From NCBI GenBank assembly GCA_947184155.2, contig CAMXCT020006567.1, positions 1,057,306-1,121,305 of the forward strand: 64,000 bases of DNA, given 5' to 3'. The translations under genes and the position numbers were made by a program. This document shows positions 1-64,000 of the stretch, one piece after another. Source of the DNA: Cladocopium goreaui (Eukaryota; Sar; Dinophyceae; Suessiales; Symbiodiniaceae). The notes under the pieces are model-generated. The model made no database searches and was not told the origin of the DNA. It was given only the letters and a program-made list of their open reading frames with translations. Each line of letters opens with the position of its first letter. Within the stretch, counting starts at the first letter, position 1.

Positions 1-587
1 TGAACAAGGTTAAATTGCCAGAATGAAGCTGACTTGACGTATCTTGGCATGCTAGATGGGAGTTTCTGCATGTTGACAAACAAAGTGGACCTGCTGAACG
101 AAAGGTAAGAAAAAACAAACCTGCCTGATGGTGAAGTTTGGTGAAGAACATGACAAGCAACTAAGGCGCTCAAAGTAATAGACGTTGAAGCAAACTGAAT
201 TTTTCCTGAATTAAAAAAAAAACCTCAGAAGGCCCATGTTTTGCGCAAGAAATGTCCCCAGGAAATTCCAAAACTGCTTTGAATTCAACAAACATGCCGA
301 CGCAAAAGTACGCAAATCGGGATTTCTTAACTGCTGCAAATTTGGGGAAGCACTGGCATTATATCACCAGCAATTCCAATGGCTGAATTGTGAGGGACCC
401 ATTGCGGCAAATATTTTTTTCACAACCCGTGCCACACCAAAGGTGGCAGTCAGAACTGCTGTAAAGAGTTCACTTTTTGTTGAAAGCGTTTACATTTAAG
501 ATTAAACGTTTCAATCGGCCCAAAAGTGCAGAAATTTCAATCGTACAGAATTTTCTGTACTTTGGCCGGTCCAGGCAGAGTATTATC
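1..587. other. Anonymous non-repetitive DNA
   Basis: No exon with convincing splice sites is visible here. A short open stretch (236-499) has no recognisable motif and no GC enrichment. I see nothing else. Confidence 0.4.
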
Positions 588-1826
588 ATCAGAAATCATC
601 AGACATGATCAGATATCATCAGACATCATCAGACATTATCAGATATCGTCGGACATCATCAGACATGGCCAGATATCATCAGATATCATCAGACATGATC
701 AGATATCATCAGACATCATCAGACATGATCAGATATCACCAGACATCATCAGACATGATCAGATATCATCGGACATCATCAGACATGATCAGATATCACC
801 AGACATCATCAGACATGATCAGATATCATCAGATATCATCAGACATGATCAGATATCATCGGACATCATCAGACATGATCAGATATCATCAGACATCATC
901 AGACATGATCAGATATCATCGGACATCATCAGACATGATCAGATATCATCGGACATCATCAGACATGATCAGATATCATCGGACATCATGAAACATGATC
1001 AGATATCATCGGACATCATCAGACATGATCAGATATCATCAGACATCATCAAACATGATCAGATATCATCGGACATCATCAGACATGTTCAGATATCATC
1101 GGACATCATCAGACATGATCAAATATCATCGGACATCATCAGACATGATCAGATATCATCAGACATGATCAAATATCATCGGACATCATCAGACATGATC
1201 AGATATCACCAGACATCATCAGACATGACAGATATCATCGGACATCATCAGACATGATCAAATATCATCGGACATCATCAGGCATGATCAGATATCACCA
1301 GACATCATCAGACATGATAGATATCGGACATCATCAGAACATGATCAGATATCATCGGACATCATCAGACATGATCAGATATCATCAGACATCATCAGAC
1401 ATGATCGATATTATCGGACATCATCAGACATGATCAGATATCATCAGACATCATCAGACATGATCAGATATCATCAGATATCATCAGAACATGATCAGAT
1501 ATCATCAGACATCATCAGACATGATCAGATATCATCAGACATCATCAGACATGATCAGATATCATCAGACATCATCAGACAGGATAGATATCATCAGACA
1601 TCATCAGACATGATCAGATATCATCGGACATCATCAGAACATGATCAGATATCATCAGACATCATCAGACATGATCAGATATCATCAGACATCATCAGAC
1701 ATGATCAGATATCATCGGACATCATCAGACATGATCAGATATCATCAGACATCATCAGACATGATCAAATATCATCGGACATCATCAGAACATGATCAGA
1801 TATCACCAGACATCATCAGAACATGT
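588..1826. repeat. 30-bp minisatellite array, about 40 copies
   Basis: The unit contains GACATGATCAGATATCATC followed by a variable AGACATCATCA or GGACATCATCA. Copies are nearly identical on the left and gain 1-bp insertions or losses (for example AGAACATGATC) on the right, from about 1300. The unit is a multiple of three and has no stop codon in two + frames, so it gives long Asp/Ile/Ser/His-rich open frames that I regard as non-coding. There are no unique spacers, so it is not a CRISPR array. Confidence 0.95.
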
Positions 1827-3616
1827 CAGTTTGCTCGATATCTGCTGAACCATGTGGTCCATAGGGACATGAAACCCATCACAATGACTACGTCGCGCAA
1901 CATCAAGGGGACCCCTTGATGACGCCATCGATTCGCCATGACGAAATTGGGTCATTTTCAGGACACTTAGCTGCCGTTTATTCTGAAAAAATGGTGGTTC
2001 ATCTTAAGAGCATAATTAACTGGTCATATGTGTCCTTAATTGGCTCATCCTTATGCCGTAGTCGAGCCATCTCAAGTGCCAGGACCAGGCAGTGCTGTGT
2101 GATTTAGCTCGCTCCTTGATGTTGTGACTCGGCAGAGACTGAAGCTTGGGATCAAAAGCCTCTTGTAGCTTGGTGAAGAAACCACAGAAATAGAAGAAGT
2201 GAATAGAATTCATATAGCAATGTTGTGCAATGTTAATCTACCTGGTCCCTGGATGTAATCATTTGTAATCAGCGCAGCATATTTATATATTTTTATGATA
2301 TAAACATCTATAAAACATCCCCAGTCATGATAGCTTTATGGCCGCCATGGCTTTCCCACAGCCCTTTTCGTTGCCAGGAAGGACTTGGCTTCGGATCTCA
2401 ACTTAGACGCCACTGGGCGCACGAAAAACGCTGTGGCTTTCATGGGGATAGCCTCAAATCATGACTTAAATTTAGATGTAGATTGTAGATTTGTAACTCT
2501 ATGAATTACATCGACAATCCAGATTACAATCTACATTATCACTGCACATCATATATTTTTCGATGGCATTACAACTAGTTTACATGAGAAATAAGTAGGA
2601 TGATGTTGGGGCTGGGAACCCCCAAAACCAAACCCGAAACATATCAATGGTTACTGGACTCGTACCCTGGTTGTCATGTCTTAGAATCCACTCCGTCAGG
2701 TGGTCACGGCGGTAGCCGATTGGTTGGTTAAAAACCCAAGAAACTGCTGCTGCTACTGGAGCTGAAGATGATTAGAATTCCATCATATTTTCCATAGTTT
2801 TCTTTGTAGAATGATATATATATATATTATTATTATTATTATATCACTATCATTCTAAACTATTCATGTTCCTCTACTGGGATGTTTTTTTCTCCATTTT
2901 GATGGCCCCTACTCGGCAAATAGTAAATCCGAGTATGGTGAGCTTCCTGGACACATGTTTGACCTTTGCGCGGATACAAGAGATCCTGGATCTTTAAATA
3001 TCCAACCTCCAACACATCCCTGTGATTCTGACGATCAAAAATGAGACAATTGTGACAGTTTCCCAAGTGCCAAGTGATTTTTGAATCCCCAAATTTGTCA
3101 CGAGTTTATATCGTGGGGAACCAACCACTCACCCCTTTAGACGAAGATCCCCCAAGATGGTACCGAGCACTGACAATCGCCAGGCGTGTTCCGCCTTTCT
3201 TCCCTTGCTGAAGGAGCGAAACGCGTTTGGTGATGGGAATGGCACTGATGGCACTGGGTACCCGTCATCAACTGAGGCATTGAGGAAACTGCATCCCCAA
3301 ATTGGGGAAGCTGGATATCAACATTACCAAAATCTGAGGATTCCATCGTCTTCGACTTTGACCTATACCAACATATACGCATGCATTGGGGTGTTAAAAC
3401 TCTTCTGGAACCATCCAGACATACCGGCTTCATTGTAGATTTCCAATCGGGCCCTGAGCAGTTGGAAATGGGATTACGAGCCACTCAAGAACTCTCCCTT
3501 GTGAGGAGTTGGACCACGACCCCTAGTTGGCCGTGTCCTTTTCTAGCTTTCTTGACCTTGTTCATGATTTCATGTAAACTTCCCGACTTGTCACATGCTA
3601 CGCTATTGGCCTTTAC
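1827..3616. other. Anonymous DNA upstream of a transposase-like fragment
   Basis: Mostly AT-rich. It includes a TA/ATT microsatellite near 2812-2845 and the hairpin at 2476-2536. The part from 3137 to 3616 is open for 90 to 115 codons in more than one frame on both strands. It may be the decayed 5' part of the transposase-like element that follows, but I cannot show a reading frame. Confidence 0.3.
2476..2536. repeat. Perfect 12-bp stem hairpin
   Basis: ATGTAGATTGTA at 2476-2487 is perfectly complementary to TACAATCTACAT at 2525-2536, with a 37-base loop. It does not belong to the foldback families described elsewhere. Confidence 0.5.
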
Positions 3617-4087
3617 TTGTGCGTGTGCTCTGCAGCTGGGAATCGCATGCCAAATCATGCCAAATCCTTAGGAATACCGCATGCAAAAGTGTGTCATCAA
3701 ACTAAAGAATGGCCACAGAAGATTCACAAAGGTAAAAGCCACGGCATTTCTAAAGTAGCCGGCTCACAGATTGCTGACCGTGGATGGCTGTCCCTGAAAC
3801 AATTCATTCCACGCAGCTTTCCCAGACGTCTTGGCTGCAACCGACAAGTGATAGAACATCCCGAACTGAAGAAATTGGTTCAACAGTTCATGTGGCGAAA
3901 GCTGCTGGGGCCATGTAAACCAAGTGCATTCTTGGCACAGTCTCTAAGGTCATGGAAGAAAAACATGAAAGTGTCACGCAGATGGAAATTTCAAAACCCA
4001 AATTTTGTCAACAGAAATATCAAAATCGATGCGGCGCAACAGCGCCACGAACATTTTCAAGAAGGCAGAATGCAGTTCGTGCCATAG
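3617..4087 (+). pseudogene. Transposase-like C-terminal fragment (IS1595/ISXO2-like, tentative)
   Basis: Open frame of about 156 codons ending at TAG. Its central part reads like the C-terminal region of the IS1595/ISXO2-like DDE transposases that are common in eukaryotic microbes: a His/Lys/Ser-rich lead-in, then SKVAGSQIADRGWLSLKQF, a Pro/Arg stretch, and LKKLVQQFMWRK about 35 residues later. The (S/T)Q..D..W..LK motif is what I base the call on; it is family knowledge recalled without a search. The N-terminal part is not in frame, and upstream frames shift near 3380 and 3480, so it is probably a decayed copy. It could also be an unrelated unspliced exon. Confidence 0.35.
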
Positions 4088-4731
4088 CTGTCTGAGGGTC
4101 GTGCACCGAGTAGTTTGAAGCCCTATTGAATATAGTTATTCGATCTTATTAGGTGTTTCTCCAGTCACTGGGGTCCAAAATCATTGCCTTCCCCTTAAAA
4201 GTAACCAACCAACCAGTTTAGGCGGCCTTAGTGACCCTGTCCATGTCGCGACAGGAACTTTTAGTCACCAGCAAGTACGAGGATTTTGTTGTCAGTTTCC
4301 CCAGGGGTTGATCTGGTGATATCTGGTGGCCGTCGTCCAAAAGAATCTATACATTTATCTGGGTAAATTTGATCACGACCTCACTGTTCTCCCTCACTGG
4401 AATCATGGTTAGTAAGGGAAATCATCCCCAAATGGCCTTATTTCATCTTATTTCAGGTTAGTGAATTATTATAATTTACCCAGATTTATTGGACATGTTC
4501 GAAGTAAATGGAGGTCTTCAACATTTTTTCAATGGGAAAATCCTTTTTCAATCTTTTTCACTACAGCTGGGGGATTTTCATGGAGATTTTCCAGCCATGG
4601 TTCACTGAGTACCGGAAGATATAAATCTATTGATCTGATGGCGGTGACAAAATCCTCAAAATCCATTGGAGGTTGCCGAAGAACCAGCGTGGAAGTCATG
4701 GCGGAAGAAGTGGCTGCAAGTGAATGCAAGC
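4088..4731. other. AT-rich stretch with one open frame running into a foldback
   Basis: A + frame (4461-4748) runs without stops into the foldback element at 4732 and closes just inside it. The stretch ATGGCGGAAGAAGTGGCTGC (4699-4718) reads like coding sequence (MAEEVAA). If this is an exon, the 5' splice site would be the GTAAAC at the start of the foldback. Support is weak. Confidence 0.25.
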
Positions 4732-4834
4732 ACCCTCTGGTAAACTAACATAACTATGGAAAATCACCATTTTCAATGGGAAAATCCACTGTAAATGGCC
4801 ATTTTCAATAGCTATGTTAGATTGCCAGAGGGTA
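4732..4834. mobile_element. Family A foldback element A1
   Basis: About 103 bp. It begins ACCCTCTGGTAAACTAACAT and ends with the reverse complement type (ATGTTAGATTGCCAGAGGGTA). The arms pair over about 45 bp. TGCAAG occurs on both sides (4725-4730 and 4837-4842), a possible 6-bp target duplication. It contains GTAAAC near its start and CCAG near its end, which look like 5' and 3' splice signals. Confidence 0.85.
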
Positions 4835-6259
4835 GCTGCAAGTCAAAATTTAAGGGCGAAGAATCGTTGCATTTTGTTCTTGCGTATTACTTCGTATGAG
4901 TTCGTCCAACCTTTGGGTCATGAATCTCTGAATTTCGCAACATCTCCCTGTCATGGCGTTTTTATAGCCAATACATGCCAATACTGCATGAACATATTTC
5001 TATTTAAGAGATGCCGACCAAAAATAAACTATGTTCAAAGAAACTATGTTAGTCTCAAAGAAACTCATATTTCATATCATATTTCATTCATATTGCCCCT
5101 TTCTTAGCCGAGAAACCTCGGTTTTTGAGGCAACAGCTCTGGAGTTCACTGAGCTGCTGCTCATGGACTTCGGAGGCCTCATCTCTGAGTTCGGGGGCCC
5201 ATCGGATGCCCTGGGATGGCCATGGGATGCCATGGGATGGGTGTAGTTTTAATGGCTCTGAAAAAAAAAGCTGGATAAATGAGAGTGACCGGCAACCAAC
5301 GACCTCAACATACATGATGATTAGTAAGGGAAATCATCACAAAAAATGTCAATTTCCAAATTAGGAATCAGTTGACCATTTGCCCAGGTGAAACATCTTG
5401 GAAATTTGGGGATGGGTTGGTTCTTTGTTTTCCGGCGGGAATGCACATCCATGAATCACCGGCTAGTTTGATGTGAAAACCACCAGGATTTCCAGACCAT
5501 AGCCATTTGCAATTGTTGTACGTTGGACTTCTTGTGGAAGTTCTTACCTACCTAGCCTTGGCGGTACAGCCAGGAAACTCAGAATGATGCTCATTTATGG
5601 GACATAGGGTGGAGAAAAATTCCAGTTGGCAACGAGATATTCAGATATATTCAGATATATTCAGATATATTCAGATATATTCAGATATATTCAAGAGTTT
5701 ACCATTTGGATCGGAAAGGAATCAGGATTGAGACCAGATGAGTTCCTTTTAACATTGCCGGGACTTCGAAGAAAACATATTGGGGGTCATTGATTGGTTG
5801 GTGTTTGGGATTCTCAAGCCTCTGTCCCCAACTGGTCCTTGGCTGTCCCGTTCTTGGCATTTATTGACAGCCCTTGATTGATCACTATGTTTGTGGAAGT
5901 CTAATGTTGTGCTGCAAAGTTGAAGATTACATGCTGTTTCTGCTGGTTCAATACACACAACATATTTGTCATTCTTCAAATTCGTAGCTTAGGGACGTTT
6001 AGGGTGTTTTGCTTGTGTGTAGACACGAACTACTACAAGCCAATCTTCGTAAAATTCCTACTCTTGCTGGGGCCTATCTTCATAGATTTCACAGGGATTC
6101 CACACCCCCTGACACGGTGACACGGTGACCCCTCCAAGAAGGGCTTGTTACTAACCACCAACAATAAACCATCCCCCAGTCATCATGTTTATAGGTGGTA
6201 TGTTTACCATTCCCAAACGGGTGATTTATGGCATTGTTTTAACATGTTTTAACCACATT
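4835..6259. other. Anonymous DNA
   Basis: No exon recognised. It holds one 10-bp tandem array (5641-5693) and ordinary AT-rich sequence. Several 60- to 80-codon open frames overlap on opposite strands near 5030-5360, and none has convincing splice borders. Confidence 0.4.
5641..5693. repeat. 10-bp tandem repeat (TCAGATATAT)5
   Basis: Five perfect tandem copies of TCAGATATAT followed by TCA. Confidence 0.95.
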
Positions 6260-6360
6260 CTGGTTGGTGGTTTGGAACATGTTTTTATTTTTCCATTCAG
6301 TTGGGAACAATAATCCCAACTGACTTTCATATTTTACAGAGGGTTGAAACCACCAACCAG
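6260..6360. mobile_element. Family B MITE-like element B1
   Basis: CTGGTTGGTGGTTTGGAAC at the left pairs with GTTGAAACCACCAACCAG at the right, and an internal TTGGGA..TCCCAA stem is also present. It is flanked on both sides by CATT, a perfect 4-bp target-site duplication. Confidence 0.9.
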
Positions 6361-6880
6361 CATTAACCAGGCTACTGTTTTAAGGCTTGCTATCTATTGT
6401 TGGGTTCACCGCATTTTCGGGGGCGCCCAGGACGCGTGAGATCTGCTCCAAGATCCCTGAGCCCGGGGCTCCTGGTGCTGGTGTCACCACCACCAAATGG
6501 TGATATTCGCCAGCAAAAATGGGGTATAGGGGGTATCAACAACAAAACGTAGAACAAAAATGAACCAAGAAATCTCTCAGATTTTTTGGTTTGGCAAATT
6601 CATCCTACCTGGAATGATGGTCCTGTTTGGTGAAGATTTGGCCATACTATTGCAGGCGGATCCTCACAATCAGGTTTGTTATATCCCTTTCCGTGGGCAA
6701 CACTGTTGATTGATGATTGTGGCACATTGTGGCTATTCAGCAGCAACATTGGTAACATTGCCTAACTAATATATATATAATATTAACAAACAGAATAAAT
6801 AATAAATAATAAAGCATAATAATAGTAATAATAATAATGGTGACAATAATAAATAAATAAACAAATACATACATAAATAA
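6361..6880. other. Anonymous DNA
   Basis: Contains a short GC-rich patch at 6417-6490 without a supportable exon, then AT-rich sequence with ATAAT-type simple repeats from about 6770. Confidence 0.35.
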
Positions 6881-6966
6881 ATGAATAAACACATATATAT
6901 ATATATATACATATATTATCCCGGCAAGAGACCCCAAACAGTGTGGGGGGGGAGTAAAAGGAGAAC

Positions 6967-7242
6967 GTATTATCATGTCGATGATGATGTTACTGTCGAT
7001 GATGATGTTGAAGATGATGGTGATGTCGATGATGATGATGATGATGATCATGATGATGATGATCATGATGACGATGATGAGGATGATGATGATAATGATG
7101 GTGGTGATGATGATGATAATGATTGTGATGGTGATGTTGTTGTTGTTGATGATGATGATGATGAAGAGGAGGATGAGGATGAGGATGAGGATGATGATGA
7201 TGATGATGTTGTTGATGATGATGGTGATGGTGATGTTGTTGT

Positions 7243-7275
<33 letters not shown>

Positions 7276-7390
7276 GACGATGAGACGATGAGACGATGGG
7301 ACGATGAGACGATGAGACGATGAGACGATGAGATGATGAGACGATGAGACGATGAGACGATGAGACGATGAGACGATGAGACGATGATGA
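6967..7390. repeat. GAT trinucleotide array passing into an 8-bp ATGAGACG array
   Basis: Interrupted (GAT)n and (GTT)n occupy 6967-7271. They are followed by about 14 copies of an 8-bp unit ATGAGACG (7272-7390). The Asp-rich and His-rich open frames on the two strands are products of the simple repeat. Confidence 0.95.
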
Positions 7391-7494
7391 GAATATTATG
7401 ATGTGGATGTTGAGGAGGAGGAGGAAGATGATGATTATGTTGAGGAGGATAATGTTGAGGAGGAAGACCGATCCCAAAACCGGGAAGCACACCT

Positions 7495-7682
7495 TGTGCG
7501 AGCCTGCGCAGTCGAAAAGCACATGGACATGTCACAAGAGGCATCGTGCGCGGAAATTTAGGGGAAAATGCCGTACGCGTATCCCGCGGCAAGCATTTTG
7601 TGCGAGCCTGCGCAGTCGATATGGACATGTCACAAGAGGCATTTTGCGCGGAAATTTACAGGGAAAATGCCGTACGCTTCCG
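7495..7682. repeat. Imperfect direct duplication of about 90 bp
   Basis: Copy 1 starts at about 7495 and copy 2 at about 7600. Both contain GCGAGCCTGCGCAGTCGA, ATGGACATGTCACAAGAGGC and AAAATGCCGTACGC, with a few differences. The segment is GC-richer than its surroundings and has no single clear reading frame. It could be a decayed coding segment. Confidence 0.8.
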
Positions 7683-7759
7683 ATACCAACTCGATTGAAC
7701 ACCGGGCCTTAACTGTTGCCGCAAGAACTCCTCAATGTGGCCACACTGTTTGGGGAATA

Positions 7760-8215
7760 ATAAAAATAAAAAAATAGCAATATTATACATATGAATATAT
7801 ATAATAATATAAAAAATAATAGTAGTAGTATTATAACAATAACAAAAACAATAAATAAATAAATAAATAAATAAATATATAAATATATATATAATTATAT
7901 ATATATAGTAATCAAAGAAAAGAAATAGCAAATATTCATCAATAACAACATTTTTTAAAATAATAACAATAGTGATAATAATATATTTAATAATTTATAT
8001 AGCAAGAGTTTTAAAATAGAATAATTATAATATAGATTTTTTAATTTTACAGAATATATTTATCATATACTGTGTTTATCATATACTATATTTTTCATAT
8101 ACTATATGTATCATATACTATGATTATATTATACTATATATATATATCACAATAATAATAATGATAATAATAATAATGATAATAGTAATAATATATATAT
8201 ATATTCTGAAATATC
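7760..8215. repeat. AT-rich simple sequence
   Basis: Mixed (TA)n, (AAT)n, (TAAA)n and a 15-bp TATCATATACTATAT-type motif repeated at 8055-8145. No gene seen. Confidence 0.85.
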
Positions 8216-8479
8216 GGTTAGGGTTGGAAGACTCCCATAGCAAAGCTTCCACTGTCTCCCAACGCTCGGGGACTCATGACTTGCTTCATGTGGCATTGGT
8301 ATGGGAAATCGTGCTAGATACACCAGCACTTGTTGGTGAAGTTCCGACTAGATTTTTGCATCAATGATCTGTACAATCCATGTAAAAAAGTAACCATACA
8401 TAAACATATCATGGATCATCATGGATCCATAAACATACCGTTGGGATCGGATGGGTGGTGGTTGGTTTCGTATGGTCAG

Positions 8480-8559
8480 GCGGCAGTTGGACCCTGCTCG
8501 AGAGCAGCGCTTTAGCAAGTGCAACACGTGACTGGTCGGCAGGGCGCATGGTCACATTG
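8480..8559 (+). CDS. Candidate internal exon, unknown protein
   Basis: An AG acceptor (ATGGTCAG) is followed by an open, GC-richer stretch reading GSWTLLESSALASATRDWSA and on to GRMVTL, with a possible donor TTG|GTTACC. The frame stays open to about 8640. The protein family is not recognised. The acceptor lacks a clear pyrimidine tract and no linked exons were found, so it may be chance. Confidence 0.3.
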
Positions 8560-8599
8560 GTTACCCACGGTTCCTGGTTGCCCTTGGAGAACCAGGAAG

Positions 8600-9771
8600 T
8601 CAATTTTCCACTCTCTCTCTCTCTGTATATATATATGTATTAGTATATTATAAAATATTATAAATATGTGTGTATATACACATTATATTTATATATGTAT
8701 ATATATATATGTATATATATATATACTCATAAAAAAAAATGGAACAAACGTAGTACCGTACACCATAGAACCCATTGAACCGAGTACTTTTCACTCAGAT
8801 TTCTGGAAGTTTTTTTCCACTGTATTTTTGGATGCTCTCCATTTGCGTGGCTCTTCATAGTTTTGCAGCCTCATGAAACGAGAAGAACACCAAGTTCCTC
8901 AGGTGCTTCAACAACTTCAAGGAGATACATCAGCTAATCTTAGCAGGCGGACGGTGGCAGAGATTGGTACCTGGTGGCAGCTTTTCGCCACAGAAATGCA
9001 CAAGGTTCTTGGAACCAAAGTGTCTATACTAGGGATTATTGGGCTACATTCCATATCATTACACCACATTCACATTAGCCTAAAATCCACTGGTTTTCAG
9101 TTTTTCATAACCTTATGTAATTTTCCAGAATCTTCCCCTTTTAGAGTTTAGATGGCTATTTCGGTGTATACCGCATTTTGAGACACACCCATCTTGGTTG
9201 TTTCAAATCGCCATGTGATTCCCAGGACGAAAAGATTCCTGACCGACCAAGTGGAGCTAATGAATACGTGAATCACTACTTGAATGTGCATCTCAGTTAG
9301 TAAGTGGTTTGTAATCCGTATTTCACTGGGGATATTCCATGTATATCTAGGGTATAATATGAGTACTACCAACTTACTCAATTGGGATGCACCCCCCAGT
9401 AGGGTGGTATGAAGGAAAGGGGCCCGTCCCCAAGATCATGTTACTGTAATTTCAAGAATGTGAATGATCTTGGTTGGTTTCAATTTTTTTAAATCAACTT
9501 TTGAAGCATATTTCGGATGATGATCCCCATTGAGCATTTTTTAAAGGGGGTTGACACCACAAACCAGTTTTGATCTGATTTAGGCATTTTTGGTATTCCC
9601 CATTGGTCCTAAAAATAGTCAGGTCAGGGGCAAACTTACCGGAACTGCGGCAAGTTGACGAGCAGCCTCAAGGCACCGCGTCCGTTTATTTCAGGGGGTC
9701 TGTGAGTCTGGATCCATTTCTTCAAGGGTTCTAAGATCTTATATAGATGATATTACCGAATATTACAATAT
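8600..9771. other. Anonymous DNA with TA microsatellite and one family C end
   Basis: A TA/TG microsatellite lies at 8625-8730. GTATACCGCATTTTGAGACACACCC (9158-9182) resembles the right end of family C foldbacks, but no left partner was found. Short open frames near 8870-9150 have no recognisable product. Confidence 0.35.
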
Positions 9772-9884
9772 TACCCGGTAATCACACGTGGCAATGGACA
9801 ATTTTGTATAAATGGAGGTTTCTAGCTGGGAAAATCATATTATAAATGGTCAAATCCATTGCCGCGTGTGATTACTGGAGGGTA
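9772..9884. mobile_element. Family A variant foldback with a different stem
   Basis: It has the TACCC...GGGTA ends of family A, but the stem sequence is different: CGGTAATCACACGTGGCAATGG on the left pairs with CCATTGCCGCGTGTGATTACTGG on the right. The centre shares TTTCTAGCTGGGAAAATC with other family A copies. The stem sequence changed, but complementarity was kept. Confidence 0.75.
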
Positions 9885-10182
9885 GATGATTTTTTTTCGG
9901 ATTCCAATGGGATTCCAATATACTCTAATATATGTGAGCCGCTACAAACAGTTCATCATCATTCCTCACCCCTTGGTGGAATGTATTGGTTCCATTCAGG
10001 AATTGGGGTCCCACTCGTGGGGGATATTTCATATTATATAATAGGGGCATGGGATTAAAGTCTCGTATCAGGAATTGAGCCATGAAACTAGCAGAGTGGA
10101 GTTTTTCAGCGTCGTATTCAGAGCCATGTTGAATTTTGGATGATTTTGGATGTGCTTGCCTCAACATTATTGTGATGCATGA
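9885..10182. other. Short anonymous segment
   Basis: Nothing recognised between two foldback elements. Confidence 0.4.
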
Positions 10183-10287
10183 TACCCTCTGGTAAATTAA
10201 CATAGACCCTGAAAATAGCCTAGTTTTAATGGAAACTAATCTTCCAACCCCTATCTGCCAGGGTCTATGTTAATTTACCAGAGGGTA
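10183..10287. mobile_element. Family A foldback element A2
   Basis: TACCCTCTGGTAAATTAACA pairs with TGTTAATTTACCAGAGGGTA at the other end, and the inner arm CATAGACCCTG pairs with CAGGGTCTATG. GATGC occurs near both ends (10173 and 10288). About 105 bp. Confidence 0.85.
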
Positions 10288-10531
10288 GATGCCCCAGTGG
10301 GTTTTCACCCAGAATTGACCGGAAAGGGGAAATCCTTTTGCTGGTTCTGGACAGATGTGGGACATAGCTGGGTGATGGCAGTGTCCAAGAAATCCGGTTT
10401 CTGCACTTCAGTTGTTGTGTCCTCCCTCATGTTCATTGTTTCCATATGTTTCCATCCTTGTTCTGGGCGGAATGACAATCCCAACATGACTGGGCTTCGA
10501 GCTCCCTGGGGTTGCTATGGCCAAACTCAAG

Positions 10532-10590
10532 TGGCAGAGATACCCAGCGGGCAGGCCTTTCTTCAGCGCAGTGAGCGACTTGCGGCTTGA
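10532..10590 (+). CDS. Possible terminal exon
   Basis: After an AG at 10530-10531 the frame reads VAEIPSGQAFLQRSERLAA and stops at TGA. It is GC-richer than its flanks. The acceptor context is poor and there is no linked exon, so confidence is low. Confidence 0.22.
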
Positions 10591-11395
10591 GGCTTGGGAC
10601 CTTGCACGGCCATGTCTCGGGTGGAATCAGGTCACATGAGGCTCGGAAACTTCAAGATACCATCCATCGGAGATGAACACTTATTAACATCATTATTATA
10701 TATTATTATCATTATCAACTTCCCCATTAAAAAAAATGCTCCCAGAAACAAGGAATTCTTGCAGGTGTTCAATACTAGGAGAGAGGCTTTGCTGTAGTTC
10801 CTCTTGTGATGGGATGATGATCAGCGGTTGGCCAATCGAAAAAGCGGTGGCTGAAGGTACAACCGTCAACCAGTGAAAACTGAGTACAGTAATTATGTCA
10901 CCATCATTTTATCATACTATCTGGGACCCCCAGCTAGACTCAGACGTTTTCATTCATGATTCAACATATTATAGATGGTGATCATTATAAGTCTGTCTAA
11001 AGATAGGGAGCTCATCAATTTTCGCCATCAAACATTGTTTTTTGGGGAATGTACCCCATGTCTCGATCGATCCATTTATATAGCAGTTATATACAGTTTG
11101 CTGAAACATTGTCGAGATATGTTGAGATATAGGCCTTTGGCGCAGTGTTTATGTTTGGCCAATGGCATCGATGGATGCAACATCATTTACCATGCAAGGA
11201 GAGAAAGATAGACCACCAACTGGGTGTTTCTGGCTTTATACAGGGTACGGACATTTGGATATGTATACGACCAAGAAAAAACGATCTTAATCCGAAAGTC
11301 ATGAACACAACCATGACAATCATTTGGGGGGTGCCTTATTTTTGGACAAACCAATTCTTGGCCAGTGAGAATTTCAAGATGCAAAGAACTACTAT
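10591..11395. other. Anonymous DNA
   Basis: AT-rich, with a short ATT/ATA stretch at 10684-10730. GTGCCTTATTTTTGGACAAAC (11330-11350) resembles one family C end. No exon recognised. Confidence 0.35.
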
Positions 11396-11499
11396 TACCC
11401 TCTGGTAAACTAACATAACTATGGAAAATCGCCATTTTTAATGGGAAAATCCACTATAAATGGCCATTTTCAATAGCTATGTTAAATTACCAGAGGGTA
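11396..11499. mobile_element. Family A foldback element A3
   Basis: TACCCTCTGGTAAACTAACA with the complementary right arm TGTTAAATTACCAGAGGGTA. It is almost identical to A1 (CATAACTATGGAAAATC in the left arm), so it is probably a young copy. Confidence 0.9.
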
Positions 11500-11790
11500 T
11501 CATGAAAAGTACTCCGCAAAGCTACATGAAGTGCATGTGTTTTAAGCGGAGCCTTTGGAGCAAAAAACATCGATAACTTTGGTCGTGGCCAAAAAAAACA
11601 CAGGGGCATAGCTTAAGATGTTCAAAGCTGTGGCGACAGTCGCTTTCAGCAAGTGGGATTACCGATGGAGCATGTGCCACAGCACATCCTGACCAGTCAG
11701 GGTTGACACATCGAGCTCATAAGTGTCAACCTGGGAACCAGTTGGTGAATTGGTAAACCACCCCAGAACTTAACATTTCAGGATGGTCAC
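11500..11790. other. Anonymous spacer
   Basis: No feature recognised beyond ordinary intron-like or intergenic sequence. Confidence 0.4.
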
Positions 11791-11910
11791 CAGGGGAGAT
11801 TCTCCATCGAGGCGGCGTGCTGGAAAGGACGCGTCGGAGCAAAAGATCTCCACGCGGTGATTCAGTGGCTGCCAAATGCAGACACAAAAAGTTGGGTGAT
11901 CTATGGTGAT
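11791..11910 (-). CDS. Candidate internal exon, unknown protein (- strand)
   Basis: On the - strand an acceptor (GGTATCACAG) precedes exactly 40 open codons ending at the donor CTG|GTGACC, phase 0 on both sides. The peptide includes DHPTFCVCIWQPLNHRVEIF and a CSDASFPARRLDGE tail, looks like ordinary globular protein, and is GC-enriched. The family is not recognised. Neighbouring exon candidates on the right read on the + strand, so it may belong to a separate, divergent gene. Confidence 0.45.
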
Positions 11911-12686
11911 CTGTGATACCGGCCGTAGGTCCATTGTGGAAGGAGCCAAGGAACCAGTCATGACGGTAGGTATCCTTACATAATATTCCGTAGATGTGAT
12001 GAAGACACTACTAAACAACACTAAACGCGCATAAATACAATGGTTTGTTGGTCTTCAGAAAGCTCCCGTAAATAGTGAAACTAGATACAACACAAGTTTG
12101 TTGGATTTCTTACTGCAGATCCGGAAGCGACCTCCACGGTCATCCCATGTCATCCCAAAAATCGGGGTCCGATGTTTGCGATCGCAACGGCTCAGCAGGG
12201 TGAAGGAAATGCTTCATGGATGCTCCACATCTCCAATGAATCTGCTCAGAGGCTAAGCAGATCTAAGCAGTATGAAGCACTTAAATCAGTTGCTGATAGG
12301 CTTAGCTCCCAAGTTTCAGGGATATCCTAGTCCAAATTTCAGACACAAGTATATATCCGTGATCCTTGTAAGATCGTCTACAGGCAAAAGTTTTCCCAAA
12401 AACAACCTGCCAACGCTTCGAACAATGGCATGGATTTGCATCAAAACTGTTCGAAGATCTAGGAGTGGTCTCGCATCGCTCCTGAGAAATCAAAACGCTC
12501 AAAGAGTTGGCCTTAATGGGATTGAAAAAATGATGGTATTCACCAGCAACAAATGGGGTGTAACACCAACAATAAGGGAATCTTCATAGAATATGGAATA
12601 TATTACTATATATACTAATGCGATGAACATCAACCCATAGGCCCCCCATCGAAGGCTGGGCCCAGCTGATTTGTTTTCGCCACCAG
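11911..12686. other. Anonymous DNA
   Basis: A + frame (12272-12589) and an opposing - frame overlap without clear splice borders. No motif recognised. Confidence 0.35.
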
Positions 12687-12790
12687 ACTTCGTAGCAGTT
12701 CTGTGGCCGCTGGCCTTTGGCCTTCACGCCATGGCGATGTGTCGGACCCTCGAGCGATTCAATTTTTTGAGCCACCTGAGGATCCCTCAG
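12687..12790 (+). CDS. Candidate exon with a hydrophobic segment
   Basis: A strong acceptor (GATTTGTTTTCGCCACCAG) precedes an open frame reading FVAVLWPLAFGLHAMAMC, likely membrane-spanning, then RTLERFNFLSHLRIPQ. Its end is unclear: a GT donor lies at 12739 and a non-standard GA site at 12791. The - strand here is also open for about 55 hydrophilic codons, so the strand is not certain. Confidence 0.35.
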
Positions 12791-12956
12791 GACTGTCGAT
12801 CGATGTGTCGATGTGTCCAAAAGAGTGGACCGATGTGGATCGCAAAGTTGGATGTGGTTCCGGTTCTTTTTAGGGGTCGGAATTTGTTGGTTCAGTTCCG
12901 TTCAAGTTGTTGATTGAAACCTACCCAGCTTGGGGCATGTTCATTTATTTTTGCAG

Positions 12957-13113
12957 ATGCATAGGTCAAACTATGGGCTCCTACACCCCAGTGAGGCAGG
13001 AGATGCCAGGGACTTGCCAAGCCGACCTGGCGCCATAGGGCTGATGATGATCTGGATCTGGTGGCTTAACCCCATGGCATGGCGCCAGGCAGTACACTGG
13101 GCCGCCTGCGATG
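12957..13113 (+). CDS. Candidate exon with a membrane segment
   Basis: An excellent acceptor (CATTTATTTTTGCAG) is followed by 52 open codons, which include MHRSNYGLLHPSEAG and the hydrophobic GLMMIWIWWL, then the donor GATG|GTCGGTAGG. A stronger-looking GTAGGT lies 4 bases downstream. Phase 0 in and phase 1 out matches the next candidate at 13338. Probably part of a polytopic membrane protein. Family not recognised. Confidence 0.45.
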
Positions 13114-13160
13114 GTCGGTAGGTGCGGGGCGGAAACCATGGGAATTTGGGAGGTTTTTTA

Positions 13161-13210
13161 ATAAGTTTGAGCCATACTCCATCAGATATAATAAGTTTGA
13201 GCCATACTCC
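13161..13210. repeat. 20-bp direct duplication
   Basis: ATAAGTTTGAGCCATACTCC occurs at 13161-13180 and again at 13191-13210, a perfect 20-bp repeat with 30-bp spacing. Confidence 0.9.
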
Positions 13211-13337
13211 CAAATCTCCAGACTGGAAAATTGATTTAATCCTCTAGAAATGGATGCACATCGAGGATTTTCGATCCTCAAAATGGATCACGGTGAGCTC
13301 TGAGAACTACACAGTAAGTGCACGATTTTCGTTTCAG

Positions 13338-13415
13338 TGAATCATTGTGCTGCACAGACCCAGGGACGTCTTGTTTCTGCTTTGGCTATCTTTTTAATCC
13401 TAAGTGCAGCTGTTG
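13338..13415 (+). CDS. Candidate exon encoding a transmembrane helix
   Basis: The acceptor GATTTTCGTTTCAG has a long pyrimidine tract. The frame (phase 1 in) reads NHCAAQTQGR and then LVSALAIFLILSAAV, a clear hydrophobic helix, and ends at the donor GTTG|GTCGTG in phase 1. It follows the 12957 exon in compatible phase. Function unknown. Confidence 0.45.
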
Positions 13416-13654
13416 GTCGTGAAGTTAGCACGACTATACTCTATGAAGTTCAACCAGCTTGGAAGAAAAAAACCACGCGTTTCATGGGAAGCCCCCATAG
13501 ATTTCGTCACAAAATTCCCTTCGACCATAACCCATTCAACTGAACATAGTAACATTAGCCATCAACTCCTTCACCTCTTGATCGTCCTCATCTCATTGGA
13601 GTCAGACGTCATTTTTCTGTCTTCTGGTCCTCCTCATTACAAGTATCAAAATAG

Positions 13655-13698
<44 letters not shown>

Positions 13699-13700
13699 GC
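13655..13700. repeat. (GAT)n microsatellite
   Basis: About 15 GAT copies followed by GATATATCAT-type repeats to 13725. Confidence 0.95.
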
Positions 13701-13905
13701 ATAATATATCATGATATATCATGATGTGTAATGCTCATCATAATCGCATTCAGTTATATTTGAATAGTTGTATATATATATATATATATGTAAACACATG
13801 TATTTTATAAGTTTATACATAATAGTATACATCAAAATCAGAATCAAGATTATCCCCCCATCCTCATAGACACTGATCTCTTCCGACAGTCGCCAGTTAC
13901 CCCAG

Positions 13906-13970
13906 TATGCCTGCTGTGTCCCTGGCGCTCGGGGCCAAGCGGATGTTGCCTGCCCAAAAGAAGAACGAAG
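13906..13970 (+). CDS. Candidate exon, strand uncertain
   Basis: On +, GTTACCCCAG precedes an open stretch reading MPAVSLALGAKRMLPAQKKN and ends at the donor GAAG|GTCTTG. On -, an equally good acceptor (TTCTTCTTTTGGGCAG) would start an exon reading ATSAWPRAPGTQQAYW from 13950 leftward. It is GC-rich relative to its flanks, so probably coding, but I cannot decide the strand. Confidence 0.3.
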
Positions 13971-14103
13971 GTCTTGAATTTTCAGAGGTTCTTGGACCAC
14001 ATTCAACATCATTCAACTATGTACAGTACTTGGACAATACTTGGACCATGTTTGACCTCATAAAATTCAAGATGATGCTTTGCACCAAAATTCTAAAAAC
14101 ATC

Positions 14104-14184
14104 TACCATCTGGTTATTTTTAATAGGTAAACCATCTATAAATGGGCCATCTATACCATGGCTATGTTAAATAACCAGATGGTA
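14104..14184. mobile_element. Family A foldback element A8 (short form)
   Basis: TACCATCTGGTTATTT pairs with AAATAACCAGATGGTA. At 81 bp this is the shortest complete copy and carries the ATAACC sub-type ends shared with the copies at 16111, 30309 and 45777. Confidence 0.85.
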
Positions 14185-14553
14185 GAACAAATCCCAAGTC
14201 CATTCTCCATGGAGTTTGTGTGAGCCATGATGCGTCCCTGCCAAGCTAGTCCGGGTTGGGGTTGCATGGTCGACCGGACCGGTTGTCTCTCGTAGCCTCC
14301 GATTTTCTTGGCAAGTTCCCATCTTTTGGCAAGTTGGATGTAATTGATTGCAACTCTTTTTATACCATATTGATTTGCATACGTATGGCCACGTCATGCC
14401 ACGTCTATGTATATATATATATATATGTGCATTATGTGCATGTATATTATATAATATCATATATATATGTATGTAATGTGTGTATATATATATATATACA
14501 CACACGTCTGTATGTGTATATACGTATATGTGTGTATGTGTAAGTATTTTCAG
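14185..14553. other. Intron-like sequence with TA/TG microsatellite
   Basis: A GC-richer patch at 14215-14335 is open on both strands but has no convincing splice pair. Microsatellite sequence (TA, GTAT) fills 14406-14540. Confidence 0.4.
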
Positions 14554-14669
14554 GTGTATGTACATATTTTCACTCGGCACCGGAGTACCGGATCGTTGCT
14601 GTCCGAGGCCATTTCCAACTGCTTGCTTGGAGGTGGGACAGCCAGGGCGACTGGGTCATGGGTCATCGG
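14554..14669 (+). CDS. Candidate internal exon, unknown protein
   Basis: The acceptor GTAAGTATTTTCAG is followed by 38 open codons plus 2 bases, ending at the donor ATCGG|GTAAAAG. The peptide includes TGSLLSEAISNCLLGGGTAR and then ATGSWVIG. It is GC-enriched over AT-rich flanks, and a family A foldback begins 15 bp after the donor. Family not recognised. Confidence 0.5.
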
Positions 14670-14684
14670 GTAAAAGATGGTAGA

Positions 14685-14800
14685 TACCCTCTGGTAAACA
14701 TACAAAAAACTATGGAAAATCACCATTTATACGAGGTAAATCATCTATTATTATTCTATGGGCCATTTTCAATAGCAAAGCGTTAAATTGCCAGAGGGTA
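14685..14800. mobile_element. Family A foldback element A4
   Basis: TACCCTCTGGTAAACATAC at the left and TTAAATTGCCAGAGGGTA at the right. It is 116 bp, with a small internal insertion (TTATTATTC) relative to A1 and A3. It sits just inside the 5' end of the presumed intron after the 14554 exon. Confidence 0.85.
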
Positions 14801-15104
14801 TCTCCATATTCCATACTTTGAGCTCATCCGATTGGAGTATTTGACCTACCTTAGGAATCATCATTTCCCCTATATATATATAATAGAATATATATAATAT
14901 ATAATATGATTAAATTATAGTCCCACATACTCCCATTATACCACGTACCTGTTTTAATGGTTAAGTCATCATTTTTGGACGGCAACCATGATAGTTTTGC
15001 AACCGTTGGAGGGTCAAATCCGGGACGACACGAATCTTCGATGAACATCCCATCTGCCAACTATTTTGGTGTTCACTGGGCTACCAGGGTTTTAACCAAT
15101 TGCC

Positions 15105-15235
15105 ATCTATATATATATATGTATAATATATATATATATATATGCAGTACATATGTGTATATATATATATACAGTATATATATATGCATAATATACATGC
15201 ATTTATTATATATATATATATATATACGTATCAAT
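15105..15235. repeat. TA/TATG microsatellite
   Basis: Nearly continuous (TA)n with scattered GTAC/GCA interruptions. The preceding 14801-15104 has short open frames on both strands and no supported exon. Confidence 0.9.
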
Positions 15236-16110
15236 AGTTTTTAAAACTGTGCTTTGGGTTTGAACGCGAGGCCGCCAGATCATATAGCCCGGCAGCTCAG
15301 TTTCACCATGTATTTATAGCTGGGAAATCCCATGGCCATCTGCACCATTCCCAGTCGACTGGGTGGTAAACATGGCATTGTTTTTCCCACATGGTTGTGA
15401 CTATAAATAATGGGATAATTCCTCCATTTATAATGTATTTTCCCATATTTTCCCATATTTTCCCATATTTTCCAAAGTCATGGGTGGTTTATGAAATCGG
15501 AGAATCATGGGACACTAAACTTTTAACAACTATCAGTGTGGGATGATAAATAACTTAAGCCATGGAGCTGATTACCAGAAGGGTATGATGAATAAATATA
15601 TACTACAGTAATATAATATGTATAATATATATATATTATAAATACCCTCTGAATCCGTCTAAGGGTCATCTTCCATGGTCTCAGCTCAAAATTTGGGCTG
15701 TCTTTTCACAAGTAAAATGATGTAAACATAAAGTGTGAGCATGACCATGATCTCATCAAAATGGAAAATATGTACAGTAAGTTCCATCATACATCTTACA
15801 TCATCTTAAACCATTGTATCATTTAAGAATCTAAAACTTTGGAACATATATCAATGCCAGACCCAGTCTTGAGAAACAAGTCCATGTGCATTCGTTTACA
15901 ACGATGGACATATTATTCTGTCTGCCGACTGTACAAACGTTGCCGAGACGGTGATATCCCCTTCATATTGTTCTGTTGCCCGAAGGAGTTTCGCCTAATT
16001 CTGGCCCGTGAACCAGCCAATTTTCGCAGCGAAACGTTGTTTTGGTTGTCTCAATCCGCATTTTGCTGTGTAAACCTGAATTTACATACTGTATCACACT
16101 GTATCACAAT
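15236..16110. other. Anonymous DNA with a 12-bp tandem repeat
   Basis: CCATATTTTCCC repeats about three times at 15436-15473. ATTACCAGAAGGGTA (15571) and ATACCCTCT (15642) look like remnants of family A ends. A + frame at 15839-16126 has no recognisable domain. Confidence 0.35.
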
Positions 16111-16239
16111 TACCCTCTGGTTATGACTAACATAGCCATGGTATGCCATGGTTTTTCGATGGCCCATAGAAATAGATGGTTTACCTATTAATAGCATGGT
16201 GATGTTCCATGGCGAACTGTTAGTCATAACCAGATGGTA
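16111..16239. mobile_element. Family A foldback element A9
   Basis: TACCCTCTGGTTATGACTAA pairs with TTAGTCATAACCAGATGGTA. 129 bp. The inner parts share CATGGTTTTTCGATGGCCC and AAATAGATGGTTTACC with the copy at 45777. Confidence 0.9.
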
Positions 16240-16304
16240 AGATCTTGGTGTATGGATCATGTCATCAAAATCCAGCATCTTCGTGGTGTGAACACGAGGC
16301 CCAG

Positions 16305-16403
16305 CAATGGCCACTCCTATCTCTACTGGATGCCATGTGCGACGCCCAGGAAATGGATCTGGGTTGGCTAACCGATGATCTTCCAGTGTTGGGATTCAGC
16401 GTG
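16305..16403 (+). CDS. Candidate internal exon, unknown protein
   Basis: Exactly 33 open codons between GAGGCCCAG and a strong donor AGCGTG|GTAAGATC, phase 0 on both sides. The peptide runs QWPLLSLLDAMCDAQEMDLG and continues with an acidic WLTDDLPVLGFSV. It looks like genuine protein: amphipathic, acidic and free of low complexity. The acceptor lacks a pyrimidine tract. Family not recognised. Confidence 0.5.
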
Positions 16404-16627
16404 GTAAGATCTGGTTCTGGAAATTTCAGTTACACAAATCATGACGATTCGACACATTTTTGGGGTTCATTTCCCCACTGTGGGACATATTTTTTCGAAT
16501 AGCTATGACCTCAATGGATCCACCATGACCGGGGGAATCTACTGGGAATCTGTGGTAAAATTGCTCTTCATGACCCTTCGCGAAAGCAAATCCATGAATA
16601 GTCCAATCTGTTTTTGATGGATGTATC

Positions 16628-16790
16628 TATATAATATAATATAATATAATATAATAGTATATAATATAATATAATATCATATCATATAATATCATATAAT
16701 ATCATATAATATCATATAATATCATATAATATATATAATCTAATATAATATAACATAATACATTATATTATGTTATAATATAATAATGTA
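16628..16790. repeat. AT-rich tandem (ATAAT and ATATCATATA units)
   Basis: 5-bp AATAT copies followed by an approximately 10-bp ATATCATATA unit. A short palindrome ACATAATACATTATATTATGT lies within 16753-16773. Confidence 0.9.
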
Positions 16791-17531
16791 TATGTGTATG
16801 TATGTGCGACACGATAGAACCAACTTACGATTGTCTTCAGGTAGATAACATTGGAGATGGCGGACCAGATGTTCAGTGGTGATATGAACGACCTAGACAT
16901 ATGGTCAACAAATACAACTAGCAGCTAGCCAGATCTAGATTGAGTAGAGGATAAAGGATATGCAATCAACACATGTTGGTTTCAGTCGTTCTTTTGGAGT
17001 TACTATGTTTTCGATCATACCCATGACTGGGATTGTGATTCATACCTCTTGTGTGTGTGTGCTGAAACCATCAAACAGCCAAGGAACAGCTTCATATTGG
17101 GATAATTGTTTGGGTGAAACCAACAAGGCAAATACATGTAAATCCATGTAAATACACATAAATACATACATGTAAATACTATGATGTTTGGCATGCGGCA
17201 TGAAACACGATGGATCATTGTTACCATACCTGCAATAGCCTCTTGACTTTGGCTCAAATCAAAACCATCCCATAGACACCACATATAGACTTTGTATGCA
17301 CGGGTAGAATTGCTAGCCTTTGCTGTACATAGTTTGGGGATCATGGATTATTATAAACCCACTGGGAACTCCCACGATAACCAACCTTTTTTTTTCAATG
17401 TGTCCGGAAGATTTTCCAAGCAAAATCTCGCAAAAAAATCCGGGATGTTCCAAGATTCATCCCGAAGGTTTTACCTCCACTCAATGGAGCTTTGAATTTC
17501 AGCAGCCAGGTGCAAACCGTCCAAACTTTAC
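16791..17531. other. Anonymous DNA
   Basis: Overlapping short frames on both strands (16960-17500). A 9-bp ACATGTAAAT-like repeat lies near 17132-17180. No exon defended. Confidence 0.35.
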
Positions 17532-17615
17532 CTGTGAGACAGTCTTCTGCTGCCAGTCTCGGTGGCAGGGTCTGGGCCGCAGCGGCAATGGGCCGGAGAA
17601 ACATATGGATCTCAC
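17532..17615 (-). CDS. Candidate internal exon (- strand), unknown protein
   Basis: On the - strand GCCTAG precedes an open, GC-rich stretch of 27 codons that ends at the textbook donor CACAG|GTAAAG. The peptide reads EIHMFLRPIAAAAQTLPPRL and then AAEDCLT. An opposite + reading (acceptor CTGCTGCCAG at 17556, stop at 17618) is possible but weaker. The family is unknown. Confidence 0.4.
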
Positions 17616-17775
17616 CTAGGCATGGATATTTCAACAACATGGGGTGTCACAATTGATTATAGCAGGTCAGTTGGTCAGTAGCTACAAGAACTAGGATTTC
17701 TGTTGGAGATATGTGTAGTCAAGTAGTCGGATATAGTCGATATAGTCACATAGGGTTCTGAACCAACATGTAGCT

Positions 17776-17838
17776 CCGGGGCCCCTTCCTGCTACGAGGT
17801 CACGGGGCCAACCACGCCCATCCACACCCCTGGACGTG
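17776..17838 (-). CDS. Possible exon (- strand)
   Basis: A good - strand acceptor (GCTTTCCCGCCACGTCCAG) precedes an open GC-rich stretch reading GVDGRGWPRDLVAGRGPGAT. No clear donor was found, so the end is approximate. It is listed because it lies near the - strand candidate at 17532. Confidence 0.22.
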
Positions 17839-18031
17839 GCGGGAAAGCAGCACGGGGCACCCAAAAAACTTATCTGAGACCTGCAGTCCCTGTGCCGGGA
17901 TAAAGTTTCAAGCTGGCTACTGGTTTCATAATCCATTGGATGACCATCTATCACTTATCATGCCAAAGATTCTCAGTAATGATTGTGAGCAGGTAAAATG
18001 ACCGCCATTATACCGCCATTTCTATACCAAC

Positions 18032-18138
18032 TACCCTCTGGTAAACTAACACAGCTATGGAAAATCACCATCTTTAATGGGCAAATCAACTATAAATGGG
18101 CCATTTTCAATAGCAAACTATTAAATTACCAGAGGGTA
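18032..18138. mobile_element. Family A foldback element A5
   Basis: TACCCTCTGGTAAACTAACA and the complementary ATTACCAGAGGGTA. 107 bp. It is followed to about 18245 by short repeats of the type AATCACTATTAACC. Confidence 0.9.
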
Positions 18139-18331
18139 AATCACCATTAATCACCATTATTATATTATATAACCATTAATCACTATTAATCATTAATCAC
18201 TATTAACCATGAATCATTATTAACCATTATTAACCATTAATGGAGATATCCCAATAGACCCCATGATAACCAACCATTTGCTGAATTCACCCCAAGCGGT
18301 GTAGCCAGATGTACCACCGTCCTGTTGACGA

Positions 18332-18391
18332 CTAAGGCGACTGCGGCGACGGTGCCGCCCCCTGCGCCACTGCTGGCAGCACAGGTGCGAC
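18332..18391 (-). CDS. Possible terminal exon (- strand; + reading also possible)
   Basis: On -, a strong acceptor (TTCCTGTCTTCTCCAAAG) precedes 19 codons, VAPVLPAVAQGAAPSPQSP, and a TAG stop. On +, the same island could be an exon (ACTAAG|...|CACAG|GTGCGACC, ATAATVPPPAPLLAAQ). Both are Ala/Pro-rich. The pyrimidine tract favours -. Confidence 0.32.
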   Translation of the reverse strand, partial: VAPVLPAVAQGAAPSPQSP

Positions 18392-18866
18392 CTTTGGAGA
18401 AGACAGGAACTGGGTTAGTTTCAGCAACAAGATGTTATACATAGACAGTGTATATAGAAATATATGTATATAGAAATATATGATTATATATACATATACA
18501 TTTATACTTGGGATATAAAGGGACAATCATGGAATTTAAAACCAACAAGATGACATTTGGCTACTTGCAAAAGGGGTATATACTGTATATACCCAGTTTA
18601 TGGGAACTTGAATGCGGAAAGTGATGATTCATTAGTGGATTCTGGGGTGCGCTATTCTCAGACAAAGGCATTTTTTGGTGGAAAACCTTGCTTTCCTCTA
18701 AATATGCCCAACAAAATCAATCCATTGACTATAGTGACTATGGTTTTTGCATGTTTTGGTCCAAAAATGTAAGGTGTACCTGAACATGGCAAGTTTACTG
18801 AAAGAACAACATAATAAATACATGATCCGTTGGAATGGGAGGTACCACATGTTCAGAGGAATAAAA
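18392..18866. other. Anonymous DNA
   Basis: Short TA/GTATA stretches (18425-18510) and no supported exon. Confidence 0.4.
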
Positions 18867-18920
18867 AAATTACTTTACTTCGTGTGATCCCCACCATGAC
18901 ATTTATACATTTTCTTACTG

Positions 18921-19495
18921 GCAAATCTTCTGGCATTCTATCTGACATATCTTCTGACATTCCATTTGACATTCTATCTGGCATATCTTCTGGCATATGA
19001 TCTGGCATATCTTCTGGCATATCTTCTGGCATTCTATCTGGCAAATCTTCTGGCATTCTATCTGGCATATCTTCTGGCACTCTATCTGACATATCTTCTG
19101 GCATTCTATCTGGCATATCTTCTGGCATATATTCTGACATATCTTCTGGCATTCTATCTGACATATCTTCTGGCATATATTCTGACATATCTTCTGGCAT
19201 ATCTTCTGGCATATCTTCTGGCATATCTTCTGGCATATCTATCTGGCATATCTTCTGGCATATTTTCTGGCATTCTATCTGGCAAATCTTCTGGCATTCT
19301 ATCTGGCATTCTATCTGGCATATCTTCTGGCATATTATCTGGCATTCTATCTGGCATATCTTCTGGCATATATTCTGACATATCTTCTGGCATTCTATCT
19401 GGCATTCTATCTGGCATTCTATTTGGCATTCTATCTGGCATATCTTCTGGCATATCTTCTGACATTCTTTCTGACATTCTTTCTAACTTTCTTCT
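18921..19495. repeat. 24-bp minisatellite (inside copy I)
   Basis: Units alternate ATATCTTCTGGC and ATTCTATCTGGC or ATTCTATCTGAC. Twelve-base half-units are shuffled, and the array is about 575 bp long. Multiples of three without stops make it open in several frames on both strands. Confidence 0.95.
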
Positions 19496-19523
19496 GCACA
19501 TTCTTTGTCCCATATCTTCCTAC

Positions 19524-19845
19524 ATGAGGTCCGGCAGGGAACACTTGGCGTGGATACTCGCGGTTGAGGTCCGGCAGGGAACACTGGGCGTGGATGGTCG
19601 TGGTTGAGGTCCGGCAGGGAACACTGGGCGTGGATACTCGCGGTTGAGGTCCGGCAGGGAACACTGGGCGTGGATGGTCGTGGTTGAGGTCCGGCAGGGA
19701 ACACTGGGCGTGGATGGTCGTGGTTGAGGTCCGGCAGGGAACACTGGGCGTGGATGGTCGCGGTTGAGGTCCGGCAGGGAACACTGGGCGTGGATGGTCG
19801 TGGTTGAGGTCCGACAGCGAACACTGTGGATCGCGAGTCGCAGTT
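19524..19845. repeat. 40-bp minisatellite (inside copy I)
   Basis: About eight copies of a 40-bp unit containing GAGGTCCGGCAGGGAACACT and GGGCGTGGAT, with variants GATGGTCGTG, GATGGTCGCG and GATACTCGCG. A (GAGGAC)n-like tract follows to 19945. Three units equal 120 bp, so all frames stay open. Confidence 0.95.
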
Positions 19846-19988
19846 GAGCAGGAGGACGAGGACGACGAGGACGACGAGGAGGACGAGGAGGAGGAGGAGG
19901 CGAGGAGGAGGACGAGGAGAAGGAGGAGGAGGAGGACGAGGAGGCAACTGACATAAAATCTAACAACCCTCACCTGGCAGGTGGGGAA

Positions 19989-21302
19989 TCATCCCATATC
20001 CCTAGCGCTCCATGTATTGAAGATTTACTTCCATTTGGATCTTTATGTGACATACATGGAGCATAAAAAGGTAGTACAGATCCCTGTGTTCAAAATAGAT
20101 ACATCCCAGTTTCGAGTAGGTGAAGGGATGTGCAGCAGGGCTCCGCAGGGTTAGCACAGCCTACTTTGGATGATGATCCCAGGTTTTTCGCAGGATTTTC
20201 TCAAGAGGAACGAATTAAAACAACCACAAGCATTTGTTGGGCACCACACATATAGGCTTGGAAAGGCATTCATTTCACATCCAATTCACATATTTGGCCA
20301 AACGCAAACCCCCTTGTCGCCCAAACTGGGAAAGTTAACGCATGCCACGCAAATATCGTACTCCACATACCTGAGCGGGAACGCACTCCACAAGTTTAAC
20401 ACACTCCACAAATTTAGCGCACTCCGCAAAGGGAACACATACCATGCAAACATCGTACTCCACAACTCTCCACATATAGTGGCTCTAGGCTATCTACAGG
20501 GAGAACGCATACCTGAACTTCATCGCCTATCATGGCAGTGCCTGGACAATACCCTTAAACTTGAAATAGGCATGCTCAACTGTATACCTGTGTGGGAGCG
20601 CACTCCGCGAAGTTAAGGCATACCGTGCAAACATCGTACTCCACACAGTGAGTCCAGGTTACTTACAGGAGTAACGCATACCGATGCTTCATCGCATACC
20701 ATAGGATGCACGGATACCACCAATATACCGCCTTTCAAAGTGCTTCAGCCATTTTGGTTTGGAGTATGGCCAGCCTTGGAGTATGGGTAAGATTCTGACA
20801 CTGAGTTCAAACATCTTCAAACTGACTTGACTATGATTAAAATATGTTAAAGCATATATCTATTTAATTGTTAACATCCATGATTATCTTAGAATTGTTC
20901 AACAACCATGGTATCTTAAGGATCCCCTGGATGGCCAAGGCCCAAGAGATCGACTTCTTGAAGAAGCAGCTCGAGGCGGGAAAGACCAACATATGTTTGT
21001 GGAAACAATATACCACATATGTATATATATATATATAAAGAATTATAATGATATATCATGATATATAGTGATATATCATTATCATGATATGATATACAGT
21101 TATATTCAACTACTTTCAACTATTTATATAATGTATAATTGTATACATATATATGTATATACGATTAAATGATATTATGTATATATATATATCGATATAG
21201 TACATGTTCACATGGCACATCTATATAAGCAGAGTGTCTTCCTCGATTTCTCCTTACTTGAATCCCATGGAGGAGTCGCGTGGCAACGAGACACGCTTAC
21301 AG
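19989..21302. other. Anonymous DNA including a degenerate tandem repeat
   Basis: 20330-20720 contains three diverged copies of about 110-160 bp marked by TGCAAACATCGTACTCCACA and AACGCATACC. The long + frame (20170-20616) overlaps this repeat and has no recognisable domain. TA-rich sequence lies at 21015-21200. Confidence 0.45.
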
Positions 21303-21399
21303 GAGGAGTTGGCTGCGTGGAGTCCTGGAGAAAACATGAGAAAACGCCGGACTTGGTCCGAAGAAAACTGGCGAAACTGGTTTTTCAAATGTGAAATAG
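21303..21399 (+). CDS. Candidate internal exon, basic Trp-rich peptide
   Basis: Acceptor CGCTTACAG, 32 open codons plus one base, and the perfect donor AAATAG|GTAAGTTGG. The peptide begins EELAAWSPGENMRKRRTWSE and continues ENWRNWFFKCEI. The frame is open further left, so the true start could be upstream. Not assigned to a family. A family A half-element lies 41 bp after the donor. Confidence 0.5.
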
Positions 21400-21439
21400 G
21401 TAAGTTGGTTACTGGGTTAGCTAGGAATTATTTCTGATA

Positions 21440-21512
21440 TACCCTCTGGTAAACGTTTACATAGCGAACTGGAAAGATCCACTATTTTCTAGCTGGGTAA
21501 ATCCACTTTTCA
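21440..21512. mobile_element. Family A element, left half only
   Basis: TACCCTCTGGTAAACGTTTA and the internal TTTCTAGCTGGGTAAATCC are present, but the right arm is missing. The break falls in TTTTCAAATGTG, a 12-mer that also occurs in the exon just upstream (21382-21393). This may mark a deletion or template switch. Confidence 0.65.
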
Positions 21513-22361
21513 AATGTGCCGAGTTTCTTGACTTTTCGGGATATGTTTGGAGATATCCATGTTGTGACCGTTGAGTTTATGAACATGTGGTTAAATTCTT
21601 ATGGTGATTTGATCTATTTTGCATTGTGGATTGAAAGGCCCAGGGGACCACATATACAAATGGAGCTTTCCAATCCATGGGGGTACCCCAAATCATCCTT
21701 GCCATGATCCTTTTAGTATTGAAACTCATGGTGACTTGGGAATCGGCTGAGCTGAGGCTGCAAAATCTGAGATCAGTCGACTGGCCGAAGCCTTGTGGAA
21801 GGCCGTGACTCTGGATTGCTGAACATTCTAACTCCAACTTTTTTCAGTCTGAGCATGAAATCGACAACCATCCGTAAGTTACGTAAGGGGCTTGTCCTGG
21901 CTTGTCAATTTTTGTAACTACCCCGATGCGGTCCCTTGGACTGCAAATAATCATATACCAACTATCTCACTGTATAAAAAAAGGGGTTCTTTTACAGTCC
22001 AGCGTCCATCTATCTTGCTATGAATTCCCATATACAAAGCCAAATCATGATTATTTGTTGGTCATATCTTATTGTAGCCTCTTCGTATCACCAACAATTG
22101 CCATAGTTTGCATTCTTCCGACATAGACCCTGCCATAGTTTGGAGGGTTGGAAGACTACCTTCCTCTAACAAAAGGAAAAGATTCTCGGGGTCGAACTGT
22201 TGGAGGGATGGCAAATACCATTTATATATGATCTATATGATATATATATATATATATATGTATATTATACTATATTATAATATCATATTATATATAAATA
22301 ACATATTATTATATATAAATAATATAATATATAGATCATATATAAATGGTCTATTATATTT
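21513..22361. other. Anonymous DNA
   Basis: No supported exon. TA/TATAA simple sequence lies at 22225-22345. Confidence 0.4.
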
Positions 22362-23589
22362 TTCCCCACCTGCCAGGTGAGGGTTGTTAGATTTTATCAG
22401 AGTTGTTCTTCTCCTCTTCCTCCTCCTTCTCCCCCTCCTCCTCGGCTAGCTATCCTCCTCCTCCTCCTCTTCCTCCTCCTCGTCCTCCTCCTCCTCCTTC
22501 TCCTCCGCCTGTTTCTCCTCGACCATGTCTGCATCAACTTCCACCTCAACTTCCGCCTTGCCAACTCTTGGCCAAGCTCTTTGCCAACTTCCCAGCTCAG
22601 TGTGCACCACCAGGGACCAGTGTGGACCCCAACCGGGGACCTTCAGAGCTCAGTGTGCACCGCTGGACCTCAACCTGGGACCTTCCCAGCTCAGTGTGCA
22701 CTGCTGGACCTCAACGGCCAGATAGAATGCCAGAAGATATACCAGATAGAATGTCAGATAGAATGCCAGAAGATATGCCAGATAAAATGCCATGAGATAT
22801 GCCAGATAGAATGCCAGGAGATATGCCAGATAAAATGTTAGAAGATATGCCAGATACAATGCCAGAAGGTATGCCAGATAGAATGCCAGATAAAATGTCA
22901 GATAGAATGCCAGAAGATATGCCAGATAAAGTGCCAGAATGTTTGCCAGATAGAATGCCAGAAGATTTGCCAGATAATATGCCAGAAGATATGCCAGATA
23001 GAATGCCAGAAGGTATGCCAGATAGAATGCCAGATAAAATGTCAGATAGAATGCCAGACGATATGCCAGTTAAAGTGCCAGAATGTTTGCCAGATAGAAT
23101 GCCAGAATATTTGCCAGATAATATGCCAGAAGATATGCCAGATAGAATGCCAGATAAAATGCCAGATGGAGTGCCAGAAGATATGCCAGAACATATGCCA
23201 GAAGATATGCCAGGTAGAATGCCAGAAGATATGCCAGATAAAATGCCATAAGATATGCCAGATAGAGTGCCAGAAGATATGCCAGATAGAATGTTAGAAG
23301 ATATGCCAGATAGAATGCCAGAAGGTATGCCAGATAGAATGCCAGATTAAATGTCAGATAGAATGCCGGAAGATATGCCAGATAAAGTGCCACAATGTTT
23401 GCCAGATAGAATGCCAGAAGATTTGAGTAGATAATATGCCAGAAGATATGCCAGATAGAATGCCAGAAGATATGCCAGATAGAATGCCAGATAGAATGCC
23501 AGAAGATGTGTCAGATAGAATGCCAGAAGATTTGCCAGTAACAAAATGTATAAATGTCATGGTGGGGATCACACGAAGTAAAGTAATTT
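22362..23589 (-). mobile_element. Composite minisatellite element, copy III (inverted, diverged)
   Basis: The order is reversed relative to copy I. TTCCCCACCTGCCAGGTG, the CCCTCACC-type end and GTTGTTAGATTTTAT come first, then a CTC/TCC tract (22401-22515). A diverged 40-bp-type array follows (about 22590-22715; CTCAGTGTGCACTGCTGGAC), then the 24-bp array (about 22716-23540), then AAATGTATAAATGTCATGGT and the CACGAAGTAAAGTAATTT end. A unique insertion (22520-22590) and the diverged 40-bp units make this the oldest-looking copy. Confidence 0.8.
22716..23540. repeat. 24-bp minisatellite (inside copy III)
   Basis: Same family as at 18921 but in reverse orientation: units of AGATATGCCAGA and TAGAATGCCAGA with AAAATGCCAGA and GTTTGCCAGA variants. 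About 825 bp, the longest array of the family. Confidence 0.95.
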
Positions 23590-23830
23590 TTAATATATTA
23601 TGATATGTTATATTATACAGAATAGTGGTTTCTCATGGGAGTAGCATGGGAGGCTTAAATGGGAATGGGGGTCCCATCATTGGGGGTCAATAAATTCCAC
23701 TATCATATGACTAATATCTGTCCATTTACAATATATATATATATGTATATACTGTATATAATATATAAATATGAATATCCATATCCCATATATACATCCC
23801 ATTCATATTTTCATAGTTTGCCAGTTGTAG

Positions 23831-23940
23831 CAACAGGAGAAGCAGTTATATGCTGCACCCGTGACGACTGAGTCAGTGGACTTGGACTTGCCACGGGAGG
23901 CCGCCATTCAGAAAGGGACCTCGCCACGGAAAAAAAATAG
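23831..23940 (+). CDS. Candidate internal exon, hydrophilic
   Basis: Acceptor GCCAGTTGTAG, 36 open codons plus two bases, and the excellent donor AATAG|GTGAGTAATG. The peptide includes QQEKQLYAAPVTTESVDLDL and ends PREAAIQKGTSPRKKN. GC-rich against AT-rich flanks. Phase 0 in, 2 out. Family not recognised. Confidence 0.55.
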
Positions 23941-24246
23941 GTGAGTAATGTGAGAAATCTAGTCCTAAATCATTTGGAGATAGTGTTGTTTGGGATTATT
24001 TGTGATTCGATTTACCACATTATCCAGGAAAAAAACAAATTGAGAGATGATTGTTACCACCCATTTATAGTGATGCTGGGGATCATTGAGAATTGGATTT
24101 ACCACATAAAAAGACATTAACCAGAGACGGGTGGTACAGACCCTCCCAAAATTGGAGGTTTATTATTGGATTTACCACTGTATCACCCATGACATCTGGT
24201 AACAAATCTGGTTGGAGCTTTCAAATCATGTTTGTTCCATTTTTAG

Positions 24247-24324
24247 GAGGGTGATCTCACGTTGACTAGCTCGAATGGAGACTTTGCCAAATTCGACCAG
24301 CGAACACGTGGGAGGCGAATGATG
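24247..24324 (+). CDS. Candidate internal exon
   Basis: The acceptor TTGTTCCATTTTTAG is strong. Twenty-six open codons in phase 0 (EGDLTLTSSNGDFAKFDQRT, then RGRRMM) end at the donor ATG|GTAGAATC in phase 0, matching the next exon at 25139. A family B element begins 94 bp after the donor. Confidence 0.55.
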
Positions 24325-24418
24325 GTAGAATCTTTAGCTGATTAAAATTATATGTAACGTATACAATGATGGAATTTAAGGCTTATACAACATTCCAGTG
24401 GGAGCCAATTATATAAAT

Positions 24419-24527
24419 CTGGTTGGTCGTTTGGAACATTACTTTTATGTTTCCATTCAGTTGGGAATGTCATCATCCCAACTGACGAACTCATATTTTT
24501 CAGAGGGGTAGGTACACCACCAACCAG
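24419..24527. mobile_element. Family B MITE-like element B2
   Basis: CTGGTTGGTCGTTTGGAAC at the left and ACACCACCAACCAG at the right, with internal TCCCAACTGACGAACTCAT and TTTTTCAGAGGGG. No clean 4-bp target duplication. Confidence 0.9.
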
Positions 24528-25138
24528 TGTGTGTAGAACCGACAAACTAGGGATTATTGATGATTATTGAGGATATTCTATAGAAACATGCAATATAAAT
24601 CTATGTGTATAGCTATATATTATATATATAATATTAAATGATGGTAGAATCTTAAGTGTTGATGATGTCTACAAATCGAATCTTACTCGATGGTCCAGGC
24701 CGAATCTGGGGTGGGTCAAGACTTAACATGCTGGCAGCTCTTGTGGAACTTCATCATGGATATACATTTTATTGTAGATGTCGATGTATCTATATGTTAA
24801 TTATATATAGTAATACTAACAATAAAGGACACTAATGTTTATAATACTGATACTAATGATAAATAATGACAATGATGATCATACTAATGAAACTGGCAAA
24901 CATGATAACAATGAACCACGTGATAACGATGATAGCTATAATAACGATGATAAAAATAACACAATGATCATACTAACAATAGCAATAGTGATTATAAAAT
25001 GATGACAAAAACAATGATAAAACGACATGAAACTACATATAAACATATCTTAAACATATTATTGACGTCAAACCATAGTAATATATACTACTTATATTTT
25101 TTTGATACATCAAGTCGCGCCGTCGCGTTGTTTCACAG
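24528..25138. other. Intron-like AT-rich sequence
   Basis: ATGATGGTAGAATCTT recurs at about 24637, echoing the exon-intron border at 24319. Loose TAATGATAA-type simple sequence fills 24800-25030. Confidence 0.45.
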
Positions 25139-25259
25139 GTTCCGCGTGCCGTTCCGGTGGCGGCCAGGGGCCCCTTGGTGGAGCGCACGGCGGAGCATCT
25201 TGGCACATCATTTTTCGGGGGAAATCAGCTGACAATGGGCTTTGACCATGAACAATTGG
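25139..25259 (+). CDS. Candidate internal exon
   Basis: Acceptor CGCGTTGTTTCACAG, 40 open codons plus one base, and donor TTGG|GTAAATC. The peptide includes VPRAVPVAARGPLVERTAEH and LGTSFFGGNQLTMGFDHEQL. It is the most GC-rich island in this part, and phase 0 joins it to the 24247 exon. All three + frames are open at first, but only this one reaches the donor. Family not recognised. Confidence 0.55.
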
Positions 25260-25317
25260 GTAAATCACCATGAAAATGGTGACTTTATGATGAAATTTAA
25301 TGGGATAAAAGTGGGTT

Positions 25318-25428
25318 TACCCTCTATGTCATTTAACATAGATATGGGAAAACACCATTTTTAACAGGTAAATCATTATACATCATCTATAAATTGGTAA
25401 TGTTCCATAGCTATAATGACTAGAGGTA
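25318..25428. mobile_element. Family A foldback (diverged subtype)
   Basis: TACCCTCTATGTCATTTAAC pairs imperfectly with the right end TATAATGACTAGAGGTA. The usual CTGG is replaced by CTATG on the left and compensated on the right. It lies 58 bp after the 25139 exon. Confidence 0.75.
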
Positions 25429-27103
25429 ACTATCTAAAGCCATATCTTTTTGGGACATCCCCGCAAGCATACCTTACATAGACCTTGCATCTGGTAGGTG
25501 TTTAGGTACCTCAACGGTCCCCCTGGACATATTGCCGGTTTTGGGGTATCTACTTGGTTGATTGAAGGGCTTGTCCCAAAACAAGGGTTTGTCCCAAAAC
25601 GGGGAATGTAGACTCAATGTATGGCAGTAAGGGTATGCAACAGAATCAATGGCCATGCAACAGGAACCTAAATTGGAGGTACCTACCATATATAAGGCCT
25701 ATATAAGGCCTATGTAAGGGAATATCCCCACAAAATATGGCCTTATATGGTACAGTACCTCCATTTTGGTTATGTTTTCAGCGCATGACGAACTAACTTG
25801 TTTAAGAGTCATTTGTCATCATAGGCGCAACATATTTGAAAAAACAGAATGAACGATCCAAAAGTTGACACGGAGCCACAGCTCCTCCCCACAAGATGGA
25901 GCGCAGTTCTGGATGTTGTGAGCAGTTTGTTTGGACATTTTCCCAAAAGGGGACACATCATTGCTTTAATGGGGAATTCACACTGAAACGTATAGTTAAG
26001 CACCGTAGGAGCCCTGGACAACATGAATAGATGTACAATGTTTACGTAAGGCTTTTGGGGAGAGATGGTTCGAGGGTGAGTTGGTTTGCGGGCGAGATCT
26101 ACGAATTGATGTAGAAGATTTGGAATAGGACACGGGAATAGCTGTATCGAGTTGATTGACAACGGATGTTTTTGCCCCAAAACCATCAAATCCTTTTAGA
26201 AAGGGTTACAGTACGTTATACTTGTATATACTTATATATATATGAGATGTATGATGTATTAACTTGTGGCATGTTTGTCTGTTGTCTCGTTATCCCCCCC
26301 TCTCTCTCTCTCTATCTTCGTGTTTGTCTCTCTATTGCTACACAATATATAATACTCTTTATCCGTATGTGAGCATATATATATATATTTATACACATAT
26401 TTATATTATACATATATATATATATATATAATATATACATATGTAGCCATGTAGCCGTCACAAATCTACTTTGTGTGGCTGAAGAGATCAGCACGTTTTG
26501 AATAGTGAGATAGCAACCGGTACTGTACGAAACAGTGGTCAATGACTCAATATTCCCTAGTGATGCAGATTTTTACTTCCAACAGTCAATGGTCTTGACC
26601 AAACGTTTATATACGTATGACTCCTGAGAAGATATATGCACAAACAATATATGATATACACATGAGTGGTTCAGATGTACCAATTTGGCCACTGCATCAA
26701 AGATGGAAATAATTGACAAGTCTATGCCATTGTCCTTCAACTTCTTTTCTCCACATCGCGAGAAAACATGATTTTGTAGAATCATCTTTCTGAGTTTAAT
26801 CATAACATAATACAAAGATAACATATCATCTTTCTTGTAGCAACACCGAGTTTTCCATGTGAACATCTCCATGGCTTGCGCACGCCCATTTCGCCCCAGC
26901 CCATTTCGCCAGGCCATTTCGCGTGAAATCCACGGCTCCTTGGCACCCAATAAGATTGACCATCTTATTGGGCGCCCATAGTGGCTATAGATGAGTATGA
27001 CATGTCATAAATGTGGTATGTATATCTGGTTGATGGTGGTGAATGGTAGTAATGGTGGTGGTATGTATATCTGGTTAATGGTATATATATATAAATGTGG
27101 TTA
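25429..27103. other. Anonymous DNA
   Basis: Contains (CT)n at 26299-26325, (TA)n at 26371-26440 and a CCCATTTCGCC motif repeated at 26886-26920. A - frame at 26573-26950 has no recognisable domain. No exon supported. Confidence 0.4.
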
Positions 27104-27174
27104 ATGATGGGATTAATAATGGGATTAATAATGGGATTAATAATGGGATTAATAATGGGATTAATAATGGGATT
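27104..27174. repeat. 12-bp tandem repeat
   Basis: About six perfect copies of GGGATTAATAAT, abutting the family B element that follows. Confidence 0.95.
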
Positions 27175-27176
27175 AT

Positions 27177-27290
27177 CTGGTTGGTGCTTTGGAACATGAA
27201 TGGATTATGACTTTCCAGAAAAATTGAAGATTTCATCATCCGAACTGACGAACTCTCATATTTTTCAGAAGGGTTGACACCACCAACCAG
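27177..27290. mobile_element. Family B MITE-like element B3
   Basis: CTGGTTGGTGCTTTGGAAC and GACACCACCAACCAG ends, with an internal GACTTTCCAGAAAAATTG variant shared with the copy at 61268. This marks a sub-family. Confidence 0.9.
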
Positions 27291-28459
27291 ATATGTATGT
27301 ATGTATGTATGTATATATATATATTATTGGTGATGTGCACAATGACATGTTTCTACGCAGTATCCTTTTTGTTTTACTCCACGCATGTATTTTTTTTTGC
27401 CACCCGTTTGTTGCTTAATTGTACAACTTTTTGGCGGCAGATGCAGGCTTTCGATGCGTGCTGGCACAATTAATTTTGCTAGATCTTCATACGAATTGTT
27501 CGCTATCGGTGATCACATCCACATGTTAAAGATGTGGATGTGAATGATTTGTTGACCTACTGGGTTCATGTTGTTTCTTGTCTCGGCTCCCCTGAAGTTG
27601 TCTCAGGTCGGTGTGCCGTGGGGAAGTGTGTATAACGGATATATATGATATTATTATTCCATTGGATCATCGCTTATTGTAAGACCACAAAAACGCATAG
27701 GCACGCTGAACTTCACCTACATGAATCTACCATTTGTAGTCATAAACCTTCTTATTGTTTGTTTGTCCATTGCAGCGCACACAATGCAGGGGCACACTGG
27801 TTGTCATAAACGTGTTTGTTTATTATGAGTATACTTTGTTTGATACTTGTGACATCCAAACGCAGTGGCATGCTCGGTCAAAGAGAATGTGTGGCCCTGG
27901 GTATTTCAATGATATTGTGCAGCACAACAGATCTTGTGCCAACATCGGTGTGCCTGCCATTTGGTGCTAGTGGGTTCAAGTTTGGGAGCTGGGTCGATGT
28001 TGTAACAAGTGCCGATGACAAGATCTTGTGCCAAATCGTGGTGTGCCTATGGGGAATGGGGAGAGGCCCACATGGGCAGCGCCTATGACTTTAACTTACT
28101 GATGTATTTTTTGGTTTTATCACCGAAGGAGATGGAATTAAATATGTGTTTCGCAATGGCACGGACACATTTTAACTACTTTGTTTGCCAAACCAACGAT
28201 GGCGTGGTACCAGTGTGCCAATAGGATTTGGTCCCTGGGGTAACTTCCGGTTTGCCTGGGGTAACCCTGTGTGCCATGGGGATGGGGTAACTTCTGGGTG
28301 CCTGGGGTAAGAAACGACGTCTGCCCAGTACAGCATTTCCATCCTTCCCTACTATGAAAACTGTTGAACCAACCCTGGAAAGTTTCAGAGCCGCCAACAG
28401 GCCAACATGATCTCGAAAACACATGGAACCCCCTATTGATATGGGATGAATGGCCACAG
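27291..28459. other. Anonymous DNA
   Basis: Holds the hairpin at 27513. An approximately 80-bp imperfect duplication sits at about 27930-28060 (GATCTTGTGCCAA twice), and a GGGGTAACTTC/GCCTGGGGTAA repeat at 28237-28310. No supported exon. Confidence 0.4.
27513..27543. repeat. 12-bp perfect hairpin with 7-base loop
   Basis: TCACATCCACAT and ATGTGGATGTGA separated by GTTAAAG. It is too isolated to assign a function. No U-tract follows. Confidence 0.6.
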
Positions 28460-28535
28460 GAGCGCCTTGGCCGGGCGGAGAACCGGCGTGGCAGCGAGTC
28501 CAGTGAAGCCAACTCAGCCCCGTCGGGGGATCCCG
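28460..28535 (+). CDS. Candidate exon, disordered acidic/Ser-rich
   Basis: GGCCACAG precedes a GC-rich open stretch reading ERLGRAENRRGSESSEANSA then PSGDP, with a donor CCCG|GTCAGATG (phase 1). Without splicing the frame stays open to a TAA at about 28591. Hydrophilic, low-complexity-leaning composition. Family unknown. Confidence 0.38.
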
Positions 28536-29602
28536 GTCAGATGGCTCTGGAGGATTTTTTTGGCGGAAACACATCGTTGATTATCATCTAAACCATCTAA
28601 AAGTTATAATATATATATATAATATTACATGATGATAATAATAATATATATATAATATAATATATATATATATAATATTCATATCATATCTGCAACCTTT
28701 ATCATGTAATCTGATGTTTTTTTTGGGAAAGAACACTCCAATGGATAATGGATTATCATGGATTATCATATGGTTTTCCCTATTCATATATCATATATCG
28801 CTTAAAATGGGGAAGTATTTGTGCCTCATTTTTGAATTTTGAACGACCATTTCCTCGAATGGTCGCCGCTCAATTCAATTGTGATGTTCCTGATGCAATC
28901 CGTTCTTGGTTAATGGATGTTGACTGGAAAGAGTATCGTTCCTTAATTGGCAGCTCCATGTTCTGGACAGATTATATATAAGGATAAGGAACTCTTTTTG
29001 TTTGTCTTTGTGTATATTAACAGTTGGTACCCTTTGCAAAAATGCAGTCAACATATTGTTCCAGCCTAGGTTGTTTCTGTTGACATTGTGGACATAGTGG
29101 GAGGTGAGATGAGAAACTTAGCTAGCCGCGGGTGGACTCCATAGATGCCACATGCTATAGAAGGCTGGATATACCCAAACATCATAATAAAAAAGAAACA
29201 CATATTGAATTTGATTGGATATTTGATGATAATAATATCATTTTGGTGTATATACCCTGTATCTTTTCTCACAAACCCGGTATACAATTCTAAATTGGAT
29301 AAATTTGCAGGTCCTAGGAGTCAATGGACTGCTTCGATGGAAAATCAACACAACACCTCTATTTTTAGGATCAAACATGAAGTTTTCCGCATAAAAAATC
29401 TCCATCCAAAACTGGGAAAGAGGGGTCTCTGAGCCAATCTGCTGGGATGGAGCATGCTGAATCTGGGATACATGAATTTCAGCAAAGCGTCACATTACGG
29501 TAAGTCATGAAATTCAATTGGTCTGGGTCTATGTCCCATGGCGGTTCCCCAAAATGGTGCAAACCCCAAAGTATGGCCATTTTTGATGGAAGCTTTTTCC
29601 AG
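28536..29602. other. Anonymous DNA
   Basis: TA/ATAAT simple sequence lies at 28600-28680. No exon defended in the rest. Confidence 0.4.
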
Positions 29603-29641
29603 GCGATCAGGATGATCAGGGGATCCACGTCGGTGACGCAG
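29603..29641 (+). CDS. Possible 39-bp microexon
   Basis: The acceptor GAAGCTTTTTCCAG is strong and a donor GCAG|GTTGAG follows 39 bases later. In phase 0 it reads AIRMIRGSTSVTQ. The frame also continues open to about 29725. Listed on splice-site strength only. Confidence 0.28.
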
Positions 29642-30308
29642 GTTGAGTTACCGGAAGCCTCTGAGACGAGGACAGGGCACCACGGAAACCTCTTCACGAT
29701 GAACCTTTTGTTGATTGATATATGATAGCCAAGAGGAACTGGTTTCTATCAGCAACATTATGCATCATTCATCTCAGTAGCATCTTACTATGAATACATG
29801 TTCTATCTTTTGTGCTCAAAGGGCTGGTGCTTTTGCAGCCCCTGAAAAAAAAGGTGTGACATGGCGTGACAACGTTTGAAAAGCTCCCGAATCTGGATGG
29901 GAACCGATTCAAAATGTCCCAGAGGTGCCTCAACCCAGGGCTATCCCCCCCCAAAAAAATGTGGCTTTCTGTACCCAAGGATCTGTGGCCTACCGGCATT
30001 CAAATCATTCCACCCAGCTGTGTCAGACTTGACCTGTCCTTGGAAAATGCTGGGGATGGCTGATGAATAGGTTCTCACGTTTACAGGAAATAAGTTTCCC
30101 ATCCGAAGATTGGGCGGCTACTCGCAGTTTTGTGAAGGATTTCCTCAGCTTGGTCTGACAAAATGTCCAAGTACATATGCTCATTGTTTGTTTGTCAGAA
30201 AATCATGATTGAATTTGAATTTAACACATATCAAAAACATATCTTGTGGTATTTTATGATGGAAACATATTGGGTATCACGTAACTAGATATTAACATCC
30301 ACTTATTT
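29642..30308. other. Anonymous DNA
   Basis: Several short overlapping frames around 29870-30070 and no motif recognised. Confidence 0.4.
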
Positions 30309-30429
30309 TACCCTCTGGTTATTTAACATAGCCATGGTATAGATGGCCCATTTATAGATGATTTTCCCAGCTAGAAACCTCCATTTACTAGGGATTTTCC
30401 ATGGCTATGTTAGTCATAACCAGATGGTA
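30309..30429. mobile_element. Family A foldback element A7
   Basis: TACCCTCTGGTTATTTAACA at the left and TTAGTCATAACCAGATGGTA at the right, with CATGGTATAGATGGCCC and AGCTAGAAACCTCCATTTA in the interior. It is 65 bp upstream of the 30494 candidate exon. Confidence 0.9.
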
Positions 30430-30493
30430 ACACATATTGGAAGCATATTAGAAACATCCAGGATGCGGCCCGATAAGTTAGGAGCCTCTCCAG

Positions 30494-30532
30494 TGATTCG
30501 AAGACCAAGTCGAGATGAGGCCAGCTGGAGCG
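30494..30532 (+). CDS. Candidate 39-bp exon
   Basis: Acceptor GGAGCCTCTCCAG and the perfect donor AGCG|GTAAGAAG enclose an open stretch reading (x)IRRPSRDEASWS, phase 1 to phase 1, compatible with 28460 before it and 31114 after it. Too short to assign. Confidence 0.38.
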
Positions 30533-30659
30533 GTAAGAAGAGTCCTGGCTCCGGTAGGAATCGTAGTGAATGTTTTAGTTTTAAGGCACAGATAATGAAT
30601 GATATTGAATGATATTGAATGATATTGAATGATTTTGATATTTAAATATATGTTATGAT

Positions 30660-30695
30660 ATTATGAAATGTATATATATATATATATATATACAA
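30660..30695. repeat. (TA)n microsatellite with ATGATATTGA repeats upstream
   Basis: AATGATATTG repeats at 30597-30640 lead into (TA)n. Confidence 0.85.
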
Positions 30696-30811
30696 AGGGA
30701 GGTAGCTGAAATGGTGACTGGTGACTGGTTGGTAAAATGTTGTTTGCAAGCCATCCGTCGCTTCGTCATGGAATGACCAGCGGAAGCTCCAGATCTTGTC
30801 CCATCGCACAG

Positions 30812-30979
30812 GTTGAAGAGAAACTCAGTGACTACTTGGCCAATTCGCCACATTGCAAGCTTGAGTTCTGCCGGCGGGGTCCCCGTAGCCGTACTGTTCT
30901 CCGCTGGGACGGGACGGCCATGATCTTTGGATCCAGAAAACTGCGACTGCGAATCGATAGGCTTGACCTGGCGACCTAG
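30812..30979 (+). CDS. Candidate exon, basic protein segment
   Basis: Acceptor TCTTGTCCCATCGCACAG, then a GC-rich open stretch beginning VEEKLSDYLANSPHCKLEFC and containing RTVLRWDGTAMIFGSRKLRL, with a TAG stop at 30977. A GC-type donor (GATAG|GCTTGACC at 30961) could make it internal instead. Family not recognised. Confidence 0.45.
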   Translation, partial: VEEKLSDYLANSPHCKLEFCRRGPRSRTVLRWDGTAMIFGSRKLRLRIDRLDLAT

Positions 30980-31113
30980 GGCCAGCCCCAAGTATTACAT
31001 CGTGATGGTTCATCGAGTTTCACATGGGCATCAAAACTTGCAGTAAATGTCATCTGCCAATCCTGCACCATTCACATTTTCAGGGGCTCAGAACTAATTA
31101 AGATCTGTTGCAG

Positions 31114-31224
31114 AATTGCAATGGGAGCTGGGACCCGAGGTTGAATCAGGGCTGGTACTGCCGACTGGTTTGATCCAACCACCGAAAAATTGCAGAGTCC
31201 AACCCCCGTATCAAGTGCCGCTTG
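31114..31224 (+). CDS. Candidate internal exon
   Basis: Strong acceptor AGATCTGTTGCAG and donor CTTG|GTGAAAGT enclose 36 open codons (LQWELGPEVESGLVLPTGLI, then QPPKNCRVQPPYQVPL), phase 1 to phase 1. Pro-rich. Family not recognised. Confidence 0.5.
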
Positions 31225-32009
31225 GTGAAAGTACATTGACAAATTTGTTTTCTTCATGTCACGTCAGGGTCTTACCGGTTTCCTGTCTTTTTTGTTGGTC
31301 CCCTTGAATCCTTTGTGTACGAAACTTCATCCAACCGGTCTCCTAGAAACCATGCAGCCTTTGAATCACTGGGGATCACTGGGTTCTCAGGGTCCTTGTC
31401 CATCTGTGACACAGCTTGTAACTGGGATATCCCCAGATTACTTAGCTAACTTCTGCTGATCATGGGCATGGGAAACCTCCAGATATCTTATGAAATCCCC
31501 GATTGTTTACAGGAAAATCAAATCAAGATGGTGGGTGTTCATGGGTAATTAGAATCAATGTCATGGTGTAAAGCGTTCAAGTCGCTCTCTTTTTGGTGGA
31601 TGTTCAAGGTAATTAGAATAAATTACATGGAGTAAAGAGTTCAAGTCACTGTCTTTTTGGTAGTCGAATATGGATCAATCATGGTAAATCCGTACATTCA
31701 GTTGTTCAACATTGATCAAGACCCATTCTTTTCAAACCACCAAACAAAAACTTGCATTTGAAGAACCACTCTTGATCATTATCGAATTTCCATGAATTTC
31801 AATTATTCACTAGTTGAACCTGAAGAACCACAGAATTTCAGGAAACCAACCATCCAACCACACTAGACAACGGATGGCCCGAGAGCGTAGAGGAGCAGGG
31901 TCTTCTCTTGTTAGTATGGAGATGCAATTTTAGAAACGGTATATGAAAGCTGTGTTATAGGCAGTCGAGAAGAGGAGTATCAAGACAGGATAGTGAGAAG
32001 TGCAAGACA
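31225..32009. other. Anonymous DNA
   Basis: A possible exon begins after TTCTTCATGTCACGTCAG (31246-31263) but has no clear end. An imperfect direct duplication (GTGTAAAGCGTTCAAGTC and GAGTAAAGAGTTCAAGTC) lies at 31565-31650. Confidence 0.35.
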
Positions 32010-32019
32010 ATAGTTTGCA

Positions 32020-32456
32020 TCGCAAAAACTTTTACAAACAGACGCTTTTTACACACAGACGCTTTTACACACAAAGCTTTTACACACAGAAGCTTTTACA
32101 CAAACACTTTTACACAAACACTTTTACACACAGAAGCTTTTACATACAAACACTTTTACACACAGATGCTTTTACACACAAACGCTTTGACACACAGACG
32201 CTTTTACACACGGACGCTTTTTACACACAGACGCTTTTTACGCACAGACGCTTTCAACACAAACACATTTACACACAGAGGCTTTTACACACAAACACTT
32301 TTACACAAACACTTTTACACACAAACACTTTTACACACAGACGCTTTTACACACAGACGCTTTGACACACAGACGCTTTTACACACAGACGCTTTTACAC
32401 ACAGAACTTTTACACACAGACGCTTTTTACACACAGGCGCTTTACACACAGACAAG
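32020..32456. repeat. 16-bp minisatellite
   Basis: About 26 copies of ACGCTTTTACACACAG with 1-bp length variants (ACAAACACTTTTACAC). Confidence 0.95.
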
Positions 32457-32459
32457 AAC

Positions 32460-33035
32460 GGCACAAGTCAAATCGCAATTTTACCTCAGTTTTTGCCGAT
32501 CGACCCTCATTTCGTGCGAAAGGGTTGCTTTAGCACAAGTAAAATCGCAATTTTACCTCAGTTTTTGCCGATCGACCCTCATTTCGTGCGAAAGGGTTGC
32601 TCCGGCACAAGTAAAATCGCACTTTTACCTCAGTTTTTGCCGATCGACCCTCATTTCGTGCGAAAGGGTTGCTCCAGGACAAGTCAAATCGCAATTTTAC
32701 CTCAGTTTTTGCCGATCGACCCTCATTTCGTGCGAAAGGGTTGCTCCGGGACAAGTAAAATCGCAATTTTACCTCAGTTTTTGCCGATCGACCCTCATTT
32801 CGTGCGAAAAGGTTGCTTTAGCACAAGTAAAATCGCACTTTTACCTCAGTTTTTGCCGATCGACCCTCATTTCGTGCGAAAGGGTTGCTCCGGCACAAGT
32901 AAAATCGCACTTTTACCTCAGTTTTTGCCGATCGACCCTCATTTCGTGCGAAAGGGTTGCTTTAGCACAAGTAAAACCGCAATTTTTCTTCAGTTTTTGA
33001 CGATCGACCCTCATTTCGTGCGAAAGGGTTGACGT
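32460..33035. repeat. 72-bp minisatellite, 8 copies
   Basis: The unit contains TTTACCTCAGTTTTTGCCGA, TCGACCCTCATTTCGTGCGA and AAGGGTTGCT. The unit boundary varies (CCGG, CCGGG, CCAGG or TTTA before ACAAGT). 72 bp is 24 codons. Two + frames and one - frame are open through the array, and the + frame gives a 24-residue repeat with ILPQFLPIDPHFVRKGC. The last unit is diverged. No start, splice or homology evidence for translation. Confidence 0.95.
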
Positions 33036-33064
33036 TTCGTGACTCTCCGCCGGCACCACCCTCG

Positions 33065-33535
33065 GCCTAAAGAGAGAAAGATAAAGAAGGCGAGAGAGAG
33101 AAAAAGGAGAGAGAAAGGAGAGAAGATGTGAAGGTGAGAAGATGTGAGAGAAGGTGTGAAGATGAGCAGATGTGAAGATGAGCAGATGTGAGAGAAGATG
33201 TGAGAGAAGATATGAAGATGAGCAGATGTGTGAGAGAAGATGTGAGAGAAGATGTGAGAGAAGATATGAAGCAGATGTGAAGATGAGCAGATGTGAGATG
33301 AGCAGATGTGAGAGAAGATGTGAAGATGAGCAGATGTGAAGATGAGCAGATGTGAGAGAAGATGTGAAGATGAGCAGATGTGCAGATGAGCAGATGTGAG
33401 AGCAGATGTGAGAGAAGATGTGAAGATGAGCAGATGTGAAATTGAGAAGGTGTGAGAGAAGGTGTGAAGATGAGAAGGTGTGAAGATGAGAAGGTGTGAA
33501 GATGAGAAGGTGTGAAGATGAGAAGATGAGATACA
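33065..33535. repeat. Purine-rich tandem array (GAGAGAAGATGTGAAGAT type)
   Basis: Imperfect 6-, 9- and 18-bp units of GAGAAG, ATGTGA and GATGAGCAG, directly abutting the 72-bp array. Confidence 0.9.
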
Positions 33536-34034
33536 GACCCCCACTATTGGAAGAACCCTGCGCTCAGACGCTCTCGGGAATTTTCCACCAAAGAAAAACA
33601 CATCCAGAAATCCTGCCAGGTACCAATATCGCCATGGAACCGACAGCTCGGTGCCACAGAAGTGCATCGAGGTGGGCTGGGGCTCGGTATAACCCAAAGA
33701 TGTTGATTTTTAATAGGGATGAAGCACGATGAACCGACCATTGGATGTAGGGGTACCCTATTTTAAGACAAACTCACATATATAATTGTATAGATATATA
33801 TATATATATATAATATATATATATATATACACCGATACCAATTAATTACTGATATACAGTATACCAGTAGTACCGCACAAGGCGGTGGCGGAAGTTTCAA
33901 AGATAGGACACTATAGGAGAGGTTGGTTGTTGTGAATCACGGATGGCAGAGCGAATCCACTGATGGACCGAAAGGTGGTTGGAGTTGTGTTTTTTGGAGT
34001 GGTTGCCATGGTTGCAGTGTTCACCTCACCCACA
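33536..34034. other. Anonymous DNA with a TA microsatellite
   Basis: (TA)n at 33785-33835. AGGGGTACCCTATTTTAAGACAAACTC (33750-33776) resembles a single family C end. Confidence 0.4.
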
Positions 34035-34690
34035 ACTGCTGGATGTAGTGTGGTGTAGTGCAGCTGTAGTTGTAGTTGTAGTGTAGTGGAGTTGTAGCTG
34101 TAGTGTAGTGTAGTTACCGGTAGTGTAGTGTAGTTTCAGTTGTAGTTGTGGTGTGGTATAACGAGGGCAGTGTAATGTAATGTAGTGTAGTGTGCTGTAG
34201 TGTTGTGTACTGTAGTGTAGTCTGGTGTAGTGTAGTGTAAAGTAGTGTAGTCGTAGTTGTAGCTGTAGTTTTAGTTAGTGTATGTAGCGTAGTGTAGTGT
34301 AGTGTAGCGTAGTATAATTAGTGTAGTGTAGCGTAGTTGCAGTTGCAGTTGTAGTCGTAGTGTAGTATAATTTGTGTAGCGTATTGTTGTGTAATGTAGT
34401 GTAGTTGTAGTTGTAGTTCTAGTGTAATAATGTAGTGTAGTGTAATGTATTTAGAGTAGTGTAGTGTAATGTAGTGTAGCTGCACTTGTAGTTGTAGCTG
34501 TAGCTGTAGTAGTAATAGTAGTCGTAGCTGTAGTTATAGCTGTAGTTATAGCTGCAGTGTTGTTAGTGTAGTGCAGTGTAATTAGTGTTCTGTAGCTTTG
34601 TATTTTTGCATTTGTAGTTGTTGTAGTGGTAGTGTCGTGTAGTTGTTGTTGCAGTTGTAGTTCTAGTTCTAGTTGCCTATCTGTCCATCT
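34035..34690. repeat. TGTAG pentanucleotide-rich array
   Basis: Long degenerate array of GTAGT, TGTAG and GTTGTA units, then CTATCTATCTACC-type repeats to about 34718. Confidence 0.95.
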
Positions 34691-34726
34691 ATCTACTATC
34701 TACCTATCTATCTGCCAGCTTGAAAA

Positions 34727-34912
34727 CGAAGCTATTCTGCGAGACTTCTTCCTCAATTTTTGAACTTGACAACATCAGAAGCGCAGCAATTCTGCGAGAC
34801 TCCTCAATTTTTGAACTTGACAACGTCAAAAACGAAGCTATTCTGCAAGACATCCTCAATTTTCGAAGTTGACAACATCAAAAACGAAGCAATTCTGCGA
34901 GACTTCCTGCAA
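34727..34912. repeat. Tandem repeat of about 58-64 bp, 3-4 copies
   Basis: Copies contain GAAGCTATTCTGCGAGACTT, CCTCAATTTTTGAACTTGAC and AACATCA. Moderately diverged. Confidence 0.85.
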
Positions 34913-35264
34913 AAATAGAAAGTTGAGTGCAGAGCTGACGGCATTGTACCAATGCATGCCTTTTGCGATTTTTCCACTCTATCCGTGTAAAGTGCTGCGC
35001 CTGCCTGCACCTGTCACGCAAAATCATCTTAGCAAACCTGAAGATCTGATGCTCCAAAATGCAACCCCTCTCAGGAAATCAGCGCCCTGACCTACTAACA
35101 TCTCTGATGAACATGTTTCTTGTACTGCGCTTGCCACGCGATATGCATCTTTGTCCAATTCCTGCCATCGTTTTTGAAAATGCTACAAAACCCTCACGTT
35201 TTGCTCACTTTTGGCAAGGTGCAGAATCCCTTGCGCCTGCCATGCAAAACCACATCTGAACTTT
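34913..35264. other. Anonymous sequence with CGC-CTGCC motifs
   Basis: GCGCCTGCC...ACGCAAAA recurs at 34999, 35129 and 35230, hinting at an old tandem of about 100 bp related to the array that follows. No exon supported. Confidence 0.4.
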
Positions 35265-35605
35265 CGAAAGTGGTCCGAGTATGCGGTGCTTTTAGCATTT
35301 TGACTTGGAAATGTGCTGCGCGTTGCGCCACAACGGCACGCACTTTTTTCGAAATGTCAACTTCCAAAAGCGGTCCGACACTGAGGTGTTTTGTACATTT
35401 TGACTTGGAAATGTGCTTCGTGCCACAACGGCGTGCACTTTTTCATCATCTCAACTTCCAAAACTGGTCTGAGACCGTTAGATTTTTACACTTTTGACTT
35501 CGAAAGGTGCTTCGCGCCACAACGGCGTGCATTTTTTCATCCTCTCAACTTCCAAACGTGCTTCGAGAATGGTGTGTTTTGCAACGGCGTGCAATTTTTC
35601 ATCTC
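35265..35605. repeat. 105-bp tandem repeat, about 3 copies
   Basis: The units contain TTTGACTTGGAAATGTGCT, GCCACAACGGCGTGCA and CATCTCAACTTCCAAAA. The period is divisible by three, and long open frames cross it on +. Probably not a gene. Confidence 0.85.
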
Positions 35606-36448
35606 TCATCTGGCCAGATGGCTCCGCACCCGCCGCTTTAGCGAGCCTACTTGTCGACCCTCCGGAGCCACAAATCATTTGAAAAACACAGTCTTTTGCA
35701 ACTTTTCTGCCTTTTCGTGCACCTGCATCTTCTTTCCTCTGACTCTTTCTATTCTCTGATCTTCTTTCTTCTTCTTTCTTCTTCTCTTCTCTTCTCTGGC
35801 TCTTCCCACCTCTGCTTTTCCATCTGTCCATATTGCCGGAAGTTTGACTTCTAAACTTCCTTTGATTATATATATATATATATATATCAGAATATTTATA
35901 TATATGTTTTGAAACACAGGAGAAGATATAACATGACAAGGTATATGATGTGATATATGATGTGATATATATATATATATATTATCTACATGATTTTGTC
36001 TTGTCGTCTACTGCTTCAGTTCACCAAGTGCTACTATAAGTAGACATTTTTCCATTAAAACATTATGTATAGCATCTTCCTAAGACAATTCTTCCTAAGA
36101 GCAATTAACTAACATATATATATATATATATATGTACATACACAGCACATTACAAATCAAAACACATCAAACATGTAGAGTTCTGCCGTTTTGTTGATTT
36201 ACTTGACCATGAAGATGTCATGTGTTTTGGTGTGGTGCCCCGAGACAAAGGTGTGTCAAATCTGTAGTACCATAAATCATAAGACACGCCCGCTGACTGA
36301 CCAGGCAATCCTGCATTTTTAAGACGCTAAAATTTGAAAAACCACCCCCATAACCATCCCATAACCATCCACAACCATACAATATTGTTCAACATAGCTG
36401 GCAAATCCATGGAAATGTCCCGGTCATTTTCCCTGAAAGCCTCGGCAG
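35606..36448. other. Anonymous DNA
   Basis: Pyrimidine-rich CTTCTTT tract at 35740-35800 and several (TA)n blocks (35865-35890, 35960-35985, 36113-36135). No supported exon. Confidence 0.45.
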
Positions 36449-36580
36449 ATGTCCGTGGTCAATGGCAAACTAATGGTGAAGTTGGAGCCAACCTCCCATG
36501 ATCGCGGCTGGTGGCACCTGGCATGTCGACTCATTTCGCGACGGGTTTGGCGACCACAGGGGGATGCTGTTGAGTTCTGG
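36449..36580 (+). CDS. Candidate exon upstream of the 7TM gene
   Basis: Acceptor AGCCTCGGCAG, then 44 open codons beginning MSVVNGKLMVKLEPTSHDRG and continuing WWHLACRLISRRVWRPQ, then a donor TTCTGG|GTGATG in phase 0. A GC-type site (GTTTG|GCGACC) would give the phase needed by the 36738 exon. It could be part of the receptor N-terminus or of another gene. Confidence 0.42.
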
Positions 36581-36737
36581 GTGATGACCAGTCCAAGTCT
36601 CGCCCGTGCATCGTTTATTCCAAACCTCATTTCATGTAATGGATTGTCGTCACTGTCGTCATTTTCCCTAGTGAAATTGCTATTGGGGGTTTTACGTTTA
36701 TACCGTATACCCCAATCTTAAACAATGTTCACTGCAG

Positions 36738-36805
36738 GGTTTTCAGTGCCTCCATGCCATTGCGAGTTGACTCAGTGCTCAGGCTCAACGGGAAGCTAAT
36801 TCATG
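36738..36805 (+). CDS. Candidate exon, possible extracellular N-terminal part of the 7TM receptor
   Basis: Acceptor TGTTCACTGCAG and donor CATG|GTGAGATC enclose 22 codons (VFSASMPLRVDSVLRLNGKL, IH), phase 2 in and 1 out. The outgoing phase fits the TM1 exon at 37628. The sequence is beta-strand-like, with no recognised domain. Confidence 0.45.
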
Positions 36806-36856
36806 GTGAGATCAATGCTAGTTCTATGAACATCCATTGAACATCCATGATGATTT

Positions 36857-36966
36857 GTCTGAAAATAGTGTCCTTGCAATATTCTTGCAATCCAGTATGA
36901 ACTATCATTGTTTTCCGTATTGCAATAATTACTTTGGGGGTGTAGCCTATTTTTAGACACATCCAT
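36857..36966. mobile_element. Family C foldback element C1
   Basis: TTGTCTGAAAATAG at the left is complementary to the right CTATTTTTAGACA. A second stem pairs TTGCAAT with ATTGCAA inside. About 105 bp. Confidence 0.7.
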
Positions 36967-37239
36967 GACATGAAAATGATCTATGTAGGTGTAAACTTAA
37001 TGAGTACCAGTGACGGGATCAGTTCGAGCTATTTTACTCCCGGAAAAAAAAAAGGGTTGTCAGTACAAAAAACCTGACCCAATTGTCTGGTTTCATGATG
37101 TTTCATGGGTGTCAAAACTTAACCCCAACCCATAATTTTTGGAATCACCCATACACCATGTTTGGACCATGGCACATATAGCAAAGCAACCTTTCGTTTT
37201 TGTTGATTGATTTCTCGGTCTGAAAACAAGTTTCTGCAG
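36967..37239. other. Anonymous spacer
   Basis: No feature recognised. Confidence 0.4.
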
Positions 37240-37326
37240 CTTGAAGTCCGCAAAAACCCACCTATCGCTGTGGGCCCAGCTGCCGTTTTCACCATGACAA
37301 CCAGCATGCTCATGGGACTCGGCTAG
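37240..37326 (+). CDS. Possible terminal exon, hydrophobic end
   Basis: Good acceptor CAAGTTTCTGCAG, then 28 codons (LEVRKNPPIAVGPAAVFTMT, TSMLMGLG) and a TAG stop. It would have to belong to a gene other than the receptor, because the stop precedes TM1, or be skipped. Low confidence. Confidence 0.28.
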   Translation, partial: LEVRKNPPIAVGPAAVFTMTTSMLMGLG

Positions 37327-37627
37327 CCATGGTGGCTCTCACACCGGGGGATGAGAGTGGTGAGATCGGCTATGGGCCCGGAGCCCTGTTCCACAGCTAA
37401 AGGATGCAGGGATGAAGCTAAAGGATGCATGAAACACAACAAACAAGACATCCATTGCCATCAGTAGCCCAAACGTATCCCAAAAGCATGTGTGACCATT
37501 GCACCCAACTGGATGCAGGGCCTGCATGGACAATGGGGATTGACTAAGGAAAGGTGGGGAAGGGGAAAGGCCACGTTAAAAGGCCACTGCAGTGCCTTTT
37601 GAGGGCAACTCCCCTTGATTCCAAGAG

Positions 37628-37707
37628 TTGACCTTCACTCACCGAGGCCCCTTTTTCGGAGCCTCAACACTGTGTCTTCGGTCTTGTCCATCGGTGGCTG
37701 CCTCCTG
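37628..37707 (+). CDS. 7TM receptor exon: TM1, first half
   Basis: First recognisable exon of a class E (cAMP-receptor-like) G-protein-coupled receptor. Acceptor TTCCAAGAG (an alternative acceptor at 37603 adds 8 residues in the same frame), donor CTCCTG|GTGCCATC, phase 0 out. It reads DLHSPRPLFR then SLNTVSSVLSIGGCLL, the outer half of TM1. Joined to the next exon it gives GGCLL/VIGAFLAFPALR, the usual TM1 plus first intracellular-loop arginine of the family. The start codon and any signal peptide lie upstream and are not identified. Confidence 0.65.
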
Positions 37708-37900
37708 GTGCCATCCTCAGGGCAGACGGGAGGTGTTTTTTGGTGCATCAATGCCAGTGGTTTCATGACTTTTGATTTGATATTTCCTGTGCAGTTTGAA
37801 TCCTATCATATCTTCACATATCTCCTAATTTTTGTTGACTGTTGGTGTTCCTCTAACTCATCTCCCCTAGATCTGAGCGCATTTGACGACTGTCAAGCAG

Positions 37901-37948
37901 GTCATTGGGGCGTTTCTGGCCTTCCCAGCCTTGAGGCGTAGCCGTGGG
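37901..37948 (+). CDS. 7TM receptor exon: end of TM1 and intracellular loop 1
   Basis: Acceptor GACTGTCAAGCAG, phase 0, reading VIGAFLAFPALRRSRG. Hydrophobic residues followed by a basic cluster fit the TM1 cytoplasmic end. The 3' border is uncertain: a GA-type site after CGTGGG (37949) keeps phase 0 with TM2, GT sites at 37937 and 37944 would shift the phase, and ending after AGG at 37936 would give the shortest loop. Confidence 0.5.
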
Positions 37949-38885
37949 GATATGTTTGACTGTTTGACATGGGGTTGCAGCAAACATTTGGAAATGATCG
38001 GTGAGGATATCCTTGGGCAGTTGGGAATATTGTGGGGATATAGTTGCGGATATGGTTGATGGGGATAGAATCGGGATAGGCCATTGGGATTGGTTTGGTT
38101 AAGAACCGTATATATATAATTATACATATATATATATATATATCATTATACAGCATATACAACCAACACTATGATAGTTAAGAGTAAATTATCTTGTGAC
38201 CTCACAACGTAGATGATGGTTAGGATTGGAGGAATCATCCTCAACTGGCCATACTTTTAAGAGTGGTATATTGCTGTAGACCAGCCGAACATATGGCTTT
38301 TTCAAGTTGTGGTGAACTATGGTATGATGTGTGGATGCCGACTCAGATGTTGGAATGTGAAGCTAGTGTTCTTTGATGTGTATATATAATATATGTACAG
38401 TATATATGTATTTCATTGCATTTATATTTAATCATTTTCAGGTGTTAGTCTTTGTTTTTTTCCTGTATGGTCAAGGAATTAATATCTTCCTATAGTTCAT
38501 CCACGTACTTGGGGTACAAGGGCAAAACCATTGGTTTCATGAAGCGCTGCATGTTCTAGGGTCGCACCTAGGAACGCACCTTGGGGATGAGTCAATGCCT
38601 GTTGAATCATTTTGTGAGGGATAGAAACCATTATTTGTTTCGAGGTTTTACAATTTAACAAGACTTATTCACAAGCAAGGATGGGCAATATTTGGGTTTG
38701 TCTGAAAATATGGTACCCCCAAACTCGATGCTTTATCAGATTGCCCAAAAGGAATGGCTATAGAATGGGGAGAATGGGGATAAAGGAAGGTGCCTCGGTG
38801 GCGCACGCGAAAACCGACTCGGTTGTGCACACAAAAAACAACTCAGTTGTACACGCGGATGCGACGGATGATGATGATGATGATG

Positions 38886-39165
38886 CCTAGCCCCACCCCA
38901 GCCCCAAGGTTGAAGTGTGATGGCAAGTCGAAGGAAGTCGAGTAGCGGTTGTGTCCCTATAATGAAGTTTATTATCGGGTGCAGCTGATAGATCCTACCC
39001 TTTTCTTCCCTAGCCCCACCCCACCCCCCAAGGTTGAAGTGTGATGGTAAGTCGAAGGAAGTCCAGTAGCGGTTGTGTCCCTATAGTGAAGTTTAGCAAC
39101 GGGTGTGGCTGGTAGATCCTACCCTTTTCTTCCCTAGCCCCACCCCACCCCCCAAGGTTGAAGTG
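38886..39165. repeat. Tandem duplication of about 123 bp, two full copies and a third start
   Basis: CCTAGCCCCACCCC...AAGGTTGAAGTGT recurs at 38886, 39010 and 39133, with GTCGAAGGAAGTC and AGTAGCGGTTGTGTCCCTAT in the first two. Confidence 0.9.
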
Positions 39166-39299
39166 TACAAGTGAGGCAATTTTGTGTGTGTGTGTGTGCA
39201 AGTGGGTCGCCGACCGGGGATAAATCTTCCCATTTTCCAACTCAGAAATCAGATTGTTGATCACATTTCTCTTATTGTATATATATATATGGTGCAGCG

Positions 39300-39486
39300 T
39301 TGGCCACCCCCCCTCCCCCCCCCACCAATGGGTATTGGTGGACAGTATCGTCTGGTTTTCTGGTCCCCCCCCCCCCTGTGGCCTGTGGTGGTGGTATGGT
39401 TCGTTCTGGTCCCCCCCCCCCTTGGCCTGTGGTGGTGGTATGGTTCTTCTGGTTCCCCCCCCCCCTGTGGCCTGTGGTGGTGGTAT
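39300..39486. repeat. C-run / TGGCCTGTGGTGGTGGTATG tandem of about 55 bp, 3 copies
   Basis: Runs of 9-12 C are followed by TGTGGCCTGTGGTGGTGGTA and TGGTTC, three times. Confidence 0.9.
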
Positions 39487-39990
39487 GTTGGTATGTTGGT
39501 ATGTTGGTATGTTGGTATGTTGGTATGTTGGTATGTTGGTATGTATGTATGTATGTATGTATGTATGTATTGGAGGATGGATGGATGCTGAGGGTTGATG
39601 GTTGTATGTATGTATGTATGTATGGAATGTAAGGTAAGGTAAGGTAATGTAAGGTAAGGTAAGGTAATGTAATGTAAGGTAAGGTAAGGTAATGTAAGGT
39701 AAGGTAATGTAATGGTATGTATGTATGTATGTACGTAGGTATGTAGGTATGTAGGTATGTAGGTATGTAGGTATGTAGGTATGTAGGTATGTAGGTATGT
39801 AGGTATGTAGGTATGTATGTATGTATGTATGTATGTATCTATGTATGGAATGTAAGGTAAGGTAATGTAAGGTAAGGTAATGTAAGGTAAGGTAATGTAA
39901 GGTAATGTAATGGTATGTATGTATGTATGTACGTAGGTATGTAGGTAGGTAGGTAGGTATGTAGGTATGTATGTATGTATATACACCACC
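39480..39990. repeat. GTAT, TTGGTATG and AAGGT microsatellite arrays
   Basis: TTGGTATG (8 bp) copies, then (GTAT)n, then (AAGGT/AATGT)n twice, interleaved with TAGGTATG copies. Open frames on - are repeat artefacts. Confidence 0.95.
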
Positions 39991-40160
39991 ACAGGGGCAT
40001 CATACCCCCCCCCATCCCATGGGGGGGGGTGGGAACACGGGACACGGGACCATATATATATATATATATCTCCCATGAATCCCCACTATATCCCAATTTT
40101 GGTAAAGCAGCCACTCTCTGGTGACTCTCAAACTTAAACGCTCGGCTTGGGAAACTCCAG

Positions 40161-40266
40161 AGGCGCTACTTTGCGCGCTTGGTCCTGTACCTGGCCATAA
40201 GCGACCTGTGGCTTTGCACCTCCTTTCTGATGGGCCTGGAACTGAGTACTGACTGGCTGCGAGCCG
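40161..40266 (+). CDS. 7TM receptor exon: TM2
   Basis: Acceptor TTGGGAAACTCCAG, phase 0. It reads RRYFAR then LVLYLAISDLWLCTSFLMG, which matches the family's TM2 (basic loop, RLV.YL..SD). It then reads LELSTDWLRA in the first extracellular loop. The donor GCCG|GTCCCC gives phase 1, which the next exon needs; a second GT site eight bases later (40275) would give phase 0. It is the clearest GC-rich island in this part. Antisense frames are shadows. Confidence 0.8.
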
Positions 40267-40499
40267 GTCCCCCCGTGGGTTGATGATTAGTATGGAATTT
40301 TCTAAGCATGAAATTTTCGGAAGTGGATATAGCTGATACATGCTTATACTATTGATTGATTATATACACTAAATGACTATAGCTGATAAATGATTGTTGA
40401 TTGATTATATTTATGATGATTCCAACCGATATTGATTTTTCAGATGATCACAGTCCATAAGGGGAAATCCTATGGAAGGCCATTCATTTAGGGCATGAT

Positions 40500-41040
40500 T
40501 TTTCTTTTTATTCCTCTCTTCTCTCTACTGTGCTGATTTTCTGCTTTTTTGCTTCTCTGCTTTTCTGTTTTGGTCGCTTCTCTGCTTTTTTGCTTCTTTG
40601 TTGTTTTTGTTTTTCTGTTTTTTTGCTTTTCTGTTTTCTTTGCTTTTCTGTTTTTTTTTGCTTCTACACTTCTCTGTTGTTTTTGCTTCTCTGCTTTTCT
40701 GTGTTTCTTTTTTTCTGTTTTTTTTCCCTCTGTATTTTTTGTTTTTTTTTCCTTCTGTTGTTTTGCTTCTACGTTTTTTTGTTTGCTTCTGCTTTTTTGC
40801 TTCTCTGTTTTTTCTGCTTCTCTGTTTTTTGTTTCTCTGCGTTTTTGTTCACTAGTGTTTTTGTTCTGCTTTCGTTGCTTTTTGTTTTTCTACTTGCTTC
40901 CTTGCTGTTCTGCTTGATTACAAGTGCAGCTACAACTACACGAAGAACAACACCAGCAGCACAAACAACAAAAGCAACAAATATAAAAGGAACAACGAGA
41001 ACAACAAACGCAACAAAAGCAACAACCCCAATGCCCCCCT
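40500..41040. repeat. T/C-rich imperfect tandem followed by CAA-rich sequence
   Basis: GCTTCTCTGCTTTTCTGTTTT-like units of about 15-20 bp fill 40500-40910 (Phe/Leu-rich false frames). An ACAACAACA-type tract spans 40918-41030. Confidence 0.85.
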
Positions 41041-41717
41041 CCAGCTGTTGCGTGTTTTTGTTTTTGCCCTTTTGGGTTTCTTTGCGTTGGTCGTTGGTGT
41101 AAAGACCATGATGTGAATGACCTGGTTAACAAGTTAAGGTTTCACAATGCTTCAAATATTAGCCAAAATGGAAAGTCACCATGCAACATGGAAAATTGAA
41201 GTTCAAAAATGCTGCACATACATGCAAATATCATTCGCAAAATCTTGCAAATACCATGCAATATGAAAGGGTCTATTTTCCAAATGTCGCAGATGCCATG
41301 CAAGAGGTTCTATCTCCACAATGCAGGTTGACGTTGCAGAATGCTGAACATATTGCAAATGCCACGCAAACTCTGTTGTTTGTTTCCATTTTTTTTGCCT
41401 TGATGGTTTCACCAGTTTCTTGACTTCATGGCTTTGTTTGTGTCCACCTGTTCACCGCAACCAAAGCCACAAACGTAAGGAAATCACAAAGACAGCCTAC
41501 AGTAGCCTACACCCAAACAAAGACCACAACATCAACAGTTGTTGGTGTGTGCCTCCAGCTACACCAACCCCAACAACAACCACAACAGCAACAGCAACAA
41601 CAAAAGCAACAACAAGAAACAAAATTACTATTACAACTACAACTGTACTACCACAGCTACAAATACAACAACTACAGGAACTACAACAGCTACAACTGCA
41701 ACAAAAATAACAAGACA
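41041..41717. repeat. Degenerate 42-bp-type repeat and CAA tract
   Basis: 41160-41365 carries diverged copies related to the 42-bp array at 43170 (ATGCAA...AATGCTGCA). 41550-41710 is CAACAA/ACTACAA-rich. No exon seen. Confidence 0.6.
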
Positions 41718-41767
41718 AATTACTTTACTTCGTGTGATCCCCACCATGACATTTATACATGTTCTTA

Positions 41768-42656
41768 CTGGCACATCTTCTGGCATTCTATCTGACATAT
41801 CTTCTGACATTCTATTTGGCATTCTATCTGGCATATCTTCTGGCATTCTATCTGACATATCTTCTGGCATTCTATCTGGCATTCTATCTGGCATATCTTC
41901 TGGCATATATTCTGACATATCTTCTGGCATTCTATCTGGCATATCTTCTGGCATATGTTCTGGCATATATTCTGACATATCTCTGGCATTCTATCTGGCA
42001 AATCTTCTGGCATTCTATCTGGCATATCTTCTGGCATTCTATCTGACATATCTTCTGGCATTCTATCTGGCATATCTTCTGGCATATATTCTGACATATC
42101 TTCTGGCATTCTATCTGGCATATCTTCTGGAATATGTTCTGGCATATCTATCTGGCATATCTTCTGGCATATTTTCTGGCATTCTACCTGGCAAATCTTC
42201 TGGCACTCTATCTGACATTTTATCTTCCTATCGATATGCCAGATAGAATGCCAGAAGATATGCCAGATAGAATGCCAGATAGAATGCCAGATAGAATGCC
42301 AGAAGATTTGCCAGATAGAATGCCAGAAAATATGCCAGATAGATGTGCCAGAAGATATGCCAGAAGATATGCCAGAAGATATGCCAGAAGATATGTCAGA
42401 ATATATGTCAGAAGATATGTCAGATAGAATGCCAGAAGATATGTCAGAATATATGCCAGAAGATATGCCAGATAGAATGCCAGATTGAATGCCAGAAGAT
42501 ATGTCAGATAGAATGCCAGAAGATATGCCAGATAGAATGCCAGAATATTTGCCAGATAGAATGCCAGAAGATATGCCAGAAGATATGCCAGATCATATGC
42601 CAGAAGATATGTCAGATAGAATGCCAAATAAAATGTCAGAAGATATGTCAGAAGAG
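41768..42656. repeat. 24-bp minisatellite as a giant inverted repeat (inside copy II)
   Basis: Forward units (TCTGGCATATCTTCTGGCAT) occupy 41768-42226 and inverted units (GCCAGAAGATATGCCAGATA) occupy 42234-42656. The switch is at TTTTATCTTCCTATCGATATG (42218-42238). Each arm is about 420-460 bp and could form a large hairpin. Confidence 0.93.
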
Positions 42657-42972
42657 CGGTTGAGGTCCGGCAGGGAACACTGGGCGCGGATGGTCGCGGT
42701 TGAGGTCCGGCAGGGAACACTGGGCGCGGATGGTCGCGGTTGAGGTCCGGCAGGGAACACTGGGCGCGGATGGTCGTGGTTGAGGTCCGGCAGGGAACAC
42801 TGGGCGCGGATAGTCGCGGTTGAGGTCCGGCAGGGAACACTGGGCGCGGATGGTCGTGGTTGAGGTCCGGCAGGGAACACTGGGCGCGGATGGTCGTGGT
42901 TGAGGTCCGGCAGCGAACACTGGGCGTGGATGGTCGTGGTTGAGGTCCGGCAGCGAACACTGTGGATCGCGG
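42657..42972. repeat. 40-bp minisatellite (inside copy II)
   Basis: Eight copies of the unit containing GAGGTCCGGCAGGGAACACT, mostly with GGGCGCGGAT instead of copy I's GGGCGTGGAT. This indicates local homogenisation. A GAC/GAG tract follows to 43078. Confidence 0.95.
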
Positions 42973-43166
42973 GTCGCAGTTGAGCAAGGACGACGAGGAC
43001 GACGAGGACGACGAGGAGGACGAGGAGGAGGAGGAGAGGAGGAGGAGGAGCAGGAGGAGGAGCAGGAGGAGGAGGAGGCAACTGACATAAAATCTAACAA
43101 CCCTCACCTGGCAGGTGGGGAACAAGAACCCCCACCTAACAGACAACAACCAACAACAAACAACAA

Positions 43167-43535
43167 CTTGCAAAAAGCATGCCAAATGGAAGAATCCAGC
43201 TCCAAAATGTTGCAAATATATTATCATGCAAAATCGAAGGTTCCAGCTCCCAAATGTTGCAACTGGCAAGCACGATGGAAGGTTCCAGCTTCCACATGTT
43301 GCAATTGGCAAGCCAAATGGAAGGTTCCAGCTGCAAAATGCTGCCAATGGCATGCGAAACGGAAAGTTCCAACTATAAAATGCTACAAATAGTATGCAAC
43401 ATGGAAGGCTCTAGCTTTAAAATGCTGTGCGTAGCATGCAAAATGAACAGTTCCAGCTTCAAAATGTTGCAAATGGCATGCAAAGTGGAAAGTTCCAGCT
43501 CCCAAATGCTGCAAATAGCATGGAAAATGGGGACG
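43167..43535. repeat. 42-bp tandem repeat, about 8-9 copies
   Basis: Units contain TGGAAGGTTCCAGCTCCAAA, ATGTTGCAA and TGGCATGCAA. 42 bp is 14 codons, and one frame gives WKVPAPKCCNWQAR-type repeats. Substantial divergence between copies. Confidence 0.9.
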
Positions 43536-44168
43536 GCCAGGAATTAAAAAGAACTAAACTCAACTAAACAAAAATTAATTCCCTAAACAACTTCCTACCT
43601 AAATCCTACTAACCAGCCAGTCTAAAAGGACGACAGAAGGGTTTTGAACACTGGAAAGATGAACATGTGGTTTTGTCTGAAAAATTTTGGGAACCCCCCT
43701 GAATCCACTGGGTCAATTATCAGAATTACCCCCAACTCAAGTAATCCCGAATTGTATTTGGCCCATATTGGGGGTATGCACCATTTCAGACACACCCAGA
43801 TATAAATACGTACATGTAGGTAGCGACGATATGTAGCTACAACAATATATACATATTGACCAGACGTTTGTTTAAGCTTGTTTATTTGAATGTAGCTACA
43901 TCAGATGAGTGATCATACTGATGCGCGTACAACGAGTCGCCCCTGGGCGACAAATGGCAATCGTTCCTCTCCAGTGATGGGCGATGCACTGGAATGATTC
44001 CGTGAACAATTAGGGCAGTTTCAACATGTTTCAACCACGAAGCAGTGTTTACAGCCTGTATAAAAAGTATAAAAACTGTTTTTGGAACTCTCCTGGCTGG
44101 AATATTTTCAGCCAGCTTTTTGGAACAGATGAAGGCTTTTTTTCTCCATGCTGATTTTTTTCCTCGAG
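43536..44168. other. Intron of the 7TM gene
   Basis: Contains family C element C2. The last 60 bases are pyrimidine-rich (GCTGATTTTTTTCCTCGAG), as expected for an acceptor region. Confidence 0.5.
43673..43796. mobile_element. Family C foldback element C2
   Basis: TTGTCTGAAAAATTTTGGGA and right end GGGGGTATGCACCATTTCAGACA. The arms pair imperfectly. Confidence 0.6.
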
Positions 44169-44219
44169 GTGAGTTTGAACGCCCCCACTACACCAAGTGT
44201 GTGGTGCAATCGATGCTAG
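44169..44219 (+). CDS. 7TM receptor exon: extracellular loop 1 and the TM3 cysteine
   Basis: Acceptor TTTTTTTCCTCGAG, phase 1 in. It reads (G)EFERPHYTKCVVQSML. The Cys before VVQ is the conserved TM3-top cysteine that in this family bonds to the ECL2 cysteine. The end is set by phase at CTAG|GCTTGG, a GC-type donor (GC-AG intron), giving phase 1 to match the TM3 exon. No GT donor fits. 51 bp. Confidence 0.65.
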   Translation: MSLNAPTTPSVWCNRC

Positions 44220-44832
44220 GCTTGGCTCGCTGGATGAATATTTGTTTCTTATTGTTTCAGCAGTATTCTCACTATTCTGATGATGTTTATTATATGTTAT
44301 GATGATGATGATGATTATTATTATTATATACTTGTACTCTGCAATTGATATCTCATAGAAAGAAATGTATGTAAATTATATCACATATAGCTATATATAT
44401 ACATATACATCCATCCTACCACTTTCTTACCAACAAAATAAAAATACGTATTATACATGCAAGATGACTTTGACTTGGAACTTGAAACTCATCTTGGATG
44501 ATCCGCCGAGCCATGCTGGAGTTGGGTAGAGATCGCAGTCTTTGTAGTACTTGTATGTTCAAATCCCTATCTGGTTTTGGTTCATTGCTATTCCCGAATT
44601 GTATATATATATATTATTATTATAGTATCCATACGTTTGAATGTTCATAAACATGCATATACATCATATACATACATACATACATACATACATACATACA
44701 TACATACATACATACATACATACAAACATACATTACATTACATTACATTACATTACATTACATTACATTACTTACATACATACATACATACATACACACA
44801 CACAGACATACATACATACATACATACATACA

Positions 44833-44868
<36 letters not shown>

Positions 44869-45053
44869 CATCATACACACATATATATATATCATATACA
44901 TGTCATATATCATATACATATATCATATACACATACCATACACATATATCATATATATATATATTATATACATATATCACAAAATAACATCTGAAATCCT
45001 GTGTGTACACATCCTCTTTACTCCTTCTAGCCCCTCATTGACCCGAAGCGCAG
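44220..45053. repeat. 7TM intron with CATA and CATTA microsatellites
   Basis: (ACAT)n at 44667-44725, (CATTA)n at 44727-44775, (ACAT)n again at 44776-44865, then TATA/CATATA sequence to about 44980. (GAT)n sits at 44298-44315. Confidence 0.9.
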
Positions 45054-45150
45054 CAGGCATCTTTTTCGGTTTGTCCTCGATTCTCTGGACGGTGGCCATT
45101 GCAGACTCCATCCGACGTCACTGGGCTGCCCGCACCGCAACTTTTGCACG
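45054..45150 (+). CDS. 7TM receptor exon: TM3
   Basis: Acceptor ACCCGAAGCGCAG, phase 1 in, phase 2 out at the donor GCACG|GTGATA. It reads GIFFGLSSILWTVAIA, then DSIRRHWAARTATFA. The LWT..IA motif in TM3, about 17 residues after the exon-44169 cysteine, is characteristic of cAMP-receptor-like GPCRs. The following Arg-rich stretch is intracellular loop 2. Confidence 0.85.
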
Positions 45151-45177
45151 GTGATATATGGTGGTTTCCTAAAATAA

Positions 45178-45283
45178 CTGATTGGTGGTTTGGAACATTT
45201 GGATTATTTTTCCATATATTGGGAATAATCAGCCCAACTGACGAACTCATATTTTTCAGAGGGGTAGGTATACCACCAACCAG
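45178..45283. mobile_element. Family B MITE-like element B4
   Basis: CTGATTGGTGGTTTGGAAC and GTATACCACCAACCAG. It is flanked by perfect ATAA duplications and starts 28 bp after the TM3 exon. Confidence 0.92.
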
Positions 45284-45776
45284 ATAAGGCAGACCCCCCA
45301 AATCATCCATTTTAGTAGGATTATAAACCATCCAGCCATTGGGGTGCCCCCATGACTATGGAAACCTCCATGAGTAGAGCAAAACAGTGGAACGATGCCG
45401 GCTTAACCCGGCTTGACGGCTTGACAAGGAAATCGGGTTTGACAGTCATCATGTCTATGATAAAGTATTACAAAATGATGTTTACTAAAATAAACTATCA
45501 TAAATAATCTACTTTATGAAATAATCTATTTTATGAAATAATCTATTACTTTATGATAGTTTATATTTCATTGTAACTTTGATTTTTTTTGCTTACGCTG
45601 GCTTCTGTGATTGTGTATCCCGAGTAAAATCCTGTGCAAACTTTCATGATTAACAATATTTCAGAGTCACAGACAGTCACAGACCGTCACAGACCGTCAC
45701 AGACAGTCACAGTCCAATAGTATTGCAGGTATCATGACTATTGCAGATATCAAACCTTATTATAGAATATTATAGA
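45284..45776. other. 7TM intron sequence
   Basis: Contains TGAAATAATCTATT repeats (45505-45560) and a 10-bp tandem TCACAGACAG/TCACAGACCG (45665-45712). No exon seen. Confidence 0.5.
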
Positions 45777-45898
45777 TACCCTCTGGTTATTTAACATAGC
45801 CATGGTTTTTCGATGGCCCTAATCGAAATAGATGGTTTACCCAACTTAAAAATGTGTGGATCTTTCCATGGCAAACTGTTAGTCATAACCAGATGGTA
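45777..45898. mobile_element. Family A foldback element A10
   Basis: TACCCTCTGGTTATTTAACA and AGTCATAACCAGATGGTA, with CATGGTTTTTCGATGGCCC inside. Same subtype as at 16111. Confidence 0.9.
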
Positions 45899-45965
45899 TA
45901 ACCAGATTATCACAGATTGATGTGATGCTCCAATTGTACGGACCATTGCAGGTATCAAACCTTAT

Positions 45966-46069
45966 CTGATTGGTGGTTTGGAACATTTTTTATTTTCCAT
46001 TTCATATATGGGATGTCATCCTTCCCATTGACTTTCATATTTTTCAAGATAGTTGAAACCACCAACCAG
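45966..46069. mobile_element. Family B MITE-like element B5
   Basis: CTGATTGGTGGTTTGGAAC and GAAACCACCAACCAG ends, flanked by TTAT on both sides (4-bp duplication). Confidence 0.92.
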
Positions 46070-47653
46070 TTATTTATTCACCAGATATTTATTAACCACC
46101 ATTAACCATAGAATAACCATATATTAACCATAGAATAACCATTATAAATAGGTCAACCATTAGTCACAGACCTATTGTCCTTCACGGTCATGCCGATCGC
46201 CTTGAGCCGATCGAGTCGATCGAGGCATCGTCATGGCCCGAGATTTGACCGTGGAAAGCCGGTTTCTTCGGCTCGGGGGTAAGGCCGAGTTGTCATAGGG
46301 AGAGAATGACGGGAAAAAGTGATGAAAAAGTGATGAAAAAGTGATGAACTGAGTAGCCTTCAATTATATTATATATATCTATGTATATATATATTATGTA
46401 TATATATAAATATATTATAATTATGTATATGTATATATATATTCCCCTATTTTTCAGATAAACAATATGTATGAATGGGGGTTGTCGAGCAGGCGTACAT
46501 GTTGGTGTGGTGTATGGCTATGGCAATAGGAGCAAAAAAACGAATTCAACCGGCGAAGGTAAAAGGCGATTCAACCGACGAAGATGTGGATGATACACAG
46601 CAATACTAAAAAGGGAACATAGGGGTTGATTGAACTGATCGTTGTCATATTTTCAAATTTATTGAGATTGGATATCCAATATCCCATATCCAATATCCAA
46701 TATTGTCTCGATGAATCGTTTTCTGGTTTCACGGAGCTTCACGTGTTTTTGTCTTAAAGGTACACTGCTTAAATGACACAATTTGCACCATTGCGCCGTT
46801 TGGTTCACGTGTGATAGGTGTTTCACATGGTGAAACCAGCAGTATCGGAACATATCGGAACTGAGAACTGAGAGTCTTCACCAAAATGGTGATGTTTTGG
46901 GCGAACATTAAATGAGCATTGTAGGTGACTCGTGACGAAATGCTCGATACATGCATATCACATGCATGATTGAAATCGCTCTGAATTAGCAAACTATTGT
47001 GTTTCTGCGTTGACCCTTTGGTGTCAAGAATGTCTGAGACCGAGTCTATGTTCAGGATTGATACGTACTGTTCAGAGCATTCAATCTCACAACAGAGAGA
47101 GAGAGAGAGAGAGATAGAGAGATGCAGGTATAGATCTCAACAGAATTGCTATAGGACCAATGGCACTCCAGCAAGCAATGTAAAGCAATTCATCCGAGAT
47201 CGGGTTTAAGGAATACCCTACAGGGATCTACAGGGAACCTGTATACTGTGCTATATTGATGGCTCAAACCTTTTTTCAACACAACCATCAATAAAGGACA
47301 TTTTGTTGCTGAAAAAAATACCATTATTCTAATCCAAATACCCGCTGTTAAGGCTGTTAATCAAACGTGGCCACGGAAAATAAACTACCCCCCATCTTTA
47401 GATAATGTTCCCAGCTAGAAACCACCACTTAGTTCCGGAGGTCCCTTCTTGCCATGTTTGATGACTGAACGGTATATGAATATCTCCATGTATCCCCATT
47501 ATAACCATTTATATCCCCCATTAAATCACAATTTTCCTGATTAAGTCACCATTTTTGATGTAAACACCACCTAGGCCCAATCCTTTCCATGGCTTTCCCA
47601 TGTTTTTCAAAACGACCGGGTTCAGTTTCTCGATGGTCCACGGACGATCTCAG
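46070..47653. other. 7TM intron sequence
   Basis: Includes TA stretches (46362-46445) and (GA)n at 47095-47120. A GC-richer island at 46170-46285 is open but its phases do not fit the receptor. It may be an unrecognised exon or a decayed insert. Confidence 0.4.
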
Positions 47654-47685
47654 GCATGAAAAGCGACTTCACATTGGCTGTTGGG
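47654..47685 (+). CDS. 7TM receptor 32-bp microexon: intracellular loop 2 to TM4
   Basis: Acceptor GACGATCTCAG, phase 2 in, donor TTGG|GGTCTG-type (GTCTGG at 47686), phase 1 out. It reads HEKRLHIGCWG. With the next exon this gives HIGCWG/LPLLALG, the family's H...WG.P motif at the start of TM4. The frame continues open to 47737, where a stronger donor GTAACA exists, but using it would break the TM4 motif. Confidence 0.72.
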
Positions 47686-48962
47686 GTCTGGATCCCGGGT
47701 TCATTCGCAACACGAAAAGCCGGGCACCATGTGAGGTAACAAATTGTACTGCCCGTCATGTGTTTTTTGATATACACAATTGTATGATATGAATATAGTG
47801 TATTTATGAATAATACAATGTATGCAATCTAAATGTAGCAGAATGTAATGTAATGTAATGTATATAATGTAATGTAATGTAATGCGATGCAATGCAATGT
47901 AATGCGATGTAATGTAATGCCAGCCATATAATGTATAGAATTATTACACATGGATATGATAAGACCATTTAGCGAAGGAACATCACCGAGTAGGAAGTGG
48001 GAAGCTACAGAATAAAGTGAGACGGATCATTTTAAAGACCCAACCTGACGAGCTAGGGGAACGGAATGAAATTGAGTGTGTCTATACAAGTGCAGGTGCT
48101 CCCAGTATTGTGTTAGCAATGCGTTGGACAATAATCTAACCTAACATTTATTATAGTCAAGTGGTTCAACCACCGATGTAATTTGACCAGAGGTAACCCA
48201 GTAGCACGGTAGCAAAAGATTGGAACAATCTCAGAATGTGTTGTTTGAACATTGGGTGTCCAACACGGCATAAGAATAAGACATTGATTTGAAATTAAAA
48301 CATATTCTTGAATTCATTCCACATCATCATTTTCCAATCAACTTACTACATCCCCCCACATATTTGACGGGGAAAAAAACAGGCTTCCTGTAGATTTTCC
48401 CGAGCAAGAAAGTGAGCAGCTCCAAAACGACAGACACGATTCAATTTACCATGGCTTATATATACCACTAGTTACATTGACTTGTCTATCCTTCTCGGGG
48501 TGAAAATTTGATATGTATCCAGTCAGGGTCTGGTTTCTCACCTGTATATATATATATATATATAACCCCTTTAAGTTAACATATTTCCCTTTATCCAGAT
48601 GGGTTGCACACTAGGGTAATCACAATTAACCATAAGTTACCGCCAAGTTTTGGATGAATTAGCAATCATTGACCACAAGCTACCGCTAATGTTGGATACA
48701 TTCGCCATAATTAGCCACAATTAACCAGAGTTCACCAGCATATTTCACCATACTTAATCAAAACTAACCATTTAATTTACCATAAAATTTACCATCACTA
48801 ACCATAAGTTAAAAAACATATAAATGAGCCTCATTAAACTTACCTTTATAATTAACAATGAACTTTACCATGTTTTGATGAATTAACATCAATGAACCAT
48901 GCTTCATCTCCAGGTGGAGTTCCCATGGTCCCCACGGGGGTCCCGTCCCAAGGGGTCCCAAG
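47686..48962. other. 7TM intron sequence
   Basis: AATGT pentanucleotide repeats at 47840-47920, and a CCATAAGTTACC/TTAACC-type loose repeat at 48610-48870. The sequence just upstream of the TM4 exon (48914-48962) is GC-rich and open, so the TM4 exon may be longer in some transcripts. Confidence 0.5.
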
Positions 48963-49032
48963 GTCTACCGCTGCTGGCCTTGGGCCTGGTCCTGGTCTTG
49001 GGTGCCACCGGGCCCAGCGGGATGATCTGCTG
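48963..49032 (+). CDS. 7TM receptor exon: TM4
   Basis: Acceptor GGGGTCCCAAG, phase 1 in. It reads LPLLALGLVLVLGATGPSG then MIC, a hydrophobic TM4 followed by the Gly/Ser turn and Cys. Donor CTGCTG|GTGCC gives phase 2 and joins the next exon to form CWIE, the conserved ECL2 Cys-Trp-Ile of the family. Confidence 0.8.
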
Positions 49033-49083
49033 GTGCCTTGGATGACGATGTTAACTATAGATTGTAGATATAACATGATATAA

Positions 49084-49225
49084 CAATATATAACACATAT
49101 CTATGTATAACAGATATAGAATTATATAGAATTATATATATATAATTATATATAGAATTATATATATATATATATATATAGAATTATATATATATATAGA
49201 ATTATATATATATATATATTTTTTT
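49084..49225. repeat. (TA)n with AGAATTATATATA units
   Basis: Tandem ATATAGAATTATATAT units of variable length. Confidence 0.95.
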
Positions 49226-49719
49226 TTGTTTGGGTATTTTGGATCTCTTTTTGCTTTTCTGCCAATTGGCAGAAGGGCTGAAAGAAAGAGCCTGTTTTTA
49301 AGTTTCTAGACGTTTTTCTAGAGTTTCCGACAAAACTGTTTCCAGAACAGTGGATTGGGCCCTGCCTTTTTGGAGGGCCCGAGGGTGTATGCCTCGAAAT
49401 TGAATCAATTGTGCACATAGGTTTCCAACTCTCCGAACCATTTTCAAAGCGGACTTTTGAATTCAGTTCCCTGTTGAATTGTAACGGTGTATTTTTTGGG
49501 GGGGGTTGTCTGAGAACAGGGTACTCCAAAATCCATTTATGTTCATCATCAAATTTTGAATTCAAGTGTTGACTTTGGTATATCCTATTTTCAGACAGAC
49601 CCAAATCCATGATGGACTGGTTAAAACTCCAATGTTTGATGAGTTAAATGGTGGCTAAACCAGCATTTCCATGGTTGAATCCTCTATTCTGGGTCCAGGG
49701 CCAATCCGCCTCCCTTTAG
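49226..49719. other. 7TM intron sequence
   Basis: Holds family C element C3. The 3' end is pyrimidine-rich (CGCCTCCCTTTAG). Confidence 0.5.
49504..49604. mobile_element. Family C foldback element C3
   Basis: GTTGTCTGAGAACAGGGTAC at the left and TATCCTATTTTCAGACAGAC at the right, about 100 bp. Confidence 0.6.
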
Positions 49720-49751
49720 GATTGAAAACTCGGCGCTCGGAACCGTCTTGC
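49720..49751 (+). CDS. 7TM receptor 32-bp microexon: extracellular loop 2
   Basis: Excellent acceptor CCGCCTCCCTTTAG, phase 2 in, donor TTGC|GTAGCTTGG, phase 1 out. It reads (W)IENSALGTVL(R). Joined to its neighbours it gives CWIENSALGTVLR/LATFYLPLW, the family's CWI...R..FY.PLW block. Only the phase-compatible, motif-completing match makes so small an exon credible. Confidence 0.75.
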
Positions 49752-50044
49752 GTAGCTTGGACGCACGTATCATCCTGATGCCTTTGGGGGATATTGGGGG
49801 TCGGTCGCAAATGTGAAGGGGCTTGACTGGTTGACATCGCCGAGTGGCAAAAGACGGGTGATTTGTCAGAAGCAGGACAAATGATATACGTAAATCCGAA
49901 CAAAGAGAGTCAATAGTCTATTAGGTCAGAATCAACCTCCCATCGAAGTGAACTAACTGAACTGCTTGGTGTTTTGTTTTTTTGTTGACTTTCCATGATT
50001 TCCCATCCAACTTAAATGGAATGATGTTCCCCCATGAACTGCAG
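49752..50044. other. 7TM intron
   Basis: Short intron with nothing recognised. It ends AACTGCAG. Confidence 0.5.
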
Positions 50045-50138
50045 GTCTTGCGACCTTCTACTTGCCTTTGTGGCTGGCCATTGCTTACTCCCTCTGGGCC
50101 TGGATCCCTGCCGGATCGCAGCACAACATGGACCGATG
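50045..50138 (+). CDS. 7TM receptor exon: TM5
   Basis: Acceptor ATGAACTGCAG, phase 1 in, donor CGATG|GTGATT, phase 2 out. It reads LATFYLPLWLAIAYSLWAW then IPAGSQHNMDR. The FY.PLW..I.Y motif is a hallmark of TM5 in cAMP-receptor-like receptors. A family A foldback starts 28 bp after the donor. Confidence 0.85.
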
Positions 50139-50166
50139 GTGATTTGAAGCATGCTGCGACTCAGTT

Positions 50167-50276
50167 TACCCTCCGGTAAACATACAAATAGCTATTGAAA
50201 ATGACCATAGAAATAGTGGATTTACCCACTAAAATGATGATTTTCCATAGTTATGATGTTAGTTTACCAGAGGGTA
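50167..50276. mobile_element. Family A foldback element A11
   Basis: TACCCTCCGGTAAACATACA and right end TTAGTTTACCAGAGGGTA. 110 bp. Confidence 0.88.
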
Positions 50277-50582
50277 ACCCTTCGATTGGCACCAACAAGA
50301 TATCCAGAATAAAGCCGCCATAAGCGGTCCCCTTGAAGCACGCTGTCTTTGGACCCGAATTTCAGGGCCCGTTCGAATTGAATCAGCTTCGGTAAACAAC
50401 CATATTTTCAGCTGGTCTTTTTTCATACCATAGAATTGTGGCTCAAAAAATCCCATTCTGTTCAACTATTAAGCACCATTTTGACCAGTATTAGTCACCA
50501 TTATCCACCCTTTTAGATCCCATTAAACATCATTAAACCACTATTTTTCGTTGGTGAAATATGGTGAAATCCAAGCCCAAAG

Positions 50583-50616
50583 CCCGTCCAACGTTGACGA
50601 GTCGACGAGAGCCCAG
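50583..50616 (+). CDS. 7TM receptor exon (tentative): intracellular loop 3
   Basis: Proposed because phase 2 (from TM5) must become phase 0 (TM6). A 34-bp stretch between AAGCCCAAAG and donor CCCAG|GTCTATTG reads PSNVDESTRAQ, hydrophilic as expected for loop 3, and has exactly that phase change. The acceptor is weak. The frame could also extend to a GTAGTTCC donor at 50690. Confidence 0.4.
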
Positions 50617-52636
50617 GTCTATTGGTGCGTCTCCCAACGCCTGAGCCACCTTTTGGATGAGTCCAGTGCCGTGACGAAGTTTGGGACTGTAGTTCCAGTA
50701 CATACATACACACATATGTATAATTATGTATATATATATACATATGTATGTATGTATATATATATAGAGTAATGTCTAAGAATGTATAATAATGCATATA
50801 TATAGTACATATATATATAATATGCTTATAGCGACAGTTACAGGGGTTATTTCCCAACTTCTGAGGGTTAGAATGCCATGGTTATATCATATTATCCATT
50901 AAGTTTCGACCACTACACCACGAAGTAGGCACTGCAAACTGGTTTCATTGAACTGCAACTCATTACTTTATTCACTCAATGTTCATAACACTTGAGTGTG
51001 GTCTTACAGATCCAATATAAGCAAAACTGTGTGTATATATATATATGTAATATTGTAATTGTAATGAGTAATGTGTATAAATAAATAAATATATATATAT
51101 ACCCCCAGGCCGGGGGTGCGTCCCAGACGTTTATCATGTGACCAACTCTTTAGGGTTGTTTAGGGTTTGTTTAGGGTTTCATTTAGGATTTTCAGGGTTT
51201 TTACCATGGTTTTAACAAGACTGACTACTTTCAAGGCTTACAAAAATGGTGTCATATCAGGTTTAGGTTTTAGGGTTTAAGATGTAGTGTTTAGGGTTGC
51301 CATGGACAGCCACTGGCCCGCAGTCAAAACACACAAACCTCCGGGCAGCACCCCCGTTGTGAACGTGTGTGTATGTATATATATATAGATAGATACACCT
51401 AACAAAATTTATGTGCTGCCACTGCTCATGACATGCAAAGGGTAAAAAAAGACACCCTCCGAAGCTTTTGAACAGTCGCTTGCAGCAAACTCTAGCGTGC
51501 AAGAATGATCAGAGTAGTCAGAGTAGCAGATTATGTCAAGGTGTTCAGGTTCACGAAGTTTGATTAATTTTAATCCATGGGCTTTTTAATCCAAATAGCA
51601 TGTTTTAATCAATGGTAGTTTTCAGCATCCATTTCATGCTACGTTTCTCACTGATTACCTGGAAGATGAAGTTCAGGCGGCCTTATGCTTCAGGGCCCCC
51701 TAACAAATAAAGCCCCATCATCACAGAGTTGGTTGAAAGGAACATCGATCATTTTATGCTTGAGCGCAAAAGCAATGCTTTCCTGCAGATGTTGCACAAA
51801 ATCCATTGAATGGGATTGATATCAAGGCATATTTTGAAGTTCTCAATCTCCATCAAGCAATATTGATTATATAGTTCTTTTTATCAATACCATATGAAAC
51901 TCCAATTAAGCCATAAACCCCAGTTGCCAGAGGCTCCCCTTAGATTTCCACGGCAACCCGATGAGGCAACGCGGATGAATACGAGGGCACTGCCTTCGAA
52001 TACCACAAGGATCCTTTGAAGATGTGAATCCGGACAGGTAAGATGACCAGTGGATAGCCAGCGGCTTTAGACTGGGGAATCCCCAAGTCACCATAGCGGA
52101 AAAATAGGTTTCAATACTAAAATGGTACTTGGACAGCTTTATTGGGATCCCCCATTTGAGGAAAAACAAATAAAAACAACATATATGTATAAATGGGGCA
52201 TAGGACCAAGCACAATTGGATATCACTTGATATGAATATAATGATATATATATATAATGTATAAATGATACATGTCATGGGATATGATATAACCAGCCAG
52301 TTGACAATTTATCTTGTTTTTGTGTGTTTGACATGGGGTGGATTTACCTCCCAAATTGTAATAATCCAATGGGAACGTGAATCATAATTGACCAGTGGAT
52401 TTCCCTGTTTTCCCATTTGGACAGGGCAATATTATTCCAACAACAAGGGGTATCAACCCACTTCCGGGGCGATTGGGTATCCAGTCTCGCAGATTATTGA
52501 AGACACTTTCAAGGAATGCTGTTGATATTCGATACAGTATTATTTGATACAATTCCTGCTCGTCGTCTTTGTTGAGTCAGATCATTCAACTCAACTCAAC
52601 CAGATTTCCACACTCGGCCCCGCTTGCCCCGCCCAG
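50617..52636. other. 7TM intron sequence
   Basis: TA/ATGTA sequence (50700-50820, 51030-51105) and the telomere-like stretch listed separately. Open frames on - at 51263-51502 and 51906-52226 have no recognised motif. Confidence 0.45.
51148..51300. repeat. Degenerate TTTAGGG telomere-like repeats
   Basis: TTTAGGGT-type motifs occur at about 51149, 51158, 51169, 51182 (TTTAGGAT), 51262-51275 and 51288. Plant/alveolate-type telomere heptamer, interrupted by unrelated bases. Confidence 0.7.
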
Positions 52637-52725
52637 GACTTGGAACGGCAGCGGCGATCGCTGCGGCTGATGATGCTCCTACCCCTGATTCTGGTCTTTT
52701 GCTGGTCGCCCAGCTCGCTTCGCAG
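52637..52725 (+). CDS. 7TM receptor exon: TM6
   Basis: Acceptor GCTTGCCCCGCCCAG, phase 0. It reads DLERQRRSLR (basic end of loop 3), then LMMLLPLILVFCWSPSSLR. The PLIL..CW.P core with a following Arg matches family TM6. The end is proposed at CGCAG|GCGCC, a GC-type donor giving phase 2 for the TM7 exon; the frame stays open to a GT site at about 52754. An alternative acceptor at 52603 would add 11 residues. Confidence 0.75.
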
Positions 52726-54284
52726 GCGCCATTGGCCATCCCAGTATATCAATGGTTATGAAATGTTATCAATGTATCCCAGGTATCCCAGGTATCCCAG
52801 TATATCAGTTTTACCAGTTATATATTGACGAATACTAAACAGAACTAGTACTTGGGTTTCTACTAGTACAGTCGGACTGGTGAAAAAATCTGATTAACCG
52901 GCGGTGTCCATACCTTTTCGATTTTCATTGACAGCTTGGTGTACACCCCTCAAAATGGCCATAAATGGGAAGATGATGGTGATATTTATGGGCCAAAAAA
53001 ACATGGAAAACCATCAAATGTTGGGTTTTTCCATGGTTTTCCCGGAAAATGGATCTGAATGGTGATATTTTTTGTCATACTGGAAGACCGCAAGGCAATA
53101 CTATCGAATAGCTACAGTAAATATGTTGGTCTTGAGGTCTTGAACGTGTGTTTTGCTCCACTTGACCTAGAAAGCAGTTCCGCTAGATCTTCGCAGCTCG
53201 CCGGGAGGTTGTTGGACGTGGTTTTTCCGCACATGGGCAGATCCATCTTGGATTATGTGTCCGGAAACCAAACTCATGTGCGATGTGGATGCCCGATTGG
53301 AAAAAGACCAAGATGGATTTTCTGTGGGTCCTTTAAAATACTGAACGTGATCCCAGGGAATTCTGACTAGCAGTGTATAGCAAAACACAATTGCCTACAT
53401 TGGCTACCAAAGTCAGTCAGAGCTCAGTAAACAAACATGATCATGACATACACGTATTTCTGTTTAGAGGGGTCGCACAGAAGGACCCAATAGGTGTTTT
53501 TTAGTAGAACTGGGGCGGCCAACAAAAAGCAGTATCTACTCAAGTACAGTAGCTCCTGAAATTTCTCAGTCATATTCTGATGAACCAAAACATATCAAAA
53601 AACACAGCCATTGCAAGACAAGTTCCAAGGTTCCAAGCCCCTGCTTGTTGGTCCCTACTTATCAGGTACTGTCTTCTCCTGATTTTGGTGTTCACAATAA
53701 ATTTCAACCGCAATGCTGAAGTAGATGTTTTGTAGATGCCTTTCAATTTGCAGCTTCAACACCCATTTCGATCGGATTTTGCCGCTAAATTTCCACATGT
53801 TTTTTCCAGTTTGTGGATTGAGGTAGTCAACACCTATTAAAACCGATTTTTTTAGAGCAAGAAATAGAGTTCACCTTCAAGGGCTATCATATGCTGTCAT
53901 AAAGTACTGGCATCTACAGACTCTTGTGACAGGATTCAACTTTTCCTTTGGGGCTTGCAAAGAGCTACAAGCCATCAACACACGACAGAAAACATCTGCT
54001 GCACAACATGCCATAAGAATGGGTAGCTGTGCATCTTGGAGCAGAATATACAGCAGCAATAGGTGGCTGTAGAAGCATTTGCGCTTGCAACAGTTCATTG
54101 AAAGCATATAAAGGTGTAGGTGTGCCCAAGGATATACATAAGAAGTATGGTGGGAAGGGCATACATTACGTAGGTGGATATACACAAGCACATCTAACAC
54201 TCTGGATAAGAAGGATGGTGGGAATATTACAACTCAAGAAGTAGGTACATATCTATACATATCTTGTTTATCATTGTTATATTG

Positions 54285-54760
54285 CAGAGTCTTGTCAGCA
54301 GGCTCATGTCAATAATTAGAGAGACAGAGAGAAAGCCAGAGAGACAGAGAAGTGTGTCATGCTGTTGACTATTAAGATCAGGCCACTTGTGTGGTGGCAT
54401 AGCTATTCAAAGACAATCGTATGTTTGCTTTTTTAAACATCAATTTAGACCATTGCCAAGATCCAAACATACATGATCTAGCCTGCACCCAAGGGGCAGT
54501 TGCAGTCACTATTGTCAAACATACAGTAACTCTAAAAAAATCTTTACACATCAAAATTATCAACAAATGAAGTAAAGTTTATCACTGAAGAAGTTGGACG
54601 CATTTTCTGTATGTCATCCCGTATCTTTTCTTGTCGAGCCTTGTTGGCAGATTCATTTTAAGAAAGATACTGTACTCATTATTGAATTGGCTTTCGAAAT
54701 CCAAACATGTATGATCTAGCCTCCAGTCAAGAAACAGCTGCAATTGAAATTCCTCAAACC
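54285..54760. repeat. Diverged duplication, copies about 235 bp apart
   Basis: ATCCAAACATACATGATCTAGCCTGCA at 54465 and ATCCAAACATGTATGATCTAGCCTCCA at 54699, each followed by CAGCTGCA or CAGTTGCA and TCAAAC. TTGTCAGCAGGCTCAT (54292) resembles TTGTTGGCAGATTCAT (54640). Confidence 0.7.
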
Positions 54761-54857
54761 GATATTAGCAATAGATGATGTAACAGTGATAGAAGGTTTG
54801 ATGTTTTTTTTTAGCTTTGTTCCTTGTCAATGTGTCAATGTTTTGTGAGGTCAGAGT

Positions 54858-54995
54858 CACCAAGCCTGCACAGGCACCAAAAAAACAAAAACACCAACCA
54901 CATGCACCAAGCCTGCACAGGCACCAAAAAAACAAAAAAATGGGTCCACTGTAGTTGCTAGATTTTTTTTTGTGCCTGTGCAGGTTTGGTGCATC
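54858..54995. repeat. Three-copy foldback: two direct copies and one inverted copy
   Basis: CACCAAGCCTGCACAGGCAC followed by AAAAAAAC occurs at about 54859 and 54903. The reverse complement (TTTTTTGTGCCTGTGCAGGT then TTGGTGCA) is at 54964-54993. It also contains the palindrome GCCTGTGCAGGT/ACCTGCACAGGC. Confidence 0.85.
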
Positions 54996-55192
54996 TAGCG
55001 TTTGTTTGGGTACCTGTCAATGTTTCTGTATATCTCATGTCAAGATCATGATGCACAAAAAATCGTTTTACTAGGGTTTCTGACCCTCCAAGTGCATAAA
55101 ACATCGTTATTTACAGTGTTTTATCATGATCTTTCATTAAAAATCCCTCCCCCAACGGGGTGCCGCTCTCGATTTTTTGGGGATCAACTGAG

Positions 55193-55275
55193 GTGTGTCT
55201 TCACTGGACCCCTGCAGGGTTTTCTGAACGCCTTGGTCTATGGCTCTACACCCGCCGTGCGAGATGCCATCACAG
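55193..55275 (+). CDS. 7TM receptor exon: TM7
   Basis: Acceptor GGATCAACTGAG, phase 2 in. It reads CVFTGP, LQGFLNALVYG, STPAVRDAIT. LQGF.N..VYG is the signature TM7 motif of class E/cAMP-receptor-like GPCRs and is the single strongest family evidence here. The donor ACAG|GTGGGG gives phase 1. The frame also stays open for 32 more codons to the GTAAAC of a family A element at 55371, which gives phase 0 and fits the next exon better. Confidence 0.85.
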
Positions 55276-55361
55276 GTGGGGCTGACTTAGGGGAGAAATC
55301 ACCCGAAAACATGGCTGAACCTTTCGGGATGGTCATGTTGAACCAGATTGTTTGTTCGACT

Positions 55362-55469
55362 TACACTCTGGTAAACTAATCTAGCTATGGAAATTCACCA
55401 TCTCTAATAGGTGAATCAACTATTTCAATGGCCATTTTCAATAGCAAAGTGTTAAATTACCAGAGGGTA
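55362..55469. mobile_element. Family A foldback element A12
   Basis: TACACTCTGGTAAACTAATC and right end TTAAATTACCAGAGGGTA. It begins where the open frame after TM7 ends, so its GTAAAC may serve as the exon's 5' splice site. Confidence 0.88.
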
Positions 55470-56111
55470 AGTTGCTCAAGAGATCTGATTGGATACCCTA
55501 AATTTCTGATCCTGGACGTGGGCACCTTATGGGGCAGGTAGTCTCTCCATAGCATGTGGTGTGACTTCCGAGTGACTTCCCATTTGCCCAGTGTGAATTC
55601 CATATCGAAGTTGGGGACGTGCAATGTCCATCAATATCGGTCAAATTCGGTCAATGTTAGTAGAGGGAAGCCTTGGGTACATCTCGGCCACTGGGGTATG
55701 TATCTCATTGTATCTCCGCTTTGGAGCAAAAAAAACGGCTTTTGGAGACTAGCAGTAGGGCTTGAAATCCGATAAGTTGTCCAGTAATGCGGCAAACCAT
55801 GGCAACCCCAATAAACAATGCTCGACTTTAGCAGAAATGGGTGGTGTAGTCGCCATCCCCAATTTGAGATCTGACACCATTGGGTTTACCGCATTGATTT
55901 GCTCCTCGACGAGTCACTAGTTGACTTCCCAATGTTCATAAAATCTTCAGTCGAAGCCTCCCAGTTGTGAAGAAGCGGCCCAAAATACTGAACATATTGT
56001 TTGATATCATGGCTTCAAATAGAGATTATCTGTAGAATCATACCAACATATGTTACCATTTCTAACCCGAGTCTCCGAGTCAGTGGGTAATAACCATTAG
56101 AATCCACCTAG
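55470..56111. other. 7TM intron sequence
   Basis: Short open frame 55554-55775 on +, not phase-compatible. Nothing else recognised. Confidence 0.45.
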
Positions 56112-56261
56112 ATACCGGACATCCCTCGGCTCTCGGTGATAAAAACCACACTTAACCCCGGCGCCAAAGGCCGCTTCGACCACGGCGCCGCGAAGCTGAA
56201 AGGCCTCAAGTCGCAGCTCCGCATGCTGCGCCGCAAGCGGAAGAAGTTTCAGAACTTCGAG
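56112..56261 (+). CDS. Exon, probable cytoplasmic tail of the 7TM receptor (basic helix)
   Basis: Acceptor AATCCACCTAG, 50 open codons, donor TTCGAG|GTGCGA, phase 0 on both sides. It reads IPDIPRLSVIKTTLNPGAKG, then RFDHGAAKLKGLKSQLRMLR and RKRKKFQNFE. The strongly basic, helical, GC-rich (>60%) sequence fits a membrane-proximal C-tail. Assignment to the receptor rests on order, strand and phase only. It could start another gene. Confidence 0.6.
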
Positions 56262-57459
56262 GTGCGATGGGCGAGATGATGGATATGGATCTGACGGGAA
56301 CCAACTTCGATTTTATGGGTCAAACAAAAATGTCCTCCCGAAAAATGGATGGTTAATGATGGATATGGCTAGTGCATTTGTGAACAAATATGGCTATGGA
56401 TCAATACCTATACATACCATTTTTAGGGGGATGAACATCCATTTACCAGCTATTTTGATGTTCACCAAGGGTACAAGATTTTGACCCATCCCCATATGAA
56501 CATACAAACAATACGCGAAATCTGCGGTCCCCTGGGCCTGAAAGTTTCTTCGCCATACACCAAGATGGCCATGGAACTGTGTTGGAACAATCTGAAGCAT
56601 GTGACAAACTCCCTGTTTCTGTTGTTTGGTACCGGATATCGTTATGTTTGTTGATTGCTGAGATTCCAATAATATATATATATATACACATATTATGATA
56701 TATGTTTGGAAATTACAGTGGACAAAAATGCAAGGATAGACCCGAATCATTGCGTTTTTATGACAATATTGTTCCAAACATGCCCTGAACAACGAGTTAT
56801 TGCTCTTTTTCCTCGTAGGGTTTGCCACCTTAAAACTGTTTTAAGAACATGGAAACAACAGAGTCCTACCTACTAGATATAGTGTGGCAAAGTCCCCATG
56901 ACATTCCAATGGTCAGTCTGCCCAATCCCACATGTTTTGGAGGGAAACCTTCCAACAACAATGGATCACCACAGATATGATGTATATGCTTCTACAGAAA
57001 GTTAAGGGTGTTCTGTACTAATTCAGTACTTTGTTGTTTTGAAGTTCACGACAGGACTTGTAAGTAGTCAATAGCCATCGTTTCCCTGAGTAATAAATGG
57101 AATGTTGCCTCATCAGTTTGAAAAGGGTGACTTTCCCATCACCTAAACCGTTTCCGGAGAACGCTCACACAACAACGGGATGTTTTTTGGGTCCATAACA
57201 ATGGAGAATCCGTTGGTCCCCTGAGTCGCAAATTTGGACCTTTCTATGGCCTTGTCTCAAAATGAACATGGGGTTTAAATAAAACCCTGGTTTATGGGCA
57301 TTACAAGAGGGGAAATGTTTCTCTAGACCTTGGAGTTTGAGGTTCCAATTTCCGCGAAAGCCCCCAAGAAATCATCACAAACCTGCACAACACCATATAT
57401 ATATATGTTTTCACATTTTTTGTGGAATCCCATGGGTTCACCCCAGTTCATCCTCTCAG
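56262..57459. other. Intron sequence
   Basis: A small TA block at 56671-56690. No exon recognised. A - frame at 56394-56828 lacks motifs. Confidence 0.45.
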
Positions 57460-57519
57460 GATGCCCCTTCGCCGGACGGCGATGGCGCTTCGGATGGTGC
57501 CTCTGGGCCGGAGCCCACC
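57460..57519 (+). CDS. Exon, acidic Gly/Ser/Pro tail segment
   Basis: Acceptor AGTTCATCCTCTCAG, exactly 20 codons (DAPSPDGDGASDGASGPEPT), donor CCACC|GTGAGAC. Phase 0 on both sides, matching the exons at 56112 and 59874. The disordered acidic composition fits a receptor C-tail. Confidence 0.6.
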
Positions 57520-57759
57520 GTGAGACTTGACTCAAGGACTTTTTTGTGGAATCCTCAGAGATGGATTCAGTGGATTATTGTGGATAATCATGGATAATGC
57601 CAACATCGGATTAATAACCCCCCCCTATAGGTCAGGGATGGTCAGAGTATACCTTGCAAGGTCTTTCCTGGTATCCTCCCTTAATAAATGACAATATGAT
57701 AATATAATATAATGACGATGAGGATGAGGATGAGGATGATGATGATGATGATGATGGTA

Positions 57760-57878
57760 TACCCTCTGGTAAACTAACGTAGCTATCAAAAATGGATGAA
57801 CACCGCCCGTAGAAATAGTTGAGTTTCCAATTGGCAGTGGCGATTTCCCATAGTTATGTGACAGTTTACCAGAGGGTA
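57760..57878. mobile_element. Family A foldback element A13
   Basis: TACCCTCTGGTAAACTAACG and right end GACAGTTTACCAGAGGGTA. Inserted at the end of a (GAT)n microsatellite (57719-57756), with ATGATAAC continuing on the right. Confidence 0.88.
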
Positions 57879-58138
57879 ATAATGATAACATACAGTAATT
57901 GGGATGTAGAAAACGTTAGTTATTATCCCATAATACAGAAATTGGATAATTGGGATGTAGAAAATTAATCCATATTAACCCATATTAATCCATATTGACC
58001 ATTCATAGTGGAATGTTTCATGATATCCTACGAATATGTTCATGCTAATATCAATTGCGGGCACGAGAAAAATTGACTTGGTTGCGCCGCCGAAAAGGGG
58101 CAAGCACACGGTAAGATTATACTAATCACTATGATGAT
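57879..58138. other. Intron sequence with short repeats
   Basis: TTGGGATGTAGAAAA repeated at 57899 and 57949, and CATATTAACC/CATATTAATC repeats at 57971-58000. No exon. Confidence 0.5.
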
Positions 58139-58236
58139 CTGGTTGGTGGTTTGGAACATTTTTTATTTTTCCATATATTGGGAATAATCATCCCAACTGA
58201 CTAATATTTTTCAGAGGGGTTGACACCACCAACCAG
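58139..58236. mobile_element. Family B MITE-like element B6
   Basis: CTGGTTGGTGGTTTGGAAC and TTGACACCACCAACCAG ends. Flanked by TGAT on both sides (4-bp duplication). 98 bp. Confidence 0.93.
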
Positions 58237-58886
58237 TGATACGTATGATTATACTTATTGAATACTGTACTATTGGGATATATCTGATATCATGATCCAA
58301 AGTATTTTGACGTGAGCAGAAGAGCATCAGGGTTTTGATCCATAGCATTTGTTTCCTCATTGGCAAAATTGGCAGCAGATGATGCCTATTCGCATGAATG
58401 GTAGCCCATCCAGATTTTGAGGATGTCCGGAATGGACTTAACTTACCATCCCAGTGAAGTAAAATCTCTGAAACTCAGGGCCGGAAGGGGCCTAGGGGAT
58501 CAATGAATCAACAAACCACCAAATGGCAACTCTGTGGACCCAGATGGCGGCTTCTTCATGCTATTCTCACAGGCCTGCTTTTTCCGTTTTTTTTTCACAT
58601 ATGTTCTTATGGATTTTCCAACGAAGTCACTAAGGAAATCTGATGAGTTTAGGGTTTTTGTTGATCTTTGCTTTGAATTATTTACATTGAATTATTTACA
58701 TGCTACTGATACTAGATCTGATACTAGATTTGTTATTGGTATAATGCAGCTATGGTCGTTCAATACAACGTAGGTGCCCTCCGAGCAGTGCTCGGAAGAA
58801 TCTTACTGCATTTGCAGTTAGCATCAGTTAGCTTACTGGGCTGACCTCCTGATTGAGCTGGCTTTGGGTTCCAAAGGGTGCCATTT
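58237..58886. other. Intron sequence
   Basis: Nothing recognised. A + frame at 58534-58773 has no motif. Confidence 0.45.
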
Positions 58887-58992
58887 CTGATTGGCGGTCT
58901 GGAACATTTCTTATTTTTCCATATATTGGGAATTTCATCATCCCAACTGACGAACTCATATTTTTCAGAGGGGTAGGTCAACCACCAACCAG
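58887..58992. mobile_element. Family B MITE-like element B7
   Basis: CTGATTGGCGGTCTGGAAC and GTCAACCACCAACCAG ends, flanked by ATTT on both sides. A stray family B end (ACCACCAACCAGAGGGGTA) follows at 59042. Confidence 0.92.
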
Positions 58993-59187
58993 ATTTTGTT
59001 AATTCATTAGATCAGGTATTAATCACTATTAACCACTATTAACCACCAACCAGAGGGGTATCATCCAGTCCGGCAACATTTCTTCAAGAGTGCTTGGAGT
59101 GCGCGATTGGCGTGTTTGGACCGATTGGACCCATGAATTTCCTCCCATGCGTCAATGGTGTGATATGATATTTATGTATATATATAT

Positions 59188-59206
59188 AGTTAGATAGATA
59201 GATAAT

Positions 59207-59283
<77 letters not shown>

Positions 59284-59300
59284 GATAGATAAGATAGATA

Positions 59301-59354
<54 letters not shown>

Positions 59355-59355
59355 T
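59188..59355. repeat. (GATA)n microsatellite
   Basis: About 35 copies of TAGA/GATA with AAGATA interruptions near 59281 and 59301. Confidence 0.97.
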
Positions 59356-59561
59356 ATATCATTATATTTCTATTTTTGTATTATATATTTATAATATTAT
59401 ACTTACAGTATATATATACACATGTATACGCACTGTAAATTACAGTAATTACATCGGTTTGAACATCACCCTGCCACAGCACCACGGTCAATCCGGCTAA
59501 GGATCGGCCGTGAGATGGAGGAGCCGTCACGGTCCCTGAAATACCCCGAGCTGAATTCATG

Positions 59562-59685
59562 TACCCCCTGGTAAACTGTCACATAATTATGGAAAGATCC
59601 ACCATTTTTAATGGGTAAATCATGGTAAATCCACTATTTAACAATGGCCATTTTCAATAGCAAACTGTTTGTTTACCAGAGGGTA
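59562..59685. mobile_element. Family A foldback element A14
   Basis: TACCCCCTGGTAAACTGTCA and right end GTTTACCAGAGGGTA, 124 bp. ATTCATG occurs immediately on both sides, which may be a 7-bp target duplication or chance. Confidence 0.9.
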
Positions 59686-59873
59686 ATTCATGAATATTGT
59701 ATGTATAGAAATGGAAATCCGTGAATTGATTGGAATCATGAATGATTCATTGAATATTGTATGTATAGAAATCCAATCAATCCCTCCATGAAATCTTTGG
59801 GTCTGGACCATCTGGAGGATATATCCCATATATATCCCTATTTTGATGATAACTTTCACGCTTTGAACGCCAG

Positions 59874-59966
59874 GAGAGTCCTCCGGCTCTTGCTGGCGTC
59901 TTCACCAGCGACACCAAGGAGGCGACTGTGGGGCAGGAGAGCTGTCATCAAGAACGAGGGAACTGA
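59874..59966 (+). CDS. Probable last exon of the 7TM receptor
   Basis: Acceptor TGAACGCCAG, 30 codons beginning ESPPALAGVFTSDTKEATVG, then QESCHQERGN and a TGA stop at 59964. Phase 0 joins it to GPEPT of the 57460 exon, and the acidic/Pro character continues. An internal donor (GCGACT|GTGGGG, 59922) could instead splice to the phase-0 exon at 60799. Confidence 0.52.
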   Translation, partial: ESPPALAGVFTSDTKEATVGQESCHQERGN

Positions 59967-60441
59967 TATATTTGGAGGTTTCCTAAGGTGGGGGTACCCC
60001 CAAATCATCCATTTATAGATGGATTTTCAACTATAAACCATCCATTTTGGGGCACCCCCGTTTATTTCACCCACACACATTGGAATTTAAGCCACAAACA
60101 CTGGAATTTCCACCAGCACAAAACTACATTTGACCCACAAACACTGCGATTTTCTCAGTATCCATGGCTATGTATTTTAGGGGCATATAGATGTGGCTAA
60201 ATAATATATACTAGTAGATGGTATTTTTGGCCACCTCGTGACGCTCCAGTCTCCAAAAAGTCGCAGGTATATTTTTTGAAGGACCAGTTTTCGTGAAAAT
60301 CCGTGATGTTTGTGAAATGATCTGATTCCCAGTATTGTTTCTTAATGTTTCTTACATGTTTATTTTGATAGCATGATCTACTCATGTATATCATAACTGT
60401 ATATCTGGTTTGGTTGAGATTTATTTATCTTTTGTTCAAAA
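59967..60441. other. Downstream flank or intron
   Basis: Loose repeats of CCACAAACACTGG/CACACACATTGG (60068-60140) and no supported gene. Confidence 0.45.
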
Positions 60442-60539
60442 CTGGTTGGTTTGGAACATGACTGGATTATTTTTCCATTTAGTTGGGAATGTCATCATCC
60501 CAACTGACGAACTCACTCCATCATTTTTCAGAGGGGTAG
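60442..60539. mobile_element. Family B element B8, right end missing
   Basis: CTGGTTGGTTTGGAACATGA and the internal TCCCAACTGACGAACTCA and TTTTTCAGAGGGGTAGG are present, but the terminal ACCACCAACCAG is replaced by GCGAAGACTTCGC, itself a small palindrome. Truncated copy. Confidence 0.8.
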
Positions 60540-60798
60540 GGCGAAGACTTCGCATCCCCTGGCATCGCAGTTGCTGTGAATAATTCTGAGGGCTCCATAT
60601 AATGATGGGGCTTATTTCACCTTGAAAAAACCAATCAAAATCACCCCAGCTGCACGAAATTGTTGTAAATTGCTTGTTTCTCTTGGTTGAACCTCTAGTT
60701 TTCTTCGTGATTTCATGTGATTTCCCATCATTGTCCATCGTTTTCTTGGTTTTTCCACCTGTTTTTCCACCTGTTTTTGCAACGCAACGCACCCTCAG

Positions 60799-60861
60799 CC
60801 GCAGGCTCATCTGAAAGGCGGCCTCCAACTGGACGAGGTCACTCCTGTGGTGGCTGGATAG
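60799..60861 (+). CDS. Candidate alternative last exon
   Basis: Acceptor CGCAACGCACCCTCAG, then 20 codons (PQAHLKGGLQLDEVTPVVAG) and a TAG stop, phase 0. It could terminate the receptor if the 59874 exon is cut at 59922. The - strand here is also open (QLEAAFQMSLRLRVRC), so strand certainty is limited. Confidence 0.35.
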   Translation, partial: PQAHLKGGLQLDEVTPVVAG

Positions 60862-60895
60862 GCGCGGGTGATGGTATGGTGGGGATTCATGGACG

Positions 60896-61056
60896 ACACT
60901 CTCTGGTAATTTAAGATAGCTATTGAACATTGCCCATTTATATTTAAGATAGCTATTGAAAATTGCCCATAAAATTGCCCATATATAGATGATTTTCCTA
61001 TTAAAGATGGTGATTTCCATTGCTAAATATTGCAATCTTAGTTTACCAGAGGCTAC
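60896..61056. mobile_element. Family A foldback (diverged, long)
   Basis: CACTCTCTGGTAATTTAAGA and right end TCTTAGTTTACCAGAGGCT. 161 bp, with an internal 35-bp duplication (ATTTAAGATAGCTATTGAAC/AAATTGCCCAT), the longest copy. Confidence 0.75.
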
Positions 61057-61267
61057 TTGGGGATACTTGGGATGTTGAAGTTACCTAATTTATTGCAGAT
61101 TATATGGGATTGTGATAAGCCATTCGAAGGGAAACACATCAACCAACGAGATTCCTGGGAGTTCAGTCGGGAGTTCACCACTTAAATGGACATTTTGGAT
61201 GGAATTCAATGAACTCTAACTGGTTGGAGCTCTAGATGAGTAAATGTCATAAATGTTTTATGTATAT
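61057..61267. other. Anonymous spacer
   Basis: No feature recognised. Confidence 0.4.
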
Positions 61268-61383
61268 CTGGTTGGTGCTGACTGGAACCATGGAATTTTA
61301 TGACTTGCCAGAAAAATTGGGACTTTCATAATCCCAACTGACGAACTCATATTTTTCAGAGGGGTAGGTATACCACCAACCAG
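61268..61383. mobile_element. Family B MITE-like element B9
   Basis: CTGGTTGGTGCTGACTGGAA and GTATACCACCAACCAG ends, with the GACTTGCCAGAAAAATTGGG sub-family interior also seen at 27177. Confidence 0.88.
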
Positions 61384-62980
61384 CTAACTATGGGGACTAA
61401 ACGAGCTATGGGATATGAAATTAGCCAGGCCACCCTGGCTGCCATAAACCTACCATGACTGGGGATGTTAAAAAAAAATCATGTTTGAATACCACCCGTA
61501 GAAATGGCGATTTTGGGGATGGTTTATTATTGGGTATACTAACTATATACATACATATTTGTTTTAATCATCATATAACTAAAATCATGAGGCAGCCTGA
61601 ATATTCTTGAACATATTTTTGGAACAGGTGTTCATGGTGGGTTGAGTCCCATAGATTTTATTTTGTTTAAGGGCCTTGTGATGTGGGTTGCAAGATGTTC
61701 TGCCGTTGTATGGGCAATAGGGTGGGACGCTTCTTTTAGGAAATACGGTAATACCTGTATATGTATAATTTTTGGAAGCAATAGAGAGAGTCTGGCGTGC
61801 GCTGCCCTTACCCAATGTCAAAAACATAGGTTTCAAGAACATCTAAAAACTCACATGTACATGCTGGGGCCATAGGCTAGACAACCACATATCAACAAAT
61901 CCAACCCCCGATCGACTGTCGTCATCCCAAGTAAAGATTAGTTGATAGCTAAAAGTGCAGCGATATCCACAATCATGGATTTGCTGGGCCGAGCTGTTGT
62001 TATGCAATCAAACCCTCCCAACTAACTTGAACCATGCCCTGGTCCAAGGGTTGAGCACCTGCAAGAATATACTCAAATATTTTTGAACAAAAGCATGCAT
62101 ATATATATATATACATACATACTTACATCTATATACATGTTTGAATATGTTCTGTAAACGTGTATATATATATATGGCTATGGGTCAAAAGCCTGGTACC
62201 TTGTGAAGCCCAAAATAGCTGGGATTTATATGGATGTTCATCCCACTAGAATTGATCATAATAGGTTTTGACCCACCCCCATATATGTGTGTGTATTTGC
62301 AAATGTTTCTGGATAAAAATTAGTTCTTTTCCTTGAAATGCATGGTCGGGCATTCGGGCATGGGTCAGGAAATCACACACCTGCAAATCCAAACCTTCCC
62401 AAGCAAAAGTCAGCTGACTTCAAAGGACTTGTTCGATAAAATCAACCCCTCCCAGCTAATTTTTTATTGGGATCGCAACACAATCATTGCAAAAAAGAAA
62501 TTGCGCGATGAGATGATGGATGGGGAGTAAGGGCAGCCTTGAACAGGGAAGATTTGGAGGTAGCCTTGGGGACCTGTTGATATTATTTTTGACAATCCTT
62601 GATTCTATTTTTGCTGATGTTGGTGTGGTCAGGTGGAGTTGGCTCCTTAATTTTATTTCCAGCACTCGTGGTGATTGGTTCACCAAGTTGAGGTCCTTGA
62701 TTTTTTTTTGGTCCAACCCCCCCCACCTGCCACCACAAGGGTATGGAACAGATAACATGTGTGTTTGCCCAACAATTGGGCATGGGCCCGCAATATGGCC
62801 ATTTCAATAGACATGATGATCAATCATCAAATTGGAGGATAACCTATTTTCAGACAACCCCCGGTGGATGTTCCATGAGATTCAACTGTGAACCGTACCG
62901 GGGGAATTTAAGCACAATAATGGGGGATGCCGGGTGATAAGAATTTGGGATGTTCATTGAGGATACATACTTAATGTATC
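61384..62980. other. Anonymous DNA
   Basis: TA/CATA blocks at 62098-62125 and 62160-62175. A single family C-like end AACCTATTTTCAGACAACCCC (62841-62861). Short frames on both strands (62456-62810) have no recognised product. Confidence 0.4.
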
Positions 62981-63184
62981 TTGAAGCATGACGCACCAGT
63001 TGGGTCAGAGCGGGGTTGTTTTGAAGAGATGCGACTTGAAAAAAGCCGCACTTGGCTCACCACCGAGATCCCCCTCATTTTGCTCAGGTTGGTGACGCTC
63101 ATTCCTGTACATAGCACAGCAGAGAGGGCAGTGGAGAGGCTGCTGTGGCCAGATAGGAAGTCGTGGCTTGTGAGTGCGACATGA
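62981..63184 (+). pseudogene. hAT-type transposase C-terminal fragment (tentative)
   Basis: An open stretch of 67 codons ends at TGA. Residues about 26-50 read WLTTEIPLILLRLVTLIPVH and then STAERAVERLLW. A tryptophan, a (Y/I)PL, a hydrophobic helix and then P.(S/T)....ER resemble the hAT dimerisation region near the transposase C-terminus. No upstream catalytic part is visible in the window. It may be an exon of a domesticated gene or chance resemblance. Confidence 0.3.
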
Positions 63185-63735
63185 TGCCATGGGAATGGGG
63201 GAGGAACATCCATTCGCCATCGATTTTGCTGTTTGCAAAGTAGCAGGGTTTCAATCTATTCACACTTATTATGTCAGGTGAGAGTTTCCCAGCTTGGAGT
63301 GCTGCCAATGTCAACCTATGTTTCAAGTAGATAATATTGTATAATTATATATATATAATTATATATATATATATATGAAATTCACACAATTTGAATCCAT
63401 AACAAATTCTGTCAAGTATGACATATTACATGGAATCCACACAATTTGACCCACCCGTGACAAATCTAGGCAGAGTTGTAGCCACTAGGTGCCACATGTT
63501 TTAGACATATTGCTATCGGAACGAACACATAAAAATGGCTATGTCTTATGTGGCTAGGCATAGAGTGTCAAAGTTCTCCCAAGCATCTCTTCTTCAGTAG
63601 GCTCCCTCTCTCCAGAATCTCAAAGGCATGGACACTGTTGGCAGACAACAATTCAAACGTAAGATCCATTGATATGCACCAGTGACTACACAACTACATA
63701 CATCATTGATCGTCTATTACCTTCCGACTGCGGCT
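63185..63735. other. Anonymous DNA
   Basis: (TA)n at 63335-63376 and two near-copies of ATTCACACAATTTGA/ATCCACACAATTTGA (63380 and 63433). No exon. Confidence 0.45.
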
Positions 63736-63960
63736 TCACTGTCCATTTTCACCCATGTATAGCAATACATTGCGATTGCCCCATTGTCTGTAATGATCCC
63801 AAACACACGGGCAAGTAAGTACTGCATGTCTTAGGGTTTGTCCCACTGTAAATGAATATCGCACTCCATGCTTTGGATCCGCGGTTGTGCATCTCTGCGC
63901 TGAAAGGCTCCGAATGTATCTACAGTCCACAGCACCAAAGCAGTTGAATACCTGTTGCAA
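63736..63960 (-). pseudogene. PIF/Harbinger-like transposase fragment (tentative)
   Basis: The - strand frame contains NCFGAVDCRYIRSLSAQR and YSFTVGQTLRHAVLTC. The GA(V/I)D..(H/Y)I motif with Y(S/N)...Q about 30 residues later resembles the first catalytic Asp region of DDE_Tnp_4 (PIF/Harbinger) transposases. The usual Gly after Asp is Cys here, and the rest of the protein is not found, so the copy is broken or cut by the window edge. Confidence 0.3.
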
Positions 63961-64000
63961 TGGTGCTCAATTGACGTCTCACAGACAAAATTGCTATCTG
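63961..64000. other. Window end
   Basis: Forty bases with nothing recognisable. Confidence 0.3.

Follow-up and report, generated by a model that had tools for sequence, protein, structure and literature searches.

The new spliced alignment indicates that a 64,000-nucleotide stretch of the Cladocopium goreaui genome (contig CAMXCT020006567.1; hereafter the window) very probably carries an intact, expressed nuclear dinoflagellate gene for a 380-residue seven-helix receptor, orthologous to GCR1 or G-protein coupled receptor 1. Specifically, the 380-residue protein P0001, which is predicted from transcript contigs, aligns to the + strand in 21 exons from 37329 to 60858, followed by a TAG stop, with 378 of 380 residues identical and two differing from the genome. 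The results provide a fully resolved gene structure for one dinoflagellate class E-like receptor, a candidate sensor of outside signals in coral-symbiont-type algae, and document exon by exon how the annotation of such genes fails.

A receptor gene in 21 exons

The coding region (37329-60861) comprises 1,140 nt plus the stop codon, spread across 23.5 kb, and the reading frame of the 21 joined exons is open from ATG to TAG. Exons average 54 bp in length and shrink to a minimum of 19 bp, and the introns add up to 22.4 kb. A sequence-only reading of this DNA had estimated about 1.1 kb of coding sequence in 22 kb. Its count of "a dozen" exons was too low, and the ends it gave to the gene, 37628 and 59966, lie in intron 1 and intron 20, leaving exons 1 and 21 outside. 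Its central claim, that the ordered islands form one real 7TM gene, is borne out by the 21-exon alignment: P0001 reaches a spliced score of 2049, versus 59-90 in eight controls, which rules out a chance origin of the exon islands. The controls comprise the reverse complement (68, against 2049 forward, both over 30001-64000), six shuffled proteins (59-77) and the reversed protein (90), these last seven over 36501-62000.

Along the + strand, the P0001 alignment opens with exon 1 (37329..37375, donor GC), which holds the start codon and the N-terminus, followed by exon 2 with TM1 (37647..37707, GT) and exon 3 with the end of TM1 and the first inner loop (37901..37935, GC). TM2 with LVLYLAISD lies in exon 4 (40163..40233, GC), the same stretch in which the ORFs P0021 and P0024 match residues 48-72 of P0001. 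Exon 5 (44169..44219, GC) encodes outer loop 1 and the beginning of TM3 with CVVQ, exon 6 (45057..45116, GT) TM3 with LSSILWTVAIA, and exon 7 (46225..46261, GT) inner loop 2. TM4 starts with HIGCWG in the 32-bp exon 8 (47654..47685, GT) and continues with LPLL in exon 9 (48963..49032, GT), after which another 32-bp exon, exon 10 (49720..49751, GT), contributes IENSALGTVL of outer loop 2. TM5 is encoded by exon 11 with ATFYLPLW (50045..50097, GC) and ends in exon 12 with VYWCVSQRL (50617..50665, GT); inner loop 3 lies in exon 13 (51966..52009, GA), TM6 with PLILVFCWSP in exon 14 (52637..52725, GC), outer loop 3 and the start of TM7 in exon 15 (53208..53258, GT), and TM7 with LQGFLNALVYG in exon 16 (55193..55275, GT). 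The cytoplasmic tail starts in exon 17 (56170..56261, GT), runs through exon 18 (57460..57521, GA), the 19-bp microexon 19 (59502..59520, GA) and exon 20 (59874..59921, GC), and ends with the TAG stop in exon 21 (60805..60861). Because of its size, exon 19 is the least certain of the 21. Exons 3, 7, 12, 13, 15 and 17 to 20 had gone unnamed in the sequence-only reading. Each motif that it named falls inside a true exon (exons 4-6, 8-11, 14 and 16), and motifs described as split by introns indeed become complete on joining, with a W codon divided between exons 9 and 10 (the preceding C ends exon 9) and an R codon between exons 10 and 11. The window as a whole has a GC content of 41%, and neither an Rfam match at the gathering score nor a tRNA was found in it.

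All 20 introns end in AG|G acceptors, and their donors are GT in 10, GC in seven and GA in three, a tally that is partly built in, since the aligner was restricted to GT, GC or GA donors and AG acceptors and gave AG|G 2 points over other AG sites. Several exon borders can be moved by 1-4 nt, and it is the transcript-level protein, not joining phase, that settles them. In a first join, four of ten segments overran 27-45 nt into introns, and three of these four still joined in phase; phase alone is therefore weak evidence, which tempers the earlier argument that most exons join in phase. P0001 itself belongs to a cluster of 18 members, built at 90% identity, whose longest contig is 1,337 nt. This spliced protein, albeit one predicted from contigs, supplies the joining of islands at transcript level, and on its evidence the gene is expressed. 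An intronless retrocopy in the C. goreaui genome was considered as the source of the transcript and rejected.

Receptor family and proposed signalling

Profile searches place P0001 above the Pfam cut-off both for PF05462 (Dicty_CAR; 45.3 bits, cut-off 21), the family predicted for it beforehand, and for PF00001 (7tm_1; 35.2 bits, cut-off 30.5). Since the 7tm_1 cut-off is passed as well, the class assignment rests on score and kinship, and the earlier class E interpretation is supported as the best family match for P0001, which concerns family and not function. In the tree, P0001 falls among named dinoflagellate proteins in a group of 14 rows (100/99). The whole tree has 31 rows, a single one of them a protein called cyclic AMP receptor-like A, and contains neither a Dictyostelium cAR nor an outgroup family. 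NCBIfam, which covers bacteria and archaea, holds nothing that matches P0001. The PF05462 profile gave no match in the whole genome although the gene is present, as its exons are too small, and such profile searches are thus weak for small exons.

The predicted structure of P0001 shows seven transmembrane helices in a GPCR fold, and its structure matches are GPCRs. The top neighbours of the model are Frizzled, Smoothened, adhesion and glycoprotein-hormone receptors with near-tied Z values, which reflects the common 7TM fold and not class. A PDB sequence search with the imperfect first join of 247 aa returned eight weak matches, the best being Frizzled-4 (E 0.001). In the structure model, both termini are short, with 16 residues ahead of the first helix and about 100 past TM7; short N- and C-termini are described as a class E feature in the excerpted part of PMC12716839, which attaches no numeric limit to them there.

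A family neighbouring class E, GPR157, might be the true home of the receptor instead of the cAMP-receptor family, which appears unlikely. The same excerpt describes GPR157 as similar to cAMP receptors, and its motifs (LLxxLS[LVI]xD in TM2, WCW[IVL] in outer loop 2 and QGxxNxIxF in TM7) have the same general form as those of P0001. By-eye comparison against these excerpted motifs alone, however, finds one to two departures, some conservative, in each of LVLYLAISD, ICWI and QGFLNALVY. Dicty_CAR is moreover the top Pfam family for P0001, in a set of Pfam results that includes no GPR157 model, and a metazoan "cyclic AMP receptor-like protein A" is among the relatives retrieved with the A3 profile.

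The protein would sit in the cell membrane with its 16-residue N-terminus on the outside and TM3 tethered to outer loop 2 by a putative Cys82-Cys154 bridge. An outside ligand may, on binding, shift TM5 and TM6, after which the inner loops and the roughly 100-residue tail would relay the signal, with a heterotrimeric G protein as the most likely recipient. The genome search for such a partner is not informative: PF00503 (G-alpha) has 13 matches, which say nothing about G-alpha, since the best one, the one tested, is an Arf GTPase (a second reads as Arf by eye) and the same type of search missed this receptor. It is very unlikely that the dinoflagellate GCR1 clade constitutes a long-separated class E branch that signals independently of heterotrimeric G proteins via another partner of the tail.

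Relatives and their gene models

NCBI already lists orthologues from Durusdinium trenchii, as "G-protein coupled receptor 1", and from Symbiodinium natans, as "GCR1". The D. trenchii protein (P0002) is 93% identical to P0001, with exons 1-17 matched at 83-100%, but its 325-aa model stops at the end of exon 17 and leaves exons 18-21 unmatched. The S. natans protein (P0035) matches exons 1-6 at 56-100% and exon 7 at 100%; its 472-aa model carries a fused upstream protein and departs from the receptor past exon 7. Two unnamed NCBI proteins, P0004 from Effrenium voratum and P0025 from Polarella glacialis, are 7TM relatives within the 14-row group. The former lacks matches to exons 1-3 and 18-21, and the latter, a 447-aa model, matches exons 1-20 and not exon 21. 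The cyclic AMP receptor-like protein A of Lineus longissimus (P0049) shares with P0001 a Dicty_CAR match above the cut-off, but lies on a separate branch of the tree and also has GPR_Gpa2_C, which is not listed for P0001.

Four of the five orthologue models inspected are plainly broken, being cut, fused or mis-spliced. The expectation that gene finders would probably miss this gene thus holds only in part: models of the orthologues exist, but most are damaged. For such algae, receptor counts may therefore be underestimates or otherwise distorted. None of the paper titles returned by literature searches concerns a dinoflagellate class E receptor, although such a paper may still exist.

Intron origin and comparison with Symbiodiniaceae genes

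The very long, repeat-filled introns and exons down to 19 bp could suggest a decaying relic, its exons kept by chance and its transcript not a working message. This is extremely improbable given the open frame over 21 exons with its stop codon in place, the cluster of 18 member sequences to which the spliced protein belongs, and the exon-by-exon conservation of exons 1-17 in D. trenchii. A different proposal holds that introners, transposons turned introns, drove the splitting of the exons and are directly visible in this gene. Introners are reported from dinoflagellates in the excerpted part of PMC11453091, and intron 16 (55276..56169), which has an internal dispersed repeat of about 110 nt, is missing from the matching stretch of the ORFs P0016, P0018 and P0019 on other contigs, so that introns here come or go. 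Yet in the 20 introns scanned, exact inverted repeats lying no further than 40 nt from the intron ends are 4-7 nt long at best, and at least 66 further genome-wide matches to intron 16 all lie at positions 70-203 of its 894, away from the ends (40 of 2,897 candidates scored; one of the 20 introns searched genome-wide). An introner origin is distinctly unlikely and not supported so far.

The spread-out layout of this intact gene would instead be an ordinary outcome of intron build-up in this lineage, several of the 20 introns having probably grown through tandem arrays and short dispersed repeats. Their removal would fall to a spliceosome that recognises AG|G acceptors and tolerates GT, GC and GA donors. 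Both the receptor gene family and the cut-up gene style are already known, and the finding is sound but ordinary. Its mean exon length is less than half the C. goreaui mean and its mean intron length lies above it, whereas the number of exons and the splice sites are similar to those published for Symbiodiniaceae, and its exon-intron style is common in this family.

The spliced receptor gene and its product

The 7TM receptor gene on the + strand, most probably of class E (cAMP-receptor-like), is real, intact and expressed. Spliced alignment of P0001, a 380-aa transcript-level protein, to 36500-63900 resolves 21 exons at 37329-60858, followed by TAG, with 378/380 residues identical between protein and window. 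Over 30001-64000, the alignment scores 2049 on the forward strand and 68 on the reverse complement; control scores over 36501-62000 are 59-77 for six shuffled proteins and 90 for the reversed protein. Exons average 54 bp (median 51, range 19-92) and introns 1,120 bp (range 193-3,935, total 22,390); intron phases 0, 1 and 2 occur at 6, 7 and 7 introns. Coding sequence has a GC content of 59.1%, with 72.9% at its third positions, against 40.1% for the introns. Acceptors read AG|G at 20/20 introns and donors GT at 10, GC at 7 and GA at 3, a tally partly built in because the aligner admitted no acceptor but AG and no donor but GT, GC or GA, and favoured AG|G by two points. Several exon borders can, furthermore, be moved by 1-4 nt.

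P0001 was the best match of a protein search that returned 24 proteins at E <=0.001, with the 247-residue product of ten hand-joined islands as query. Its cluster comprises 18 member sequences and 8 contigs (longest 1,337 nt) and lists no NCBI source; the source code of P0001, 'lgn', presumably denotes assemblies of public read archives. Since the source contigs fall far short of the 23.5 kb that the gene spans in the genome, P0001 is best read as the product of a spliced transcript, as predicted from contigs. No intronless copy of the receptor was seen in its own genome, where all seven matches at E <=0.001 map to this locus.

The sequence-only reading had proposed a dozen-exon GPCR at 37628..59966. 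All of its motifs were located on the + strand, and the hand-joined product scores 34.7 bits against Dicty_CAR (PF05462; cut-off 21). Exons 1 and 21 fall outside the proposed coordinates and exons 3, 7, 12, 13, 15 and 17-20 went unnamed, and these are the 11 exons absent from the ten-island join. Four of the ten segments overran 27-45 nt into introns, and since three of these four nonetheless joined in phase, in-phase joining is by itself weak evidence.

Relatives, neighbouring gene and possible signalling partners

The gene is an orthologue of known dinoflagellate receptors. With the best 8,000 candidates by shared words scored in each case, a second search with alignment A2 gave 26 proteins at E <=1e-10, including NCBI Polarella glacialis entries and 'GCR1 [Symbiodinium natans]', and a third, which used four relatives at a greater distance, gave 22 at E <=1e-15, including a Lineus longissimus 'cyclic AMP receptor-like protein A'. 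A midpoint-rooted tree was built without an outgroup family from 31 of the 52 collected proteins, the 31 being our choice for spread. In it, a branch at 100/99 sets the 14 close relatives, which we had labelled in advance, apart from all other rows, four of which have long branches. Three of the 14 (Durusdinium, Effrenium, Polarella) are dinoflagellates by source name.

Among five orthologues compared, four models are plainly damaged. The D. trenchii 'G-protein coupled receptor 1' (P0002) leaves exons 18-21 unmatched and the E. voratum protein (P0004) exons 1-3 and 18-21; the EukProt entry P0006, a genome-based prediction judging from its name only, has a 21-residue insert inside the exon 9 stretch, lacks part of exon 14 and stops at exon 17; and the S. 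natans model (P0035), joined at its front to an upstream protein, follows the receptor no further than exon 7. The P. glacialis model (P0025) matches exons 1-20, leaving exon 21 unmatched. Features such as an insert or a short tail could, however, reflect real divergence between species.

Upstream on the same strand, stretches of a neighbour at 30452-36510 (+), such as VEEKLSDYLANSPHCKLEFCR and MSVVNGKLMVKLEPTSHDRG, match the non-receptor part of P0035; the neighbour's exon at 33620-33671 has weak support, and matches farther upstream are untrusted. Gene order looks conserved between this genome and S. natans. An AG lies two bases 5' of the receptor ATG (CTAG|CCATGG, 37325-37331) and could be a spliced-leader acceptor.

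A genome search with the G-alpha profile (PF00503) gave 13 matches with open frames of 180-231 aa. Two of the 13 were looked at: the best is an Arf (PF00025 250 bits vs G-alpha 56), and one further match resembles Arf by eye. As such, the search shows no G-alpha and excludes none, since the same type of search overlooked the receptor gene itself. Matches L009-L013 (contig C2436), L014 (C5010) and L015 (C6165) are spaced ~1.2-1.6 kb apart, with one gap of 3.0 kb, a pattern suggestive of Arf-type GTPase genes arrayed in tandem. The Arf assignment is based on a Pfam scan of the L008 ORF on another contig and on the L014 ORF by eye. The literature already reports dinoflagellate GPCR signalling (Mojib and Kubanek 2020, as cited in PMC10532982 and PMC12716839), class E receptors in ciliates (PMC9960496) and alveolates generally (PMC12716839), and lower G-protein activity upon receptor knockout in Tetrahymena, another alveolate (PMC3226668).

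Intron change and dispersed repeats

The 894-bp intron 16 is absent from P0016, P0018 and P0019, three ORFs on other contigs that read through the exon 16/17 stretches. Its 66 further genome matches (40 of 2,897 candidates scored) all fall inside positions 70-203, in a ~110-nt element matching on both strands. With such internal matches and end repeats of 4-7 nt at best, the intron looks unlike an introner copy; exact end repeats longer than 4-7 nt were absent within 40 nt of the ends in 20/20 introns.

The palindrome-like ~110-nt element occurs in introns 11, 16, 18 and 19 (55362-55470, 50166-50277, 59562-59686, 57760-57879), at other places in the window, and dispersed in the genome. A second dispersed repeat of ~105 nt lies in introns 6, 18 and 20 and also beyond the gene (45178-45285, 58138-58240, 58886-58994, 60447-60540, 61316-61383, 24417-24529, 6259-6360). 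Intron 4 holds a composite block (41763-42962) that starts with opposed 12-bp tandem arrays, whose arms reach 244 nt and are 83% complementary, and continues with 40-bp repeats; related blocks recur at 18867-19988 and 22359-23589, one at 94% over 465 bp. Additionally, 32029-33531 contains adjoining tandem arrays with units of 16 bp, 72 bp and 44/100 bp. The 72-bp array has 7.9 copies at 94% matches and, for the greater part of its extent, is open in two or more + frames.

Gene structure against lineage norms

The sequence-only reading had described the gene as 'exploded', a description that loses its force against published values. PMC9412976 gives Cladocopium goreaui means of 17.2 exons per gene, 120 bp per exon, 839 bp per intron and 15.7 kb per gene, whereas the receptor gene has 21 exons, which on average are less than half as long, and introns that average 1,120 bp. 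The same source gives C. goreaui donors as GT 36.6, GC 43.6 and GA 19.8%, with an AGG acceptor at 96.1%, and a review (PMC11453091) places GC/GA donors in Symbiodiniaceae at 25-74%; the receptor gene uses GC or GA at half of its donors. Measured against these values, its structure is not odd: it follows a style that is the norm in its lineage and lies toward the most finely divided end of the range.
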